From Niabella agricola (lineage in GTDB: Bacteria; Bacteroidota; Bacteroidia; Chitinophagales; Chitinophagaceae): 64,000 nucleotides of DNA. The stretch lies in the NCBI RefSeq assembly GCF_021538615.1, contig NZ_JAJHIZ010000002.1, forward strand, positions 248,001 to 312,000, written 5' to 3'. Below, one piece after another: positions 1 through 64,000 of this stretch (position 1 is the stretch's first letter; the number at the start of each line of letters is the position of its first letter). Made by a program: the position numbers and the translations under genes. The notes below the pieces were generated by a model. The model searched no databases and had not been told where the DNA came from. It saw only the letters and a program-made list of their open reading frames with translations.

Positions 1-118
1 CATTAATGATCTTGATGGAGTGACGAACGGTTTCTTCATCGGCCGGCTCCACCTTGATACGGAAATGCCGGTCGGCAATCATAATATTGGCAGGGATCAG
101 ATTTTCTTCCTGTGACAT
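1..118 (-). CDS. zapA: Cell division protein ZapA (N-terminal part, cut by window edge)
   Basis: About 39 residues are visible, starting MSQEENLIPANIMIADRHF and continuing to the left edge. The segment 'IADRHFRIKVEPADEETVR' has the typical start of ZapA: a beta strand, then a short helix beginning with a charged run. ZapA is a small cytoplasmic protein that cross-links FtsZ filaments at the division site. It lies 15 bp after the coiled-coil gene and downstream of pheT on the same strand. A pheT-zapA neighbourhood is also known in Firmicutes, which supports the call. The rest lies outside the window, so length and C-terminal coiled coil cannot be checked. Confidence 0.8.
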   Translation of the reverse strand, partial: MSQEENLIPANIMIADRHFRIKVEPADEETVRHSIKIIN

Positions 119-133
119 GATTTTACATTTAGG

Positions 134-424
134 TTAAACGCTCAGCAACGCAATACACCGGTCGATTTCGCGGAGATAGCCATTGATCCTTTTTTCGAAC
201 GCTTTTCGTTCTTCGGGGCTCATAGGGGTATTTCCGTAACGCGCAATATCCAGCTGCTGCTGTGCCGTTTCCATATTGGCAACTGCCATGGCGGCTGCAG
301 CCCGGGTTTCTTCCAGTTCCTGCTTCAGCGCGCTGTTCTCTTTTTCGATAGCGGCGTTTTTCCTGCTCAGCTGGATCAGCTTCTCCTGTATCTGTTTTAT
401 TTTTTCTTCGATTGCCTGACTCAT
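134..424 (-). CDS. Small coiled-coil protein between pheT and zapA
   Basis: This gene encodes 96 residues. Residues 1-60 are almost pure heptad coiled coil, rich in Glu, Lys, Gln and Ala, with no signal peptide or membrane segment. A shorter helix follows from about 68 to the end. No family can be named. It lies 53 bp after pheT and 15 bp before zapA on the same strand, so the three are probably co-transcribed. A short coiled-coil protein beside zapA recalls ZapB, the ZapA partner of E. coli, in size and architecture only; this is inference. An overlapping frame of similar length (129-440) was discarded because its composition is unlike a protein and it lacks the coiled-coil pattern. Confidence 0.8.
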   Translation of the reverse strand: MSQAIEEKIKQIQEKLIQLSRKNAAIEKENSALKQELEETRAAAAMAVANMETAQQQLDIARYGNTPMSPEERKAFEKRINGYLREIDRCIALLSV

Positions 425-477
425 CTGTAAACAATTTCATATTTAATGCCCGCCTGACCTCAACGGGCAGACTATGA

Positions 478-2919
478 TTATTTCCGGATCTCTACCTGCA
501 AATCTCTTTCCAAACTTTGCATAATCTTTTTCATCCAGCCATCAATTTCTGTATCCGTTAATGTTTTTTCCTCATCGAGGAAGGTAAAACTAACTGCAAG
601 CGACTTTTTACCGGCGCCCAGTTTATCACTAACAAAAACGTCGAAAAGCTGCACAGATTGCAATTTCTTGAGATTTAATTTTCGGATGGTGGTTTCAACT
701 AACCCGTAGGGTAATTCCTGCGGAGCAATCATGGCGATATCCCGCTGTACCGCCGGAAAGCGGGGAATGGATGTAAACTGGGTTTTATGTTTCAGCGCCG
801 CTTTTAAAATAGCCGTCCAGCTCAGGTCGGCATAAAATACAGGTTGCTTGATATCGAACCGCGCCAGCAGGTTTTTATGAACCGCACCCAGCTTACCTAA
901 GCTTACGGTACCCGATTTTACTTCCAGTCCGTATTGAAAATTGCTCTCCTGTACTTCCTCATACTGAAAACCGGTAAGCCCGCATAATGCCAGCGCTTTT
1001 TCAACAGTACCCTTTAACGCAAAGAAATCGTACTTGATAGCGGGTTGTTTCCAGCCGGCATTCTGCTGGTTGCCGGTTAGATAAATGCATAAGTGATCGG
1101 GTTCTTCAAATTTTCCTTTCTTATTGATACTGTACGTTTTGCCGAATTCAAATAATCTCAAATTTTCGTTCTTCCGGTTCAGGTTCCGTACCAAAATTTC
1201 GAGCCCGGTTTCCAGCATATCCGGACGCATGATATTTAACTCGGTGCTGAGACTGTTTTTCATCCTTACAACCGTGCTCAATTCCTGTTCCGAATAATAC
1301 GCCTTATTAGTGATGGAATTGGTCAGGATCTCATGATGTCCTGAACCTACTAAAAAAGATACGATCTTTTCTTTTACTGATTCACTCTCAACCGTTTCGT
1401 CTATTGAAGGGGTTATTTTTATGGAGGTAGGAATTTCTACATTATCTAATCCGTCAATCCGCAGGATCTCTTCCACCACATCGGCTGGCAGTTCGATATC
1501 CGGTTTATGATAAGGAACAGAAATCAGCAGGGAGTCAATCGTGTCTTTCTCTACTTCAAAACCCAACGACTGAAGGATCGACTTTACGGCATCCGGATGA
1601 TAGTTTTTGCCACTGAGCTTTTTAAGATAATGGTATTTGAGTGCGATCTCTTTCCGGGACTGTGGTTCCGGGTAGATATCATAAATATCCGAGCTAAGGG
1701 TTCCTCCGCAGATTTCCAGGATCAGCGCAGCGGCACGTTTCAGCACATTTACTGTGGCTGAAATATCCGTTCCTTTTTCAAAACGGGTGGCCGCGTCGGT
1801 TCTTAATCCATGCCGGAAAGAAGTTTTGCGGATGGTAACCGGGTCGAAGCAGGCGCTTTCCAGGAAGATACGGGTGGTTTGGTCGGTTACCCCGCTTTCC
1901 AGCCCGCCAAATACACCGCCGATACACATACCGCCTTCGGCGTCGCAGATCATCAGGTCTTCGGCGCTCAGTTTACGCTCTTTTTCATCCAGTGTGGTAA
2001 AAAGCGTGCCTTCCGGAAGGTTTTTGACAATCACCTGGTTGCCGCGGATCTTATCTGCATCAAAAGCATGCAAAGGCTGACCCGTTTCATGTTGAATGAA
2101 ATTGGTGATATCTACGATATTGTTTATGGGCCTCAGTCCAATAGCCTTCAGAAAGTGCTGCAGCCATTTAGGTGATTCGCCCACTTTAATACGGTCGATA
2201 CAGATACCGCTGTACCGGGGACAGGCAGTTTTGTTTTCTACGGTTACCTTCAGGGGAGCCTTACCCTTGGGCGCTTTAAAACTATTGGTTTCCGGGAGCT
2301 TTGGCCGCACCGCTTTTTTATCGTGATGGGAAAGATAGGCGCAAACATCTCTTGCTACCCCCCAATGGCTCATGGCATCCATGCGGTTTGGGGTAAGCCC
2401 GATTTCAAAAATGGTATCGGAATAGCTTTGAAAATACTCGGAAGCGGGTGTGCCGGGTGTTACATCCGCCGGCAACACCATAATGCCGTCATGGGAGGTT
2501 TCCAGGCCGATTTCGTCCTCAGCGCAGATCATTCCCTGGCTTTCTTCGCCACGGATCTTGGCCAGTTTCATGGTAACAGGAGCTCCGTTCAGCGGGTAAA
2601 TGGTTGTGCCCACTGGCGCTACAACTACTTTTTGACCGGCGGCCACATTGGGAGCGCCGCATACGATGTGCAGCGGAGCATTTTCGCCAATGGATACTTT
2701 TGTCAGTTTTAATTTGTCGGCATTCGGGTGTGGCTGGGTTTCCAGCACTTCGCCTACTACCAGGCCTTTTAAACCGCCCTTCAGCTCTTCGTACTCATGA
2801 ATGGCTTCCACTTCCAGTCCGATGGAAGTTAAAATCTGGCTGAGCCGTTCCACACTTACCGGTTGTCCTGCCTGGTTTACAGGAAGGTATTCATTCAGCC
2901 ATTTGTAGGATATGATCAT
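478..2919 (-). CDS. pheT: Phenylalanyl-tRNA synthetase beta subunit
   Basis: This 813-residue protein has the normal length for bacterial PheT. It forms the alpha2-beta2 enzyme that charges tRNA-Phe; the beta subunit carries tRNA-binding and editing domains. The N-terminus 'MIISYKWLNEYLP' is the family hallmark. The EMAP/tRNA-binding OB fold follows at about 45-155 ('PHPNADKLKLTKV'), then the B3/B4 editing region at about 215-395 ('GLRPINNIVDITNFI', 'GQPLHAFDADKI'), the B5 domain at about 410-480, and the C-terminal ferredoxin-fold anticodon-binding domain at about 720-813 ('FTSIPRFPAVQRDIAM'). pheS is not in the window. A weak -7 box (TATATTCG on the minus strand, 2949-2956) lies about 30 bp upstream of the start. 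Confidence 0.97.
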   Translation of the reverse strand: MIISYKWLNEYLPVNQAGQPVSVERLSQILTSIGLEVEAIHEYEELKGGLKGLVVGEVLETQPHPNADKLKLTKVSIGENAPLHIVCGAPNVAAGQKVVVAPVGTTIYPLNGAPVTMKLAKIRGEESQGMICAEDEIGLETSHDGIMVLPADVTPGTPASEYFQSYSDTIFEIGLTPNRMDAMSHWGVARDVCAYLSHHDKKAVRPKLPETNSFKAPKGKAPLKVTVENKTACPRYSGICIDRIKVGESPKWLQHFLKAIGLRPINNIVDITNFIQHETGQPLHAFDADKIRGNQVIVKNLPEGTLFTTLDEKERKLSAEDLMICDAEGGMCIGGVFGGLESGVTDQTTRIFLESACFDPVTIRKTSFRHGLRTDAATRFEKGTDISATVNVLKRAAALILEICGGTLSSDIYDIYPEPQSRKEIALKYHYLKKLSGKNYHPDAVKSILQSLGFEVEKDTIDSLLISVPYHKPDIELPADVVEEILRIDGLDNVEIPTSIKITPSIDETVESESVKEKIVSFLVGSGHHEILTNSITNKAYYSEQELSTVVRMKNSLSTELNIMRPDMLETGLEILVRNLNRKNENLRLFEFGKTYSINKKGKFEEPDHLCIYLTGNQQNAGWKQPAIKYDFFALKGTVEKALALCGLTGFQYEEVQESNFQYGLEVKSGTVSLGKLGAVHKNLLARFDIKQPVFYADLSWTAILKAALKHKTQFTSIPRFPAVQRDIAMIAPQELPYGLVETTIRKLNLKKLQSVQLFDVFVSDKLGAGKKSLAVSFTFLDEEKTLTDTEIDGWMKKIMQSLERDLQVEIRK

Positions 2920-3048
2920 CTGCGTTTAAATATTAATAAAATGGACTGCGAATATACAATTTAGCCTTCAGCTATAGACATAAGCAGGGATAAATAAGCG
3001 CCGGAAAGTTGAAGCAGAATGGTAATTTCGCCGGTACAGAGCTGTTAT

Positions 3049-3573
3049 ATGATGATGAAAAATATCGTTATCCTGGTATGGCTGGCATTGAAAATAGCAC
3101 CCACCGCCGCCCAGGACGGAGGCGGCTGGAAGCTGTCCCTGGATGCTCTGGTGCCCGATTTTGGTTTCGCTCTTAAAAAGGGGGGCGACTCTGTAAAAAT
3201 CAGCGATTACAAAGGGAAATTGGTGCTGATTAACTTTTTTGCAACTTGGTGCGGGCCCTGCCGGGCCGAGCTGCCCAGGGTGCAGCAGGAGATCTGGGGC
3301 CAGTACAAAAACAATCCCCGGTTTGCGCTATTTGTTTTCGGACGCGAGGAAGACTGGGATAAGCTGAATGCTTTTGTAAAGCAAACGAAGTTTGGGTTTC
3401 CGGTGCTGGCGGACCCCGACCGGCGGATTTTTTCGCTTTTTGCGGATAGCTTTATTCCCCGCAATCTTGTTTTAGATGAAACCGGCAAAATTATTTACCA
3501 GTCGATTGGGTACGACAAAAAAGAGTTTAAAACGTTGTTGGATCTTTTAGAGAAGCGCCTTTCCAAATTATAG
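3049..3573 (+). CDS. TlpA/ResA-like secreted thioredoxin
   Basis: From the start at 3049 the protein has 174 residues, with an N-terminal hydrophobic signal segment ending near 'TAAQ' at about residue 22. The thioredoxin fold carries the active site 'ATWCGPCRAELP' (Cys68 and Cys71), a following helix, and the cis-Pro region 'FIPRNLVLDETG'. Such proteins reduce or rearrange disulphides in the periplasm, often during cytochrome maturation or envelope stress. An in-frame ATG at 3019 would add ten residues before the signal peptide. The downstream start is preferred because MMMKN begins a standard signal sequence. It is divergent from pheT and convergent with the serpin gene. Confidence 0.88.
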   Translation: MMMKNIVILVWLALKIAPTAAQDGGGWKLSLDALVPDFGFALKKGGDSVKISDYKGKLVLINFFATWCGPCRAELPRVQQEIWGQYKNNPRFALFVFGREEDWDKLNAFVKQTKFGFPVLADPDRRIFSLFADSFIPRNLVLDETGKIIYQSIGYDKKEFKTLLDLLEKRLSKL

Positions 3574-3580
3574 TATAAAG

Positions 3581-3613
3581 AAAAAAGCCCTGCAATCCAG
3601 AGGGATGCAGGGC
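3581..3613 (-). terminator. Intrinsic terminator of the serpin gene
   Basis: A perfect 8-bp stem GCCCTGCA/TGCAGGGC (3587-3594 with 3606-3613) and an 11-nt loop are followed, read on the minus strand, by six T residues at 3586-3581. It starts 19 bp after the serpin stop codon. On the plus strand there is no T run, so it mainly serves the minus-strand gene. Confidence 0.85.
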
Positions 3614-3631
3614 GCAAATCTGGTGTATTCT

Positions 3632-4864
3632 CTATGGTAATGCTACGGGTTGAGAAATAGCTCCCATAAACAGTATACTTTTTGAAGTATGTTCACTGAT
3701 GATGATTCCAAAAGGTCGGTTGCAGATAAACCGGGAGGGAGGGCCCGCCGAAGTAACGTTAATGCCAACGGTGGTTACAGCAGCGGCCTCTGTACCCTCT
3801 TCGTCCAGGGCTGCAAAAGTGTTTTGCTTTACAAGGTTGATCTGAACAGCAGCCTTACTTAGTGCATCAAAGCTGGCCCCGGAGCCAAAGGCCTTTTTGA
3901 TGCCCATGGCTTCCAGGGTTTGGTTGAGTGTAAACTCCTGTTTCAGCTTAAAGCTGGGTATCCCAATCTCCAGCTTTGTAGTGTAAAAAGAATGCTGTAA
4001 GGCATCCCATTTTTGTGCGTCCATCTGGTTAAAAAGGTCAGCAACGGCATTTGTTTTGGGCAGAAGAACGGTAAGGGTAAACTGTCCGTTGCCGTATGGT
4101 TTTTGAATGGCATCAAAATCGGTGGCAGCAGCATATCTAATGGTGTCTGTACGGTGCATCATATTCACCTGCATCGTAGATCCGTCTGCTTTTGTAAATG
4201 TTTCGGGCCGGGTTTGGCTTTTGTCAAATTTAACCCGCCAGTCTCCTTTAAAGTACAGGGCGTTCATCAATAACAGCACCAGGTCCGGATCCAGTTGATC
4301 CAGTACTTTGGTGATCTTGCCGTTGGTATGGTCGCTGGCCCATTTGTTGATAACTGGCAGATCCGACGGTTGAAACGATAAACCGGCGGCTCCCGCTTTA
4401 TAATAATCGTTCAGGGTTTTTAAAAAAGATGCTTCAACCGGAAAGCTGTTCTTGTAAAATACCACATTGGCAAGGCCGAGGGTTACCGCCGGATCGGCTT
4501 TAGGCAGCTCTTCCAGAAGGGTAAAACAGGCGGCGTTCAGGGAGTCGGCCGACAGGTCTTTTGCCTGCAGCGCGTCAAGGATCTCGTCACGGGTTTCGCC
4601 CGTTGCCCCATTGGCTACCATACTCATGGCCATATGTAAGCTCAGGGGTGAAATGAAAATATTGCTGCCAGACGGTTGCTTTTTTTGAAGCTCCTTAAAA
4701 AAAGAGAATGAAAATGCCGACATTGATGCGCTTACCGGGGCTGAAATGGCAATAGGCGTTTGTTTTGAAGACTTGGGATCCGGTTTGCCGGAAATGGCTT
4801 TTGAGCAGCTGCCAAGTATGAGTGCTGTCCAACCGCCCAGGAAAAACAATCGCCATTGCTTCAT
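3632..4864 (-). CDS. Lipoprotein serpin (serine protease inhibitor)
   Basis: This 410-residue protein begins with a lipoprotein signal peptide and lipobox 'LGSC' (Cys20), followed by a complete serpin fold. Recognisable parts are 'NIFISPLSLHMAMSMVANGA' near residue 70, 'LMNALYFKGDW' near 190, and the hinge 'EEGTEAAAVTTVGI' near 350 leading into 'NRPFGIIISEHTSKSILFMG'. The small-residue hinge (GTEAAAVT) is typical of inhibitory serpins, which trap proteases by inserting this loop. If loop length is canonical, P1 falls near Thr-Ser in 'NVTSAG', but this is uncertain. A known relative is miropin, the serpin of Tannerella forsythia, also in Bacteroidota. It probably protects the cell surface from proteases. 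A hairpin terminator follows. Confidence 0.93.
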   Translation of the reverse strand: MKQWRLFFLGGWTALILGSCSKAISGKPDPKSSKQTPIAISAPVSASMSAFSFSFFKELQKKQPSGSNIFISPLSLHMAMSMVANGATGETRDEILDALQAKDLSADSLNAACFTLLEELPKADPAVTLGLANVVFYKNSFPVEASFLKTLNDYYKAGAAGLSFQPSDLPVINKWASDHTNGKITKVLDQLDPDLVLLLMNALYFKGDWRVKFDKSQTRPETFTKADGSTMQVNMMHRTDTIRYAAATDFDAIQKPYGNGQFTLTVLLPKTNAVADLFNQMDAQKWDALQHSFYTTKLEIGIPSFKLKQEFTLNQTLEAMGIKKAFGSGASFDALSKAAVQINLVKQNTFAALDEEGTEAAAVTTVGINVTSAGPPSRFICNRPFGIIISEHTSKSILFMGAISQPVALP

Positions 4865-4934
4865 GGTTTGTCTGGTTTAATTAGTTACACCAGGCAAAGA
4901 CGCGGGAAAAACCGATTTCGCAACAGCAGAACAG

Positions 4935-6056
4935 TTAATTCCAGGTTTTTTTTTCTTTTCTTACAAGGGCGGGGGCAAAAAGCAGGTAGTAACATACCGT
5001 CCACAGGTCCATCAGCAGTACCCATTTCTGCAGATCGGCCTCATTTAGCTTTTTTAGCGAGCGGCCAAAAATCAGCTGCTGAATCACTGATTTTCCAGCC
5101 AGGATGCCCAATCCAACCCTCCAGTCGTACCAGATGCTGCAGGCAATAACCAAAAAGTAGAATAAAAAATGAGACAAGCTGTATAATCCTAGCAGGATCT
5201 GATGCTTAGGTTTGTAATATTTAGAAGTGCTGAAATGCCTGTTTTTCTGGAACCGCCATTCTTTCCAGGTTTTTTTAGGACTGCTGAGGGTATGTGCTTC
5301 GGCGTCAATAACGATGGTGGTGTTTTTTCCGGTAGCCACTTTATTAATAAAAAGATCATCATCACCCCCCGGGAGATGATTGAGGTCGGAAAATCCTTTG
5401 TTTTTCAGGAAAAGATTTTTTTTATAACTCAGGTTCCGGCCCACCCCCATATACGGATGCCCGGCCAGGGCATAGGATAAATATTGCAGGGCACTGTGAA
5501 AGGTTTCATAGCGGATCACTTTGTTTAAAAAGCCGGGGTGTTTGTGATATGCGCCATAACCCAGCACGATTTCAACGCCGTCTTCATAGGGTTCCTGCAT
5601 TTTTTGCAGCCAGAACTCCGTGGCCGGTACACAATCGGCATCCGTTAATAGAAGAATTTCGTGTGCAGCTTCCCGGATGCCCATAGAAAGCGGGTATTTT
5701 TTACCGGGTATATGCTGGGCTTTTTGCCGGAGGTTTAAAACCGTTAACCCGCCATATCGGGCATTCAGTTCCTGTAAAACATACTGGCTGTCGTCTACCG
5801 AATTGTCATTAACAATCAATATCTGGTGGCTGGTCGGATATTCCTGGAACAGCAGCCCTGGAATATTCCGGGCAAAATTGCGGGCCTCGTCTTTGCCGCA
5901 TACAATCACGCTTACGGGGTGCTGCTGCATGCTGGTCCTGATTTTAGGCTTAAAAAACGCCAGTCGTGCAAAAAAATAAAAATAATAAAACAGGAGAACA
6001 GCTGTACAAAGCAGGAGCGCAATAAATATAATATATCCAGGGGTTAGATCCGGCAT
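4935..6056 (-). CDS. Membrane-anchored family 2 glycosyltransferase
   Basis: This 373-residue protein has an N-terminal membrane helix (about 7-30), a GT-A catalytic domain and two or three C-terminal hydrophobic segments (about 295-365). Motifs seen are 'SVIVCGKDEARNF', 'LIVNDNSVDDS' (nucleotide-sugar binding), 'LLTDADCVPA' (DxD-type metal site), 'GGDDDLFI' and 'RFQKNRHFSTS' (like the QxxRW region). These support sugar transfer from a nucleotide sugar at the cytoplasmic membrane face. The acceptor cannot be told. It is a single gene, 70 bp from the serpin gene. A -7 box TATATTTG lies four bases before the start, so the mRNA may be leaderless. Confidence 0.9.
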   Translation of the reverse strand: MPDLTPGYIIFIALLLCTAVLLFYYFYFFARLAFFKPKIRTSMQQHPVSVIVCGKDEARNFARNIPGLLFQEYPTSHQILIVNDNSVDDSQYVLQELNARYGGLTVLNLRQKAQHIPGKKYPLSMGIREAAHEILLLTDADCVPATEFWLQKMQEPYEDGVEIVLGYGAYHKHPGFLNKVIRYETFHSALQYLSYALAGHPYMGVGRNLSYKKNLFLKNKGFSDLNHLPGGDDDLFINKVATGKNTTIVIDAEAHTLSSPKKTWKEWRFQKNRHFSTSKYYKPKHQILLGLYSLSHFLFYFLVIACSIWYDWRVGLGILAGKSVIQQLIFGRSLKKLNEADLQKWVLLMDLWTVCYYLLFAPALVRKEKKTWN

Positions 6057-6060
6057 GCCG

Positions 6061-6068
6061 CAAATATA
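6061..6068 (-). promoter_or_regulatory. Bacteroidota -7 box for the glycosyltransferase
   Basis: Read on the minus strand the box is TATATTTG, a full match to TAnnTTTG. It ends only four bases upstream of the ATG at 6056, which would place transcription start at or just inside the start codon. No clear -33 TTTG is seen. Confidence 0.5.
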
Positions 6069-6111
6069 GGGTGCTAAATTTTAATTAGCGCATTGAGGAG
6101 GAGAATAAGAA

Positions 6112-6181
6112 TACAGATTTCAGACTTCAGGACACGACACTGGATTCCGGAATCTCAAATCTCAAATCTGATTTCTAAATT
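6112..6181. repeat. Degenerate CAAATCT-type intergenic repeat
   Basis: This stretch contains 'AATCTCAAATCTCAAATCTG' and related words such as CAGATTT and CAGACTTC. It is one copy of a low-complexity family found in at least nine intergenic regions of this window. No coding potential or stable hairpin was seen. Confidence 0.7.
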
Positions 6182-6195
6182 CTTCCTGTTCCGTT

Positions 6196-6203
6196 TAAAT
6201 TTG
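6196..6203 (+). promoter_or_regulatory. -7 box (TAAATTTG) upstream of the TPR gene
   Basis: TAAATTTG matches the Bacteroidota -7 consensus. It lies inside a 19-bp string, TTTAAATTTGCCGCCAATT, that recurs exactly just before tgt. The start codon at 6292 is about 90 bp further on. The -33 region is weak (TTTC). Confidence 0.45.
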
Positions 6204-6291
6204 CCGCCAATTCGGGTAATTTGATGCTGCATCAAAAATAAAAAGGACCTGAAGTCAATTTTTAGGTAGTCTGTATTTTTAAAATAAGCTT

Positions 6292-7875
6292 ATGAGAAAA
6301 ATCTCTTTTTTACTAACAGGTATCTTAATCGCATTGGTGGGGTTGGGACAAGCGGACACGATATCCAGTCCACTGATCAGGGATGGACTGGTGGGGATCT
6401 TTCGCAATGAGGGAGAGAAAAAATCGTTAACCAAACTTCATTTCAGTGATGAAGACTACCTCGATCTGTATTTGCAGACCGGAGATGCGGCGGATGTGAA
6501 TGCCGCCAAACAAAAAATTAATCATTATTTGAGCGGAGCTGGCCGTTACGGCCAGCCACTTAAAAGCAAAGACCTGAAAAAGCTGTATAAGAGCGTACAT
6601 GAAGCTTTTTTTCGGCGTTATGTAGATAATCCTTCTTTTGGACAGATTTTTTCAACCGGCGATTATAATTGTGCTACGGCTTCGGCGCTCTATGCATTGC
6701 TGCTGCAGCAGCTTTCCGTTTTGTATGATATACGCGAAACGCCCAGCCATATCTATATCGTAGCAGACCCGGCCGCAGCAAATATCGTATTTGAAACCAC
6801 GGCGCCCGGTATAAAAATTTATCAGGTAACCGATAAATTTAAGACCCAGTATCTAAATTATTTGATCAGCAATAAAATTGTTACAGCATCTGATGTGTCG
6901 GGAGGTAACAGGGACGCGGTATTTGAAAAACATTTTTACGGAGATGAAAAGATCGACCGGAAAAAACTGGCAGGCCTGTTATATTACAACATGGGTGTGG
7001 ATGCGTTAACAAAAGAAGATTACACAAAAGCCTATCAAAATTTCGAAAAAGCCTACCTGCTTTACCCATCCAAGAGAATCGCTTATCTGGCCTCGTTATC
7101 GCTGGGCAGCCTGATGGCGGAAAAAGAAAAAGAGGTCAGCGACGATGCATGGCCCTATGGTTTGCGCTATTTGGAGCTCAACAAAACAGACGACGCTAAG
7201 GAGTTGTTCCAGGGATATTGTGCCCGTCTGCTCAAACGGTATCTGTTTGAACAACCTGAGCCCGCGAAGGTGCATAGGTTCTATGGTAAAATGCTGCCCT
7301 ATGTAACGGACACATCCCTTAAACGGCTGCTGCAATACGATTATTATTATGAAACGGCGCACCATTTATATATAAAGAGTAATTATGATTCCAGTTTGGT
7401 ATACCTCGATGCAGCCTACCAACTGACGCCGCAGAACTTGCTTTTGCAGGAACTAATTGCGCAATCGCTGATCCAGAAAAGCATGCCCATGTCTGGCAAA
7501 GTTGCTGATACGGTAATTGTAAGCCGCATGGAACACTATTTTGAGCGCTATCCTTTTTTGAAATCGAGCCCTAAGGTTAGGGGGCTTTATATTATTGGGC
7601 TGGCCAGCGCTACTGCAGATCTGTTTCAAAAGAATCAAAAAGCCGCAGGAGACCAGATGCTGAAACGCTTTTTCGGGTTAATGGAAACGGATCTTCCGGC
7701 GGTTAAAGACCTGCAACCCTATTGGGCGGTATTGATCAGTGAAGCATATATCTATCATATCCGGCAGAAGCAATATAAGGAGGCCCGCCAGTTTTTGTTA
7801 AAGGTAAAGAAATATATTCCTGATAATGAGGAAGTTAATAAACGAATCGGCTATCTGGACGGAGGTATTTATTAA
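6292..7875 (+). CDS. Secreted transglutaminase-like protein with TPR-type helical repeats
   Basis: This 527-residue protein has a signal peptide (about 1-21). Residues 105-175 contain 'GDYNCATASALYALLL' (Cys127), 'RETPSHIYIVADP' (His153) and 'IVFETTAPG' (Glu168). The Cys-His-acid order and the 15-residue His-acid spacing match the transglutaminase-like cysteine hydrolase core, so I suggest that fold. From about 220 to the end the sequence is helical, with tetratricopeptide-like pairs such as 'ALTKEDYTKAYQNFEKAYLLYP' (written as seen at about 240). Substrate is unknown; peptidase or peptide cross-linking activity are both possible. It is a single gene, 62 bp before tgt, with its own -7 box. 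Confidence 0.75.
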   Translation: MRKISFLLTGILIALVGLGQADTISSPLIRDGLVGIFRNEGEKKSLTKLHFSDEDYLDLYLQTGDAADVNAAKQKINHYLSGAGRYGQPLKSKDLKKLYKSVHEAFFRRYVDNPSFGQIFSTGDYNCATASALYALLLQQLSVLYDIRETPSHIYIVADPAAANIVFETTAPGIKIYQVTDKFKTQYLNYLISNKIVTASDVSGGNRDAVFEKHFYGDEKIDRKKLAGLLYYNMGVDALTKEDYTKAYQNFEKAYLLYPSKRIAYLASLSLGSLMAEKEKEVSDDAWPYGLRYLELNKTDDAKELFQGYCARLLKRYLFEQPEPAKVHRFYGKMLPYVTDTSLKRLLQYDYYYETAHHLYIKSNYDSSLVYLDAAYQLTPQNLLLQELIAQSLIQKSMPMSGKVADTVIVSRMEHYFERYPFLKSSPKVRGLYIIGLASATADLFQKNQKAAGDQMLKRFFGLMETDLPAVKDLQPYWAVLISEAYIYHIRQKQYKEARQFLLKVKKYIPDNEEVNKRIGYLDGGIY

Positions 7876-7919
7876 CGGAGTGAAGCCATTATTTTTCAAG
7901 TAGTTACCGGGTATTTTTT

Positions 7920-7927
7920 TAAATTTG
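7920..7927 (+). promoter_or_regulatory. -7 box (TAAATTTG) for tgt
   Basis: TAAATTTG is a full match to TAnnTTTG, ten bases before the tgt start codon, so the predicted leader is only a few bases. The surrounding 19-bp string is identical to that at 6194-6212. A -33 TTTG is not evident. Confidence 0.55.
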
Positions 7928-7937
7928 CCGCCAATTT

Positions 7938-9077
7938 ATGGCACAACTCAGTTTTCAGCTACAACATACCGATACCGGGTCCGCAGCGAGGGCCGGTCTG
8001 ATCCAAACCGATCACGGTCAGATCGAAACCCCCATCTTTATGCCGGTAGGTACGGCCGGTTCCGTAAAAGCCGTTACCCAGGCGCAGCTGGAAAATGAAG
8101 TGCAGGCCCAGATCATTCTCGGGAATACCTATCACCTGTACCTGCGGCCGGGACTGGAGGTGCTGGAAAAAGCGGGCGGATTGCACCGGTTTAACCAATG
8201 GCACCGTCCCATTTTGACAGACAGCGGCGGTTTTCAGGTCTTTTCGCTGGCCGGAACCCGGAAGATCAAAGAGGAGGGGGTAACCTTTGCTTCACATATC
8301 GACGGAAGCAAGCACCTGTTTACTCCCGAGCGGGTGATGGACATCCAGCGGGTGATTGGTGGCGACATTATTATGGCCTTTGACGAATGCCCGCCGGGTG
8401 GCAGTGAATATGGTTATGCCCGTAAAAGCCTCGATCTTACACACCGCTGGCTGAATCGCTGCTGGGAGCGGTTTACCTCCACACCGGATAAATACGGGTA
8501 TACCCAAAACCTGTTTCCCATTGTGCAGGGGGCCACGTTCAAGGATCTGAGAAAGGAATCCTGCGATTTTGTGGCTCAAAAGGAAGCCACCGGTAATGCC
8601 ATCGGCGGACTAAGCGTAGGAGAGCCGGAAGATAAAATGTATGAAATCTGCGACTGGTGCTGCCAGCACCTGCCGGTACAAAAACCCCGTTACCTTATGG
8701 GAGTGGGCACACCCTGGAACATCCTGGAGTGTATCGGCATGGGCATCGATATGTTTGATTGTGTAATGCCCACCCGCAACGGGCGTAATGCCATGCTGTT
8801 TACAACAGAGGGGGTGATCAATATCGACAATAAAAAATGGGAATTTGATTATTCACCCATCGACGCGCAGCTTTCCAACCCCATGAGTAACCTGTATAAC
8901 AAAGCCTACCTGCGGCACCTGTTTAAAAGCGGCGAGATCCTGGCCCTTACCATTGCCAGTGTGCACAATTTGGCTTTTTACCTTTGGCTGGTAAAGGAAG
9001 CCCGCCGCCAGATTATTGCAGGTACCTATCATTTCTGGAAAAACCAAATGATTGTTAAGTTAAAAACGCGCTTGTAG
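7938..9077 (+). CDS. tgt: Queuine tRNA-ribosyltransferase
   Basis: This 379-residue enzyme swaps guanine-34 for preQ1 in tRNAs with GUN anticodons. Seen are 'ILTDSGGFQVFSL' (general acid/base Asp), 'FDECPPG', 'GGLSVGEP' in the substrate pocket and 'FDCVMPTRNGRN' with the nucleophilic Asp. The C-terminal part 'KAYLRHLFKSGEILALTI' and 'SVHNLAFYLWLV' is family-typical. The CxCxxC zinc ligands expected just before this segment in E. coli or Zymomonas Tgt are absent ('DAQLSNPMSNLYNKAY' stands there), while the zinc-site His is retained. I believe this is common in Bacteroidota Tgt. lptG/lptF follows 41 bp later, probably in the same operon. Confidence 0.97.
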   Translation: MAQLSFQLQHTDTGSAARAGLIQTDHGQIETPIFMPVGTAGSVKAVTQAQLENEVQAQIILGNTYHLYLRPGLEVLEKAGGLHRFNQWHRPILTDSGGFQVFSLAGTRKIKEEGVTFASHIDGSKHLFTPERVMDIQRVIGGDIIMAFDECPPGGSEYGYARKSLDLTHRWLNRCWERFTSTPDKYGYTQNLFPIVQGATFKDLRKESCDFVAQKEATGNAIGGLSVGEPEDKMYEICDWCCQHLPVQKPRYLMGVGTPWNILECIGMGIDMFDCVMPTRNGRNAMLFTTEGVINIDNKKWEFDYSPIDAQLSNPMSNLYNKAYLRHLFKSGEILALTIASVHNLAFYLWLVKEARRQIIAGTYHFWKNQMIVKLKTRL

Positions 9078-9118
9078 GGCCATATCTTTTTTTCGGTTAC
9101 TTTTACAGATTATATTTC

Positions 9119-10222
9119 ATGAAGAAGCTGGACTGGTACATATTAAACCGACTGTTGATTTCGTTTGTATTTTGCATGCTGCTTTTTACGGTAATTGCCG
9201 TGGCGATTGATACCAGTGAAAAATCAGACGATTTTGTAAAATCGGGTCTTTCTTCCTGGCAGATCTTTACAAAATATTACATGGGCTTCATACCCTATAT
9301 ATGGAGTTTATTGTTTCCCCTTTTTGTGTTTATTGCTGTTATTTTCTTTACCAGTAAAATGGCGCTTCGTTCGGAAGTGATCGCCATTCTCGCCAGCGGT
9401 ACCCGTTTTACGCGGTTTCTGCGCCCTTATATGATCGGAGGGCTGTTGCTCGCCACCATACTCTTTTTCGGACGGGCCTATTTCATTCCGATGGCCAACA
9501 ATATCATGAGCAACTTCCGGAAAACCTATATCGATAAAAATGATCCGCTGAAGAACCGGTCGGAGAGTGCCTGTAGTACCTGTTTTTATAAGCGGGTAGA
9601 CAGTATCACGTATATGGGGGTAAAAAACTTTGATGCCGTTACGCAGAAAAGCGGTGCTTTTTTTATGGACCGGGTCAAAAGAGGGAAACTGGTATACAAC
9701 CTGCGCGCAGAGTCGGTACGGTGGGACACTACAAAACGGCAACGGAGATGGGTTGCCGAGAATGTGGTGGAGCGCCTTGTGGATAGCCTGGGCGAGCGGG
9801 TTACACATTCCAAAGAAAAGGTAGTGCGGCTGAACATGGCACCTGATGAGCTGATAAAAGACGAATACCTTAAGGATAAACTGACCACACCGGGATTGAA
9901 GCGGCTGATCAAAAATGAGGAACTAAGGGGTACGGAAGGATTAAATGCTTTAAAAGTAGAATTGTATAAACGCACATCAACACCGTTCACCGTATTGCTG
10001 CTCACATTTATCGGCGCCGTCATTGCCAGCCGTAAAACCCGCGGGGGAAGCGGTATGCACCTGGCCCTGGGCATCGTGATCGCTGCAGTATTCATCCTTG
10101 CCGACCAGTTTTCTACGGTATTTTCCACCAAGGGCAATTTTCCGCCGCTATTGGCGGCCTGGATCCCCAATCTCTTTTTTACATTCGTCGCATTCCAGCT
10201 GTATAAAACCGCGCCTAAATAA
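9119..10222 (+). CDS. LptF/LptG-family permease (lipopolysaccharide export)
   Basis: This 367-residue protein has the YjgP/YjgQ layout: three N-terminal membrane helices (about 10-30, 55-80, 98-120), a periplasmic beta-rich domain (about 125-270), and three C-terminal helices (about 280-365). 'LKKLDWYILNRLL'-type N-terminus ('MKKLDWYILNRLLISF') and 'KSGLSSWQIFTKYYMGFIP' are family signatures. LptF and LptG form the inner-membrane part of the LptB2FG transporter that extracts LPS. Whether this is F or G cannot be settled by eye. It sits 41 bp after tgt; that order is common in Bacteroidota. A weak box TACTTTTA at 9098-9105 could give extra transcription. Confidence 0.92.
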   Translation: MKKLDWYILNRLLISFVFCMLLFTVIAVAIDTSEKSDDFVKSGLSSWQIFTKYYMGFIPYIWSLLFPLFVFIAVIFFTSKMALRSEVIAILASGTRFTRFLRPYMIGGLLLATILFFGRAYFIPMANNIMSNFRKTYIDKNDPLKNRSESACSTCFYKRVDSITYMGVKNFDAVTQKSGAFFMDRVKRGKLVYNLRAESVRWDTTKRQRRWVAENVVERLVDSLGERVTHSKEKVVRLNMAPDELIKDEYLKDKLTTPGLKRLIKNEELRGTEGLNALKVELYKRTSTPFTVLLLTFIGAVIASRKTRGGSGMHLALGIVIAAVFILADQFSTVFSTKGNFPPLLAAWIPNLFFTFVAFQLYKTAPK

Positions 10223-10437
10223 ACGATCCGTCGTTCTTTCAGAACTGAGAATCCAGGTGCCAGATCCGGGAATACAGAATATGGTATGGGTTATTAACTA
10301 TAAAATCAGCGCCTGCTGTCACTGTATTTGCTTTTGCCCTGAATTGGACGCACCCCGGTCCGGTAACACCCGTTGTCTTTTAAAATGAGCAGCAGGTCCC
10401 TCCGGCAGATCGCGGATACTCCCCCGGGTTTACCGGC

Positions 10438-10512
10438 CCGTGGTCTCAGATCCCAGATGTCAGATCTGAAATCTCAAACCTCAAATCTGGATCCCGGATG
10501 CTCAAATCTGAT
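10438..10512. repeat. Degenerate CAAATCT-type repeat in a 441-bp gene-free stretch
   Basis: Between 10223 and 10663 there is no supported gene. The centre holds runs like 'CAGATCTGAAATCTCAAACC' and 'TCAAATCTGGATCCCGG', members of the same degenerate family as at 6112 and 37575. The remainder holds the citrate synthase promoter. Confidence 0.7.
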
Positions 10513-10590
10513 TAAAACCACCTCATTTTAAACCCTTTTGCTGCTAATTTGTTAAGGAATTATTGCCGTTGAAAAAATACTAAAATATAA

Positions 10591-10622
10591 TTTGTTGTGG
10601 CAATTGGCTTTAACTATCTTTA
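10591..10622 (+). promoter_or_regulatory. Citrate synthase promoter (-33 TTTG, -7 TATCTTTA)
   Basis: TTTG at 10591-10594 and TATCTTTA at 10615-10622 are 20 bp apart, the normal Bacteroidota spacing. The -7 box differs from TAnnTTTG at one base. Predicted start is near 10629, giving a leader of about 35 bases before the ATG at 10664. Confidence 0.6.
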
Positions 10623-10663
10623 GCGCAAACCATTTTTTTAATAGTTAAGACGAAGAAGCATAT

Positions 10664-11989
10664 ATGGAAGAATTTAAAGTGAAGTTTAAAGAGCAGGCGG
10701 ATAAGCTGGGCGCTGAAATTAAAACGATGCTCCAGGAACACGGGAACACGGTGATTGGAGAAACCACCCTGGCGCAGATTTACCAGGGAATGCGGGGAAT
10801 GACAGCCCTGGTTACCGAAACTTCTCTTCTTGACGCACAGGACGGCATCCGTTTTAAACGGCGTTCCATTCCTGAGCTGAGAGAACAGCTTCCCAAAGCC
10901 AAAGGTGGCTCTGAACCGTTGCCGGAAGCATTGTTTTACCTGATGATGATCGGTGAAATTCCCACGGAAGAAGATGTGGAGAACCTGAGCGCCATCCTGC
11001 AACGCCGCAGCCACGTGCCTACCTATGTATTTGATACTATGAAGGCCCTGCCCAAGGATACGCATCCCATGACGCAGTTTGTAGTAGGGGTAATGGCCCT
11101 GCAGGCAGAAAGCGTTTTTGCCAAGCGTTATGCCGAAGGATTCTCAAAAAAGGATTACTGGGAGGCTACGCTTGAAGATACACTTAATCTGATTGCACGG
11201 CTGCCGCATATCGCGGCCTTTGTTTACCGCAGGAAATACAAGGGCGGCAAAGCGGTACAGCCGGATGGTATGCTGGACTGGGCGGCCAATTTTGCCCATA
11301 TGCTGGGATACGATAACGAAGAGTTCAAGGAGCTGATGCGGCTGTATATGGTGATCCATGCAGATCATGAAGGCGGCAATGTATCGGCTCATGCCACCCA
11401 CCTGGTAGGCTCAGCGCTCAGCGATCCGTACCTGAGTTACGCCGCAGGGATGAATGGTTTGGCAGGTCCGTTGCACGGTTTGGCCAACCAGGAAGTGATC
11501 AAATGGATCTTTGAAATGCAGAAGGAGCTGAACACCGAAGCACCCACTGCAGAACAAATAGGAGACTATGTGAAAAAGACGCTGAGCGAAGGCAAGGTGG
11601 TGCCCGGTTACGGACATGCCGTGCTGCGCCAGACCGATCCCCGCTTTACAGCCCAGATGGAATTTGGCAAAAAACATATGCCCGATGACCCGCTGGTAAA
11701 TACCGTGTGGCGGATCTATGAAACCGTTCCGGGCATTTTACAATCATTAGGTAAAGTTAAAAATCCCTGGCCTAATGTAGATGCGCACAGTGGTGCCTTG
11801 CTGGTACATTATGGGATGAAGGAGTACGAATATTACACGGTTCTTTTTGCGGTAAGCCGTTCACTGGGTGTACTGTCCAGCCTTTGCTGGGACCGCGCCC
11901 TCGGAATGCCGCTGGAACGCCCCAAATCAGTTACCACAGCCGCAGTAAAACGGTGGTTGAATAAGGAAGTAGAAAACCTGGGTGACTAA
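10664..11989 (+). CDS. gltA: Citrate synthase, mitochondrial-like type
   Basis: This 441-residue protein condenses acetyl-CoA and oxaloacetate to citrate, the entry step of the TCA cycle. Catalytic residues are in 'GPLHGLANQEV' (His271), 'VPGYGHAVLRQTDPR' (His318) and 'NPWPNVDAHSG' (Asp373). Numbering is within three of the pig mitochondrial enzyme (274, 320, 375). Long blocks such as 'DHEGGNVSAHATHLVGSAL' and 'LPKAKGGSEPLPE' match the eukaryotic type rather than hexameric E. coli GltA. It therefore belongs to the eukaryote-like si-citrate synthase group, known in some Bacteroidota. There is no targeting peptide. It is a single gene with its own promoter. Confidence 0.96.
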   Translation: MEEFKVKFKEQADKLGAEIKTMLQEHGNTVIGETTLAQIYQGMRGMTALVTETSLLDAQDGIRFKRRSIPELREQLPKAKGGSEPLPEALFYLMMIGEIPTEEDVENLSAILQRRSHVPTYVFDTMKALPKDTHPMTQFVVGVMALQAESVFAKRYAEGFSKKDYWEATLEDTLNLIARLPHIAAFVYRRKYKGGKAVQPDGMLDWAANFAHMLGYDNEEFKELMRLYMVIHADHEGGNVSAHATHLVGSALSDPYLSYAAGMNGLAGPLHGLANQEVIKWIFEMQKELNTEAPTAEQIGDYVKKTLSEGKVVPGYGHAVLRQTDPRFTAQMEFGKKHMPDDPLVNTVWRIYETVPGILQSLGKVKNPWPNVDAHSGALLVHYGMKEYEYYTVLFAVSRSLGVLSSLCWDRALGMPLERPKSVTTAAVKRWLNKEVENLGD

Positions 11990-12108
11990 AACATTCGGAT
12001 TCGGTTTTTTTTTAGTAAATTGGGAATTGCAGAGAACGGAACTTTTGGTACGGTTTTTTAGGGATATTGGTAGCATCTTATTAATAAACTAAAATAAATA
12101 AGAAGTTT

Positions 12109-12426
12109 ATGAAAAATAGAGACAAATACATTCTTGGCATTGCCGGGGCTGCACTGGCAGGTATCGCTATCGGGTTGCTGTTTTATACAGAAGAAGGAAA
12201 AAAGACCCGTAAGAAAATGAAAAATACGGCCAATGACTGGGCCGATTCGCTCGGCAGTTTGATTGCTTCCGGCAAGGAAAGCCTTTCGGATCTTTCTCAT
12301 AAAGCCATGAAGAAGGCAAAAAAAAGCTACCAGCGGGTTAAAGGTCAGGCCGAAGAAGGTTATGATGATCTCAAAAGCGCATACAATGATGTAGCGGATG
12401 AGTATAGCGCCGGAAAGGTAAGATAG
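12109..12426 (+). CDS. YtxH-family small membrane protein
   Basis: This 105-residue protein has one glycine/alanine-rich membrane segment (about 8-28: 'LGIAGAALAGIAIGLLFYT') directly followed by 'EEGKKTRKKMKN', the YtxH hallmark. A long charged amphipathic helix fills the rest. YtxH proteins are general-stress envelope proteins of unknown mechanism. It is the first of three same-strand genes with a second membrane protein and a basic protein, an arrangement I recognise from Bacteroidota. The start ATG follows an AT-rich leader with 'AAGAAG' nearby. Confidence 0.85.
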   Translation: MKNRDKYILGIAGAALAGIAIGLLFYTEEGKKTRKKMKNTANDWADSLGSLIASGKESLSDLSHKAMKKAKKSYQRVKGQAEEGYDDLKSAYNDVADEYSAGKVR

Positions 12427-12502
12427 ACGTGAACATCCCCATAAACGGGTTGTCTGCAAGGTTTGTTGTTTAGGCCAGAACACTGGTTCATTAAAAACAA
12501 TA

Positions 12503-12510
12503 TACTTTTG
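12503..12510 (+). promoter_or_regulatory. -7 box (TACTTTTG) before the holin-like gene
   Basis: TACTTTTG matches TAnnTTTG, 28 bp before the ATG at 12539. The -33 position is poor. It may let the second and third genes be transcribed apart from the YtxH gene, from which they are separated by 112 bp. Confidence 0.45.
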
Positions 12511-12538
12511 AGGCAACCTTTTTTATTGTAACTATAAA

Positions 12539-12889
12539 ATGCAAACTATGTTCGAACTGAAAGAAAAGCTGGAGAATGTTGCTGATGATGTGGAAGAAAT
12601 TGCAAAGACCTATTACCGGTTGTCCGTAGTAAATATTGTTGATAAAGGAAGTAAACTGGGATCTTCTTTCCTGATCCTTGCACTGGTTACAGGGCTGGCA
12701 TTTTTTATCTTTCTCTTTATCGGGTTTGGAGCCAGTTACTGGATCGGGCAGGCATTGGGCAATCCCATGCTGGGCTTTTTTATAGTAGCAGGATTCCTGT
12801 TGCTGGTGCTCATCCTGATCCTTGCCTTAAACAAAAAAGTGATTCAACCTGTCATCCGTAACATTATTATCAAGAATCTGTATGACTAA
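12539..12889 (+). CDS. Phage-holin-like (holin superfamily III type) membrane protein
   Basis: This 116-residue protein has a charged N-terminal helix (1-40) and two membrane helices (about 42-65 and 72-97), ending in a basic tail. The layout and 'GASYWIGQALGNPMLGFFIVAG' region fit the actinobacterial holin-X / phage_holin_3_6 group, which in Bacteroidota sits beside YtxH genes and is not phage-linked. It overlaps the next gene by eight bases, so the pair is translationally coupled. A second ATG three codons in (12548) is an alternative start. Confidence 0.8.
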   Translation: MQTMFELKEKLENVADDVEEIAKTYYRLSVVNIVDKGSKLGSSFLILALVTGLAFFIFLFIGFGASYWIGQALGNPMLGFFIVAGFLLLVLILILALNKKVIQPVIRNIIIKNLYD

Positions 12890-13313
12890 GCCCGTTATTA
12901 CCACGCATGAGCACCTCATGCAGGAAAAAGCCCGTTTGAAGGCCCGGCTGCGGCAACGCAAAACCGCGATGCGGCAGTCGATCAGTGAGATCAAACAAGA
13001 ATTAAATCCGATCAGCCAGATTGCGAAAACAACCAAGGATATCTGGAATGCAGATGCTTCCAATCCACTGATCGCCATGGGGGTGACCAAACTCACCGAC
13101 CTGGTAATCCGCAAGGGGATCCTGCGCAAGGCGGGATGGCTGTCGCGGCTGGTAGCGCCGGTACTGGTGCAAAAAGTAGCTACCTATCTGATTAGCGAAA
13201 AAGCCGGGGACCAGATTGCAAGACTATTGCACCGTACCGCCTTTAAGCTCCGTGAAGAAAAAACACCACCGGCAACGTTCGGGGGTGGCAAGGGAATGAA
13301 ACCCACATCTTAG
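12882..13313 (+). CDS. Hypothetical basic protein coupled to the holin-like gene
   Basis: This 143-residue protein is strongly basic in residues 10-35 ('EKARLKARLRQRKTAMRQS'), with helices throughout. One weakly hydrophobic amphipathic stretch lies at about 85-105 ('AGWLSRLVAPVLVQKVATYL'). No family can be named. It overlaps the preceding gene by eight bases and is the last of the YtxH/holin-like set, so it probably acts at the inner membrane with them. No terminator is evident after the stop. Confidence 0.75.
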   Translation: MTKPVITTHEHLMQEKARLKARLRQRKTAMRQSISEIKQELNPISQIAKTTKDIWNADASNPLIAMGVTKLTDLVIRKGILRKAGWLSRLVAPVLVQKVATYLISEKAGDQIARLLHRTAFKLREEKTPPATFGGGKGMKPTS

Positions 13314-13445
13314 GTGACCGGCCAGCCCGGTATCTTTAATATTAGCAATCACCTCAGCACCGGAATTGTCTGCCGGCTTAATGATGCAGGTACGAATGAG
13401 ATCTGCAGAGGGGGTATGAAGGAAGACGATTTTTGGTAATCTCTT

Positions 13446-13476
13446 TAATAAAAAAGAGCATGCTGTTTACATGCTC
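13446..13476 (-). terminator. Intrinsic terminator downstream of tRNA-Ala
   Basis: A perfect 7-bp stem GAGCATG/CATGCTC (13456-13462 with 13470-13476) and a 7-nt loop are followed on the minus strand by TTTTTATT. It lies about 80 bp after the 3' end of the tRNA gene. Confidence 0.75.
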
Positions 13477-13558
13477 CGATTTTATCCGGCAAATAATTTT
13501 AAAATATAGTTCAAAAAAAATAGGTCACAAAACAAATTGCAACCTATTGTAAGTATTG

Positions 13559-13632
<74 letters not shown>

Positions 13633-14005
13633 TTTAAATATTTCAAGCCAGTTAACCGGCAATCTTCCCGATATGGACGATCGCGCTAAAAGCCGGGCGA
13701 ATTCCCAAACGGAGCGCAAACATAATGGATTGTTTGATATTGTCCAAGATTTTTTTCAACCTAATTCCTACATCAGTAGGACGCTGTTGGTTCCTGGAGC
13801 ATTTTTAAAGTATTGTTGCTTCAACGGTCCGGTTTTATGCCGGTACGGCTAACGGTTTCATAAAGCTGTCAACGGTATCGCGAATTCCTATTTAAAAGAA
13901 CGTATGCTCAGACTTTTGAAAAAATAAACACTTTTATTGGCTTTTAAGCAGCAGGAACTAACTATTTTCTATAACTTGCGTCTCCCCCAAAAACAGCTTC
14001 CATCT
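13633..14005. other. Gene-free stretch between tRNA-Ala and the UvrA-like gene
   Basis: No gene is supported in these 373 bp. It should hold the tRNA promoter (right of 13632, read leftwards) and that of the UvrA-like gene, but I could not identify clear boxes. A short inverted repeat, CCGGTTTTATGCCGG, lies near 13829. Confidence 0.4.
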
Positions 14006-16261
14006 ATGATGCAGGAATACATCGAAATCCGCGGTGCGCGGGAAAATAATCTGAAAAACGTTGACCTCCGCCTGCCCAAGCGGAAGATCAATATTTTTAC
14101 GGGCGTGTCGGGATCCGGCAAGTCGTCGATCGTTTTTGATACCATTGCCACCGAAGCCCAGCGTCAGTTGTATGAAAATTTCAGCATGTTCATCCGGAGC
14201 CTGCTGCCCAAGTTTCCGCAACCCGATGCCGATGCCATTGAAAAACTGGGGATGGCCATAGTGGTTGACCAGAAGCGGCTGGGTGGCGGATCTCATTCTA
14301 CCATGGGAACGATCACCGACATTTCTCCGGTGTTGCGGGTATTATTCTCCCGGGTGGGAAAGCCCTGGGTGGGGTATGCCAATGCCTTTTCCTTTAACGA
14401 CCCGCAGGGTATGTGCCCGGAGTGTGGTGGTCGCGGCCGTAAGCTGGGTTTTGATGCTTCAACATTTATCGATCGTTCAAAATCGCTGAAGGAAGGCGCG
14501 ATACAGGCTCCGGGGCTGGCTTCCTGGGAAAAAGATATGTATGCACACAGCGGCTTTTTTGATGTGGATAAAAAACTGGCCGATTATACGAAGGAAGAGA
14601 TGGACCTGCTGCTATACAGCGGGCCCCGGAAGTTCAAAATGAAGTTTGGGAACAGCGATATGAATGTGACCTACCTGGGTTTGGTCGAGAAGTTTGAACG
14701 GGCCTATATCCGGCGCGATATAAAAACGCTTTCCGAACGGAAACAGAAAACGATCATGCCTTATCTTCAGGAGCAGCGCTGCCCTGCTTGCAAGGGCGCG
14801 CGGCTGAATGAAGCGGCGCTTTCCTCGGAGATCAACGGCAAGAACATTGCAGCGTTGTCTGCCATGGAAGTGGAAGAGTTGATCCCTTTTTTAAAAAAGA
14901 TTGATGATCCTGTGGCAGCACCAATGATCCGTACATTGACCGAACGGCTGCAACACCTGGTGGATATGGGACTGGGGTACCTGAGTCTGAACCGCGAAAC
15001 GGATACGCTCTCCGGCGGGGAATCGCAACGGGTAAAAATGGTAAAACACCTGGGCAGTAGTTTGATTGATGTGCTCTATATTTTTGATGAACCCAGTGTT
15101 GGATTGCACCCGAGGGATGTATACCGGCTAAACGGCTTGTTGCAAAAGCTTCGCGACAAGGGCAATACCGTTATTGTTGTGGAACACGACCCGGACGTGA
15201 TCCGCATTGCCGATCATATTGTAGATGTGGGGCCGAATGCAGGAACAAAAGGCGGACAGATCATGTACGAGGGCACACTGGAAGGCCTGCTGCACACCAA
15301 TACACTTACCGGGAAATACCTGAAGCACAGCCTGCCGCTGAAGACGGATAGCAGAACGCCGCGCGGACAATTACCGGTAGTAGGGGCCCGTGTTAATAAC
15401 CTGCAGGGGGTAAATGTTCACATTCCCGAAGGCGTATTAACCGTTGTAACCGGTGTGGCCGGATCCGGGAAGAGCTCATTGATCCATCATGCATTTCTGA
15501 AAGCCTACCCACAGGCGGTGGTGATTGACCAGTCGGCTGTAGGTACGTCAACCCGCTCCAACCCGGCCACGTACACGGGTATGATGGACCTGGTACGGAA
15601 AGCCTTTGCAACGGCCAACAAGGTAGATGCCTCCCTGTTTTCCTTCAATTCAAAAGGCGCCTGTGAAAATTGCCAGGGAACAGGTGTGATCTACACGGAC
15701 CTGGCTTTTCTGGAAGGCGTAAAGACCCGTTGTGAGGTATGCGAGGGCCGGCGTTACAAAGAAGAGGTATTGGCGTACCGGCTAAATGGAAAATCCATTT
15801 CCGATGTGCTGGAAATGACCGTGCGTGAGGCCAGCAGCTTTTTTACGGCGAAGGATATCCGTAAAAAACTGGATACAATGATCGAGGTAGGGTTGGAGTA
15901 CCTGACGCTGGGCCAGCCATTGAGCACCTTATCCGGTGGCGAGTGTCAGCGCATTAAGCTGGCCAGCGAACTGCACAAGAAGGGAAGCATCTATATCATG
16001 GACGAGCCTACCACAGGACTGCACCTTTCGGATGTAGCACGTTTGATTGAGCTGATGGAAGGATTGGTCGATAAAGGCAATACGGTTGTTGTGATTGAGC
16101 ATAACCTGGAGGTGATCAAAAATGCAGACTGGATTATCGATATGGGACCAGAAGGCGGCCATAAGGGCGGGCGGGTAATTTTTGAAGGCAGGCCGGAAGC
16201 ACTCATCGCTTTTCCGGGATCGCATACCGGCGTTTTCCTGAAGGCCGCAATGGAAGCCTGA
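14006..16261 (+). CDS. UvrA-like ABC ATPase lacking the UvrB-binding insert
   Basis: This 751-residue protein has two ABC ATPase modules: Walker A 'GVSGSGKSSIVF' and 'GVAGSGKSSLIHH', with signatures 'LSGGESQRVKM' and 'LSGGECQRIKL'. Zinc-type cysteines are 'CPECGGRGRKLG', 'CPACKGARL', 'CENCQGTG' and 'CEVCEGRRY'. After 'LRVLFSRVGKPW' it goes straight to 'AFSFNDPQGMCPEC', so the UvrB-binding and insertion domains of canonical UvrA (about 940 residues) are missing. It therefore belongs to the short UvrA2/DrrC-like group linked to drug or DNA-adduct tolerance rather than core excision repair. An in-frame TTG at 13937 is less likely than this ATG, where the conserved N-terminus begins. Confidence 0.9.
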   Translation: MMQEYIEIRGARENNLKNVDLRLPKRKINIFTGVSGSGKSSIVFDTIATEAQRQLYENFSMFIRSLLPKFPQPDADAIEKLGMAIVVDQKRLGGGSHSTMGTITDISPVLRVLFSRVGKPWVGYANAFSFNDPQGMCPECGGRGRKLGFDASTFIDRSKSLKEGAIQAPGLASWEKDMYAHSGFFDVDKKLADYTKEEMDLLLYSGPRKFKMKFGNSDMNVTYLGLVEKFERAYIRRDIKTLSERKQKTIMPYLQEQRCPACKGARLNEAALSSEINGKNIAALSAMEVEELIPFLKKIDDPVAAPMIRTLTERLQHLVDMGLGYLSLNRETDTLSGGESQRVKMVKHLGSSLIDVLYIFDEPSVGLHPRDVYRLNGLLQKLRDKGNTVIVVEHDPDVIRIADHIVDVGPNAGTKGGQIMYEGTLEGLLHTNTLTGKYLKHSLPLKTDSRTPRGQLPVVGARVNNLQGVNVHIPEGVLTVVTGVAGSGKSSLIHHAFLKAYPQAVVIDQSAVGTSTRSNPATYTGMMDLVRKAFATANKVDASLFSFNSKGACENCQGTGVIYTDLAFLEGVKTRCEVCEGRRYKEEVLAYRLNGKSISDVLEMTVREASSFFTAKDIRKKLDTMIEVGLEYLTLGQPLSTLSGGECQRIKLASELHKKGSIYIMDEPTTGLHLSDVARLIELMEGLVDKGNTVVVIEHNLEVIKNADWIIDMGPEGGHKGGRVIFEGRPEALIAFPGSHTGVFLKAAMEA

Positions 16262-16333
16262 TTCCTGAAGAACTGTTCTGCTGCAGATAACGAGAAGAAG
16301 GAAGCGCAATGCCCCGGGTTGGAGTTGCTCCAT

Positions 16334-16666
16334 TTAAGCATTGAATAATGCTCCCGAATAGAATTGCTCTTGTAGCGTTAACAGCTCCTTTTTTCTTTTT
16401 TCAACCAGCTCCTGGTAAGCCGGGTCCCTGTTGGCAAAGAAAGCGGGGTTACTGATCTGGCCGATTAAATGTGACATACCCGTAAAAAACAATACCACCG
16501 ATTTTGGTATTAACGGGCTATGCCGGTAGCTTTCGATCACTTCTAATAAAAGACGGATACATTTTTCATATTCCTGGTCGTCCCATGCTCTTTCCATCCG
16601 GAGCTTATATGAAAATTCATGTTCCGATTCCAGGTATTCGAGGTATTGTTCGAGGATAGGGTTCAT
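16334..16666 (-). CDS. Hypothetical cytoplasmic protein
   Basis: This 110-residue protein starts at MNPILEQYLEYLE. It is all-helical by appearance, acidic and aromatic-rich, without signal or membrane segments; 'LIPKSVVLFFTGMSHL' is the only hydrophobic patch. I do not recognise the family. The start at 16666 is preferred over an upstream in-frame ATG (16714) because the extra 16 residues look non-coding. It is convergent with the UvrA-like gene, 72 bp away, and there is no clear terminator between them. Confidence 0.6.
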   Translation of the reverse strand: MNPILEQYLEYLESEHEFSYKLRMERAWDDQEYEKCIRLLLEVIESYRHSPLIPKSVVLFFTGMSHLIGQISNPAFFANRDPAYQELVEKRKKELLTLQEQFYSGALFNA

Positions 16667-16764
16667 ATGATTGCTGTTAAAGTAATAAAAAACTGCCACG
16701 GGGTGAACGGTCATACCGGGTCATCCGCCGGGTACCGGTTTGTGGCTGGAATCATCCGGTATCG

Positions 16765-17499
16765 TCAGGGAAGATCAAAAACGCTTGTCGATACCAGGGC
16801 ATTGTTCTTCCATATCCATAGGGCATGGTAGGCTCCAGAGCCGTCCCCGCCAGCCATAACGATGTAAATATAGTTGCCCTGACCCAGATATACGGCAGAA
16901 CGATTCAGATCGGGCTGGTACAGACTGCGAAAGGCAGAGGCCGGCAATTTCCATTCCCGGCCGTTCTTATATATGACAATGCAGCGGATTTCTTCAGCCG
17001 GTATTCCGCCATCTGTTCCCCAAATATGCCTGTCGTCTATAGCGGATCGTACTTGATTCTTTCTGGTCACGCGGTGCGCCGCCGGTAGGAAGGGCTGCTT
17101 ACAAATGACCACCTGCAATTGATGGCTCTGGAAAGAGCGGCAACTATCTGTTACTGGTCCGGGTTCTAACGCCGGTAGTGCGTCCAGCATTTTATATTGT
17201 GATGCGTGCAGGTATCCTTCGCGCGGTTCCGTCTGGTGCTTCCATAAGGTATCAGAAGCGGGATAAACGTAACCCTGGGTAAGCCAGTTCCAATTGCCTG
17301 TAGTGTGGCCGGGTGGAACGCTCGCTTCCTTTATCATATAAACACTGCCTTCGGCAACGCGATCGGTGGTATGCCCGTATTTTTCGGGTTTGCTGCGCAG
17401 GTTCGCAAAGCCTTTGCTGCCTTTTATGATAACCAGCTGGGCCCGTGAACACAGGGAGGTCAATATAAGGATAATAGCAATGATAAATGTCCGATGCAT
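16765..17499 (-). CDS. Secreted protein with SH3-like N-terminal region
   Basis: From 17499 the protein has 244 residues, with a clear signal peptide (about 1-20, 'FIIAIILILTSLCSRA'). Residues 25-55 ('KGFANLRSKPEKYG', 'DRVAEGSVYMI') resemble a bacterial SH3 repeat. The C-terminal half ends in 'YIYIVMAGGDGSGAYHALW', and no catalytic motif was seen. SH3-like domains often bind peptidoglycan or peptides; function here is not known. An upstream start at 17541 would put 14 residues before the signal peptide and is less likely. Confidence 0.65.
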   Translation of the reverse strand: MHRTFIIAIILILTSLCSRAQLVIIKGSKGFANLRSKPEKYGHTTDRVAEGSVYMIKEASVPPGHTTGNWNWLTQGYVYPASDTLWKHQTEPREGYLHASQYKMLDALPALEPGPVTDSCRSFQSHQLQVVICKQPFLPAAHRVTRKNQVRSAIDDRHIWGTDGGIPAEEIRCIVIYKNGREWKLPASAFRSLYQPDLNRSAVYLGQGNYIYIVMAGGDGSGAYHALWIWKNNALVSTSVFDLP

Positions 17500-17561
17500 C
17501 GTATAAGGTGAAATCAGGTTCCTGCAATGTAGTGCGATCATAAGAGGTTTTTATACAAAAG

Positions 17562-18485
17562 TTAAAGTTCACGCCAGGCCTCCAGCAACCGGTGTTTACC
17601 GTAAGATTCAAAACGAACCTTTTCAAACCCCGCCCGGGTAAATCTTTTTTTCAATTCCGTTTCGTTCGCTGCCCATGCCGCACCACAGTCAATGACGCGC
17701 AGCCATTTAAGACGGCTCATTGCTGCAACGGTCCCCAGGTCTTCCAGCTTCGGGCATCCGGAAACTTCGAGCTGCTCCAGTTGGGTCAGTTGCTCTAATC
17801 CGCGCAGGGATATCAGCGACTTATTCCATTTGATCTCAGCCTCTTTTAGATGGTGGTAACCGGTAAGTCCATCGAAATCTGCGTTTCTAGCTTCCATCCA
17901 GGCGGCAAATTCAAGACCGGGAGCGCCGGCCATGTTCAGGTCGGCAACGGAGCCTGCTTTATAAAGAAAAAGATGTTTTAGCTGTGCACACCGGCAAATC
18001 TCCGTCAATAAAAGGCGTTTATTACCGGCTGTGATCGTTAGCGTGTTGCGAAGACCGGGAAAGCAGCCGGCATAGAAATCGGAGGCCACCCTGCCCAGAT
18101 CGAGGGACCGGATCTGGGGCAGGGTAAGGTCTTTATTCCAGGATACCTTAGGTTTTTTCTCGGTTGATACACCAACCTGCAAAACTTCCAGACTGTCCGG
18201 GAGATCTGTGGATCGGAGTGTGGCAACGAACCATGAAGGAATGATCAGGGCTTTGAGGTTCGGGAGCCTGGCAACAACCGGCGGTATTTGTGTTGTAGTT
18301 TGATCGTCGGGCCACAGCTCCAGCATTTCAATGGCGTCAAGCTGTTCCTGGCCAATGAACCCCCAGGCGAGTCCTTTGTCTTTATATCCTGCAAATTTTT
18401 CTCTTCCCGGGGTATGAAGGGTTTGCCCCATCAGCCAGCGGGGTGTACCGGAGGGAATTATCTTATTCAGGTAACTGATCGGCAT
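17562..18485 (-). CDS. Leucine-rich-repeat-like hypothetical protein
   Basis: This protein has about 307 residues from the ATG at 18485. Irregular leucine-rich units recur across residues 60-270: 'LPNLKALIIPSW', 'LPDSLEVLQVGV', 'LPQIRSLDLGRV', 'CAQLKHLFLYKAG', 'LTQLEQLEVSGC', 'MSRLKWLRVIDC'. No signal peptide or membrane segment is seen. It is probably a cytoplasmic protein-interaction scaffold; the partner is unknown. The frame is open up to 18608. The segment before 18485 is AT-rich and contains a -7-like box (TACATTTC), so I favour the shorter start. It lies downstream of the YdcF-fusion gene on the same strand. Confidence 0.65.
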   Translation of the reverse strand: MPISYLNKIIPSGTPRWLMGQTLHTPGREKFAGYKDKGLAWGFIGQEQLDAIEMLELWPDDQTTTQIPPVVARLPNLKALIIPSWFVATLRSTDLPDSLEVLQVGVSTEKKPKVSWNKDLTLPQIRSLDLGRVASDFYAGCFPGLRNTLTITAGNKRLLLTEICRCAQLKHLFLYKAGSVADLNMAGAPGLEFAAWMEARNADFDGLTGYHHLKEAEIKWNKSLISLRGLEQLTQLEQLEVSGCPKLEDLGTVAAMSRLKWLRVIDCGAAWAANETELKKRFTRAGFEKVRFESYGKHRLLEAWREL

Positions 18486-18652
18486 TTTTTCAGGAAAATT
18501 AGGAAATGTATAATTACCAGGCAAACGCTGCCACATTCTCCTAGTAAAGTGTCTTTCGAAACCGGTTGTAAAACGGCCGGCCCCGCTATTTGTAAAGGGA
18601 ACATCCATACCTCCCCAATGAGCGTGCGGGATGAAAAAGGCAATGGACCCGG

Positions 18653-20722
18653 CTATGGATCCAGCGGGTCTGAAGCATCCGTTTGCAGGCAGTCTTTATT
18701 GGGATAATAAGAGGTTTGTTCTGCGGCAATGGGCTGCATGTTATCGTAAGGAAGATATCCTAAATCGCGGAGCGCGGTCTTGCTCATATTACTCCGGATA
18801 TACCGCGTCTGGTTGGCATCTGTAGCAATCAATACCGGTTTGTTGACCGGTATCTTAAACCGGTAGATCATCCGGTTGGTATTACGGATATTAGTGGTGG
18901 TATGCCGGGCATGGGGCTCAATAAAAACGGCCATTTCCGGTATGCCCATAACCTGAGTAAGATACCGTTTCATTTCCACCGCTTCGTTATAGGGCGTTAA
19001 AAAAGGATGCACATTGCCGCCGGAAACAACAATAAACGGCGCCAGCCCTTTTTTATACAGTTCAGCTGCATCATGGCAACGACGGGCACCGCCCGAATCC
19101 AGGGTTACCGCCGGGTCTTCAGGGCCAAGTCCCGGCACCAGGATCAGGCTGTAGGCATAGCGGCTCCAATTGGTTTTTTTCAATTGCCGGAACGGCGCCT
19201 GGTTCAAACCTTCCTGCAGGGGTTCAAAGCGGGCCGCTTCATAGCGCCCGTTAAGCTCCAGCACCCGGAGGGCAGCATGGAAGGGGGTGGCCGGTAATGC
19301 CGCATTACCGGCCACCTGTACCAGGTAATCTTTCAGAGTTTTTGGATATACCTTATCCTTTATGCCAAACCGGATGGAATCAATTTTCGGATACCGGGGT
19401 GCATCCCCCTTTATATAAATATTAAAGATCCGGTTGATATTGCCGGCTTCGTTTTCCCAAACCTGGCGCAGGTAAGCCGTATCCTTTAATGCATGCAGCC
19501 GGTAGTAAGTTTCGTTTTTCCGGAGCCCGGCAACAATGGCCTTCAAACGTGCATTGCGGGCGTATTCTTTAACCCAGGCATCGCCCGCTTGCCGGATGAG
19601 TTCAGGTGACAGGCTGCATGCAGCTGCAAGGCATGCCCGATCTGTACAGTTCCGGGCGGCCTGTTGCAGTTGTGCCGCATAGCCCTGGGTGAGCGGCTGT
19701 ATACTGGTCTGAAAGGCCCGGGTTGTCTGCAGGGTTCCCAGCTGTCCGGTAAGCGGAAAAATTTTCTGCGCCAGCATCGTGCTGAGCGCCGGGCCGGTAC
19801 TAAATGCTGCTGCGTAAAGCGATTGATAGCAGGATTTATAATCGGCTACATTGGATGCATGGCTTTCATACAAAAAAGGGCCGTCGTAATGTACCCGGTC
19901 CAGTGCCTGCAGGATGGCCACCCAGTTGTTTTCGCCTTTACCGTTACAGGGAAAATAATGGTTTTCCTCACGACCGGTGCCATCCGCCACGTGCAGGGTT
20001 TTTAAACGGCTGCCCATCGCCAGGATCAGCTTTTCGGGGTATTTGATATGGTTCAGATCAATGGCCGAATACACATCGCGGGGAAGCAGGTTCATTACTT
20101 CAACCGCTTCTTCCACCGTGCGTAGCAACGGACGCTCCCGTACCGGCCCGTGCTGCAGTTCCGGTCCCAGCATGTTTTCAATAACCATTATCGAGCCCTG
20201 TTGCTTTACCAGGGGATTTAGCGCCTTTACGGATTGCACGAGTTGCTTTTTGCGCAGCGGACGTTCACCCCGGTTTAAATACCAGCTGGGATGAAAAAGA
20301 ATGATATGCGGTTTTAAAACGGCTACATATCTTAACACACGTGTATGCATCTCCACAACGGCTTTCCGTTCAGCTTCATCGCCCAACGACAGGTCGATGT
20401 TTTTCCCGTAAGGCATATGAACCGACCAGATCTGTATACCGGCTTCATTTGCCGCTTTCCGGGCGCGCTGTGCTATTTCAAAAACGGCTGCATCTGGTTT
20501 TAAAAAGTTGCGGGCCGTATCCACAATGCCACCCATGCCAATTTCGATGCAATCGATACCCGCAGCTTTCGCGGCCTTCATGCCCTCCACCGTTACCTTA
20601 TCCATCCCGATATTGAAACCCAGCCGCAGTGGTTTGGGGAAACCCGTTTGAGCCAAGGCGGCCTGGCAGAAAAACACCAGAAGAATAACGATTCCTTTTT
20701 GAAATGTGATTGTCAGTTTCAT
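18653..20722 (-). CDS. Secreted fusion: sugar-phosphate-isomerase-like TIM barrel plus YdcF (DUF218) domain
   Basis: This 689-residue protein starts with a signal peptide (MKLTITFQKGIVILL...ALAQ, about 1-24). Residues 30-290 form a xylose-isomerase-like/AP-endonuclease-2 TIM barrel: 'GIDCIEIGMGGIVD', 'IQIWSVHMPYG', 'MVIENMLG', 'SAIDLNHIKYPEK', 'LKTLHVADGTG', 'GPFLYESHAS'. A helical linker follows (about 300-480). The C-terminus (about 505-689) is a YdcF/ElyC/SanA domain: 'SLILVPGLGPED', 'FIVVSGGNVHPF', 'EPHARHTTTNIRN', 'PVLIATDANQTRY'. YdcF-type domains act on envelope carbohydrate metabolism in ways not yet clear. The fusion implies both domains act in the periplasm on a related substrate. 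An upstream frame extends to 20848 but lacks a credible start. Confidence 0.82.
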   Translation of the reverse strand: MKLTITFQKGIVILLVFFCQAALAQTGFPKPLRLGFNIGMDKVTVEGMKAAKAAGIDCIEIGMGGIVDTARNFLKPDAAVFEIAQRARKAANEAGIQIWSVHMPYGKNIDLSLGDEAERKAVVEMHTRVLRYVAVLKPHIILFHPSWYLNRGERPLRKKQLVQSVKALNPLVKQQGSIMVIENMLGPELQHGPVRERPLLRTVEEAVEVMNLLPRDVYSAIDLNHIKYPEKLILAMGSRLKTLHVADGTGREENHYFPCNGKGENNWVAILQALDRVHYDGPFLYESHASNVADYKSCYQSLYAAAFSTGPALSTMLAQKIFPLTGQLGTLQTTRAFQTSIQPLTQGYAAQLQQAARNCTDRACLAAACSLSPELIRQAGDAWVKEYARNARLKAIVAGLRKNETYYRLHALKDTAYLRQVWENEAGNINRIFNIYIKGDAPRYPKIDSIRFGIKDKVYPKTLKDYLVQVAGNAALPATPFHAALRVLELNGRYEAARFEPLQEGLNQAPFRQLKKTNWSRYAYSLILVPGLGPEDPAVTLDSGGARRCHDAAELYKKGLAPFIVVSGGNVHPFLTPYNEAVEMKRYLTQVMGIPEMAVFIEPHARHTTTNIRNTNRMIYRFKIPVNKPVLIATDANQTRYIRSNMSKTALRDLGYLPYDNMQPIAAEQTSYYPNKDCLQTDASDPLDP

Positions 20723-20955
20723 ATAAATTACATGATAGTAGCGATGGAGGGCTAAAAATAGAACATCCTGTGCAGAAATCCATTTTAAAGAACCGGTAAA
20801 CCGGACCGGCGGTAAAAATCGTTGCGTCTGCATCAAAAACTTATGCAAAGTTGTTCAGTAAAGATGAAAATTATCAGAACCAGGAGTATGCCTTTTTGTA
20901 TTTTTTGTAAGATGCAATTACCGGAAACGATGAGCGGCAAACCAAAAATAAGCTC

Positions 20956-20963
20956 TACATTTG
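20956..20963 (+). promoter_or_regulatory. -7 box (TACATTTG) for the LytTR regulator
   Basis: TACATTTG matches TAnnTTTG and lies 23 bp before the ATG at 20987. Its position supports that start over upstream in-frame codons. No clear -33 box is seen. Confidence 0.55.
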
Positions 20964-20986
20964 AGCAGCTTCAAAGGATGGTATTT

Positions 20987-21682
20987 ATGAACTGTTTGAT
21001 TGTTGATGATAACAAAATTGCACGCACCACATTGAAACAACTGGCAGCCCAGGTGAGCGATCTCAATGTGGTGGGTGAGGCGTCCGGTGCACTGGAGGCC
21101 AGTAACCGGTTACGGCAGCAGCCCGTGGATTTGTTATTGCTGGATATTGAAATGGAAGAAATGACCGGGCTGGAGCTGGCACGGCTCCTGGGAGATAACC
21201 GGCCGGTGATCATTTTTATATCCGCAAAAAAAGAATACGCGATCGAAGCGTTTGAGCTGAATGTAGCAGACTATATTACCAAGCCCGTGCAGCCGGTACG
21301 TTTTCTGCAGGCCATTGACCGCGCAAGAGAAATTATTGCCAGCAACCGGCAGCAACTGGATGTGCAAACAGATGCCTTTCTTTTTATACGCGATTCTAAT
21401 GTGGTAAAACGGCTGGGCTTCGATGAGATCCTGTATGCAGAAGCCATGGGCGATTATGTAAAATTACATACTGGTAAGAAATTTTATGCCGTACACTGTC
21501 CGCTGAAAACGGTGGAAGAGCGGTTGCCGGCCCGGCAGTTCATCCGGGTGCACCGTTCCTATATTGTTGCAGTGGATAAGATCGACAGTGTGGAACAGGG
21601 AACGCTCATCATCGGCGGCAAACCCGTGCCCGTTGCTGATGCTTACCGAAGCGCGCTCAATAAACGGCTAAATGTGCTTTAA
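20987..21682 (+). CDS. LytTR-family response regulator
   Basis: This 231-residue protein has a receiver domain (1-120; 'MNCLIVDDNKIARTTL', phosphoacceptor Asp53 in 'LLLLDIEMEEMTG', 'FISAKKEYAIEAF', 'DYITKPV') and a LytTR DNA-binding domain (about 130-228; 'EILYAEAMGDYVKLHT', 'FIRVHRSYIVAVDKI'). It is a cytoplasmic transcription regulator. An open frame runs back to 20822, but the receiver fold begins at 20987, just after a -7 box. It lies upstream, on the same strand, of a hybrid histidine kinase (22218) with a C-terminal HPt domain, which could donate the phosphate. The genes are 535 bp apart, so pairing is inferred. Confidence 0.93.
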   Translation: MNCLIVDDNKIARTTLKQLAAQVSDLNVVGEASGALEASNRLRQQPVDLLLLDIEMEEMTGLELARLLGDNRPVIIFISAKKEYAIEAFELNVADYITKPVQPVRFLQAIDRAREIIASNRQQLDVQTDAFLFIRDSNVVKRLGFDEILYAEAMGDYVKLHTGKKFYAVHCPLKTVEERLPARQFIRVHRSYIVAVDKIDSVEQGTLIIGGKPVPVADAYRSALNKRLNVL

Positions 21683-21699
21683 AGGATTTGTACCAGGTT

Positions 21700-21895
21700 T
21701 AACGTTCAGAGTTCCAGGTTGGATCGCGTTTAATGCATGGTGATTTCTCATCACTTCTCCATTCTGAATGCTCACCACTGAATGCTGCATGCTCCATTCT
21801 GCAATCTCGATTCCCGCTTCCGGATTCTGAATTCACGACGGCGTTAGCTGAAAACGGATAGCTGACGGCTTGATGGCTAAAAGCTGAGGTGCTTA
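21700..21895. repeat. Degenerate repeat stretch (CATTCTGAATG / AGCTGA words)
   Basis: The 304-bp gap after the LytTR gene contains runs like 'TCCATTCTGAATGCTCACC', 'CTGAATGCTGCATGCTCC' and 'AGCTGACGGCTTGATGGC'. These are tandem variants of short words, akin to the other intergenic repeats of this window. No gene is supported here. Confidence 0.6.
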
Positions 21896-21986
21896 CCCCC
21901 AACGACCCTTTTTGCCCATTCGGCGATTGCATCCGTAATGCCGGCCGCCGGGGCTGTAATTTTATGCTAAGATAAAAACCAGCATC

Positions 21987-22184
21987 GTGAATACCTGGAA
22001 AATCATATACATGACGCTTTCGGCACTGTTGCTGATCGGTTTTGTATATGGCCTGCTGTATGAATTATATGTACTCCGGAACCGGCTGGTCATGTTTCTG
22101 TTCCTGGCCCTTATTGTGGCCGATCTTATTGTTTTTATAAAACTATTCTGGAACATTACCGCCAGCCGTCGCGACGATGCCTGA
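21987..22184 (+). CDS. Small two-helix membrane protein upstream of the hybrid kinase
   Basis: This 65-residue protein starts with GTG at 21987. Two membrane helices (about 7-29 and 35-56) are joined by a short basic turn 'VLRNRLVM', and the tail is hydrophilic ('TASRRDDA'). No family was recognised. The gene lies 33 bp before the hybrid kinase. The hydrophobic pattern and helix-loop-helix symmetry suggest a real protein, but the non-ATG start and short length leave doubt. Confidence 0.5.
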   Translation: MNTWKIIYMTLSALLLIGFVYGLLYELYVLRNRLVMFLFLALIVADLIVFIKLFWNITASRRDDA

Positions 22185-22193
22185 TAATTAAAC

Positions 22194-22201
22194 TATATTT
22201 G
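22194..22201 (+). promoter_or_regulatory. -7 box (TATATTTG) for the hybrid kinase
   Basis: TATATTTG fully matches TAnnTTTG and ends 16 bp before the kinase ATG. This indicates separate transcription of the kinase with a leader of about ten bases. Confidence 0.5.
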
Positions 22202-22217
22202 ACGGGAATTGCCGGTT

Positions 22218-24446
22218 ATGAAATCTTCTTTTCGGTACATACTTGTTGTTACGTTTTTAGTGGCCGTTATCGTCATTGTGTTCCTGCAGTTCAACTCCAG
22301 TCAAAGCATCAACCAGCTCATCAACGGCAACGAAGACCTGATGAATGTATTAAAGCTGAAAATGGAATTACAGCAAGTCCAGGAAAATGTAACACAGCTG
22401 GAAACCGAAACCAAAAGTATTGTAATACGGGGCCATGATTTGCGGGATGGACGGTTTGAGCAACAGGCCCGGAAGGTTAGCCAATCCTTTCAAACACTGG
22501 ACTCTTTTGAAATCAACCCGGTTGTGGGCGCGGGCATCCTGCAACTGAAACGCCAGGTAAATAAAAAGATTGAACTGAACCGGGAAGTGCTGCGCACTTT
22601 TGCCGGCGACGGAAAAGATGCGGCCGAAGCATTGATCAACGACCAGGAAGAAACCCGGCTTACGGATTCCATTAACAGCCTCGCACACCGGATCGACCGG
22701 CAATACCAGGTAAGTGTTACGCAATTGATCCGGAGTGCAGACCGGAACGGAAGAAATGCCAAAACCTTTGGAACCATCCTGGCCGTAATTGCAGCCGTGG
22801 CCTCCCTGCTGGCTTTTGGATATATCTCGTATAAAATGGGAGAGCAGCAACGGTTGATCCATCAGCTGAACGTTTCCGAACAACGGGCGCGGCGGTCGGC
22901 AGAGGCTAAGGAAAACTTCCTGGCCAATATGAGCCATGAGATCCGCACGCCCCTGAATGCGATCCTGGGTTTTACCGGGTTGTTACAAAAAAAGCCGGCC
23001 GATCCGGAAACCGGCCGTTATACTGAACTCATCCATAAAGCGGGTGAAAACCTGTTGCAGATTGTAAATAATATTCTCGATATCTCAAAGATCGAAGCGG
23101 GAATGATGCCGGTAGAAGCAACTGCCTTTAACCTCCGGGAAACGGTGGCTACGATTGAGCATCTTTACCGGCAGCGCTGCCAGGAAAAAAGATTGGATTT
23201 TTTTGTTCAGGTTGCAGATGATGTTCCGGAAATGATTGAAGGGGATAAAGTACGGCTGACCCAGATTATTGTAAACCTCGTCAGCAATGCCATTAAGTTT
23301 ACCGACAAAGGGACGGTAACAGTAGCCGTTGACCGGAAACAGGCTACCGGCGATAAAGTGATAGTAGGCTTTGTGGTATCGGATACGGGTATTGGCATGG
23401 ATGCTGCAGAACGCACTGCCGTGTTTACCCGTTTCCGCCAGGGCGATGAAAGCATTACGCGCAGGTATGGCGGCACCGGCTTGGGATTAACCATTGTAAA
23501 AGACCTGGTGCAGCTGCTCAATGGAAACATAGCCGTTACCGGCGAAAAAGGTGTTGGCACGGTATTTACAGTGCTGCTGCCGTTCCGGCCGGTAAACGGT
23601 GTTCCTGAAGATGACTGGACAGACCCGCCGGCAAAAGTATCGCAAACAGAATGGGCACACAAGAAAATACTGGTTGTTGAAGATAATGAAATGAACCGGT
23701 TGTTGCTGGCGCAACTGCTAAAGAGCTGGCAGGTTGGTTTTGAGATGGCATTTAATGGCAGCGAGGCGATCCGGCTGTTGAAGGAGCAGCAATACAGCCT
23801 GGTATTGATGGATATCCAGATGCCGGAAATGGATGGCTTTACCACCACCGCGGTGATCCGGAATGAGCTGCATCTTACCCTGCCGGTCATTGCCATGACG
23901 GCTAACGCCCTCACCAGTCAGAAAGAGCAATGCCTGAACGCGGGCATGGATGCGTATATCTCAAAGCCGCTCGATGAAGCCCAGCTGCATCACCTCCTGG
24001 TGCGGTGGCTGGATGAGCCCCGTACGCAAACCACTGTTGCGGCAGCACCGGTTGAACCGCGGGTAAACAACGGATTGCAGTATCTGCAGCTCGGCTACCT
24101 GTTTATGGTAAGCAGGGGCAACAGGAACTATGAAAAAGAAATCATCACACAGTTTTGCGAAATGGTGCCGGAAGAGTTGAGCCGGATACAAACCGCCTGG
24201 GAGCAGGGTAACACTGATCGTGTACGGAGAACGGCACATAGTATGAAAACTACCGTGGCGGCATTAGGACTTACTGATCGTACGGAACCCTATCTGTCGG
24301 TACTGGAGCATATTGAACCGGCCGATCCATCCTTTTCACAGGTGTTTCGGGGCCTGGAAGAAATTTGCCGGCATGCCCTGGATGAAGCAGCGGCCTACGA
24401 AGCTGCCCACTATGGGGTTGATACGGATCCTGAGGCCCGGCGATAA
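22218..24446 (+). CDS. Hybrid sensor histidine kinase with receiver and HPt domains
   Basis: This 742-residue protein has an N-terminal membrane helix (about 5-25), an all-helical extracytoplasmic sensor (about 27-180, CHASE3-like in appearance) and a second membrane helix (about 185-207). HisKA follows with 'MSHEIRTPLNAILGF' (His240), then an ATPase domain (about 340-455; 'NLVSNAIKFTDKG', 'DTGIGM', 'YGGTGLGL'). The receiver is at about 485-605 ('ILVVEDNEMNRLL', 'LVLMDIQMPEMDG', 'YISKPL') and the HPt at about 635-730 ('VRRTAHSMKTTVAALGL'). This is the ArcB/BarA-type architecture for a multi-step phosphorelay. The likely output is the LytTR regulator at 20987. An in-frame TTG at 22209 was rejected in favour of the ATG. 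Confidence 0.95.
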   Translation: MKSSFRYILVVTFLVAVIVIVFLQFNSSQSINQLINGNEDLMNVLKLKMELQQVQENVTQLETETKSIVIRGHDLRDGRFEQQARKVSQSFQTLDSFEINPVVGAGILQLKRQVNKKIELNREVLRTFAGDGKDAAEALINDQEETRLTDSINSLAHRIDRQYQVSVTQLIRSADRNGRNAKTFGTILAVIAAVASLLAFGYISYKMGEQQRLIHQLNVSEQRARRSAEAKENFLANMSHEIRTPLNAILGFTGLLQKKPADPETGRYTELIHKAGENLLQIVNNILDISKIEAGMMPVEATAFNLRETVATIEHLYRQRCQEKRLDFFVQVADDVPEMIEGDKVRLTQIIVNLVSNAIKFTDKGTVTVAVDRKQATGDKVIVGFVVSDTGIGMDAAERTAVFTRFRQGDESITRRYGGTGLGLTIVKDLVQLLNGNIAVTGEKGVGTVFTVLLPFRPVNGVPEDDWTDPPAKVSQTEWAHKKILVVEDNEMNRLLLAQLLKSWQVGFEMAFNGSEAIRLLKEQQYSLVLMDIQMPEMDGFTTTAVIRNELHLTLPVIAMTANALTSQKEQCLNAGMDAYISKPLDEAQLHHLLVRWLDEPRTQTTVAAAPVEPRVNNGLQYLQLGYLFMVSRGNRNYEKEIITQFCEMVPEELSRIQTAWEQGNTDRVRRTAHSMKTTVAALGLTDRTEPYLSVLEHIEPADPSFSQVFRGLEEICRHALDEAAAYEAAHYGVDTDPEARR

Positions 24447-24485
24447 CTCGGTATAGGCTTCCTTCTTACAAACGTTCCCATACTG

Positions 24486-24499
24486 CCGCTGATCAGCGG
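24486..24499. other. Perfect 14-bp palindrome after the hybrid kinase
   Basis: CCGCTGATCAGCGG is a perfect inverted repeat 39 bp after the kinase stop. It could form a hairpin (5-bp stem, GATC loop) but has no T run on either side, so terminator function is doubtful. Confidence 0.4.
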
Positions 24500-24686
24500 G
24501 AAAACGGACGCGTTGTACGTGTTTTAGCGTTGCCGATCTGCAAAATGATGCCTGATAAACCAGGGTGCATGATAAATAAACCGGTTTTTGTGCATGATGC
24601 TGAAATGAAAGATTGGATTATTATCCAGGGCGCGTTTGATTTGCTGATAAAATGATTTTTAAGTTTAATTACACATAATTTTTGTG

Positions 24687-24706
24687 ATCTTAATCTAGGT
24701 TAAGAT
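24687..24706. promoter_or_regulatory. Operator-like inverted repeat upstream of the hydrolase
   Basis: ATCTTAA-TCTAGG-TTAAGAT has perfect 7-bp arms and a 6-bp spacer. It directly follows a -7-like sequence, TAATTTTTG (24676-24684), and lies 86 bp before the hydrolase ATG. Its position over the likely transcription start suits a repressor site, but no regulator gene lies next to it. The rest of the 346-bp gap (24447-24792) shows nothing else I can name apart from a 14-bp palindrome. Confidence 0.5.
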
Positions 24707-24792
24707 TGAATGCATTTGGCTGCACTACTTTAGCTGAAGAATTACGACAAGGACTACTTAGCATTAACAATCATACTTTAAAATTAAAAAAA

Positions 24793-25614
24793 ATGAGCAC
24801 GCTAAAATTAAAAGATGGAACAGAGGTTTTTTACAAGGACCAGGGAGACGGCCCGGTATTGATGTTTCATCATGGATGGCCATTATCTTCAGACGACTGG
24901 GATGCACAGGTGATTTTCTTTTTACAAAAAGGCTATCGCGTCATTGCGCATGACAGAAGAGGTCACGGTCGTTCCAGCCAGAATATTTATAATCACACTA
25001 TCGAGCAATACGCTTCTGATGTAGCTGAACTGGTTGCGTTTTTAGATTTAAAAGACGTGGTACACATCGGTCACTCCACAGGGGGCGGTGAAGTAATCCG
25101 TTATGTGAACAAGTACGCTAACGGCAGAGCGAAGAAAGCTGTTTTAATCAGTGCAGTTCCACCTGTTATGGTAAAAAGCGAATCTAATCCGGATGGGGTT
25201 CCCATGGAGGTGTTTGACAATATCAGGGAACAGACGTTAAATAATAGAAGCCAGTTTTACATTGACTTAACTTTTCCTTTCTATGGCTATAACAGGGGAG
25301 GTGCAGATATAAAGGAAGGCGTACAGAGAAATTGGTGGAGGCAAGGAATGATGGGGGGTATCGTTGCCCATTATGATGGGATTAAAGCTTTTTCAGAAAC
25401 TGATTTTACGGAAGATTTAAAGGCGGTTGATATTCCGGTCTTGGTGTTGCACGGAGAAGACGACCAAATCGTACCAATAGAGAATTCAGCTATAAAATCT
25501 GCAAAGTTGCTGAAAAACGGGAAGCTGATTACTTACCCGGGTTTCTCGCACGGAATGCCTACCATAGAGCATCAGACGATCAATAAAGACCTTTTGGAGT
25601 TTATCCAGTCTTAA
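24793..25614 (+). CDS. Alpha/beta hydrolase, non-haem chloroperoxidase/arylesterase type
   Basis: This 273-residue protein starts at MSTLKLKDGTEVFYKD. The fold markers are 'FHHGWPLSSDDWDAQ' (oxyanion region), 'AHDRRGHGRSSQ', the nucleophile elbow 'GHSTGGGE' (Ser95), 'HGEDDQIVP' (Asp224) and 'FSHGMPT' (His253). This set is typical of the cofactor-free haloperoxidase/aryl esterase family. The cellular substrate is unknown; such enzymes often hydrolyse esters and show perhydrolase side activity. The gene looks more A/T-rich in codon choice than its neighbours, which hints at acquisition. The open frame extends to 24706, but the added residues do not resemble the family. An operator-like palindrome lies upstream. 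Confidence 0.93.
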   Translation: MSTLKLKDGTEVFYKDQGDGPVLMFHHGWPLSSDDWDAQVIFFLQKGYRVIAHDRRGHGRSSQNIYNHTIEQYASDVAELVAFLDLKDVVHIGHSTGGGEVIRYVNKYANGRAKKAVLISAVPPVMVKSESNPDGVPMEVFDNIREQTLNNRSQFYIDLTFPFYGYNRGGADIKEGVQRNWWRQGMMGGIVAHYDGIKAFSETDFTEDLKAVDIPVLVLHGEDDQIVPIENSAIKSAKLLKNGKLITYPGFSHGMPTIEHQTINKDLLEFIQS

Positions 25615-25711
25615 TTAAACATAATCATCTGGCGACGATTGGATCCAATTGAAAACGATTGTAAAGTTCATCGTTTCGAAATGCTGGATGCTATTTAATT
25701 TTCATGCCCAG

Positions 25712-25746
25712 GCCAGAAGCGGCGCTCTTTTGCGACTGCTTCTGGC
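25712..25746. other. Strong hairpin in the gene-free stretch 25615-26089
   Basis: GCCAGAAGC (25712-25720) pairs perfectly with GCTTCTGGC (25738-25746). Inside, CGC pairs with GCG around a TCTTTT loop. There is no T run on either strand. This and the next element are the only structures I see in this 475-bp gap, which has no gene. Confidence 0.5.
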
Positions 25747-25861
25747 ATATTGGGAAAAACGTTTCGCTTTTGAATGCTGCAAGTATCCAATACGATTGCA
25801 AATGTTGCCGATATAATGAACCCTGTTTAATTAAAAGCCCCTGCCGTTAGGGAACAGCTGC

Positions 25862-25929
25862 AAACAATCAGCTTTAGACGGTATATAGCCGAGGTTGCAG
25901 AGAAGCTGATTGTTTTTTATTACGCAATT
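25862..25929 (+). ncRNA. Candidate structured RNA or long-loop terminator
   Basis: AAACAATCAGCTT (25862-25874) pairs perfectly over 13 bp with AAGCTGATTGTTT (25913-25925), and the T run continues to 25928. The 38-nt loop can form an inner CGG/CCG hairpin. A CTGCAA just upstream can pair with TTGCAG in the loop, giving an alternative fold. It resembles the 3' end of a small RNA with its terminator, or a terminator far (about 250 bp) from the hydrolase stop. It matches no RNA family that I recognise. Confidence 0.4.
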
Positions 25930-26089
25930 GATATTAAATTGTTAAGATAAAGTAAATAAACGCTGTGGCCGGACTCCCGGTCTTGTTCTGTTTTTGTTTC
26001 AACGACTGTTTTTGCCTTTTCGTCTATTGAACGGGAAAGGCCGCTGATATCGGATGTATCTTTAAGGCATAAATATAAAAACGAAAAAA

Positions 26090-26377
26090 ATGAAAAAGCT
26101 TTTTATCGCCCTGCTTGCGCTGATTACATTTAATCTGTCGCAGGCACAAACGGCCCCGGCCCAGGCAAAACCGGCCAAACCGCAAGCAGCAAAAACACAG
26201 GCAGCAAAACCGGCTCCTAAAGCCGCAGAGAAAAAAGCCACTGCCGAAACGAAGGCGGCACCACCGGCTGCAGCGCATGTAAAAAAGGATGGTACACCGG
26301 ATAAACGGTATAAGGAAAATCAGCATTTAAAAAAAGATGGTACGCCAGATAAACGCTATAAAGAAAATAAGAAGTAA
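26090..26377 (+). CDS. Small secreted Ala/Lys/Pro-rich protein with duplicated KKDGTPDKRYKEN motif
   Basis: This 95-residue protein has a signal peptide (1-19, ending 'SQAQ'), then a low-complexity Ala-Lys-Pro segment (20-63) made of variants of 'AAKPA'. It ends with two near-identical copies of 'LKKDGTPDKRYKEN' (about 64-77 and 79-93). This short motif occurs in small Bacteroidota proteins; its function is unknown to me. The very basic, disordered sequence suggests binding to DNA, LPS or peptidoglycan in the periplasm. A strong terminator follows 28 bp after the stop, so it is a single-gene transcript. Confidence 0.82.
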   Translation: MKKLFIALLALITFNLSQAQTAPAQAKPAKPQAAKTQAAKPAPKAAEKKATAETKAAPPAAAHVKKDGTPDKRYKENQHLKKDGTPDKRYKENKK

Positions 26378-26405
26378 ATACGTTTTGAGTTCTTGATTGT
26401 TAAGG

Positions 26406-26433
26406 TGCCCTCCGTGTGAACGGGGGGCTTTTT
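26406..26433 (+). terminator. Intrinsic terminator of the small repeat protein gene
   Basis: Stem GCCCTCCG/CGGGGGGC (8 bp with one T-G pair), 6-nt loop TGTGAA, then six T residues. Confidence 0.9.
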
Positions 26434-26448
26434 TGGTTACTGGACGCT

Positions 26449-26590
26449 GTGTGCTAAATGCGACACTGAACGCTAAAAGCTGACAGCTATCAGCTTACAG
26501 CAGGTGGATATATTCCAGTTAGAGTCGTACATATGCTGGATGTAGAACCACAAATCCCAAACTCCAAATCTCAATCTCAAATCTGAAAAC
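26449..26590. repeat. Degenerate repeats in a 341-bp gene-free gap
   Basis: Between the two small genes lie 'AAAAGCTGACAGCTATCAGC' and 'CTCCAAATCTCAATCTC' type runs, two flavours of the intergenic repeat family. A near-duplicate GCCGATCCGT / GCCGATCCGTC follows at about 26615-26638. No gene is supported here. Confidence 0.6.
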
Positions 26591-26718
26591 AGAGCGTACG
26601 CTTCCCCGTTTTCGCCGATCCGTTTTGCCGATCCGTCTATTGTAGGTTTAAAAGACAGTAACCGGGCGGTAATTTTAACTCGGAAAAACAATATTTGATC
26701 ATCATTAAAAGTGTAACA

Positions 26719-26910
26719 ATGAAAAAGATCTTGGTAGCCGCGATGATTCTATTAACCACAGGAGTGGCCGTAAACGCAACAGGCATGCATGTGCCGAACA
26801 AAACGGCAAAAACAGAAATGAGCAAACCGCACAAAAAAGGGAAAGCTGGTAAAAAACACCATGCACACATGAAGAAAGAGGCAGCAAAAAAGGAGATGAA
26901 GACGAAGTGA
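26719..26910 (+). CDS. Small secreted Lys/His-rich protein
   Basis: This 63-residue protein starts at MKKILVAAMILLTTG, a signal peptide ending near residue 21. The mature part is extremely basic, with 'HKKGKAGKKHHAHMKKEA', and ends in Lys-rich helix. It may bind metal through His or a polyanion, but there is no family evidence. A frame upstream to 26695 adds only eight residues before the signal peptide and was not used. It is followed by a perfect terminator hairpin. Confidence 0.72.
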   Translation: MKKILVAAMILLTTGVAVNATGMHVPNKTAKTEMSKPHKKGKAGKKHHAHMKKEAAKKEMKTK

Positions 26911-26962
26911 CGCCATTTTGCTTCTTAAATGTGGATACAGGTAAATGCCTGGATATTTGAGA

Positions 26963-26990
26963 CAACCTCACCTGGTGAGGTTGTTTTTTT
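26963..26990 (+). terminator. Intrinsic terminator of the Lys/His-rich gene
   Basis: Perfect 9-bp stem CAACCTCAC/GTGAGGTTG with a 3-nt loop CTG, then seven T residues. Confidence 0.93.
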
Positions 26991-27007
26991 AAGTCTTAAT
27001 TTTACAT

Positions 27008-27595
27008 ATGCATTTTTTAAACCAATACGCTTTCTATCGGAGAAGCCCCTTCTTTGTTACCCTTGCCACTGTATTCCTGTTTGTAAAAACGGAAGCGCAA
27101 ACCGGGTCAGCCCTCCGGCTGAGTGCAGAAGACCTGTATAGTACACATGGCACGCATTTCCCCGGAGTTAGTATTTCCTATAACCGCTTTTTGGGAAGCA
27201 AATGGGAGTTGGGGGCAGGTTTAGCGTATTCAGGTACTTCCTTTCATGACGACAACGGCTGGAACCTGTATGCACTTCGTTTTGCTCCGGTTTACCTGAG
27301 CGAATATTATTACATCGGTTACTTTAACGCATGGGCGCCTTATATACATCTTCAGGAAGGGATCAGCTTCGCCCGGTACGATAAAGAATTTCAGGATCAT
27401 CCCGGTACCCGTTATCCAATTAAAGAAAGCGGGTTCTATGGTTACGGGGGAGCCGGCACCCGTTATACCGTGTCGCGTAGATCCGGTTTTTTCATCGAAG
27501 CAGGCATGAAAGCCTTTCATCTTTCTTTTAACAATTTAGATGTAAATCCGCATGGTTTTGCATTAAAATTAGGTTATGTTTACCGGCTCAAATAA
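27008..27595 (+). CDS. Secreted outer-membrane beta-barrel-like protein
   Basis: This 195-residue protein has a signal segment (about 12-31, 'FFVTLATVFLFVKTEAQ'). Alternating aromatic/polar strands follow to a C-terminal 'GFALKLGYVYRLK', the usual end of an outer-membrane barrel. Strands such as 'ELGAGLAYSGTSFHD' and 'YGGAGTRYTVSRRSGFFIEAGM' suggest an 8-strand barrel. Function is unknown. mprF starts 16 bp after the stop, so it probably belongs to the lipid-modification operon, of which it is the first gene. The start sits directly after the preceding terminator. Confidence 0.72.
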   Translation: MHFLNQYAFYRRSPFFVTLATVFLFVKTEAQTGSALRLSAEDLYSTHGTHFPGVSISYNRFLGSKWELGAGLAYSGTSFHDDNGWNLYALRFAPVYLSEYYYIGYFNAWAPYIHLQEGISFARYDKEFQDHPGTRYPIKESGFYGYGGAGTRYTVSRRSGFFIEAGMKAFHLSFNNLDVNPHGFALKLGYVYRLK

Positions 27596-27611
27596 CTGAA
27601 CCAAACGGATT

Positions 27612-30218
27612 ATGAAAGAGCGGATATTAAAGCAATTCCGGAAATTTTCGCCCAAGACTTATTGGAAAGAAATCCTGGCGGTGCTCGTCATCCTGCTGGC
27701 CTTCGTGTTTTTCAGAAGTGAACGAAAGGAACTGCAATCTATTTTGCCACAGCTGCGGGCTGCCGATGGAAGCTGGATCCTTGCCGGACTGGCAGTAGCA
27801 GTGCTTTATGTATTGCTGCAGGCGCTGATGTATATTTACAGTTTCCGGGCGATGGGCATGCAGCTGAAGTTGCCGGATGCCGTGGAACTGTTTCTGAAGC
27901 GGAATTTTTTAAGTGTATTTCTCCCGGCCGGTGGCATCAGTTCGCTGGCGTATACCACATCGCAGCTGCGCAGGCGGAACCTGAATGCCACAAAGATCCA
28001 CCAGGCCAGCGCTATTTATGGATATGTAGGGTTACTGACGGTATTCCTGATCGGGGTACCGGTGATTCTTTATACTATCGGCAAACAACGGCATGCGGGG
28101 GCTGCCGGGCTTTCGTTGCTGTTACTGGGGCTGCTGCTGGGAGCTGTATTCCTGCTCGTATACGCGTTCCGAACGAAGGGTGTATTATACCAGTGGGTCA
28201 GCCGGAAATTTCCTTCGGTGATCAATAACATTGATGCGGTCTTTTCCGGAACCATCAACAAGCGGCAGTTGTGGCTGACCATTGCCGCATCGCTGGCAAT
28301 TGAGTGCTGCGGCATTGCGCATGTTTACATCAGCATTTATGCGCTGGGCGCTGCGCCCTCCTTCCAGGTAGCGGCGGTGGGGTATACCCTTTCTGTAGTA
28401 TTGATGATCCTGTCGCCTTTTTTACGGGGCCTGGGTGCGGTAGAGTTTACCATGTTATACATTTTTATGGGGTATGGCTACCGCCATGATGAAGGCCTGG
28501 GCATTACCCTGCTGTACCGGGTGTTTGAATTCTGGATTCCCCTGGTACTGGGGCTGTTTGCGTTTATATGGAGGGGGCGGCAACTGGTAGCGCGTATTAT
28601 GCCGGCGATCGCCATCTTTTTCCTGGGGATCGTTAATATTATTTCCGTAGCCACACCGCCGCTGGCCGAACGGATGCGGCTGGACCGGTATTATCTTCCT
28701 GTTGAAGCCATTCATGCCTCCAAGCTAATGGTGCTGGTGCTGGGGATTTCGTTGCTGGTAACTTCGGCATACCTGATCAAGGGACTGCGGGCCGCCTGGA
28801 TTGCAGCGTTGATATTTACCGCGCTTTCCATTTTGGGTAATATTGCGAAAGCACTCGATTACGAAGAAAGCATGCTGGCCGGATTTATCCTGGTACTGTT
28901 GATCACTAACAGTAAACAATACCGGATCCGGGAAAATCCCCGGTGGATCCGCATTGGCTTTGCCACTTTTTTTATCACGTTGTTTTCGGTTTGTCTTTTT
29001 GATTTTCTGAGCTTTTATTTTATCGACAAGCGGCATTTTGGTATCGATTTTAACTGGCGCCAATCTCTGTATTACACACTCCGGAGTTTCCTGTTGTTTT
29101 CAGATGACGAGCTTACGCCTAAAACGCATTTCGGACGCGACTTTGTGAATATAACCCGGTTCCTGGGCGTCTGTTCCTGGTTGCTGCTGATCTATTCCCT
29201 GTTGCGCCCCAGGATTTTTGAAGAACCTGTTCCGGATGCCAAAACAGCATCGCAAATGGCAGTGGAGATCCTGGAAGAACATGGCCGGTCGGCCGTTGAT
29301 TATTTTAAAATAATGCCCGATAAGCAGTTGTTTTTTTCCGGTATCGCCAGCGGGTTTACCGCCTACCGGGTAGCCAACGATTTTGCCGTGGTGCTGGAAG
29401 AACCGGTTTGTGCAGCAGAAGACAAGGTAGAAGTGCTGATGGAATTCGAAGCTTTTTGTAAACAGGAAGGGCTGAAGACCGTGTATTACCGGGTGGATGA
29501 AAGCAGCTTGCTGTATTTTGAAGACCTGAAGAAGATGAAGATCTTTGTAGGGCAGGAGGCTATTATGGAAGTGGAACAATTTACACTGGAGGGAAAAGAC
29601 CGCAAATCGCTGCGTAACGGACTGAATAGTTTGCAGAAGAAAGGATATGAAACAGTACTGGTGTCTGCACCCCACAGCGATGAACTGTTGCGGGAACTGG
29701 AGTCCGTATCGGAAGAGTGGCTGGACAAATTTGAAAAGAAGGAAATGGTGTTTTCGCAAGGGATGTTTAACCTGGAAGAAATGCGGCAAACGGATCTGAT
29801 CCTTGTAAAAGATGCAGCGGGCGCTGTGCAAGCCTTCCTGAACATTATCAGGGATTATACTCCGGAGGAATGTACTTATGACCTGATTCGCAAGCGGCTG
29901 GAAGCGCCCGGGGGGTGTATGGACGCGATGATTGTGAAGTTAACGGAATACGCAAAGTCTAAACAATATAAATACCTCAACCTGGGAATGATTCCGCTGA
30001 ATGGCATGAATGCGCCGGATAATCCCGCTGAACGTATCATTAAATATGCTTCGCAACGCATGGGCAGTTTACGGCATTATAAAACCCTGCGCGATTTTAA
30101 AGAAAAGTATGCCACCATCTGGGAAAACAAATACATGATCTTTGGCAATGACTTCGATCTGCTGCAGATCCCGGGTGCGCTCAGAAAAGTAATGAAACCC
30201 TTATCAGATACAAATTAA
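27612..30218 (+). CDS. mprF: Bifunctional phosphatidylglycerol lysyltransferase/flippase
   Basis: This 868-residue protein has the normal MprF length. Residues 1-520 hold about 12-14 membrane helices with the flippase region ('FLPAGGISSLAYTTSQLRRRN', residues about 98-118, and 'LSPFLRGLGAVEFTMLYIF'). The C-terminal 540-868 part is a DUF2156/GNAT-like aminoacyl transferase ('VANDFAVVLEEPVC', 'KSLRNGLNSLQKKGYE', 'KYLNLGMIPLNGM'). MprF transfers lysine (or alanine) from tRNA to phosphatidylglycerol and flips the product, lowering surface charge and conferring resistance to cationic peptides. It is followed three bases later by a VirJ/AcvB-like gene, the partner arrangement of lpiA-acvB in Proteobacteria. 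Confidence 0.94.
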   Translation: MKERILKQFRKFSPKTYWKEILAVLVILLAFVFFRSERKELQSILPQLRAADGSWILAGLAVAVLYVLLQALMYIYSFRAMGMQLKLPDAVELFLKRNFLSVFLPAGGISSLAYTTSQLRRRNLNATKIHQASAIYGYVGLLTVFLIGVPVILYTIGKQRHAGAAGLSLLLLGLLLGAVFLLVYAFRTKGVLYQWVSRKFPSVINNIDAVFSGTINKRQLWLTIAASLAIECCGIAHVYISIYALGAAPSFQVAAVGYTLSVVLMILSPFLRGLGAVEFTMLYIFMGYGYRHDEGLGITLLYRVFEFWIPLVLGLFAFIWRGRQLVARIMPAIAIFFLGIVNIISVATPPLAERMRLDRYYLPVEAIHASKLMVLVLGISLLVTSAYLIKGLRAAWIAALIFTALSILGNIAKALDYEESMLAGFILVLLITNSKQYRIRENPRWIRIGFATFFITLFSVCLFDFLSFYFIDKRHFGIDFNWRQSLYYTLRSFLLFSDDELTPKTHFGRDFVNITRFLGVCSWLLLIYSLLRPRIFEEPVPDAKTASQMAVEILEEHGRSAVDYFKIMPDKQLFFSGIASGFTAYRVANDFAVVLEEPVCAAEDKVEVLMEFEAFCKQEGLKTVYYRVDESSLLYFEDLKKMKIFVGQEAIMEVEQFTLEGKDRKSLRNGLNSLQKKGYETVLVSAPHSDELLRELESVSEEWLDKFEKKEMVFSQGMFNLEEMRQTDLILVKDAAGAVQAFLNIIRDYTPEECTYDLIRKRLEAPGGCMDAMIVKLTEYAKSKQYKYLNLGMIPLNGMNAPDNPAERIIKYASQRMGSLRHYKTLRDFKEKYATIWENKYMIFGNDFDLLQIPGALRKVMKPLSDTN

Positions 30219-30221
30219 GAA

Positions 30222-30887
30222 ATGAAAACGATCTGTTTTTTTTGCGGAATCTTATGGTCTTTACATACCATTGCCACCGGCGCTGCCACGCTGCCGCTGA
30301 AGAACTGGCAGGGCAACGATAAAATGCCCCTGGTGCTTTACATCAGCGGAGACGGGGGGCTGAACAGCTTTACCAATGATTTTTGCAAAGGAATCAACCA
30401 GTCGGGCTATACCGTTACGGCTATTAATTCCAAATCGTATTTCTGGAATAAAAAAACACCGGAGCAGGTGGCGGCGGAATTGACCAGCTATCTTAATGGA
30501 GTGCTTAAGGGAAGGGCCAATCAGCAGTTGTTGATCGTTGGGTATTCCTTTGGTGCAGATGTAACACCATTTATCCTGAACCGTTTGGGTAATGCGGTAA
30601 AGAGCCATTTACTGCGTACCGTGCTGATGGCACCATCGCCAACCACAGACTTTGTGATCCGCGTGGCCGATATGTGGGGTACACCCAAAAAAAGGAGTAT
30701 GGACGTGGTGGCCGAAATCAACCGGGCGGCCGGTCAGCGGATCGTGGCGATCCTGCCTGGAGATGATAATGATTTTCCGGCGCAGGCGGTTAAACTTCCC
30801 GGTTTTAAGGCTACGGTTTTAAAAGGCGGCCATCATTTCGGCGGGGATACGGCCGATCTTGTAAAAATAGTCATGGGGCATTTCTAA
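30222..30887 (+). CDS. AcvB/VirJ-like periplasmic alpha/beta hydrolase
   Basis: This 221-residue protein has a signal peptide (about 1-20). Fold markers are 'LVLYISGDGGLNSF', the nucleophile elbow 'IVGYSFGADVTPF' (Ser109), 'ILPGDDNDFP' and a late 'KGGHHFGGD' (His). This matches the VirJ domain of AcvB. In Agrobacterium and Rhizobium AcvB hydrolyses lysyl-phosphatidylglycerol and is encoded with the MprF homologue LpiA, so a similar role here is likely. The start is three bases after the mprF stop, and the stop overlaps the next start (TAATG), a sign of translational coupling. Confidence 0.88.
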   Translation: MKTICFFCGILWSLHTIATGAATLPLKNWQGNDKMPLVLYISGDGGLNSFTNDFCKGINQSGYTVTAINSKSYFWNKKTPEQVAAELTSYLNGVLKGRANQQLLIVGYSFGADVTPFILNRLGNAVKSHLLRTVLMAPSPTTDFVIRVADMWGTPKKRSMDVVAEINRAAGQRIVAILPGDDNDFPAQAVKLPGFKATVLKGGHHFGGDTADLVKIVMGHF

Positions 30888-31861
30888 TGAAAACGGTTTA
30901 CAGGTACCTGGCAATATGCGGTTTGCTGGCGATACAGCATGCCGCGCAGGCGCAGACAAAAAGAGATACGGCCTATATTGGTGAATTCGACCGGCAAAAT
31001 ACCATTGAAGTATACCCGGGGTATTATACAACCCGCTTCAATTTTGCAGGCTTTGGAAAAAAGCCGTCGCAGTTCCGGCTTACAGCAAATACCAATGCCT
31101 ATGCCGGCTTTTATCTCAATTATAAATGGTTGGCGTTCCAATATGCCTGGGGTATACCGGGTACAGAACTGGCAAAAGGGATCCGGCTGAAACATATTTC
31201 ATTCTCATTCCGGTATAACCGGCCCCGGTTCAGCATCTATCCTTTTTTTGACGGATACGACGGCTTGCTGCTGCAAACAGCCCGGCCCCATCCGCGGTTT
31301 GACTCATTCCGGGGAATGCAATTGTTTCGTGCCGGCACCCGGATGTATTATTTTACCAATACAAACCGGTATGCTTACCGGGCAGGGCTTTCTTTTTCCG
31401 AACGGCAACTGCAGTCTGCCGGCGGCGTTGTTTTTGGTGCTACTCCGCTATGGCAAAAGATTAACTGGAAAACGCCTTCACGGGCATTGATCCGGGATTC
31501 TGTTACGTACCAGCTGCTGGCTTCTGATCCCCAGTGGCTGAGTATGGTAGTTGGTGCCGGCTATAACTATAACTGGGTGTTCCGGAACGGCAAATGGATC
31601 ATCTCTCCGGCCTTGATCGGGGGTGTTGGCGGTATCAAGGAACTCAATAACGCGCGCTCCGTACAGCCTGTATTGAACCTGCAGGCCTGGATAAATGCGG
31701 GTTACAGCGGGCCGGTCTTTTATGCATATATCAATGGGAGCCTGCAGGCAACACAAACGCATCTCATTGTCAGAAAACTGAATACCCGGGATGATGAGGT
31801 GTATCTTACCCTGGGATACCGGTTTAAAAGTCATCCGAAAAAGTTAATGGGAGTATTGTAA
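30887..31861 (+). CDS. DUF4421-type outer-membrane beta-barrel protein
   Basis: This 324-residue protein has a signal peptide (about 1-22, ending 'AQAQ'). The mature sequence alternates aromatic and polar residues; 'AYAGFYLNYKWLAFQYAWG', 'SFSFRYNRPRFSIYPFFDG' and 'SLQATQTHLIVRKLN' are barrel-like, and the C-terminal 'VYLTLGYRFK' is a typical last strand. I assign it to DUF4421 from the overall pattern. It is coupled by a one-base overlap to the VirJ-like gene, so it may handle lipid or peptide traffic linked to aminoacyl-lipids. It is the last gene of the operon and repeats follow. Confidence 0.78.
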   Translation: MKTVYRYLAICGLLAIQHAAQAQTKRDTAYIGEFDRQNTIEVYPGYYTTRFNFAGFGKKPSQFRLTANTNAYAGFYLNYKWLAFQYAWGIPGTELAKGIRLKHISFSFRYNRPRFSIYPFFDGYDGLLLQTARPHPRFDSFRGMQLFRAGTRMYYFTNTNRYAYRAGLSFSERQLQSAGGVVFGATPLWQKINWKTPSRALIRDSVTYQLLASDPQWLSMVVGAGYNYNWVFRNGKWIISPALIGGVGGIKELNNARSVQPVLNLQAWINAGYSGPVFYAYINGSLQATQTHLIVRKLNTRDDEVYLTLGYRFKSHPKKLMGVL

Positions 31862-31864
31862 GGA

Positions 31865-31950
31865 GGAAGATTCCAGATTCCAGAATTCAGCTTTTAGCCC
31901 TCAGCCTTTAGCGTTCAGCAGTCAGCTGACAACTGATATCTGAAGCCTGG
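31865..31950. repeat. Degenerate repeat between convergent operons
   Basis: Runs such as 'GATTCCAGATTCCAGAATTC' and 'CAGCAGTCAGCTGACAACTG' belong to the intergenic repeat family. It lies between convergent genes and may act as a poor terminator, but no T-tailed hairpin was found. Confidence 0.6.
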
Positions 31951-31954
31951 CCCT

Positions 31955-33295
31955 TCAAAAATAAAGCAGGAATGCTGTTCCTTCTCCTTCTTTACTTTTC
32001 ATCTGGATGCTGCCTTTATGCAGGATCATAATTTGTTTGCAGAGACTCAAGCCAATGCCGTTCCCGTTTTTCCGGGTGCTGAAGAAAGGGATGAAGACCT
32101 GTTCGGCAATTTCATTGGGAATGCCCACGCCGTTGTCTGCAATTTTGATATAGGGCCGGTCCTCGTTGCTGAAAGCCGAAAGGACGATTTGGGGTGCCGG
32201 CTGCATCTTCACCGCTTCAATGGCATTGGTCATCAGGTTGATCAATACCTGGTCGATTAAATTTACATCTGCCTGTATGCTTAAAAAAGGATCTTTTAAG
32301 ATGACATCCAATTGAATCTTCTTTTGATCCAGTGTAGGTTGCATCAGGTTTTGCAGGTTTTCAAATACATCGCTGACCAGCACTTTTTTAAAAACCGGTT
32401 TTGTGATCTTATTAAGATTCCGGTACGTTATGGCAAAGCGCTGCAGTCCTTCGCTTCTTTTTTTAATGGTTTCCAGACCCAGTCTCAGGTCTTCGGGGTC
32501 AATCAATGCGGTGCCTGCATCCGGTTCCTTTGGCTCCAGCTGGTTTTTCAGCGTATCGGCCAGCGAGGAGATCGGCGCTACAGAATTCATGATCTCGTGG
32601 GTCATTACATTCAGCAGTTTTTGCCAGGCAACGGACTCGGTTTCATCGAGGGTGCCTTTAATGCTTTGCAGGGAAATCAGTTTATCGGTTTGGCCGTTGG
32701 TTGAAAAAAGCGTGGCGCCCACCAGGAGCTTTTCATCCAGCATTCCTTTCTTAAAGGTGAAGATCGTGGTTTGCCCGGTTTCGATTTCAAATAGAAGCTT
32801 CAGGAATTCCGGGTTCCGTTTTTCAAGCGCGTGTATGTTCCTGAAATAGGGGATATCGGTCATTTTTTTAAATGCTTCGTTCATCCAGCTGATTTCGCCG
32901 GTTGCATTGTTAAATGAAAGGATCCCGATCCCCGTCAGCTCCAGTATGGTTTGCAGATAAATGTTCTCCGCTTTCCGTTCTTTATTCACCGCTTTAAACC
33001 GGTCATTGATGGAATTAAGGCCTGTGAGCAGTTTTTTCATATCCCCGGTGGCAGCAGCCGAATTGTAGTTTTTACCAAAATCGTTGTATTTAACGGCTTC
33101 TACAAACTCCAGGATGATCTTGTCCGTCTTCTCCGCTGTTTGAATGATCCGGCTCAGTGTATAGACCCAGAAAGGCAGGCAGGCAACGGCCCACCACCAA
33201 TCCCCCCGCAGACCGCACCAAGCGATTACGGCCGTTAACAGCAGCAGCAACAGGATCGCTGCAATCAGTCCGATTCTTTTTTTATTCAATGTCAT
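31955..33295 (-). CDS. Sensor histidine kinase of the exporter locus
   Basis: This 446-residue protein has two N-terminal membrane helices (about 9-28 and 33-50), a HAMP-like/linker region, a PAS domain (about 110-215; 'GIGILSFNNATGEISWMN'), a HisKA motif 'VMTHEIMNSVAPISS' (His233) and an ATPase domain ('NLMTNAIEAVKM', 'DNGVGIPNE', 'FFSTRKNGNGIGLSL'). This is NtrY/NtrB-like. Its start overlaps the end of the regulator gene by 14 bases, so kinase and regulator are translationally coupled. The short periplasmic loop argues for sensing within or at the membrane. It probably controls the exporter genes to its right. Confidence 0.93.
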   Translation of the reverse strand: MTLNKKRIGLIAAILLLLLLTAVIAWCGLRGDWWWAVACLPFWVYTLSRIIQTAEKTDKIILEFVEAVKYNDFGKNYNSAAATGDMKKLLTGLNSINDRFKAVNKERKAENIYLQTILELTGIGILSFNNATGEISWMNEAFKKMTDIPYFRNIHALEKRNPEFLKLLFEIETGQTTIFTFKKGMLDEKLLVGATLFSTNGQTDKLISLQSIKGTLDETESVAWQKLLNVMTHEIMNSVAPISSLADTLKNQLEPKEPDAGTALIDPEDLRLGLETIKKRSEGLQRFAITYRNLNKITKPVFKKVLVSDVFENLQNLMQPTLDQKKIQLDVILKDPFLSIQADVNLIDQVLINLMTNAIEAVKMQPAPQIVLSAFSNEDRPYIKIADNGVGIPNEIAEQVFIPFFSTRKNGNGIGLSLCKQIMILHKGSIQMKSKEGEGTAFLLYF

Positions 33296-34640
33296 ATTTA
33301 TTCAGCCTGCGGTAAAGTGCGGTACGCGTCAGCCCCAGCTCTTTTGCAGCTTTTGTAATGTTGCCATTGTTTTTTTCAATTGCAAGCAGGATGGCGTTGC
33401 GTTCCAGCACATTCAGGTTGATGGATTCGGGGGCCTTTGCCAGTTCCACGTCGCGGCTTTCGATGGGTGAAAATACAATATCTCCGGGCAACAGTTCTTC
33501 GCCGTCGCTCATGATCACTGCACGTTCAATGGCATATTGCAGTTCGCGCACATTGCCCGGGAAATGATAGTGATTGAGTTTGTCGATTGTTTTTTTATCC
33601 AGCTCCAGGTTGGGCTTAAAATATTTTTCCTTGTATTGTTTTACAAAATGCCGCGCCAGCAGTTCAATGTCGCCCGTCCTTTTTCTTAACGGGGGCAATA
33701 TGATTTCCACGGTATTGATCCGGTAGATAAGATCTTTGCGAAACCGTTTTTCATTGGCCAGTTCCTCCAGCGGTACATTGGTGGCGCAAACGAGCCGGAT
33801 ATCGATCGGAATGGGTTGATGAGATCCCAGTTTGGTAACCTGCCGGTTTTGCAGTACGGTCAATAGCCGGGCCTGCTGGTGCAGGGTGATATTGCCGATC
33901 TCATCCAGGAACAGCGTTCCGCTATTGGCGGCTTCAAAGCGCCCGGTACGTTCCTCCCGTGCATCGGTAAACGCGCCCTTGGTATGACCGAACAATTCAC
34001 TTTCAAAAAGACTTTCGGTGAGTGAGCCTACATCTGTTTTTATGAACGGGCGTTGTGCTCGGAGGGATTGCTGGTGGATGGCATGCGCTACCAGGTCTTT
34101 ACCGGTGCCGTTTTCGCCCAGCACCAGGATATTGGCGTCGGTAGGCGCGATCTTTTCGATTTTCTTAAGCACATCCTGCATGGCTTCCGAGTGCCCCAGT
34201 AACCCGCTGCCGCCCCGGGTTGCATCCGTTGCCACAGCGGCCGGTTTACCGGTTCTTTTTTTGAGCAGTTCTTTTATGTTCTGAATGAGCTGGTCGTTTT
34301 GCCAGGGCTTCAGCATAAAATCGGAAGCTCCTTCTTTCAGCGAACGTACGGCCAGGTCTATGTCGCCATAGGCTGTAATCATAATGATGGATGCCCTGGA
34401 GCCCAGCTCCCGGATCTTCCGCAGCCAGTATAACCCTTCATTACCGGTATTGATACTGCTGTTGAAGTTCATATCCATCAGGATCAGGTCGAAGTCTTTC
34501 TTTGAAAAAACCGACCGGAGTTGCTCGGGGTTTTTTTCTGTGGTTACTTCCTTTACCTGTGATTTTAATAGGAGACGTGCGGCGGTGAGCACATCCGGAT
34601 CATCATCAACAATTAATATAGAAGCATCTTTTAATAACAT
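33282..34640 (-). CDS. NtrC-type sigma-54-dependent response regulator
   Basis: This 452-residue protein has a receiver domain (1-125; 'ILIVDDDPDVLTA', phosphoacceptor Asp56 in 'LILMDMNFN', 'DFMLKPW'). The AAA+ domain (about 160-395) has Walker A 'GENGTGKDLVAHAIH', the sigma-54 contact loop 'GAFTDA' (the common form is GAFTGA) and Walker B 'GTLFLDEIGNI'. It ends with a Fis-type helix-turn-helix ('GNITKAAKELGLTRTALYR'). It activates sigma-54 RNA polymerase after phosphorylation by the coupled kinase. In-frame sequence extends to 34712, but the receiver begins at the ATG at 34640. A bipartite site (34706-34743) lies just upstream, so autoregulation is possible. Confidence 0.95.
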   Translation of the reverse strand: MLLKDASILIVDDDPDVLTAARLLLKSQVKEVTTEKNPEQLRSVFSKKDFDLILMDMNFNSSINTGNEGLYWLRKIRELGSRASIIMITAYGDIDLAVRSLKEGASDFMLKPWQNDQLIQNIKELLKKRTGKPAAVATDATRGGSGLLGHSEAMQDVLKKIEKIAPTDANILVLGENGTGKDLVAHAIHQQSLRAQRPFIKTDVGSLTESLFESELFGHTKGAFTDAREERTGRFEAANSGTLFLDEIGNITLHQQARLLTVLQNRQVTKLGSHQPIPIDIRLVCATNVPLEELANEKRFRKDLIYRINTVEIILPPLRKRTGDIELLARHFVKQYKEKYFKPNLELDKKTIDKLNHYHFPGNVRELQYAIERAVIMSDGEELLPGDIVFSPIESRDVELAKAPESINLNVLERNAILLAIEKNNGNITKAAKELGLTRTALYRRLNKYDIE

Positions 34641-34705
34641 ACGGATCACAAAAATCAGCATAGAAAGCCGGATAACAAATATTCTGCGCTTAAATTTTAA
34701 CCACT

Positions 34706-34743
34706 GTATCAAAAACAGACGGTAGGTGTTCGCTTTTGCGGGC
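34706..34743 (+). promoter_or_regulatory. Upstream activator-type element, copy 1
   Basis: It begins GTATCAAAAACAGACGGT and has a second half TTGCGGGC 23 bp after the first. Copies 2 (35555) and 3 (49030) share GTAYCAAAA plus the GACRGT core. It lies between the divergent regulator gene and the PepSY-like gene. A GGCA box follows exactly 90 bp from its first base (34796). I infer that it binds the adjacent NtrC-type regulator. Confidence 0.55.
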
Positions 34744-34795
34744 TTTTAAAAAAGATAAGAAATGCAATGTGTTGATAATTAATTAATTGCTATTG

Positions 34796-34811
34796 TGGCA
34801 CGTTGTTTCAA
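34796..34811 (+). promoter_or_regulatory. Possible sigma-54 promoter of the PepSY-like gene
   Basis: TGGCACG matches the sigma-54 -24 element well. The -12 part reads TTCA instead of TTGC. It is 49 bp before the ATG at 34860 and 90 bp from the upstream element. Confidence 0.4.
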
Positions 34812-34859
34812 GGGATGATACAGGAAAAGCAGATTATTAAAACTTTTAAAACATAAAAA

Positions 34860-35306
34860 ATGAAAAGGATCGTATGTATGGTAGCCGCCTTCTTTGTATT
34901 AAGCGCAGGCGCCGTTAATGAAAACCCGGTTGTAAATGAAAAGGTATTAAAAACATTTGACATGCTGTTTGGAAAAGCAGAAAATGTTACCTGGAGCACC
35001 ACCGCAGCGAACAATGAAGCAAGCTTTGATCTGAATGATATAAAAGTGCGGGCCGTAATTGATCATAACGGACAGCTGATCCGTACCATCCGTTATTACC
35101 GGGAAAATCATTTGCCGGCAGCCATCCGCTACAGTCTGAAAAAGAAATTTGAAAATAAAGAAATCCGCAGTGTTTCTGAATTGAGTGCTAATGATGAAGT
35201 AACATATCATGTAACGCTGATGGACGAAAAATACCTAGTGAATGCAGTGGTAAACAGCACCGGCCAGGTAATCGAGTCGAAAAGATACATCCGGGCAGAC
35301 CGGTAA
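34860..35306 (+). CDS. PepSY-like / BLIP-like secreted protein
   Basis: This 148-residue protein has an N-terminal signal segment (about 1-19, 'VCMVAAFFVLSAGA'). It contains two repeats of a beta-beta-helix unit: 'VTWSTTAANNEASFDLND...RAVIDHNGQLI' and 'VTYHVTLMDEKYLVNAVVN', separated by a helix 'LPAAIRYSLKKKFENKEI'. This is the layout of the Bacteroidota PepSY-like family (DUF2874/BLIP fold). Such proteins are thought to bind or inhibit envelope proteases; the role is unproven. It lies divergently from the sigma-54 regulator behind its own activator element, so it is probably a target of that system. Confidence 0.82.
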   Translation: MKRIVCMVAAFFVLSAGAVNENPVVNEKVLKTFDMLFGKAENVTWSTTAANNEASFDLNDIKVRAVIDHNGQLIRTIRYYRENHLPAAIRYSLKKKFENKEIRSVSELSANDEVTYHVTLMDEKYLVNAVVNSTGQVIESKRYIRADR

Positions 35307-35334
35307 GTACGTCACATTTCTCATGTATATATAC

Positions 35335-35365
35335 GGAGTGGGTAGTCTTATCTGCTCCTTTTTTT
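35335..35365 (+). terminator. Intrinsic terminator of the PepSY-like gene
   Basis: A 10-bp RNA stem GGAGTGGGTA/TATCTGCTCC, including three G-U pairs, has a 4-nt loop GTCT and is followed by seven T residues. It isolates the PepSY-like gene from the exporter operon. Confidence 0.82.
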
Positions 35366-35509
35366 AAGAAGTTCGTATTGAGATACGGGATTTCGGATTT
35401 GTATCAGAATGATTTGAAGACTGTCCGATCCTGGGAGACAGGTTCAGTCTAAATAAGCAATGGTCATAAGAAATAAATGCCGGGTTGTGAGCAGGTGTCC
35501 GCATCCCGA

Positions 35510-35554
35510 TCCTTAGGCTTTTAGCTCCCAAAACTCAAATCTCAAAACTCAATT
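35510..35554. repeat. Degenerate CAAATCT repeat abutting activator element 2
   Basis: 'AAAACTCAAATCTCAAAACT' runs directly into the activator element at 35555. The junction ATCTCAAAACTCAATTGTAT is nearly identical to the sequence just before the ATPase start (37640-37660). The remainder of the 35307-35755 gap holds a terminator, this repeat and the promoter elements. Confidence 0.65.
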
Positions 35555-35591
35555 GTATCAAAACCGGACAGTATTTGTGCGATAGCGAACA
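35555..35591 (+). promoter_or_regulatory. Upstream activator-type element, copy 2
   Basis: It begins GTATCAAAACCGGACAGT, with half-sites CGGACA (35565-35570) and CGAACA (35586-35591) in direct orientation exactly 21 bp apart, two DNA turns. The first 18 bp differ from copy 3 at a single base. A GGCA box lies 89 bp downstream of its first base. Confidence 0.6.
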
Positions 35592-35643
35592 AAAAAATAA
35601 AATTTAAACGGGTAATCGATTTGCTATCAATAGTTTGTTAAAT

Positions 35644-35659
35644 TGGCATATTGTTGAAG
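35644..35659 (+). promoter_or_regulatory. Possible sigma-54 promoter of the exporter core
   Basis: TGGCATATTGTTGAA has a good -24 GGCA but a poor -12 (TGAA for TTGC). Its spacing to the activator element (89 bp) equals that at the other two sites within a base or two. Confidence 0.4.
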
Positions 35660-35755
35660 GCCGGATAAAAGACTGAACCGTTCCTTTGTACAGGATTGCA
35701 ATAGTTGGTATATAACAAGGGCGCCGGTAAAATCATCTCACAAAAAAAAGCAACA

Positions 35756-37009
35756 GTGGATAGAGTTATAGAAAAAAAATTTTGGAACAGGAAGCGGATA
35801 TGGACCATTGCGGGTATTACGGCCCTGGCGTTGCTCATCATTTTCAGTATCGTGATGGCGGGTGGTAAAAGTAAGCTGAATGTAGACCTGGAACGGATCA
35901 CTGTAAGTGAAGTAAAGAAAGCTGCGTTTAAAGAATACATTCCTGTAAACGGGGTGGTGCTGCCCATTAGTACCATCTACCTGGACGCTATGGAAGGGGG
36001 AAGGGTTGAAGAAAAATTTGTAGAAGACGGAGCCATGATGAAAAAAGGGGAGCCGATATTGCGGCTTAGCAATACAGACCTTGAGCTGAACCTGATCGGT
36101 CAGCAATCGGCGGTATATACCACGCTGGCACAGGTACAGCTGGCTAAATCAACGGCCCAGCAGAATACCGTAAACAACCTGAACCAGATGACCGATGCCG
36201 AAAGCCAGCTAAAGGAAGCAGAACGTTTATATAACCTGAATAAATATCTTTATGAAAACAAAGCAATCGGCGAGCAGGAATTCCGCAAATCGGAGATCGA
36301 CTATAATTATAAACTCAAAAAAAGAGACCTTGCAGAACGCATCACCAAACAGGATGCTGAATCCAACCAGCTGCAAACCCGACAGGCCGGTCAGTCCTTT
36401 AGTAATTCTCAAAAAGCACTAGGACTGTACAGCAGGAAAGTAGGGGATCTCGTGTTGCGTGCGCCGGTAGACGGGCAACTGACCTCGCTGGATGCGGAGA
36501 TCGGACAATCTAAAAACAAGGGCGAACGGCTGGGACAGATCGATGTGCTGACCGGTTATAAAGTGCGGGTAGATATTGACGAGCATTATATTGCCCGGGT
36601 TTTTAACGGCCTTACGGGAGATGTAACCGTGGCCGGAAAGAATTATCAGCTGCGGGTCAAAAAAGTATATACCCAGGTAACCAATGGACGTTTCCAGGTT
36701 GACATGGAATTTGTGGGCGATGTGCCCAAAGATATCCGCCGTGGCCAAACCCTGCAGATCAGCCTGGCGCTGAGCGATGAAACAACCGCTGTATTGCTGG
36801 CCAAGGGCGGCTTTTATCAGCAAACCGGCGGCAACTGGGTATTTAAGCTGAGCGATGACGGTAAAACCGCCTACAAAGCAGAAGTACAGCTGGGCCGCCA
36901 GAACCCGGATTACTATGAAGTGCTGAAAGGACTGAAACCGGGCGATAAGGTAGTGACCAGCAGTTACGAGAATTATGGAGATATGCAGGAATTGGTGTTG
37001 AAGCAGTAG
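35756..37009 (+). CDS. Periplasmic adaptor (membrane fusion protein) of the ABC exporter
   Basis: This 417-residue protein starts with GTG at 35756. A membrane helix (about 15-36, 'WTIAGITALALLIIFSIVMA') anchors a HlyD/MacA-type adaptor. A barrel half precedes ('MEGGRVEEKFVEDGAMMKKGEPIL'-like lipoyl segment, about 75-100), a long coiled-coil hairpin spans about 110-220, then the second lipoyl half 'VLRAPVDGQLTSLDAEIGQSK' region and beta-barrel 'KVRVDIDEHYIARVF'. It links inner-membrane permease and outer-membrane channel. It is the only adaptor gene beside nine permeases. An upstream TTG (35705) would also be in frame but is less likely. Confidence 0.9.
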   Translation: MDRVIEKKFWNRKRIWTIAGITALALLIIFSIVMAGGKSKLNVDLERITVSEVKKAAFKEYIPVNGVVLPISTIYLDAMEGGRVEEKFVEDGAMMKKGEPILRLSNTDLELNLIGQQSAVYTTLAQVQLAKSTAQQNTVNNLNQMTDAESQLKEAERLYNLNKYLYENKAIGEQEFRKSEIDYNYKLKKRDLAERITKQDAESNQLQTRQAGQSFSNSQKALGLYSRKVGDLVLRAPVDGQLTSLDAEIGQSKNKGERLGQIDVLTGYKVRVDIDEHYIARVFNGLTGDVTVAGKNYQLRVKKVYTQVTNGRFQVDMEFVGDVPKDIRRGQTLQISLALSDETTAVLLAKGGFYQQTGGNWVFKLSDDGKTAYKAEVQLGRQNPDYYEVLKGLKPGDKVVTSSYENYGDMQELVLKQ

Positions 37010-37016
37010 TGTGAGC

Positions 37017-37161
37017 ATTGAGATACGAGATTCCAGATTTGAGATACGAGATTAGAGAACCGGGATTCCGTAAACCAGGCCGGGAACCATCGCTCTGATA
37101 TAGTTTCCAACCTGAAATTTTAAATCCGGGTTATGTCTCAAATCTGGATCTGTCTCCTGAA
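37017..37161. repeat. Degenerate repeat left of the four-helix-bundle pseudogene
   Basis: 'GAGATACGAGATTCCAGATT' and 'TGAGATACGAGATTAGAG' run in the GAGATT orientation, the reverse complement of the CAAATCT runs to the right of the pseudogene (37575-37661). Confidence 0.65.
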
Positions 37162-37506
37162 TCATAGTTTCTTTGAATAGGCATGGATCATTTTCCTGAC
37201 TTCAATAACTCTTAAGGAAAAGAGGCAAAGTCGTCGATGGAAATAAATCCGATGTCTTTTGATAATAAAAGCTGGTATTCCAATTCGAAAACGGACCCGG
37301 TGGCGATGGTTAGAAACCGTTTGAAATCTGGTTTTGTTGAGCGCCCGGAACCTTCTGCTATATTAGCGGGAATGGAAGCGGCCGCGGCGCATTTGTGAAA
37401 TAAGGCCAAACAATTCGTCCTTAGGAAAGGATGAAGTTAGTTTATAAACGTCCAATGTGAGCATATGCGCTTTTTGCCACAAAATCGGGTGCTGGTAGTT
37501 TAACAT
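37162..37506 (-). pseudogene. Four-helix-bundle (23S rRNA intervening-sequence) protein, two frameshifts
   Basis: Read with frame changes, this is one ~115-codon gene of the four-helix-bundle/S23 family. 'MLNYQHPILWQKAHMLTLDV' starts at 37506 and runs to 'FGLISQMRR'. Then the frame shifts in a GC-only run (about 37375-37385) and resumes with 'AAASIPANIAEGSGR'. 'STKPDFKRFLTIATGSVFE' and 'LEYQLLLSKDIGF' follow. A second shift near 37213 is needed to reach the expected tail 'VIEVRKMIHAYSKKL' and its stop at 37162. Each break leaves an early stop codon. It lies antisense between adaptor and ATPase genes that are normally adjacent, so it looks like a decayed insertion. Sequencing errors cannot be excluded, but neighbouring genes are intact. 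Confidence 0.75.
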
Positions 37507-37574
37507 AGTAATTGTTTTAATAGGTGAAATATAAATATACGGTAAATATTTGTTCAGCAATCATCCAGGTAACT

Positions 37575-37661
37575 GACCCGGTCTCAACCCCGGATCTCAA
37601 ACTGAAATCTGAAGTCTCAAATCTCAAATCCCGAATCTGAAATCTCAAAACTCAATTCTAT
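37575..37661. repeat. Degenerate CAAATCT repeat directly before the ATPase gene
   Basis: Successive words GAAATCTGAAGTCTCAAATC and TCAAATCCCGAATCTGAAAT continue to within three bases of the ATPase start codon. The repeat therefore forms the translation initiation leader of that gene. Confidence 0.7.
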
Positions 37662-37663
37662 CA

Positions 37664-38341
37664 ATGATCAAAATAACCAATCTCGAAAAAATCTATCGCA
37701 CGGAAGAAGTGGAAACCGTTGCGCTGAACGACCTCTCATTCGAAGTAAAGGAGGGTGAGTTTGTAGCAGTGATGGGGCCTTCCGGCTGCGGTAAGTCTAC
37801 ACTGCTGAATATACTCGGGTTACTGGATGACCCCGATGCCGGAAGTTTTTTGTTTAATGGTGTTGAAGTGGCCAAATTCAACGAGCGGAAGCGTGCCGAT
37901 ATGCGGAAAAAAAATATCGGGTTTGTGTTCCAGAGTTTTAACCTGATTGATGAACTGACCGTGTTTGAAAATGTAGAACTGCCGTTGATGTATGCGGGTG
38001 TAAAAAAATCGGACCGCAAGGCCCGTGTAGATGAAGTGCTGGAGAAAGTACAGATCATGCACCGCCGCAATCACTTTCCGCAACAGCTTTCGGGCGGGCA
38101 GCAGCAGCGTGTGGCCGTTGCTAGAGCCGTTGTGAATAAACCCAAATTGATCCTGGCCGATGAGCCAACCGGTAACCTGGACAGCAGTAACGGAAATGAA
38201 GTCATGCAGATGCTTACCGACCTGAACGAAGCCGGCACCACCATTGTTATGGTAACACACAGTGAACATGATGCCCGCTATAGTCATCGTATTATCCGGA
38301 TGCTGGACGGGCATACGGTTACCGAGAATATTCTGGTATAG
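37664..38341 (+). CDS. MacB/LolD-type ABC transporter ATPase
   Basis: This 225-residue protein has Walker A 'GPSGCGKST' (38-46), Q-loop '[14 protein letters not shown]', signature '[14 protein letters not shown]', Walker B '[13 protein letters not shown]' and H-loop 'MVTHSEHD'. It belongs to the LolD/MacB/FtsE group, whose members drive mechanotransmission permeases that do not carry substrate through the membrane but push it from the periplasm. It is the only ATPase in the locus, upstream of nine cognate-type permeases, so it probably powers several or all of them. The start codon directly follows a repeat, with no ribosome binding site seen. Confidence 0.96.
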
Positions 38342-38344
38342 CGA

Positions 38345-38400
38345 TGGGGTAATAGGTAATGGTGAGTAGTGAATGGTCGATAGCGACGGAGACCGGCAAT
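38345..38400. repeat. GTGAATGG-type degenerate repeat after the ATPase gene
   Basis: 'GGTAATGGTGAGTAGTGAAT' and neighbouring words resemble stretches after permeases 6 and 7 (56520 and 58999). It is a second repeat flavour, distinct from CAAATCT. Confidence 0.5.
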
Positions 38401-38473
38401 GAGAAGGAGCCTGGCGTTCCGGAGCGGTTCTGGTCTGAAATTATTGTAAAACCTGCAGGAATAAAGCAAAACG

Positions 38474-38480
38474 TGTAACA
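38474..38480 (+). promoter_or_regulatory. TGTAACA box upstream of the S41 peptidase
   Basis: TGTAACATTT occurs here and again at 47690, upstream of the DUF4097 gene. TGTAACA resembles an ECF-sigma -35 element. No convincing -10 was identified, so this is tentative. Confidence 0.3.
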
Positions 38481-38535
38481 TTTTTCAGCTTTATGGTACT
38501 ATTAATAAATAGTAGTCCACTTTTAAAATGACATC

Positions 38536-39954
38536 ATGATCAAAGGTTCCTGTACTTTCTTTCTGAGTTGCTTGCTCACCTGTTTTAACCTGACGGTTCA
38601 TTTTCCGGGGAATGCACAAATCGCAAATACGATTTCTGCTGCCGATAAGGTTTATGGTTTGTCGAAGTTCTGGCAGGAGGTGAATTATAATTTTGTTTAT
38701 CTCGATAAGATTGACCGCAAGGCATGGGATAGCACCTATAAAGCATTGATTCCCCAGGTTCAGGAAACGAAAAATGATTATGAGTATTACCGGTTGCTGG
38801 AAAAATTCTGCGCTATGCTCAATGACGGGCATACTAATATTTTCCGCCCGCAGATAAAGGGATTACAGATCATGCAGAATGCATTCGGCGATCACCTGGT
38901 GGTGGTAAAACAGGTTGCAGGTAAGCCGGTCATTGTGCGCTCATGGAAAAAGGATCAATTGATACTGCCAGTGGGAAGCGAAATTGTGGAAGTAAACGGA
39001 AGTTCCGCTGAACAGCATATAAGGGAGCAGTTGCTGCCCTATATTTCCAGTTCTACCGAATACGTAAAATGGAAAGGGGCCACCCACTGGATGCTTGCGG
39101 GTGCACCCGGTTCTGCCTTCCGTATCAGAATAAAGAAGCCCGATGGGAAAGCGTCGGTTGTAAACCTGGTACATGCAAAGGTAACCGACAGCATTTATTT
39201 TCCAGAACTGGGCGCCTATTATGATGAGCAGAAACGGGAATTACTGGAATTTAAAATGCTGGAAGGCGGCGTAGCGTATCTTGGATTGAATGGTTTTTCG
39301 AACCGGAAAATCGATACCCTGTTTGATGCTATCCTGCCGCAGCTCTACCAGGCTAAGGGTCTAATTGTGGACCTTCGTTTCAATGGTGGAGGAAGCACCG
39401 ATATCGGCACGTACATCCTGAAATATCTGATTGCTGATACGGTTTTGGCAGGGGCAAGATATACTACCCGGGAGCACCTGCCGGCGTTTAAGGCCTGGGG
39501 AGGCTTTGTTACGGAAAAAGATACGGTTGGCAACGCATGGAATAAAAAGTGCCTGGAGGTCTTCAAAGGCGTATACACCTATAATTTTCCGTATGCACCA
39601 GATACATTCACGCTCCATAAGCCCCGTATTGTGGTTCCTACAGTGATCCTTACGGGAAATAATACCGCTTCTGCCGCGGAAGATTTCCTGATTGCAGCAG
39701 ATGCTCAAAAGCATATGGTTCGTATGGGGGAGCCTAGTTTCGGGAGCACCGGCCAGCCGATGGTTTTTGATATGCCTGGCGGAGGTTCGGCAAGGGTGTG
39801 TACAAAAAAAGATACCTATCCCGATGGCCGGGAGTTTGTGGGGTACGGTATACAACCCCATATAACCGTAATCCCCACTGTTCAGGACTACCTGGCGGGC
39901 AAAGATGTGGTGAAGGATGCGGCACTGGGTTATCTGCTTAAAAAGATAAAATAG
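38536..39954 (+). CDS. S41-family (C-terminal processing type) secreted peptidase
   Basis: This 472-residue protein has a signal peptide (about 1-29, ending 'GNAQ'). A helical N-terminal domain (to about 110) and a PDZ-like region ('LILPVGSEIVEVNGSSAEQ') precede the S41 core: 'AKGLIVDLRFNGGGSTDIG', 'LTGNNTASAAEDFLIAA' (catalytic Ser in TASAAE) and 'FGSTGQPMVF'. It is similar to tail-specific proteases and tricorn-like enzymes. It sits between the ATPase and the first permease, 112 bp before it, suggesting a role in trimming peptides handled by the exporter. This is inference. Confidence 0.9.
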   Translation: MIKGSCTFFLSCLLTCFNLTVHFPGNAQIANTISAADKVYGLSKFWQEVNYNFVYLDKIDRKAWDSTYKALIPQVQETKNDYEYYRLLEKFCAMLNDGHTNIFRPQIKGLQIMQNAFGDHLVVVKQVAGKPVIVRSWKKDQLILPVGSEIVEVNGSSAEQHIREQLLPYISSSTEYVKWKGATHWMLAGAPGSAFRIRIKKPDGKASVVNLVHAKVTDSIYFPELGAYYDEQKRELLEFKMLEGGVAYLGLNGFSNRKIDTLFDAILPQLYQAKGLIVDLRFNGGGSTDIGTYILKYLIADTVLAGARYTTREHLPAFKAWGGFVTEKDTVGNAWNKKCLEVFKGVYTYNFPYAPDTFTLHKPRIVVPTVILTGNNTASAAEDFLIAADAQKHMVRMGEPSFGSTGQPMVFDMPGGGSARVCTKKDTYPDGREFVGYGIQPHITVIPTVQDYLAGKDVVKDAALGYLLKKIK

Positions 39955-40066
39955 TCTTATACGGGCGGATCTTTTTGAAGCAGAACGGTAATTGCATACG
40001 TAAATCATGAATTGTATATAAATCAAACAACGTATCAGGGAATGCGAATGCCTCAAATCAGAACCC

Positions 40067-42439
40067 ATGTTCAAAAATTATTTTAAAACCGCATGGCGGA
40101 GCCTTTGGGCAAATAAGTTTTACAGCTTGTTGAATGTAAGCGGACTTGCTGTTGGGTTGGCCGCAGGGATCCTGCTGCTGATCTGGGTGCAGCATGAGTT
40201 TGGTTACGACAAATTCCACAGCAGATCCCAGAATATCTACCGGATCAATGTGGAGATTCCTTCGGCTGATAAGCCACTGTTCTGGTCGGCAACACCTGGT
40301 TCGCTGGCAGTTATTGCCAAAAAGATACCCGAGGTTCAATCCCTTGTAAGAATATCGGGAGCAGGGCAGGTGCTGTCTGATGAATCCAATAAAAAAATAC
40401 TAACCGGGAATGTGCTGGCCTGTGTAGACAGCAACTTTTTTTCCGTGTTTGATTTCGGAATATTAAAAGGGAATCTTCAAACCGTGCTTCCCGGGGTGCA
40501 GTCGATAGCGCTTACGCGTTCAACCGCCCAGAAATTGTTTGGTACGGAAGATGCACTGGGAAAAACCGTCCGGCATCATGAAACTGATTTTACGGTTTCG
40601 GCCATTCTCAAAGATGTTCCCGAAAATTCCACGCTTCGTTTCGACGCGTTGTTCCCGATGGCGCTTTATGCGCAGAACTTTACCCGGAACGGAGGTAACG
40701 GCAGCTGGAAAACGATTGATGAGGACATGGGGAATTATAGTTTCGAATCCTACGTATTACTACATCCCAATGCTCATATCCCGCACGTGGAGCAGGCATT
40801 TACCGGGTTGTACCAGCAGGCAAGAAACGACGATAATAAAAGCAAATTCCATCTGCAGCGTCTGCAGGACCTGCACCTGGTTGGTAATGATGGCAGTACT
40901 GCTGCCTTGCTGATTGTACAGGTGATCTTTGCGGTGGCCCTGCTGCTGCTGGTAATTGCCAGCATCAATTATGTAAATCTGTCTACAGCCCGGGCGCTCA
41001 CGCGTGTAAAAGAGGTCAGCGTTCGAAAAATTGTAGGAGCCGGGCGGATCCAGCTTTTTTTTCAGTTTGTGACTGAAACCATTTTGTTGTTCTGTTTGGC
41101 CTTAATGCTGGCTGCCGGACTTATTGTGCTGCTGATGCCCTTATACAATACGATAGCCGGGAAAGAACTGGTGTTTCATCCGGGAGATGACGGCATCTGG
41201 AAGGCGGTTGGCTTGGCCGGGCTGATCACGCTTGTTTTGTCGAGTATTTATCCTGCCCTCTTGTTATCGTCTTTTAAACCCGTTCGCTCGTTAAAAGGAG
41301 CATTACCATCCGGTATCGGGATTGCTGCACTGAGAAAGGGGTTAGTGGTTTTCCAGTTTTTTGTGTCGATCGTGTTACTGATCGGCACGGTGGCCATGGG
41401 CCGGCAAATGCAATATATAAAAGACAAAAACCTGGGCTTCGATAAAAGCTATGTATTTACAGCGGATTTTCCTACAAACGATGCAAAGCACCTGGATGCC
41501 ATCAAAACGGAATTGGGTAAAGAGCCGGCGATTCTTTCCGTTGGAAATTCTTCGGAACCGGATATTATGAATGTGACCAGCGGATCGGGTGATCTGGAAT
41601 GGAAGGGAAAAACGCCGGATATGCAACTAATGATCAGCGAAGTGGCGACAGAGAAAAATTTTCTGCCCACCTTAAAACTGCCCTTCGTTGAAGGCGGCGA
41701 TTTCTCGGGAACACCTGCAGACAGCAACAAGTATATAGTAAATGAAACGGCCGTAAAACAAATGGGATTAAAGCCGCCCTATGTAGGACAGCCGCTTACG
41801 TCTCACGGACGCCAGGGGCTGATAACCGGGGTATTAAAGGATTTCAATTTTCAGCCGCTTACAAAGGCGATAGGGCCGATCTTGTTTCATACATTCTGGA
41901 AGGGGAATATATTTTATATACGTACCACCGGTAACGGTGCGCAGGCCGCCATACAGGCGGTGGAGCGGGAGTATAAAAAATATGCGGATGGCCTGCCCTT
42001 CCATTATGAATTTTTGGATAAAAAATTTGACGCGCAATACCGGGCGGAGCAGCGTACCGGCATGCTGTTTAATGTGTTTGCGGGCATCGCGATCTTTATT
42101 TCATGTTTGGGCCTGTTTGGGCTGGCTACATATACGGCACAGCGGAAAGTAAAAGAGATTGGGATCCGGAAGGTATTGGGAGCCAGTGTGCCGGGTATTG
42201 TGGGACTGATTTCCACCGGTTTTTTAAAATTGATATTGGTTGCCGTTGTGCTGGCGATGCCGGTTGCATATATCGGAACCCATCGTTGGCTGCAAAATTT
42301 TGCTTACCACGCAAGCCTCCCATGGTTCCTGTTTGCGTTGGCGGCGGTCTTTGTTTTGTTGATCGCTTTTGCAACCATGTGCCTGCAGGCCGTGAGAGCC
42401 GCAATGGCTAACCCGGTTAACGCATTGCGAAGCGAATAA
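40067..42439 (+). CDS. MacB/FtsX-type ABC permease 1 (class A)
   Basis: This 790-residue single-chain permease has two MacB-like halves. The order is helix 1 (about 20-42), periplasmic domain (43-280), three FtsX helices (281-410), a fourth near 430 that begins the second half, a second periplasmic domain (450-670) and three last helices. The predicted ATPase-contact helices are 'RVKEVSVRKIVGAGR' and 'KVKEIGIRKVLGASV', and it ends NPVNALRSE. Class A markers are 'LQDLHLVGN' and 'LKDFNFQPLTKAIGP'. It lacks the GGxIxYVRMF motif of class B. Two halves in one chain mimic a MacB dimer, so one polypeptide plus two ATPase copies could make a full transporter. Substrate unknown. Confidence 0.93.
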   Translation: MFKNYFKTAWRSLWANKFYSLLNVSGLAVGLAAGILLLIWVQHEFGYDKFHSRSQNIYRINVEIPSADKPLFWSATPGSLAVIAKKIPEVQSLVRISGAGQVLSDESNKKILTGNVLACVDSNFFSVFDFGILKGNLQTVLPGVQSIALTRSTAQKLFGTEDALGKTVRHHETDFTVSAILKDVPENSTLRFDALFPMALYAQNFTRNGGNGSWKTIDEDMGNYSFESYVLLHPNAHIPHVEQAFTGLYQQARNDDNKSKFHLQRLQDLHLVGNDGSTAALLIVQVIFAVALLLLVIASINYVNLSTARALTRVKEVSVRKIVGAGRIQLFFQFVTETILLFCLALMLAAGLIVLLMPLYNTIAGKELVFHPGDDGIWKAVGLAGLITLVLSSIYPALLLSSFKPVRSLKGALPSGIGIAALRKGLVVFQFFVSIVLLIGTVAMGRQMQYIKDKNLGFDKSYVFTADFPTNDAKHLDAIKTELGKEPAILSVGNSSEPDIMNVTSGSGDLEWKGKTPDMQLMISEVATEKNFLPTLKLPFVEGGDFSGTPADSNKYIVNETAVKQMGLKPPYVGQPLTSHGRQGLITGVLKDFNFQPLTKAIGPILFHTFWKGNIFYIRTTGNGAQAAIQAVEREYKKYADGLPFHYEFLDKKFDAQYRAEQRTGMLFNVFAGIAIFISCLGLFGLATYTAQRKVKEIGIRKVLGASVPGIVGLISTGFLKLILVAVVLAMPVAYIGTHRWLQNFAYHASLPWFLFALAAVFVLLIAFATMCLQAVRAAMANPVNALRSE

Positions 42440-42531
42440 ACGATGGTATAAAGTGAATGGTATATTAGAGGGCAGGATCAGCAGGAACGCTTACTGCTGG
42501 TATCCGGATGCCCGACTCTTAAATCTGGAAA

Positions 42532-44904
42532 ATGATAAAAAACTATTTTAAAACCGCATGGCGGAACCTGGTCCGGAATAAAGCCTATTCCCTGATCAAT
42601 ATCCTGGGCTTAAGTATTGGCATGGCCGCCTGTATGCTTATTATTTTGTGGGTTCAGAACCAGGTCAGTCATGACCAGTTTCATAAAAACCTGGACCGGA
42701 TTTATGTGGTGAATAACCGCGATATGAACGATGGGGTAAAGTTTGCCTGGGCCTGGACGCCGAATATTATGGGGCCTACATTGAAGAAAGATTATCCGGA
42801 AGTGGCCGATGCAGTACGGTACTCGGAGGGCCAGCGGTTCCTTTTCACGGTAGGCGAGAAGAAAATGGTGCCTTCCGGGGCATTTGCCGACCCGGGCTTC
42901 TTTTCCGTTTTCTCGTTCCCCTTATTGAGAGGGGAGGCCAAGAATGCTTTAAAGGAAGTGTATAATATCGTGCTGACTGAAAAGCTGGCCAGGAGCCTGT
43001 TTGGAACGGATGACCCCATGGGTAAGATTGTGAAACTGGATAGTACGGATCATTTCAGAGTAACGGGCGTTCTGAAAAATCTGCCGGATAATACTGCATT
43101 CGATTTTGCCTACCTGCTTCCGTGGGCGTATAAGGATAAATTGGGATGGACAGATAGCTCCTGGGGCAATAATGGACTGAATACCTACGTACTGTTGAAG
43201 CCGGGTGCGTCGCAGGCAGTCTTTGATCAGAAAATAAACAAGATCACCACCAACCATTTATCAGAGAACCCCCTGTACAAAAACAGGGAGGTATTTACGC
43301 AGCCGTTCAAAGACCAGTGGCTGTACTCCAAACAGGAAAACGGCCGGTACACCGGCGGACGTATTGATATGGTACGGATGTTTACCGCCATTGCTACGCT
43401 GATCCTGATCATTGCCTGTATCAATTTTATGAACCTGAGCACCGCGCGGAGCGAAAAACGGGCAAAGGAGGTGGGCATCCGCAAGGTAGTAGGGGCGCAG
43501 AAAAAAGGACTAGTTGCGCAGTTTATCGGCGAAAGTGTATTGCTGTCGGGTATTGCCTTTTTGTTTGCTTTAACCATCGTAATCATCAGTCTTCCCGGAT
43601 TCAGCGCATTGGTGGATCAGCCGTTGCACCTGCCGTTTACGAACCCGTTATTTTGGGCTGCAGCGCTTGCCTTTATCTTCTTCAGCGGTCTGCTGGCCGG
43701 CAGTTATCCGGCCTTCTACTTATCTTCTTTTAACCCCGTAAAAGTATTAAAGGGCTTTTTTAAATCGTCTACAGCCGCAGTAAATCCCCGGAAGATCCTC
43801 GTGGTCATCCAGTTTACCTTTGCCGTGCTGCTCATCATCTCTACATTTATCGTGATGCAGCAGATCCGGCATGCGCAGGCGCGGGATAACGGGTATGATG
43901 CGCGCAACCTGGTTTTTGTGACGATGAATGGTGCTGTGGAGCGAAACTATAAACTTATCCGCAACGAATTGATCAGCCGCGGGGCCGCTGTTTCGGTTAC
44001 CAAATCCATGAGCCCGATAACCGAACGTTACAGCGATAGCTGGAACTTTACCTGGACAGGAGGCACGGAGGAAGATAAAAAGGTCGATTTTGTAAGAATG
44101 GCCTCCGATGCCGATTTTGTAAAAACCCTGGGAACAAGACTGGTAATGGGGCGGGATATTGATATTTATAAATACCCCGGCGACTCTACTGCCATTTTAC
44201 TGAATGAAACTGCGGCCAAAGTGATGCACCTGAAAGATCCGCTGACGGCGACGCTAAAGGCGGATGATATTGAATGGCGGGTGGTAGGCGTCGTAAAAGA
44301 TTTTATATACCAGTCGCCCTACGAAAAAGTACAACAGCTGATCGTTTTCGGACCTAAATCCTGGTTCAATACCCTTCATTTTAAACTCAACCCGGCCAAC
44401 AGCACTCAGAAGAACCTGGATATTGCAGCGGGCATTTTCAAACAGTTTAATCCTGAGTATCCTTTTGATTACAAATTTGTGGATGCAGAATATGCCCGCA
44501 AATTTAAGGAGGAGCAGAAAACCGGAACGATGGCGGCATTGTTTGCAGGATTAACAATTTTTATTTCCTGCCTGGGGCTTTTTGCACTGTCTACCTATAT
44601 GGCTGAAACAAGGATCAAAGAGATCGGTGTTCGTAAAGTACTGGGTGCTTCGGTTTTTCATATTACTTCCCTGCTATCCGCGTCCTTTTTAAAGCTGGTG
44701 ATCATTTCCTGTGTGGTAGCATCGCCCATCGCCTGGTTTGTGATGAGTAACTGGCTTAAAAATTATCAATACCGCATTTCGATCGGGTGGCCGGTATTTG
44801 CAGGGACCGCCTTGCTGGTAATGGTTATTGCACTGGCTACGATCAGCTTCCAGTCGGTAAGGGCAGCCCTGGCCAACCCGGTAAAGGCGCTGCGATCAGA
44901 GTAA
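42532..44904 (+). CDS. MacB/FtsX-type ABC permease 2 (class B)
   Basis: This 790-residue protein has the same duplicated architecture as permease 1, 92 bp upstream. N-terminus 'MIKNYFKTAWRNLVRNKAYS' (TM1 about 20-42). Contact helices are 'RAKEVGIRKVVGAQK' and 'RIKEIGVRKVLGASV'; it ends NPVKALRSE. Class B markers are 'DQWLYSKQENG', 'TGGRIDMVRMF' before TM2, and 'VKDFIYQSPYEKV' in the second periplasmic domain. The class B second domain contains Trp-rich 'WNFTWTGG' where class A has other sequence. The gene is intact with no frameshift. Confidence 0.93.
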   Translation: MIKNYFKTAWRNLVRNKAYSLINILGLSIGMAACMLIILWVQNQVSHDQFHKNLDRIYVVNNRDMNDGVKFAWAWTPNIMGPTLKKDYPEVADAVRYSEGQRFLFTVGEKKMVPSGAFADPGFFSVFSFPLLRGEAKNALKEVYNIVLTEKLARSLFGTDDPMGKIVKLDSTDHFRVTGVLKNLPDNTAFDFAYLLPWAYKDKLGWTDSSWGNNGLNTYVLLKPGASQAVFDQKINKITTNHLSENPLYKNREVFTQPFKDQWLYSKQENGRYTGGRIDMVRMFTAIATLILIIACINFMNLSTARSEKRAKEVGIRKVVGAQKKGLVAQFIGESVLLSGIAFLFALTIVIISLPGFSALVDQPLHLPFTNPLFWAAALAFIFFSGLLAGSYPAFYLSSFNPVKVLKGFFKSSTAAVNPRKILVVIQFTFAVLLIISTFIVMQQIRHAQARDNGYDARNLVFVTMNGAVERNYKLIRNELISRGAAVSVTKSMSPITERYSDSWNFTWTGGTEEDKKVDFVRMASDADFVKTLGTRLVMGRDIDIYKYPGDSTAILLNETAAKVMHLKDPLTATLKADDIEWRVVGVVKDFIYQSPYEKVQQLIVFGPKSWFNTLHFKLNPANSTQKNLDIAAGIFKQFNPEYPFDYKFVDAEYARKFKEEQKTGTMAALFAGLTIFISCLGLFALSTYMAETRIKEIGVRKVLGASVFHITSLLSASFLKLVIISCVVASPIAWFVMSNWLKNYQYRISIGWPVFAGTALLVMVIALATISFQSVRAALANPVKALRSE

Positions 44905-44905
44905 G

Positions 44906-44942
44906 GGAGATTTCAGGTTTGAGGTTTACGGTTTCAGGTTGG
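44906..44942. repeat. Degenerate repeat after permease 2
   Basis: 'GAGATTTCAGGTTTGAGG' and 'TTTACGGTTTCAGGTTGG' are GAGATT-orientation variants of the family, starting directly after the stop codon. Confidence 0.5.
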
Positions 44943-44956
44943 ATCCGTTCTACGTT

Positions 44957-44972
44957 TGGCGCAGCTGCGCCA
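44957..44972. other. Perfect 16-bp palindrome between permeases 2 and 3
   Basis: TGGCGCAGCTGCGCCA is a perfect inverted repeat without spacer in the 256-bp gap. It could be a protein site or, as RNA, a short GC-rich hairpin. No T run follows. Confidence 0.5.
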
Positions 44973-45160
44973 CTCCCGGTCTCTGCAACATCCTGATCGA
45001 AGGAAAGGTCATGAAGCCGCAACCGCATCCCTGCTTTTATATTTAATGTTTTACATTCCTTATTTAAAATCCCGAAAGGGTGCTTGATGCAAAAAACAGG
45101 CCGCCAATGACCAGACAAACAGCAGATAGCTAATAACTAAAAACTATAAATCTCAACACG

Positions 45161-47557
45161 ATGATCCGAATGTATTTCAAAACAATGTTCCGGAGCCTTT
45201 GGAAGAATAAAACCTTTTCCTTCATTAACATCATGGGGCTTGCCGTGGGTCTTACCAGTTGTTTGCTCATTGCGTTGTATATAAAACAGCAGCTGGATTT
45301 TGATGCGTTCGAGGATAAGGGTGACCGGATCGCCCGGGTGCTCATGGAATATAGTTTTGAGGGGAGTGCTGTATCCAATAAAGGCAATTATACAAGTGTA
45401 AGGGTGCCGCTGGTACTTAAGCATAATTTTCCCGAGGTGGAAGATGCCGTGATCCTGACTCAGACCAGGCGGATCGTTCAAACCGGTACAAACCTGATTA
45501 CCGAGAACCGGTTTATGTATGCCGGCGCCTCGTTCTTTAAGTTGTTCAGCTTTAAAATGCTGAAAGGAAATGCCAGTTCGGCACTGGCGGCCCCATTCCA
45601 GGTATTATTGACGGCCTCAACCGCAAAAAAATATTTTGGCAATGCGGATCCGATGGGGAAAACCCTGCGACTTACCGGAGACAGCAATCTATACCGCGTT
45701 ACCGGTGTGCTGGCCGATTGCCCTGCCGCCTCCCAGATTCAGTTTGACTTTCTGGCCTCGTTTTCATCACTGGGCATCAGCAAGGAACATGAAGAAAGCT
45801 ATTGGGACGCCAACTATACCACGTATATCCTGCTGCGGAACGGACAGGACTTAAAGGGATTGCAGGCCAGGCTACCTGCATTCATGAAAAAAGAAATGGA
45901 AGGCGCGCATGCAACGGTGAATTTTTACCTGGAACCGTTTCGAAATGTTCATCTGTACTCCGAATATGATGCGTTTGTACCCAATGTACCCATCCGTTAT
46001 ATCTATATACTGGCGGGTGTAGCCGCATTGATCTTGGTGATCGCCTGTTTTACTTATATCAATTTAAGCACCGCGCGGTCTGCTGAGCGTGCTAAGGAAG
46101 TGGGCATACGGAAAGTGGCGGGTGCCGATAAAGGCCAGCTCTTCTGGCAGTTTATTGGAGAATCGGCGCTCCTGTGTTTTATGGCGGTGTTTATTGGCCT
46201 CACCGCCGGCGCGGTATTGCTTCCGGCGTTCAGCCGGCTGACCGGTCAGTCCCTTACCCTTGCTTCCTTGTTTTCCTTGCCCATATTGGGTATTGCTGCG
46301 GGTATGATCATCCTTGTAAGCTTTACCGCCGGCTGTTATCCGGCCCTGGTGTTGTCTGCCTTTAAGCCTGTTACGGTTTTAAAGGGCGCATTTAAGAATG
46401 CAGGACAGGGGCAGTTGCTCCGCAGGTCTTTGATCGTTTTCCAGTTTGTGATTTCGGTCTTTCTGATTGTGTCCACCTTTGTCATCCAGCAGCAGTTATA
46501 TTATATCCGGCATAAAAAACTGGGCTTTGACCGGGCGCATGTTTTAAAACTGCCGATTCCTTTTACTGCCGAAAATACAGACCTGATCAGATCAGAATTT
46601 AAGCAGGATGCAGCCGTATTGCATGTTGCCCGTACCAATAATACACCGGTAAATATGGTGAGCGGGTACAATATGCGCACACCGGATATGCCGCAAAACG
46701 CCCAGATAGCAGTAACAGCCAATCCGATCGATCATGAGGTGCTGCCAACAATCGGGTTACAGCTGGTGGCTGGTACCAATCTTACTGAGCAGGATATAAG
46801 AGATGTCAGCAACAATGAAACGGAAGGTGAACGGCGCTATCATTTTATCCTGAACGAGTCGGCCGCAAGACAACTGGGATGGAGTCCCCAGGAAGCGATC
46901 GGTAAAAAAATGTTCCTGGATGAATCCCGTCCCGGTTATGTGCGGGGAGTGGCAAAAGACTTTAATTTTCAATCGCTGCGCAATCCTATAAAGCCCATTG
47001 TACTTTTTTCGGGAGCATTTGGCGGAACTTTATTGATCAAGATAAGCGGAGCGCATATGTCCGAAACCCTTGCCTTTTTGCAATCGAAATGGAAGCAACT
47101 GATGCCCGAGCGGCCTTTTGAATACCGTTTCCTGGATGATGAGTACAACGAGCTTTATGAAAACGAACTGCGGTTTGGAAAGCTAATGAATGTCTTTGCC
47201 GCAATTGCTATTTTTCTGGCCTGTGCCGGATTATTTGGCCTGTCTGTTTACGCTGCTCAGCAGCGGGTTAAGGAGGTGGGGGTGCGCAAGGTATTGGGGG
47301 CGGCAACGGGTAGTATCATCTTCCTGTTGTCAAAAGACTTTATTAAGCTGGCGCTTATTGCGTCGCTAATCGCCTTTCCTTTTGCATGGTGGTTTATGCG
47401 CAGCTGGCTGCAACATTACGAATACCGTATTGACATGAAGTGGTGGGTGTTTGCTGCTGCCGCGTTGATAACCCTGGTCATTGCACTGGTAACGGTAAGC
47501 GTTCAGGCCGCCAGGGCGGCCCTGGCCAACCCGGTCAAAGCACTCCGGTCGGAGTAA
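45161..47557 (+). CDS. MacB/FtsX-type ABC permease 3 (class A)
   Basis: This 798-residue permease has the duplicated MacB layout. N-terminus 'MIRMYFKTMFRSLWKNKTFS', TM1 about 20-42. Contact helices are 'RAKEVGIRKVAGADK' and 'RVKEVGVRKVLGAAT'; it ends NPVKALRSE. Class A markers are 'EPFRNVHLYSEY' and 'AKDFNFQSLRNPIKP'. It follows permease 2 after 256 bp that contain repeats and a 16-bp palindrome. It is the last of the first block; the DUF4097 gene comes next. Confidence 0.93.
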   Translation: MIRMYFKTMFRSLWKNKTFSFINIMGLAVGLTSCLLIALYIKQQLDFDAFEDKGDRIARVLMEYSFEGSAVSNKGNYTSVRVPLVLKHNFPEVEDAVILTQTRRIVQTGTNLITENRFMYAGASFFKLFSFKMLKGNASSALAAPFQVLLTASTAKKYFGNADPMGKTLRLTGDSNLYRVTGVLADCPAASQIQFDFLASFSSLGISKEHEESYWDANYTTYILLRNGQDLKGLQARLPAFMKKEMEGAHATVNFYLEPFRNVHLYSEYDAFVPNVPIRYIYILAGVAALILVIACFTYINLSTARSAERAKEVGIRKVAGADKGQLFWQFIGESALLCFMAVFIGLTAGAVLLPAFSRLTGQSLTLASLFSLPILGIAAGMIILVSFTAGCYPALVLSAFKPVTVLKGAFKNAGQGQLLRRSLIVFQFVISVFLIVSTFVIQQQLYYIRHKKLGFDRAHVLKLPIPFTAENTDLIRSEFKQDAAVLHVARTNNTPVNMVSGYNMRTPDMPQNAQIAVTANPIDHEVLPTIGLQLVAGTNLTEQDIRDVSNNETEGERRYHFILNESAARQLGWSPQEAIGKKMFLDESRPGYVRGVAKDFNFQSLRNPIKPIVLFSGAFGGTLLIKISGAHMSETLAFLQSKWKQLMPERPFEYRFLDDEYNELYENELRFGKLMNVFAAIAIFLACAGLFGLSVYAAQQRVKEVGVRKVLGAATGSIIFLLSKDFIKLALIASLIAFPFAWWFMRSWLQHYEYRIDMKWWVFAAAALITLVIALVTVSVQAARAALANPVKALRSE

Positions 47558-47639
47558 GTGGTTTCGGGTTTAAGGTTCCATATTGGCCTCCTTTTGACGC
47601 ATGATGTTGGCAGTCAGATCTCCGATCACCAGGGGGCTA

Positions 47640-47685
47640 TGGCTGAAATCTGATAGTTGAAATCTGAAACTCAAATCTCAGCTCT
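47640..47685. repeat. Degenerate CAAATCT repeat before the DUF4097 gene
   Basis: 'GAAATCTGATAGTTGAAATC' and 'TGAAACTCAAATCTCAGC' end four bases before a TGTAACA box (47690-47696), another case where a repeat adjoins a putative promoter. Confidence 0.6.
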
Positions 47686-47792
47686 ATACTGTAACATTTC
47701 TTTGCTGCCTGCGATTATCTATTATAAACCGTGCTTTGAAGGACCGGTGTAATAAACGAACCTACGATTCTTACGGAAACAAAAAAGTTAGT

Positions 47793-48833
47793 ATGAAAAA
47801 GAATTTTTTATTATTACTGCTGCTGGTGGGCGTGTGCTGCTCCCATGCGCAACGGTACTCCGGTGTTGCACCGTATCTTACAAAAAATTTCAGTGCGGCT
47901 GCTGTAAAAGAGATAAGGGCCGAAACCTCGGGCGGGTCTATATCCGTTGAAGGGGGTAAAACCTCCGGACTGGTGGAAGTGTATGTGGAACCCTCCAACG
48001 GCGGTCTGCGAAGAAAAATGTCGGATAACGATATTAAAACCATACTGGACCGGTATTACGACCTTGAAGTAAGCACTTCCGGTAATGTGGTGGTGGCGAA
48101 AGCTTCCCGGAGGGACCGTGGCTGGAGCGATCAAACGGGCCTGTCGATTTCGTTTAAGATCTATACGGGAACGAACGTCAACACGAACTTAAAGACCAGC
48201 GGCGGAAGCATTCACCTGAGGAGCCTGAAGGGCGATCAGTTTTTTAAAACCAGTGGCGGCAGTTTGCTGGTAAAAGAGGTGGCCGGAAAAATTTCCGGGA
48301 AAACCTCCGGTGGCAGTATCGATGTGTCGGATTCCCGGGATGAAATTGATCTGGTGACCAGTGGCGGTTCTATTAAGGCGGATCATCTGGAGGGCCGGAT
48401 CCGGCTGAAGACTTCAGGCGGATCCCTGAATCTGTCGGACCTTTCCGGCAATATTGAAGCGCGTACGAGTGGCGGATCGGTTACTGCATCGGATATCAAA
48501 GGCGATCTGTTTACCAGTACCTCCGGCGGCAGCGTTACCTTAAGAGGGATTAACGGCAACCTGGATGCCAGCACCTCCGGAGGCCGGATCCGGGCGGAGC
48601 TTGTAGGTACAAAAGATTTTATAAAGCTGCATACCTCTGCAGGCGGCGTGGATATCGATATGCCGCGTACCACAAATGCACAATTCAATCTCAGGGGAAG
48701 TAAAGTAAATATCAGCCGTCTTGGTGATTTTAACGGTTCCATTGAAAAAGACCAGGTAAAAGGCGTAATTGGTGCCGGTAAATTACTGGTGGAGGTTTCA
48801 GCTTCCAGTGGCGTCGTTGATGTGAATATGTAA
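47793..48833 (+). CDS. DUF4097-type secreted beta-solenoid protein with TSGGS repeats
   Basis: This 346-residue protein starts at MKKNFLLLLLLVGVCCS, a signal peptide ending near residue 21. The mature part has about ten copies of a 20-23-residue unit centred on TSGGS (for example 'KTSGGSIHLRS', 'KTSGGSIDVSD', 'RTSGGSVTASD', 'STSGGSVTLRG'), ending in 'TSAGGVDIDMPRT'. Each unit should form turns of a right-handed beta-helix, as in the DUF4097/adhesin-like families. A start 19 codons upstream is in frame but precedes the signal peptide. It sits between the two permease blocks, so it may be an exported cargo or surface partner of the exporter; this is inference. Confidence 0.88.
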   Translation: MKKNFLLLLLLVGVCCSHAQRYSGVAPYLTKNFSAAAVKEIRAETSGGSISVEGGKTSGLVEVYVEPSNGGLRRKMSDNDIKTILDRYYDLEVSTSGNVVVAKASRRDRGWSDQTGLSISFKIYTGTNVNTNLKTSGGSIHLRSLKGDQFFKTSGGSLLVKEVAGKISGKTSGGSIDVSDSRDEIDLVTSGGSIKADHLEGRIRLKTSGGSLNLSDLSGNIEARTSGGSVTASDIKGDLFTSTSGGSVTLRGINGNLDASTSGGRIRAELVGTKDFIKLHTSAGGVDIDMPRTTNAQFNLRGSKVNISRLGDFNGSIEKDQVKGVIGAGKLLVEVSASSGVVDVNM

Positions 48834-48876
48834 TACAGACAGCTTCGGATAAAGCGGCTGCATCGTTGCCGTACAT

Positions 48877-48908
48877 AAGCGTCATTCTGTTCCACCGGAA
48901 TGACGCTT
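48877..48908 (+). terminator. Hairpin terminator after the DUF4097 gene
   Basis: A perfect 11-bp stem AAGCGTCATTC/GAATGACGCTT with a 10-nt loop lies 43 bp after the stop. The following GCTGTTTTG is a weak U tract, so efficiency is uncertain. The rest of the 356-bp gap to 49190 holds the activator element and promoter below. Confidence 0.6.
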
Positions 48909-49029
48909 GCTGTTTTGAAGGCAACACATCGGTTCATGTACAGGATGCCAGAGGCTTTGTAAACCATTTTAGCGGTATACATGCATCGCTATTATAAGCC
49001 GTAGACGCCGGGCGATGCTGTTTAAAGGT

Positions 49030-49068
49030 GTACCAAAACCGGACAGTTTTTTGTTTTAAAAGCGGACA
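49030..49068 (+). promoter_or_regulatory. Upstream activator-type element, copy 3
   Basis: GTACCAAAACCGGACAGT begins the element, with half-sites CGGACA at 49040 and CGGACA at 49063, identical and in direct repeat, 23 bp apart. It matches copy 2 at 17 of the first 18 bases despite 13 kb separation. It precedes permease 4. Confidence 0.6.
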
Positions 49069-49120
49069 TTTCAATCTTTGTTTCTTTGTTAATATATTGA
49101 TTAGTAGTTTTTTAAATTTA

Positions 49121-49136
49121 CGGCATTATCGTTGGT
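49121..49136 (+). promoter_or_regulatory. Possible sigma-54 promoter of permeases 4-9
   Basis: CGGCATTATCGTTGG has GGCA and TTGG at -24/-12-like positions, 91 bp after the activator element begins and about 69 bp before the ATG at 49190. A second candidate, TGGCACA at 49149, has a better -24 but no -12. Confidence 0.4.
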
Positions 49137-49189
49137 TCCATTTGTTTGTGGCACACAACAGATGTTAAATATGTTTTAAACAACCAGCC

Positions 49190-51634
49190 ATGTTTAGAAA
49201 CGATCTTAAAATTACCTGGAGGCAGCTAAAAAAACAGAAGATGTATGCGGCGGTCAAGATTGGCGGTTTCGCGTTGAGTATTGCAGCCTGTTTGCTGATT
49301 GCTCTTTATATCCGGGACGAACTAAGCTACGACCGCAGTTACCTGGATGTAGATCGTATATACCGGCTAATTGAACAATACCAAGACAATAGAAAGGTAG
49401 AAAAGGGCTGGTCGTTTCCTGCTCCTCTGGCAAAGATCATACGGGAAGATTTTCCGGAAGTAGAAAACACCGCGCGTCTGATGCCTAGTGCGCTTTTTGA
49501 CGGAGCCGGCAGTAACCAGATACGGTCAACAGCCGTTTTAGAAAATGCCTATGAGGATAAATTCGCATATGCAGATCAAAGCCTGCTGGATATTTTAAAA
49601 ATACCCATGATATATGGGAGCCGGGCTGCAGCCCTGGCCGAACCGAAAACGATGGTACTTACCAAAACAATGGCTGATAAATATTTCCCCCATCAGAACC
49701 CGGTTGGCAAAACGATGATCCTGAATGAAAATAAAGAACGGATCTATAAGATAGGAGGCGTGATTGCAGATTTTCCGGCCACATCGCACTTCCCGTTCCA
49801 CTTTCTGCTGACACTTACAGGCCATGAGCTTTGGCCGGGCGAACAGGTGGAATGGAGGGCCAACAATTACAGTATATACACCCTTTTGAAAAAAGGGACC
49901 GATCCTGCGGTCTTACAACGCAAATTCAAACGGATACTGACCCAATATTATTTGCCGGCTTTAAAGAGCTCCGGGGCAAAGGACCCCGAGGTAATGATAC
50001 GCGATATGCATATGCTATTACAGCCGTTAACAGATGTGCATTTGAAATCGGTAGACATTGATGACTGGCAATCAAAAGGGGATATCCGTTTTGTATGGCT
50101 GTTTGGCGCGGTAGCCGGCTTTATTCTGATCATTGCCTGTATCAATTTTATCAATCTTTCAACAGCCCGGTCGGCCAACAGGGCAAAGGAAGTAGGGCTG
50201 CGTAAAGTAGTTGGATCACGCCGGAGCGGGTTGATACGGCAATTTCTTACGGAATCCATCTTGTACAGTTTTGCTTCATTTTTGTTGGGCATGCTGGTGG
50301 CCGTTATCCTGCTGCCGTATTTTAATCACATGGCGGCAAAGACGCTGATCATTCCGTGGAGCAGCTGGTGGTTATTGCCATTGCTGGTTTTAGGAACTGT
50401 GATCATCGGTATTGTAGCGGGACTTTATCCGGCGTTTTACTTATCCTCCTTTAAACCCGTAAAAGTATTAAAGGGAACATTGGCAGGAGGAAGCAAAAGT
50501 TCCTTTTTACGAAACGGGCTCGTTGTTTTTCAGTTTGCCACATCCGTTACCCTGATCGTTTGTACCCTGGTGGTGTACCGGCAAACACAATACCTGCTGA
50601 ACCGGAATGCGGGTTTCAACAAAGACCAAATACTGCTCCTGCAGGGTACGGGTACCCTGGATGCTAAAAATACATTGCCTCGCCTGAAAAGTGAATTATT
50701 GAATATAGCGCAGGTAAAACAGGTGTCCGTCAGTGATTATCTGCCGGTGTCCGGCACCAAACGCGACAGGAACCCCTTTTTTAAGGAAGGCAAAACAAAA
50801 GAAGAAACCGCGGTAGGCGGTCAAAAATGGTATGTAGATGTGGATTACATAAAAACAATGGGCATGCAACTGGCTGCCGGCCGCGATTTTTCGAAGGCCC
50901 TGGTTTCAGATTCCGCAGCGGCCATTATCAATGAGGCCATGGTAAAAGCACTGGCATTGAAAGGGCCGGCCGTGGGCCAACGCATTACGAATGCTTGGGA
51001 AACATTTACCATTGTCGGTGTTGTAAAGGACTTTAATTTTGAAACTATGCGTCAGCAGGTAGAGCCTTTATGCCTGGCCCTGGGCCGGTTCAATCCCTCA
51101 TCCATAGTAGCGGTAAAACTATCGCCGGAGCAACTAAAGCATACGATTGCCTCCATTACTGCCGTCTGGCAAAAGTTTGCGCCCAATCAACCGATACGAT
51201 ATACTTTTCTTGATGAACATTTTGCCCGTATGTACGCAGATGTACAACGCATGGGAACGATCTTCAGCAGTTTTGCCGTACTGGCCATCCTGATTGCCTG
51301 CCTGGGGCTTTTTGCGTTGTCGGCATTTATGGCGGAACAGCGCACCAAAGAAATTGGTGTCCGGAAGGTATTGGGCGCAGGTATAGGGAACCTTATGATA
51401 CTGCTGTCAAAGGACTTTGTAAAACTGGTATTGATCGCCCTCCTGATTGCCACTCCTTTTGCCTGGTGGATCATGGGGCAATGGTTGCAGGATTTTGCAT
51501 ACCGTATTTCCATCAGCAGTTGGATGTTTCTGTTGGCGGGCATATTGGTCATAGCGGTAGCGCTCATCACCATCAGTTTTCAATCGGCTAAAGCGGCGTT
51601 GGCCAACCCTGTAAAAAGCCTTCGAACAGAATAA
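49190..51634 (+). CDS. MacB/FtsX-type ABC permease 4 (class A, first of second block)
   Basis: This 814-residue protein is the longest of the nine. The N-terminus is divergent ('MFRNDLKITWRQLKKQKMYA'), but the duplicated layout is the same. Contact helices are 'RAKEVGLRKVVGSRR' and 'RTKEIGVRKVLGAGI'; it ends NPVKSLRTE. Class A markers are 'PLTDVHLKSVD' and 'VKDFNFETMRQQVEP'. It is preceded by activator element 3 and a GGCA box, so permeases 4-9 look like a separately driven operon. The next permease begins 31 bp later. Confidence 0.93.
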   Translation: MFRNDLKITWRQLKKQKMYAAVKIGGFALSIAACLLIALYIRDELSYDRSYLDVDRIYRLIEQYQDNRKVEKGWSFPAPLAKIIREDFPEVENTARLMPSALFDGAGSNQIRSTAVLENAYEDKFAYADQSLLDILKIPMIYGSRAAALAEPKTMVLTKTMADKYFPHQNPVGKTMILNENKERIYKIGGVIADFPATSHFPFHFLLTLTGHELWPGEQVEWRANNYSIYTLLKKGTDPAVLQRKFKRILTQYYLPALKSSGAKDPEVMIRDMHMLLQPLTDVHLKSVDIDDWQSKGDIRFVWLFGAVAGFILIIACINFINLSTARSANRAKEVGLRKVVGSRRSGLIRQFLTESILYSFASFLLGMLVAVILLPYFNHMAAKTLIIPWSSWWLLPLLVLGTVIIGIVAGLYPAFYLSSFKPVKVLKGTLAGGSKSSFLRNGLVVFQFATSVTLIVCTLVVYRQTQYLLNRNAGFNKDQILLLQGTGTLDAKNTLPRLKSELLNIAQVKQVSVSDYLPVSGTKRDRNPFFKEGKTKEETAVGGQKWYVDVDYIKTMGMQLAAGRDFSKALVSDSAAAIINEAMVKALALKGPAVGQRITNAWETFTIVGVVKDFNFETMRQQVEPLCLALGRFNPSSIVAVKLSPEQLKHTIASITAVWQKFAPNQPIRYTFLDEHFARMYADVQRMGTIFSSFAVLAILIACLGLFALSAFMAEQRTKEIGVRKVLGAGIGNLMILLSKDFVKLVLIALLIATPFAWWIMGQWLQDFAYRISISSWMFLLAGILVIAVALITISFQSAKAALANPVKSLRTE

Positions 51635-51665
51635 GTAACGAAATACTTCCGGTAAAAGAACATAT

Positions 51666-54038
51666 ATGCTGAAAAACTATTTTAAAACGGCTTGGAGGAA
51701 TATCAAAAGATCGCCCGGTTACAGCGGTCTGAATGTGCTGGGACTGGCTACCGGTATGGCCGTGGCGCTAATGATTGGCCTTTGGGTACAGGAGCAATAC
51801 AGCTACGACCGGTTCCTGCCGGATAATGACCGGTTGTACCGGGTGCAGCGGAATTTCGATAGCAATGGCGATACCCTTACTTTCCAGACCACTTCTTTGA
51901 AACTGGCAGATGCGCTCCGCAACCAGGTACCGGAAATCGAGTATGTAGCGGAAAGCGACTGGATGGGACCGCATGGATTAATGGCGGGTGATAAAAAACT
52001 GTACCTCGACGGCGGGCTTACCGGTACTGATTTTCTGAAAATGTTCCGGTACCCGCTATTGCAGGGAAGCGCGGGCACGGTATTCCGCGATGCATATTCC
52101 ATTGTACTCACCGAGTCTACGGCAAAAGCCCTCTTTGGCAATGACAACCCGATGGGTAAAACGGTACGCTTCGATAACCTGCACGATCTGAAGGTAACCG
52201 GCGTGTTAAAGGACCTCCCGCGGCAGTCGACCGTCCGGTTTAATTACCTGGTGCCCTTTAGCTACCTGGAGCAAACCCATCAGGAGGTACAGCAGCGCAA
52301 AACGGGCAGTTTCGCAGCCAACGGCTACCAGATCTTTGTGAAGCTGAAACCGGGTATTTCCTATGAAGCAGTATATCCCAAAATAAGAACCATAGAACAC
52401 ACCGAAAAGGACAATGTAAATGCTATGAGCTCTTATATTACCCTGCAGCCGCTGCGTAACTGGCACCTGTATTCCAACTATGTAAATGGCCAGGATACTG
52501 CTGGTTTCCTGGTGTATGTGCGGATGTTCAGTATCATCGGTGTGCTGGTATTGCTGATCGCCTGCATCAATTTTATCAACCTTACCACCGCAAGGTCGGA
52601 AAAAAGAGCCCGGGAAGTAGGTGTAAGAAAAGCCGTTGGCTCCAGGCGTAAGGACCTGATATTGCAGTTCCTTACAGAATCGTTGGTACTAACACTACTG
52701 GCTCTTGTGCTGGCATTGATAATGGTATGGATCTTACAAAATCCGTTTAACGCACTTACCGGCGGGAATGTTTCCATTCCTTTTTTAAGTGGTTATTTCT
52801 GGATGATGATGTTGGGAGGCGTATTGGTGACCGCTGTATTAGCTGGTAGCCGGCCGGCATTTTATCTTTCCGGTTTCCAGGCTGTGAAGGTATTAAAGGG
52901 CTCGGTCCGGACCGGCAACGCCGCTTCCGTTTCCCGGAAAGTGCTGGTGGTGCTGCAGTTCAGCTGTTCCATCGCGCTGATCATCAGCACCATTGTTATT
53001 TACAGACAGGTACAGCACGCAAAAGATCGGCCCAGCGGTTACCAGCTGAACCGGTTAATGTCCACGAACAGCAATACCGATCTTGATCGCAACTTCACCG
53101 CTCTGAAAAATGAATTGCTGCAAAAGGGTATTGTGCAGGGTATGACCAGCGCCAGCAGCCCGGCCACCAATGTATACTGGCATACAGATCTCGATCATTG
53201 GCCCGGAAAGCAGGCGGGTGAAACCGTGGAAATGGGCATGATCATTACCGGAGAAGACTATTTTAAAACCCTGGGTATGTCGATCGGGGCAGGACGCGAT
53301 TTTGCAAATGCCAATGATACAACCAGCGTTGTGTTTAATGAGGCCGCCGTTAAACGGCTTGGTTTAAAAGACCCGGTAGGCCAAACGATAAAGTGGAATG
53401 ACAATACTTACCGGGTTGTTGGGGTAGTAAAGGATGCGCTCATGTTGTCGCCCTTTGCTCCGCCGGATCCTACCATGTTTGCCATCAGCCCGCGGCCCAA
53501 TGATGTGCTGTTGTATAAGCTGGCACCGGGCATCGGAACAACAAAGGCCATTGAACAATTGAATACGATATTCAGCAGGTACAGCCCCGCATTTCCTTAC
53601 GAGTACCAGTTTGAAGACGAAAACTATGCCGGGAAGTTCCGGATAGAATTGCTGATTGGCAAGTTATCCGGCATCTTTGCCGCGCTTGCCATCTTTATTT
53701 CATGTCTTGGTTTGTTTGGCCTCGCGGCATATATAGCCGAGTTGCGTACCAAAGAGGTGGGTATCCGTAAGGTACTTGGAGCTTCCGTTTTGCAGATATG
53801 GGTGTTACTGTCGCGGGATTTTATCGTGTTGGTCCTGATCAGTTGTTTACTGGCTGCCCCTGTAGCCTATTATTTCCTGAACGGGTGGCTGCAGAAATAT
53901 CAATACCGGGTCAATATCGGGTTGTGGATCTTCCTGGTGGCGGCGATGCTAGCGGTGGTAATTACAGTAATAACGATCAGTGCCCAGGCGATGAAAGCCG
54001 CAATTGCAAATCCGGTGAAGGCACTTCGGTCGGAATAG
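51666..54038 (+). CDS. MacB/FtsX-type ABC permease 5 (class B)
   Basis: This 790-residue permease starts 31 bp after permease 4. N-terminus 'MLKNYFKTAWRNIKRSPGYS'. Contact helices are 'RAREVGVRKAVGSRR' and 'RTKEVGIRKVLGASV'; it ends NPVKALRSE. Class B markers are 'PLRNWHLYSNYVNG', 'VYVRMF', 'YWHTDLDHWPGK' and 'VKDALMLSPFAPPDP'. The first FtsX segment has 'AGSRPAFYLSGF' where most others read AGxYPAFYLSSF. Confidence 0.93.
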   Translation: MLKNYFKTAWRNIKRSPGYSGLNVLGLATGMAVALMIGLWVQEQYSYDRFLPDNDRLYRVQRNFDSNGDTLTFQTTSLKLADALRNQVPEIEYVAESDWMGPHGLMAGDKKLYLDGGLTGTDFLKMFRYPLLQGSAGTVFRDAYSIVLTESTAKALFGNDNPMGKTVRFDNLHDLKVTGVLKDLPRQSTVRFNYLVPFSYLEQTHQEVQQRKTGSFAANGYQIFVKLKPGISYEAVYPKIRTIEHTEKDNVNAMSSYITLQPLRNWHLYSNYVNGQDTAGFLVYVRMFSIIGVLVLLIACINFINLTTARSEKRAREVGVRKAVGSRRKDLILQFLTESLVLTLLALVLALIMVWILQNPFNALTGGNVSIPFLSGYFWMMMLGGVLVTAVLAGSRPAFYLSGFQAVKVLKGSVRTGNAASVSRKVLVVLQFSCSIALIISTIVIYRQVQHAKDRPSGYQLNRLMSTNSNTDLDRNFTALKNELLQKGIVQGMTSASSPATNVYWHTDLDHWPGKQAGETVEMGMIITGEDYFKTLGMSIGAGRDFANANDTTSVVFNEAAVKRLGLKDPVGQTIKWNDNTYRVVGVVKDALMLSPFAPPDPTMFAISPRPNDVLLYKLAPGIGTTKAIEQLNTIFSRYSPAFPYEYQFEDENYAGKFRIELLIGKLSGIFAALAIFISCLGLFGLAAYIAELRTKEVGIRKVLGASVLQIWVLLSRDFIVLVLISCLLAAPVAYYFLNGWLQKYQYRVNIGLWIFLVAAMLAVVITVITISAQAMKAAIANPVKALRSE

Positions 54039-54128
54039 GCAATAATCAATAGGCAGCGGAGGATCGTAAATAAAAAGTTACACCATAGATTTCTCATTAT
54101 AAACAGCTCACTTTGATACTCAAAAAAA

Positions 54129-56513
54129 ATGATTAAAAACTATATACGAACCGCCTGGAGGAATCTTGTAAAAAGCAAGGTGTTCGCGGTTACCAATATT
54201 ATGGGACTTTCCATAGGCATGGCTGTGAGCATGCTGATTGCCGTATGGATCTGGAATGAGCTATCCTATAACAAGCAGATAAATAACTATCAGCGCATTG
54301 CGCGGGTGATGCAGCATAAAACCAACAAAGGCGTGATTCAAACGGGTATACAAACACCCTACCCGCTAGGCGATGCCCTCCGGCAGGAATACGGTGACCT
54401 GTTTCAGCAAGTGGTGGTGGGTACGGGCATATATGGGCACCCGGTTAAGGCCGGTGAAAAGCAGCTGGACCTCAGCGGAGGTTTTTTTGAACCGGGAGCA
54501 GGTGCGTTGTTGGGATTGAAGATGATTGATGGGGTTCAAAACGGACTTGAAGATGTGAATAGCATTATGTTGTCGGCATCTTCGGCCCGTTCTGTTTTTG
54601 GCACCACTGCTGCTGTTGGGAAAGCAATTACGCTGGATAAAGACCTGGTAGTGAAAGTAACCGGTGTGTATGAGGACCTTTCGAAAAATTCCGATTTCGG
54701 AGCATTGCTGTTCATTGCTCCCTGGCAATTATTCCTGCGTCATACGGACTGGATCCGCACCGCAGAGGATCCCTGGCGCCCCAATGCGTTTGTAACGTAT
54801 GTGCTGCTGAATAAGGGGCAGGACATACAGAAAGTGTCCCGGCAGATAAAAGACGTTCGGCTAAAGCATGTAAACGCCCGGTTGGCAATTCAGAAACCGG
54901 AACTGTTTTTACATCCTATGGAGCGCTGGTACCTCTACGATTCATTTAAAAACGGCGTTAATACCGGTGGGCGTATTCAATATGTGTGGATGTTTGGGAT
55001 CATTGGTGTGTTTGTGTTATTGCTGGCCTGTATCAATTTTATGAACCTGAGCACAGCACGCAGTATAAAACGGGCGCGTGAAGTGGGGATCCGTAAAACG
55101 ATCGGATCATTCCGCAAACAACTGATTGTACAGTTTTTTTGCGAGTCGCTGTTGTATGCGGTGCTGGCATTTGGAATAAGCCTGGTATTGGTGGCGCTCG
55201 CCATGCCGCTGTTTAACGCGATTGCTGGAAAGCAGCTGCCCCCGGTTTGGAAGGAGCCGCTGTTCTGGGCCGGTGGTGTCTTTTTCTGCCTGCTTACGGG
55301 AATGCTGGCAGGTATTTACCCGGCCTTCTACCTGTCGTCTTTCCGGCCGGTTAAAGTGTTGAAAGGAACTTTCAAAGCAGGACGTTCCTCCGCTATGCAA
55401 CGCCAGGTACTGGTAGTGGTTCAGTTTACGATTTCTATTATGTTGATCATCGGAACCATTGTTGTGTTCAATCAGATCCGGTATACAAAAGACCGGCCGA
55501 TCGGGTACGACCGGAACGGGCTGGTGATCATAGATGTAAATACTTCCGGGATTCATGACCATCTAGACGTGATCAAAAGACAATTGCAGCAACAAGGAAA
55601 TATTGTATCGGTGGCGGAAACCAACGGATCGGTTAGCGGCGACTTTTCTACAACGACCGGCATCGACTGGCCCGGAAAGGAGGATGGCACCAGTGCGGAG
55701 TTCCCGTTTCTGGGTGTAGGCTATGATTTTGGCAAAACCATCAATTGGCAGGTGGTGGCGGGGCGTGACTTTTCGAGGGATTTTCCTTCCGACTCAGCTG
55801 GAGTCATCCTGAATGAGGCCGCTGTTAAATATATGGGCCTCAAGCAACCGATCGGAACGGTAATTTACGCAGATAAAGCACCCATAACCATTATTGGCGT
55901 CGTAAAGAATATGATTATGGAATCACCGTTTGCATCCGAACGGCCGGCTCTTTTTTATTTTGACAAAAATGCCGGTGGTTATCTGATGGCGCGGATCAAC
56001 CCGGCGGCAAGCGCTTCGGCGGCGATTGCACAACTGCAGTCGGTATTTAAAACCTATGTGCCCGACCAGCCTTTTCATTATCAATTTGTAGACGACGCAT
56101 TTAACCAGAAATTTGGAGATGAGGAACGTTTGGGGACGCTTGGCGGGGGCTTTGCTTTGCTGGCCATCTTTATCAGTTGCCTGGGCTTATTTGGAATGGC
56201 TTCTTTTATGGCGGAACAACGGGTAAAGGAGATTGGTGTACGTAAGGTACTGGGGGCTTCAGTACCCGGTTTGTGGAGATTATTGTCACAGGATTTTATA
56301 CGCCTGGTTTTCCTGGCCTTGGTCATTGCTATCCCGGCGGGGTGGTATTGCATGCATAACTGGCTGCAACACTATAGTTACCGGGTTTCAATTTCCTGGG
56401 AGGTTTTTGTGATAGCTGCCTCCGGTGCGGTTTTAATTGCCTTGATCACGGTGAGTTTTCAGGCAATAAAAGCGGCGGTGGCCAACCCGGTGCGGGCGCT
56501 TAGGTCGGAGTAG
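54129..56513 (+). CDS. MacB/FtsX-type ABC permease 6 (class B)
   Basis: This 794-residue permease lies 90 bp after permease 5. N-terminus 'MIKNYIRTAWRNLVKSKVFA'. Contact helices are 'RAREVGIRKTIGSFR' and 'RVKEIGVRKVLGASV'; it ends NPVRALRSE. Class B markers are 'PMERWYLYDSFKNG', 'TGGRIQYVWMF', 'TGIDWPGKEDG' and 'VKNMIMESPFASERP'. The leader TTTCTCATTATAAACAGC resembles that before permease 8. Confidence 0.93.
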   Translation: MIKNYIRTAWRNLVKSKVFAVTNIMGLSIGMAVSMLIAVWIWNELSYNKQINNYQRIARVMQHKTNKGVIQTGIQTPYPLGDALRQEYGDLFQQVVVGTGIYGHPVKAGEKQLDLSGGFFEPGAGALLGLKMIDGVQNGLEDVNSIMLSASSARSVFGTTAAVGKAITLDKDLVVKVTGVYEDLSKNSDFGALLFIAPWQLFLRHTDWIRTAEDPWRPNAFVTYVLLNKGQDIQKVSRQIKDVRLKHVNARLAIQKPELFLHPMERWYLYDSFKNGVNTGGRIQYVWMFGIIGVFVLLLACINFMNLSTARSIKRAREVGIRKTIGSFRKQLIVQFFCESLLYAVLAFGISLVLVALAMPLFNAIAGKQLPPVWKEPLFWAGGVFFCLLTGMLAGIYPAFYLSSFRPVKVLKGTFKAGRSSAMQRQVLVVVQFTISIMLIIGTIVVFNQIRYTKDRPIGYDRNGLVIIDVNTSGIHDHLDVIKRQLQQQGNIVSVAETNGSVSGDFSTTTGIDWPGKEDGTSAEFPFLGVGYDFGKTINWQVVAGRDFSRDFPSDSAGVILNEAAVKYMGLKQPIGTVIYADKAPITIIGVVKNMIMESPFASERPALFYFDKNAGGYLMARINPAASASAAIAQLQSVFKTYVPDQPFHYQFVDDAFNQKFGDEERLGTLGGGFALLAIFISCLGLFGMASFMAEQRVKEIGVRKVLGASVPGLWRLLSQDFIRLVFLALVIAIPAGWYCMHNWLQHYSYRVSISWEVFVIAASGAVLIALITVSFQAIKAAVANPVRALRSE

Positions 56514-56566
56514 GGAGTTGGCAATAGTGAATGGCGAACAGGCAATAGCGATAGGGAATGGAAGAT
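56514..56566. repeat. GTGAATGG-type repeat after permease 6
   Basis: 'GGCAATAGTGAATGGCGAAC' and 'GGCAATAGCGATAGGGAATG' are tandem variants of one short word; they fill most of the 96-bp gap. Confidence 0.5.
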
Positions 56567-56609
56567 TATAGATAGTACTTCTCACCCGGATACTCAAACA
56601 AAAAAAACA

Positions 56610-58997
56610 ATGATCAAAAATTATATAAAGACGGCCTGGAGAGGGCTTGTGCGCAACAAGGCTTTTTCACTGATTAATGTGCTGGGGCTTTCGGTGGGGA
56701 TGACGGCCTGCTTTATTATCTATATGTATGTTGGTTTTGAGCGCAGTTATGATACCTTCCATACCAGGGCTGACCGTATTTACAAGGTTGTTGCCGATGT
56801 AAAAACACCCACGGAAACGATCACCACCCAGGGGGTTACATCAGCGCCCGTTGCCATAAACCTGAAACAGGACTTTCCGGAAGTAGAAGAAGCCGTACGG
56901 TTTGCAGGCGACGGATTCCTGCTGCGCAAAGGAGATGTGTTTTTCCAGGAAAAAAAATCAGTGCTTGCAGACTCTGCGCTATTCGATGTATTTGATTTCC
57001 CATTGGTGTCTGGCAATAAAAAGACGGCGTTGAAGGAGCCGATGAGCATCGTCCTCTCGCAAACAACAGCAAAAAAATATTTTGGAAATACAAACCCTCT
57101 TGGGCAACAGGTATTGCTGACCGGCGCGGCCATTAATGCCACGATCACGGGAGTAATGAAAGATATTCCCGAAAACTCACAGATACAGGCGGATTTGTTT
57201 GTGTCCATGTCCTCCTATCGCCAGATCTATGGTGTTCCAACGGCCGACAGCGAGTGGACCAACCATGGATTTTACACATATATACTGCTGAAACCAGGTG
57301 CGGATGCAAAAAAACTTGCCTCAAAATTTCCGGCATTTATGGAGTATCATCATGGAAGGCAGGCCAGGGAGCTGCAAATGCAGGATTATTTAAGTCTTGA
57401 ACCGTTGCGCGATGTCTACCTCAGGTCAAAGCGAGATGGCTTTGTATCGGGAAGTATCAATAATGTATATATTTTTTCAGTTATCGCTGTTTTTATCCTG
57501 CTGATCGCCTGCGTTAATTTTATAAATCTGACTACAGCTCGTAGCGCAGAACGTGCAAAAGAAGTAGGCGTGCGTAAAGTAATAGGAGCAGCGCGCTTTC
57601 AGCTGGCCGGTCAGTTTATTGGTGAGTCTGTTATGATTGCCCTGATGGCCTTTGTGGTTTCTGTGTTTTTGTCGTTCATGCTGATCCCTCTGTTCAATCA
57701 GCTTGCCGGCAAAATTATCACTCCTGGTATCTTCCACAACCCGCTGCATGTGTTGGAGTTGTTTGTGCTATCTCTTGTCATTGGTGTTATCGCCGGTATC
57801 TATCCGTCGTTCGTTTTGTCGTCCTTTAAGCCGGTAAATGTACTGAGAGGACACCTGGTGACGGGAACCCAACGACTCCTGTTAAGAAAAGGATTGGTGG
57901 TTTTTCAATTTGCAATATCCATTGTGTTAATGGTGGGTACCATCGTGGTAGCGGCGCAGCTAAAGTATATGCGTAGCCGGGACCTGGGGTTTAACAAAGC
58001 GCATACCCTGTTTATAAATACCAATTTTGACAAAAATAAAGACCGGTTTAAACAATCACTTTCGGGTATCCCCGGGGTGTTGTCCTCCTGTTATTCTGCA
58101 TTTATTCCGGGGGGAGGAAATACCGCTGCCTATTCTGAACTGGAAAATAAGAATGGCGAAATGCAGAAAACCAATATGGATCTCTATTTTGTTGATTTTG
58201 ATTATATTCATCAATACCAGCTGCAACTGGTGGCCGGGCGTGGATTTTCACCGGCCTTTAAAACCGACAGTACGCAGGCGATGGTGATCAATGAAACGGC
58301 CGTCCGTTCTCTGGGTTATGCCAATCCCAAAGATGCCGTTGGCAAAAACTATAGTCAATGGGGGAGCAAAGGGAAAATAATCGGTGTGGTTAAAGATTTT
58401 CATTTTCAATCATTGTTACAGCCCGTAAAACCGTTAACAATGCGCTACGATCCCGGTACGTTTACGATGATCTCCATAAAACTTTCTTCAAAAAATCTTC
58501 CCGAAACGATAAAGAATATTGAACAACACTGGAGGCAGATTGTTCCCAACCGGCCATTTGAATATGCCTTTTTAGATACGTTTTTTGATGAACAATATCA
58601 TGCAGAAGACCGGTTCAGTAATTTGTTTTTCAATTTTGCAATACTTGCCATTTTTATTTCATGCCTGGGTTTGTTAGGACTTTCACTATACAGCACCCTT
58701 CAGCGTACAAAAGAAATAGGTGTTCGAAAAGTTTTAGGCGCCCGGGCTACCAATATAGTGATGCTGTTATCGTCGGGATTCTTAAAGCTGGTATTGATTG
58801 CTTTTCTTATCGCGTTACCCGTGGCGTGGTTGGGTATGAATAAATGGCTGGATGGCTTCGCATATCATATTCATATAACCTGGTGGATGTTTGCTGTGGC
58901 GGGGTTAACGGCAGTGCTGGTTGCGTTTCTCACAATCAGTATACAAGGGCTGAAAGCAGCCCTGGCCAATCCCGTGCGGGCGCTGAGGTCGGAGTAA
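56610..58997 (+). CDS. MacB/FtsX-type ABC permease 7 (class A)
   Basis: This 795-residue permease lies 96 bp after permease 6. N-terminus 'MIKNYIKTAWRGLVRNKAFS'. Contact helices are 'RAKEVGVRKVIGAAR' and 'RTKEIGVRKVLGARA'; it ends NPVRALRSE. Class A markers are 'PLRDVYLRSKRDG' and 'VKDFHFQSLLQPVKP'. Its second domain contains a distinctive Gly/Asn stretch 'FIPGGGNTAAYSELEN'. Confidence 0.93.
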   Translation: MIKNYIKTAWRGLVRNKAFSLINVLGLSVGMTACFIIYMYVGFERSYDTFHTRADRIYKVVADVKTPTETITTQGVTSAPVAINLKQDFPEVEEAVRFAGDGFLLRKGDVFFQEKKSVLADSALFDVFDFPLVSGNKKTALKEPMSIVLSQTTAKKYFGNTNPLGQQVLLTGAAINATITGVMKDIPENSQIQADLFVSMSSYRQIYGVPTADSEWTNHGFYTYILLKPGADAKKLASKFPAFMEYHHGRQARELQMQDYLSLEPLRDVYLRSKRDGFVSGSINNVYIFSVIAVFILLIACVNFINLTTARSAERAKEVGVRKVIGAARFQLAGQFIGESVMIALMAFVVSVFLSFMLIPLFNQLAGKIITPGIFHNPLHVLELFVLSLVIGVIAGIYPSFVLSSFKPVNVLRGHLVTGTQRLLLRKGLVVFQFAISIVLMVGTIVVAAQLKYMRSRDLGFNKAHTLFINTNFDKNKDRFKQSLSGIPGVLSSCYSAFIPGGGNTAAYSELENKNGEMQKTNMDLYFVDFDYIHQYQLQLVAGRGFSPAFKTDSTQAMVINETAVRSLGYANPKDAVGKNYSQWGSKGKIIGVVKDFHFQSLLQPVKPLTMRYDPGTFTMISIKLSSKNLPETIKNIEQHWRQIVPNRPFEYAFLDTFFDEQYHAEDRFSNLFFNFAILAIFISCLGLLGLSLYSTLQRTKEIGVRKVLGARATNIVMLLSSGFLKLVLIAFLIALPVAWLGMNKWLDGFAYHIHITWWMFAVAGLTAVLVAFLTISIQGLKAALANPVRALRSE

Positions 58998-59033
58998 ACA
59001 ATTGTGAATGGTGAATAGTGAATAGCGGGTGGG
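58998..59033. repeat. GTGAATGG-type repeat after permease 7
   Basis: 'ATTGTGAATGGTGAATAGTG' followed by AATAGCGGG is the clearest tandem copy of this repeat flavour. Confidence 0.5.
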
Positions 59034-59093
59034 AGGTCGTACATAACATTTTTCTCTATAAACGTTTCACCCGAGAGTTCAAAAAATAAAAAA

Positions 59094-61454
59094 ATGATCA
59101 GAAATTACATCAAAACAGCATGGCGCAACTTATCCCGGAATAAGGGGTTTATGTTAGTTAATTTATTGGGACTTTCCATCGGGATTTCTGCTACCCTGCT
59201 GATCCTGCTTTGGGTGAAGGATGAACTTACGTATGACCGGTTTCAGAAGCATTATGACGACATTCATATGGTGGTAGCCAATCGTGATTTTAAGAACCGC
59301 GTATTTACCGACTATAATATGGTACTACCTATGGCCCGGGAATTGCAGCAGGCTGATCCCCTCATCAGGAACGCTACGGTTACGACTCAGAACTATGATC
59401 TGCTGCTCCATGTAAAGGAGACCAAGCTCCGGAAGGGAGGCCTGACCGTAGGGGATCATTTTTTTGATATTTTTTCCTGGAAATTCCTGAAGGGTAGTCC
59501 CGCACATGCACTCAGCGATCCTTCGTCGATTGTGCTGACCGCATCCGCGGCCAAGGCATTATTTGGGAATGAAGACCCGGTAAACAAAACGATCCGGATT
59601 GTTGAAGAGAAACGGGATGCCAGGGTTACAGCCATCCTTGCAGATCCTCCGGGCAATTCAGCGTTCCGGTTTGATTTCCTGACGCCGTTTAATTATAATG
59701 ATCCGGCGACAAAGCAAATGATGGAGAACTGGGTAGGATCAAGCTGGCGGGTGTACGTACAAACGGCCCCCGGTGCAGATATAAAAAGGGTGGACGCGGT
59801 TATCAACCGTGTAAAAAAACAGCATGACCCGGGCGATAAGATTAGTACCTATTTTACTTTTCCGATGAAGCGCTGGCATCTTTATGACGAATTTAAAGAG
59901 GGTAAAAACGTGGGCGGCATGATTGAATACGTGCGCATGTTCATTATTGTTGCAATCATCATCCTGCTGATTGCCTGTGTGAATTTTATGAATCTTTCCA
60001 CGGCGCGCTCGGAAAAGCGGTCAAAAGAGGTAGGCATCCGCAAAACCCTCGGATCCGGCAAGTTGAGACTGGTATTGCAGTTCTTTTCAGAGTCGATGAT
60101 GTTGGTACTGATCGCATTTGTGGTTTCCATAGGAATCGTATTGCTGTTGCTGCCTTCTTTCAATCAGCTGGTAAATAAAAAACTGGAACTCGAGTTCGGG
60201 CAACCGGTATTCTGGCTGGGAAGCTTGGCCATCATCATTATAACCGGTATCCTTGCAGGCAGTTACCCGGCTCTATACCTGTCTTCATTCCGCCCGGTGA
60301 AAGTGCTGAAAGGTGTTTTTGTATCCAGCGGTAAAACCGCATTGCCCCGCCATATACTGGTGGTATTCCAGTTTATGATCTCCATCCTGCTGATCTCCGC
60401 CACGATTATTGTATACCAGCAAATACAGCATATAAAGGACCGCAAGACGGGGTATGACGCCCACAACCTGCTGATGATTACCGGAACGGAGGAAACCGAA
60501 AAGAACTTTGCAGTTATCAAGCAGGAGTTATTGCAAAGCAGGACCGTTACCGCCGTTACGCGTTCCAGTTCGCCCATTACGCAGGTATGGTGGAAGTCTG
60601 GTGCACCGGACTGGAACGGGAAGCCGGCTGATCTGAATGTGATCATTTCGGGCATACGGACGGATCTCGATTTTACAAAAACAATGGGCATCCGGTTACT
60701 TCAGGGCCATGATTTTACCGGTAATCCCGCTGATTCCGCTTCCATACTGATCAACAAAGCAGCTGTAGAAGCTATGGGCCTGGAACATCCGGTTGGAATG
60801 GAAATGCGGTTTGGTGATGAAAAATACCAGGTGATCGGTGTTACCGGAAATGTGGTGATGGAATCGCCGTTTCAGCCGGTGGATCCCATGTTGACCTTCT
60901 ACAAACCCAACGCCACCGGCGTGATCAGTTTGCGTATTGCCGATGAAATACCCGTGAAAAAAGCGCTGACTTCGATTGAAGCGGTATTTAAAAAATATAA
61001 CCCGGCTTATCCTTTCGAATATCAGTTTGCAGATAACGAGTTCGGACAGAAATTTATAAGCGAAGAACTGATTAGCCGGATCACTAATATTTTTGCGGGG
61101 CTGGCCATTTTTATCTGCTGCATAGGACTGGGTGGACTGGCCGCGTATACAGTAGAGCGGCGGTTCCGGGAAATAGGCATCCGCAAAGTGCTGGGGGCAA
61201 CCATCAGCCAGGTATTATTGCTGATCGGGCGCGAGTTCCTGAAACTGGTGATGATCGCATTTGTAATTGCAGTACCCCTTACCTGGTGGCTGATGTATCA
61301 CTGGCTTCAAAAGTACACGTATCACATTCATATCAGCATACTGGTATTTGCGGCTGTAGGCGTATTGGTTTTGTTACTGGCGTTATTGGTGGTAGGATTG
61401 AATACGTTCCGTGCGGCTATGGCCAACCCGGTGCGTTCGTTGCGAACAGAGTAG
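59094..61454 (+). CDS. MacB/FtsX-type ABC permease 8 (class B)
   Basis: This 786-residue permease lies 96 bp after permease 7. N-terminus 'MIRNYIKTAWRNLSRNKGFM'. Contact helices are 'RSKEVGIRKTLGSGK' and 'RFREIGIRKVLGATI'; it ends NPVRSLRTE. Class B markers are 'PMKRWHLYDEFKEG', 'VGGMIEYVRMF', 'WWKSGAPDWNGK' and 'VTGNVVMESPFQPVDP'. The last half reads 'CCIGLGGLAAYTVERRF', slightly divergent from the CLGLFGL pattern of most others. Confidence 0.93.
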   Translation: MIRNYIKTAWRNLSRNKGFMLVNLLGLSIGISATLLILLWVKDELTYDRFQKHYDDIHMVVANRDFKNRVFTDYNMVLPMARELQQADPLIRNATVTTQNYDLLLHVKETKLRKGGLTVGDHFFDIFSWKFLKGSPAHALSDPSSIVLTASAAKALFGNEDPVNKTIRIVEEKRDARVTAILADPPGNSAFRFDFLTPFNYNDPATKQMMENWVGSSWRVYVQTAPGADIKRVDAVINRVKKQHDPGDKISTYFTFPMKRWHLYDEFKEGKNVGGMIEYVRMFIIVAIIILLIACVNFMNLSTARSEKRSKEVGIRKTLGSGKLRLVLQFFSESMMLVLIAFVVSIGIVLLLLPSFNQLVNKKLELEFGQPVFWLGSLAIIIITGILAGSYPALYLSSFRPVKVLKGVFVSSGKTALPRHILVVFQFMISILLISATIIVYQQIQHIKDRKTGYDAHNLLMITGTEETEKNFAVIKQELLQSRTVTAVTRSSSPITQVWWKSGAPDWNGKPADLNVIISGIRTDLDFTKTMGIRLLQGHDFTGNPADSASILINKAAVEAMGLEHPVGMEMRFGDEKYQVIGVTGNVVMESPFQPVDPMLTFYKPNATGVISLRIADEIPVKKALTSIEAVFKKYNPAYPFEYQFADNEFGQKFISEELISRITNIFAGLAIFICCIGLGGLAAYTVERRFREIGIRKVLGATISQVLLLIGREFLKLVMIAFVIAVPLTWWLMYHWLQKYTYHIHISILVFAAVGVLVLLLALLVVGLNTFRAAMANPVRSLRTE

Positions 61455-61579
61455 CCTGGCTGAATGGGAGTAATGGGTGCGCCGGTAGGGGATGGTCAAC
61501 CTGGGCCTGCGGTCAAAACAAGTACCCTTTACCACTTGTCACCGGTTCCCGGCCATGAAGTATTAAGACACATTGAAGC

Positions 61580-63970
61580 ATGTTTAAGAACGACATAAAA
61601 ATAGCACTCCGTAATAGCTGGCGCGACCGGTTCTACTCCGGTTTAAACCTCCTGGGGCTGGCCGTTGCCATCGCTACTTTTTTGCTGATCATAAATTATG
61701 TGCGTTTTGAACGCAGCTATGAAGCTTTTCATAAGAATGCCGCAAATATGTACCGGGTTACGGTGGATATGTACAAAGGCAGCGAATACGTTGGTACGGA
61801 TTGTGAAACCTATCCTCCGCTTGGACCGATGCTGGTGCAAACCATGCCGGAAGTGATCGGCTACGTACGCCTGCAGGATCTGGGAACGGTTGAAGTGCAA
61901 CACAGAGACAGGGCCGTGTTAATCAGTAAGGCCTATGCTGCAGATGCTTCCGTATTTTCTGTTTTTAGTTACAGTCTTTTACGGAAAAAGCAGGGCGTAT
62001 TGTCCTCACCGGACCAGTTGGTGATCACGGCCGCCGTGGCTCAAAAACTTTTCGGTACGATTGAAGTATTGGATAAAACGGTACGGGTAAAGGACCGGTT
62101 GTTTACCATTGCCGGCGTAGCGGAAGACATTCCGGCTAACACGCATCTGAAGTTTGAAATGCTGTTGCCCTTTGACTACATCAAAACCTTGGGATTTGAT
62201 CCCGGTAACTGGAACGGGAATAATAATTTTACGTACCTGTTGATGAAGCCCGGTACCGGGCTCAACCGCTTTAATGAAAAACTGCGTCAATTTTCCCATG
62301 CCCGGTTAAAACACGAAGTGTTAAAAGCAGAACCGGTAAAAGATATTCATCTCTATTCCAATAAATCCTTTGAACCGGAAGCAAACGGCAGCCATCTTGT
62401 TGTGGATTTTCTGATGATGATTGCACTGCTGATTTTGTTTATTGGAGTAGCGAATTATATAAATATAACCACGGCCCGTCTTGTAGAGCGTTCAAAGAAT
62501 GTGAGCGTTCGGAAAGTGCTCGGGTCATCCCGCTGGTCCCTGGTAAAGCTGTTTTTTACAGAATCGCTGATCATGAGCTCGGTCGCCTTCGTTTTGGCGT
62601 TATTGCTGGTGCAGGTATCTATGCCTGCTTATCGCGCCATTACGGGAGTCGGTTCCGGCGGATGGTTATGGCGTAGTGCTGGTTTTTGGATGTTTTCGGG
62701 GGTACTGTTTGTGTTGATTTGCCTGCTGGCGGGGCTATACCCTGCATTGCTGGCATCCGCGGTAAAAATAACTGCGGTTACCAGGCGAACATTCACGGGC
62801 CTCGGAAAAGGAACCAGGCTGCGTAAGGTGCTGGTGTTGGGACAGTTTACTGCTGCCCTGGCCGTGAGCATGTGTGCGGCTGTAATTTATCAGCAGATCC
62901 GGTTTGTAAGAAGCCGTAACCTGGGCATGAATATGGAACAGGTACTGGTGATAAAAGGTCCCCTGATGCCGGCAAGTGATTCCCTGCAGCGGGTTTCAGG
63001 TCAGCGGTTCAAGAATGACCTGCGCCGGATCCCGGGTATAAGGATGGTGGCGTTTTCTTCTTCGCTTCCGGGTGCAGATGATAACACCCTGAATACCCAG
63101 ACCGACGTGCGGCGACTGGCTGCATCTCAAACCACCGGGTATAATTATTATCTCTACGGTGTGGATGAAGACTTTCTGCCCGTACTGAATAACGGCTTGA
63201 TTGCCGGACGTAACTTCTTTGAAGCACCCGTACAGCACAACGAGGTTATTATCAACGAAGAGGCCTGCCGCCTGTTGGGGTTTGAGACGCCGGCTGCGGC
63301 TATTGGTGCAAAAATAAAAGTCAATTCCGGACCTGTTAACGTGGCTACCGTTATCGGAGTGAACCGGAATTACCGTCAACAGTCGTTGAAGCAGGCGCAG
63401 CACCCGCTCATCCTCTGGCATGAACAGGGAATCTATGGATATTTTACCGTAAAATTGGTTACGGGTGAAGTGCATCAGGTGCTGCAGACGATTGCCGGCA
63501 AATGGAAAGAAGATTTTCCGGGCCATACCATGGATTATTTTTTTATGGATGAAATGTATAACCGGCAGTACCAGCAGGATATCAGGTTCGGAAAACTGGT
63601 CAATGTCTTCTCCGTGATTACCCTGTTTATCGCCTGTTTAAGCCTGCTGGGGTTATCGGTATTGAATACGTCCATGAAGACAAAAGAAATTGGAATACGG
63701 AAAGTGATGGGGGCCGGTTTTAGTGAGATACTCGCGCTGCTCTCCGTGGATTTCTTAAAGCTGGTGGTGCTGGCAGTGCTGCTGTCCGTTCCGGTTACCT
63801 TGCTGGCCATGCACGCTTGGCTACAGAACTTTTCCGACCGGATCAGTATACAGTGGTGGTTATTTCCGTTGATGGGTGCGTTCGTGTTGGGAATTGCCCT
63901 GGTCACCATCCTGCTGCAGGCATTCCGGACGATTAAAAAGAACCCGGTGGAAGCCCTGCGAACGGAATAA
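61580..63970 (+). CDS. MacB/FtsX-type ABC permease 9 (class A, most divergent)
   Basis: This 796-residue permease lies 125 bp after permease 8 and ends 30 bases before the window edge. N-terminus 'MFKNDIKIALRNSWRDRFYS'. Contact helices are 'RSKNVSVRKVLGSSR' (Asn replaces the usual Glu) and 'KTKEIGIRKVMGAGF'; it ends NPVEALRTE. Class A markers are 'PVKDIHLYSNKS' and, more diverged, 'NRNYRQQSLKQAQHP'. Whether more permeases follow outside the window cannot be seen. Confidence 0.92.
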   Translation: MFKNDIKIALRNSWRDRFYSGLNLLGLAVAIATFLLIINYVRFERSYEAFHKNAANMYRVTVDMYKGSEYVGTDCETYPPLGPMLVQTMPEVIGYVRLQDLGTVEVQHRDRAVLISKAYAADASVFSVFSYSLLRKKQGVLSSPDQLVITAAVAQKLFGTIEVLDKTVRVKDRLFTIAGVAEDIPANTHLKFEMLLPFDYIKTLGFDPGNWNGNNNFTYLLMKPGTGLNRFNEKLRQFSHARLKHEVLKAEPVKDIHLYSNKSFEPEANGSHLVVDFLMMIALLILFIGVANYINITTARLVERSKNVSVRKVLGSSRWSLVKLFFTESLIMSSVAFVLALLLVQVSMPAYRAITGVGSGGWLWRSAGFWMFSGVLFVLICLLAGLYPALLASAVKITAVTRRTFTGLGKGTRLRKVLVLGQFTAALAVSMCAAVIYQQIRFVRSRNLGMNMEQVLVIKGPLMPASDSLQRVSGQRFKNDLRRIPGIRMVAFSSSLPGADDNTLNTQTDVRRLAASQTTGYNYYLYGVDEDFLPVLNNGLIAGRNFFEAPVQHNEVIINEEACRLLGFETPAAAIGAKIKVNSGPVNVATVIGVNRNYRQQSLKQAQHPLILWHEQGIYGYFTVKLVTGEVHQVLQTIAGKWKEDFPGHTMDYFFMDEMYNRQYQQDIRFGKLVNVFSVITLFIACLSLLGLSVLNTSMKTKEIGIRKVMGAGFSEILALLSVDFLKLVVLAVLLSVPVTLLAMHAWLQNFSDRISIQWWLFPLMGAFVLGIALVTILLQAFRTIKKNPVEALRTE

Positions 63971-64000
63971 CACCAACGGATCAGAATAAAATTCCTCTTT

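Follow-up and report, generated by a model that had tools for sequence, protein, structure and literature searches.

The window analysed here, a stretch of 64,000 nucleotides from Niabella agricola, holds the beginning of a gene row of about 50 kb that carries 17 permeases and extends past the 3' end of the window. The cassette is ordered as a divergent NtrC-type two-component system, an adaptor, a first ATPase (ATPase-1, ATP1), the permeases, a second ATPase (ATPase-2, ATP2) and a TolC gene. The two-component system lies on the - strand and comprises a sensor histidine kinase (31955..33295), recognised by the Pfam family HATPase_c, and an NtrC-type response regulator (33282..34712), in which Pfam and the sequence itself identify a receiver, a sigma-54 AAA+ domain with a GAFTDA loop and a Fis HTH. 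On the + strand follow a gene for a 148-aa secreted-looking protein (34860..35306), which is kept in the nearest Niabella relatives and had zero matches in Pfam and NCBIfam scans, and, from a pattern search, a tandem regulator-site-like motif, TGTATCAAAACCGGACA, with a second CGNACA 21 bp further (35554..35591). The sequence TGGCAT, 88 bp past the motif (35644..35649, + strand), resembles a -24 element and may belong to a sigma-54-type promoter with a weak -12 part.

The first gene past these sites encodes a periplasmic adaptor of the HlyD/MacA/DarC-like type with a hydrophobic N-terminal segment (35756..37009, + strand). The initial annotation of the window had described one HlyD-type adaptor on this strand, with which Pfam (HlyD_3) and NCBIfam agree, and its GTG start at 35756 concurs with the starts of the orthologues. 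ATP1, of the MacB/LolD/DarD class (37664..38341, + strand), is the single ATPase of the LolD/MacB class in the window. It is followed by an accessory S41 peptidase (38536..39954, + strand), an assignment borne out by the Pfam family Peptidase_S41; among Niabella arrays, the peptidase is present in this one and in those of G005, G013 and G014. The permeases P01 (40067..42439), P02 (42532..44904) and P03 (45161..47557) precede a second accessory gene, for a LiaG-like secreted protein (47736..48833), after which come P04 (49190..51634), P05 (51666..54038), P06 (54129..56513), P07 (56610..58997), P08 (59094..61454) and P09 (61580..63970), all on the + strand. The LiaG-like protein scores 48 bits with the NCBIfam LiaG model, below the cut-off of 285, and is found again in several related arrays; its earlier label, DUF4097, was not reproduced, the protein having no Pfam match at 1e-3.

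The nine permeases first annotated are indeed intact and on the + strand, but the full array counts 17, and their lengths, given as ~790-814 aa, reach the stated upper end while starting at 786 aa. Eight further permeases (P10-P17, C2:312018-332377) lie outside the window and, together with ATP2 and the TolC gene, span C2:312018-334710. ATP2 (C2:332585-333262) comes after the last permease and directly before the gene for the TolC-family (OEP) outer-membrane protein, and has 52% identity to ATP1. The claim that the locus has no second ATPase was thus an artefact of the window end, and the locus total is two distinct conserved ATPases, each a separate protein of 225 aa. With 17 adjacent full-length paralogues, matching engine genes and a partly matching order in relatives, the array goes beyond chance.

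Architecture and diversity of the permeases

The permeases contain the Pfam domains MacB_PCD and FtsX, and P01, of the 8-TM type with two periplasmic core domains, is matched over its full length by the model of the ADOP family. In the structure predicted for P07 (mean pLDDT 94, pTM 0.90), two 4-TM units give 8 TM-length helices, with coupling helices at residues 316-325 and 700-708, and the halves are joined by a short link (405-419) without linking TM helices. As predicted from this model, the permeases have the features of the type VII ABC superfamily, namely a 4-TM unit in which TM1 and TM2 flank a periplasmic core domain and a coupling helix joins TM2 to TM3. In a Foldseek search with the same model the top 49 rows were all of the type VII ABC (MacB/FtsX/LolCDE) class, with YbbP as the closest full-length fold and BceB close.

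The likeness to YbbP and BceB favours a reading in which the permeases are mechanical or sensory modules, similar to FtsX, BceAB or YbbAP, and the array a set of envelope stress sensors; the two-component system, the S41 peptidase and the LiaG-like protein would suit such an envelope-stress setting. The accessible parts of the sources describe two extra linking TM helices in YbbP (PMC12646458, PMC5985334) and a hydrolase, rather than a channel, as the partner of YbbAP (PMC12646458). Escherichia coli YbbAP thereby differs from the P07 model, with its 8 TM-length helices and no linkers. We consider the sensory reading unlikely, since the row opens with an adaptor and, in 28 of the 40 loci mapped, closes with adjoining genes for ATP2 and TolC, which is the signature of tripartite efflux.

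In an alignment of 317 permease proteins of at least 740 aa, shorter ones being left out, the cytoplasmic docking helices are conserved and the periplasmic domains variable. Identity among the 17 paralogues is 62-75% in the coupling helices and 79% at the C-terminus, compared with 24-25% in the periplasmic domains, and the ending NPVxxLRxE, reported initially for the nine permeases of the window, is present in all nine. The pattern [RK]xxE[VILM]xxRKxxG is kept in 33 of the 34 docking helices. The statement that all nine window permeases keep both helices holds except for P09, the first coupling helix of which has Asn for the conserved Glu. One common docking pattern occurs in both halves of 15 of the 17 permeases, and the remaining two deviate by a single residue each.

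Since the adjacent paralogues are numerous and differ in number between relatives, and the G003 assembly contains a broken-looking copy of the array, the row might be ascribed to local tandem duplication, for gene dosage or by neutral drift, most of the copies being redundant or in decay. This seems most improbable: each of the 17 permeases has an intact ORF, the 12 that have a close orthologue show dN/dS values of 0.045-0.129 (0.045-0.057 for P02), and the comparison with related genomes proposed in the initial annotation gave every one of the 17 a nearer relative in a different genus than among its neighbours in the array.

Engine genes and permeases in related genomes

The cassette recurs with 1 to about 30 permeases in Chitinophagaceae and Sphingobacteriaceae, so that the arrangement, presented at first as a nine-member array, is not peculiar to this locus but a trait of two bacterial families. 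In a sample of 89 genomes drawn evenly from the order, pseudo-dimer permeases were present in nine of the nine genomes with ATP1, versus two of the 80 without (Fisher p 9e-11); these two, G101 and G118, have one such permease each, with ATP1 absent at the threshold used. The permease counts per genome are to be read as "at least", the best 22 being scored in the genome survey and the best 9 in the 89-genome survey.

ATP1 identity is 80-99% across relatives, in a search that left out G002, G006 and G008, and in all 13 genomes compared ATP1 is more conserved than an ABC ATPase used as control; the conservation of ATP2 is close to that of the control (for instance 95 vs 89% in G007, 82 vs 85% in G004). 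Between N. agricola and G007, ATP1 is 99%, ATP2 95% and the adaptor 90% identical, and of the 17 N. agricola permeases only three find a reciprocal counterpart with at least 55% identity. Between G001 and G004, ATP1 is 98% identical and the best permease pair reaches 39%, with all six G004 permeases included. A control permease has 81% identity between N. agricola and G007, and 71% between N. agricola and either G001 or G004. The engine genes are conserved while the permeases turn over. ATP2 is a single-copy gene in 12 of 12 genomes and ATP1 in 11 of 12, including genomes with at least 20 permeases; the exception, G020, has two ATP1. The N. agricola genome itself holds 18 such permeases, one of them a lone permease on contig C3, outside the array, versus only three other ATPases of the class of ATP1 (E<=1e-45).

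These three ATPases might energise the permeases instead, or the permeases might use none, with ATP1 and ATP2 belonging to a few of them only; adjacency alone is no proof of sharing, and G101 and G118 hold a permease without ATP1. We regard this as very unlikely in view of the co-occurrence with ATP1, the docking helices kept in 33 of 34 cases, the conservation of ATP1 beyond that of the control ATPase, and the motif common to remote permeases and engine genes (see below). Sharing of one engine by the permeases is probable, because the ATPase copy number stays at about one, the permeases co-occur with ATP1, and the engine is conserved while the permeases turn over.

How the two ATPases divide the work is a separate question. 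Walker A, signature, Walker B and D-loop of ATP1 are intact in 40 of 40 orthologues, and ATP2 keeps Walker A, signature and Walker B in 31 of 31, so either could work alone. ATP2 stands at a separate locus in four of 12 genomes (G015, G032, G035 and G036), adjoining a TolC gene in the first two; in G018, G023 and L066, beyond the 28 mapped loci that it closes with TolC, a genome search located it within the cassette locus. It could therefore be that ATP1 and ATP2 are not partners, each homodimerising and serving its own subset of permeases, so that two exporters share the adaptor and the channel. We find this doubtful: both ATPases remain essentially single whatever the number of permeases, no two classes of docking helix were seen among the 17 permeases, and ATP1 and ATP2 differ at fixed positions, which include the D-loop (always Asp in the 40 ATP1, always Asn in the 31 ATP2) and the residues right after the Q-loop glutamine. 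Joint action of ATP1 and ATP2 is the arrangement that we adopt below.

The upstream motif

Among the best 80 of 351 adaptor matches, which are not a random sample, a regulator gene is found near the adaptor in 74 loci, with a histidine kinase beside it in most of the 80. In the same loci we considered whether MprF (LPG synthase) is always present as a partner and rejected this, as a homologue occurs in the flanks of five of the 80, four of them from Niabella.

The pattern TATCRAAANCGNACA has three occurrences in the 6.26-Mb genome, before the adaptor, before P16 and before the lone permease on C3. The exact motif is present in 29 of 39 adaptor loci examined, with none in the stretch read for the other ten; these adaptor matches are not independent, because the motif was derived from adaptor upstream regions. 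In the 29 motif-bearing loci, a second half-site lies 20-23 bp away in 22, and 25 have TGGCAY further on, 23 of them at a distance of 88-91 bp; the spacing from motif to TGGCAY is a preferred one among the sites. The motif table covers 137 of 139 sites (left out are one adaptor site in G033 and one G007 site with duplicate surroundings); 45 sites precede permeases, 31 adaptors and seven ATP2. The four Niabella lone-permease sites are mutual orthologues. A further 49 of the 137 sites have no downstream cassette gene, and 33 of the 47 examined among them lie inside an ORF of at least 100 aa; a 45-residue segment of an ORF downstream of an unassigned site matched no Pfam family. A plain sigma-54 consensus scan of the window returned five matches against 4.35 expected, with no excess, the regulator loop reads GAFTDA where the reference has GAFTGA, and the -12 part of the promoter is weak and variable. 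The phased motif before adaptors, some array genes, ATP2 and scattered lone permeases suggests that these form one regulon, and its sharing would tie the lone permeases to the engine.

Relation to known exporters and proposed mechanism

In MacAB-TolC, as here, an adaptor of the HlyD class and a channel of the TolC class are encoded with the permease, but the ATPase is fused to the permease N-terminus, whereas in this locus it is separate and of two kinds, with two permease units in one chain and many alternative permeases per engine. The darobactin exporter DarB-DarC-DarD (NF038008, NF038010, NF038007) has a similar plan, with a one-chain permease, an adaptor and a separate ATPase, and DarD and DarC are the best NCBIfam matches of the ATPase and the adaptor. 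By score none of the proteins belongs to this system, ATP1 having 303 of 375 bits with DarD, the adaptor 171 of the curated 450 with DarC, and the permeases 77-125 of 700 with DarB, a model that spans most of the length in four of the six permeases scanned. The darobactin exporter has a single permease and a single ATPase, adjoined by a precursor peptide and a radical SAM enzyme.

For all six permeases scanned the best NCBIfam family is ADOP (TIGR03434, "ADOP family duplicated permease"), with 263-341 bits; the cut-off of 622.3 bits is not reached by these six and is exceeded in none of the 89 genomes of the order. The full-length model match and the predicted structure point to an internal duplication common to ADOP and the permeases of this locus. 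ADOP permeases are of Acidobacterial origin and lack neighbouring ATPases, whereas here ATP1, ATP2, adaptor and channel sit with the permeases; to our knowledge, no function has been established for duplicated permeases of this type without an ATPase of their own.

The arrangement resembles that of Group II ECF vitamin transporters, in which one energy module, containing two related ATPases, serves many substrate proteins encoded apart. RND pumps are proton-driven, so that no ATPase is shared among them. In the accessible part of PMC8277102, AcrAB/AcrAD-TolC and OprM with Mex pumps have an outer channel common to different transporters, and the adaptor AcrA is named as also common to different inner-membrane transporters; such sharing involves few partners, compared with up to about 30 permeases in the arrays. 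Sugar importers with a common ATPase (MsiK, MsmK) work in a comparable way, and PMC4519317 describes a shared importer ATPase. The ECF and MsiK/MsmK systems are importers with other folds, and we claim no common descent.

We consider it fairly likely, from the comparative sequence evidence, that the locus encodes a modular tripartite exporter of type VII (MacB class), in which interchangeable permeases share one engine. This keeps the core idea of the initial annotation, which the comparative data support, and corrects it in that two ATPases replace one and the TolC channel, missed before, is added. The common engine would consist of one adaptor, one TolC-type channel and the two ATPases, while the 17 single-chain pseudo-dimer permeases and at least one lone permease elsewhere would be alternative cargo-recognition modules that dock in turn. 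ATP1 and ATP2 would act jointly, probably as a heterodimer with one beneath each permease half, and the two periplasmic domains of each permease would capture a different envelope-active compound and expel it via adaptor and channel. The cargo is perhaps an antimicrobial peptide, an antibiotic or a lipophilic molecule, a guess from the neighbouring genes. The divergent NtrC-type system would activate the genes through the tandem motif. By analogy, the mode of sharing would be ECF-like, with one engine for many permeases. To a wider reading, of a whole-cell universal motor for export in which the permeases, in the array and at scattered single sites, form an open-ended and quickly changing library of pseudo-dimers that is powered by the ATP1-ATP2 heterodimer with one adaptor and one channel, under one two-component system, we give about an even chance.

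Type VII ABC exporters are described, in the accessible parts of the sources, as dedicated machines with one permease pair and its ATPases, and a literature search that reached few subscription papers found no description of such permease arrays or of a shared type VII exporter engine. The genomes of the two families indicate, at the level of gene content, one engine with 1 to about 30 alternative permeases. Substrate range could then shift through the gain or loss of one gene with the motor untouched. If the universal-motor reading is true, no earlier type VII ABC exporter would be known, as far as the literature was searched, to share its engine in the ECF manner, and Bacteroidota would in effect have a mix-and-match repertoire of envelope defence. 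For duplicated permeases of the ADOP type that lack their own ATPase, the arrangement suggests a role that can be tested, and the upstream motif serves to predict which permeases at remote sites may be part of the system.

Organization of the array and of related loci

The nine permeases recognised in the window (C2:248001-312000) by the initial annotation are real, and the row of single-chain MacB/FtsX-type pseudo-dimers extends beyond the window end in the 6.26 Mb genome of N. agricola. The reported lack of a second ATPase proved to be an artefact of that end, as a second ATPase (ATP2), 52% identical to the first (ATP1), is present after the last permease. The array starts with a divergent histidine kinase and NtrC-type regulator, followed by a 148-aa protein, the adaptor, ATP1 and an S41 peptidase, and continues with permeases P01-P03, a LiaG-like protein, P04-P17, ATP2 and a TolC-family channel, after which the genes have no evident link to the array. 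The gap between adaptor and ATP1 (window 37010-37663, 654 bp) carries degenerate short repeats. Among the best adaptor matches, Niabella pedocola and a Niabella bin have the closest proteins (98%), followed by N. aurantiaca (92%).

Among the best 80 of 351 adaptor matches, ATP1 is found in the flanks of 77 loci (exceptions L079, L085 and L086) and the regulator in those of 74 (exceptions L070, L079, L085, L086, L093 and L094); some loci with neither or only one of these genes in the flanks sit at contig ends. Forty loci were mapped further for full-length permeases. The compact row holds one permease in L084, L095 and L096, two in L048 and L099, three in L041, L055, L066 and L067 and four to 11 in most of the loci, reaching 13 in G005 and G007, 15 in N. 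pedocola, 17 in N. agricola, 24 in Segetibacter aerophilus and, counting the array strand, 29 in Ilyomonas. An interspersed form, with 13 to 24 permeases among other genes over 60-140 kb, is present in Parapedobacter (G035, G041) and Olivibacter (G042). Parapedobacter luteus (G035, contig C18:1-140000, L161-L167) has such a dispersed version of the system, in which 24 full-length permeases are spread among other genes over 140 kb; ATP1 lies on C18 and ATP2 on a different contig. The same locus in G003 (C1:5894000-5916000; L021, L022) is interrupted by many frameshift-like stops, which may stem from uncorrected long reads, the assembly being 72% complete.

The row ends with ATP2 and the TolC gene together in 28 of the 40 mapped loci, and a genome search placed ATP2 in the locus of three more. 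In all 12 genomes searched for ATP2 it is present in exactly one copy, and ATP1 is single in 11 of them and double in G020. ATP2 is unlinked to the array in four of the 12 (G015, G032, G035 and G036), adjoining a TolC gene in the first two and a permease in G035. A survey of 89 genomes sampled evenly across the order detected ATP1 (E ≤ 1e-90) in nine. Pseudo-dimer permeases (E ≤ 1e-58) were present in 11, namely all nine with ATP1 plus G101 and G118 (Fisher p 9e-11, uncorrected for relatedness). In three genomes of the genus Niabella (G002, G006 and G008), hits to the permease model were no more than weak or partial.

Divergent permeases and conserved ATPases

Among the 17 paralogues, the conserved parts are those facing the cytoplasm in the permease fold, with mean identities of 62% and 75% for the coupling helices, 79% for the C-terminus and 58% for the N-terminal helix, whereas the two periplasmic domains share 24-25%. 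When N. agricola is compared with G005 (10 orthologous pairs) or G013 (11), identity in the periplasmic domains is 84-88%, inside the span found for the membrane helices (82-96%). Thus, the periplasmic domain of each permease is distinct and maintained. Where a close orthologue exists (12 of the 17 permeases), the dN/dS ratio is 0.045-0.129. All 17 match a protein of another genus better than any other member of their own array; the array is a set of old lineages and not a recent tandem expansion.

The engine is kept while the permeases are exchanged. N. agricola and G007 share 99% identity in ATP1, 95% in ATP2 and 90% in the adaptor, and only three of their seven reciprocal permease pairs reach at least 55% (69, 59 and 56%). 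Between G001 and G004 these values are 98%, 89% and 87%, and no permease exceeds 39%. A control MacB-type two-chain permease of N. agricola is 81% identical in G007 and 71% in G001 and G004. In each of the 13 genomes compared, ATP1 is more conserved than a control ATPase of its class (e.g. 99 vs 89% in G007, 84 vs 69% in G039), so ATP1 is under unusual constraint, as expected for a part with many partners. This was not seen for ATP2, whose conservation is close to that of the control (e.g. 82 vs 85% in G004, 95 vs 89% in G007). The TolC protein and the adaptor are more diverged (36% and 63% in G001).

Walker A, signature and Walker B motifs are kept in ATP1 (40/40) and ATP2 (31/31). Fixed differences between the two include the D-loop (Asp in ATP1, Asn in ATP2) and residues right after the Q-loop glutamine, a region that faces the coupling helices in ABC transporters. 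These differences fit, without proving, a model in which ATP1 and ATP2 cannot replace each other and each serves one half of the permease.

A shared upstream motif and its putative regulon

The exact sequence TATCRAAANCGNACA occurs in 29 of 39 adaptor upstream regions, with a second CGNACA half-site 20-23 bp on in 22 of these and a -24-like element, TGGCAY, downstream in 25, of which 23 have a spacing of 88-91 bp. The regulator has a GAFTDA loop, and we infer that it binds these sites. The N. agricola genome has three copies of the motif, one each before the adaptor, P16 and a lone permease on contig 3, and the reversed control pattern has no match in it; 38 related genomes hold 134 sites vs 26 for the control, three of them having none.

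The 137 distinct sites examined lie upstream, on the same strand, of permeases (45), adaptors (31), ATP2 (7), LiaG-like genes (2) and ATP1 (1); two are beside opposite-strand genes and 49 have no cassette gene, 33 of the 47 examined among the latter falling inside an ORF of at least 100 aa. Forty of the 45 permease sites are outside the mapped arrays, four being orthologous Niabella sites. TGGC[AT][CT] is found 20-110 bp downstream of 22 of these 40, vs 3 of 22 coding-region controls, and at 67-68 bp in 15 of the 22, the adaptor spacing less about one 21-bp repeat.

The lone pseudo-dimer permease (C3:4719874-4722273, L008; also L016, L020 and L217) is conserved in N. agricola, G005, G007 and G013, has the same motif upstream and is 37-39% identical to P10; the flanks examined in the first three genomes contain no ATP1- or ATP2-like gene. 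In Niastella/Longitalea-type genomes (L188, L227, L228, L234 and L240, near position 1500), a recurring small hydrophobic protein of ~120 aa is encoded beside the motif on the opposite strand. Four of these five motif sites additionally precede an ORF of ~195-200 aa, and these ORFs share an N-terminal stretch. The genes concerned are perhaps further regulon members.

Predicted function

Several pumps are known to share one outer channel (PMC8277102), and importers to share ATPases (PMC4519317). Our literature searches found no paper describing such permease arrays with one engine, and a shared engine for type VII (MacB-class) exporters appears to be undescribed in the literature searched. An MprF-type lysyl-phosphatidylglycerol synthase is encoded upstream of the two-component system (window 27612-30218), but homologues (51-94%) are near only five of the best 80 of 351 adaptor loci, four of them Niabella. 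The presence of adaptor and channel argues for export across both membranes, and the diversity of the periplasmic domains for different cargoes per permease. Given the MprF gene of Niabella loci and the LiaG-like and S41 genes, which are neighbours of a stress type, our guess is that these cargoes would be envelope-active peptides or antibiotics.
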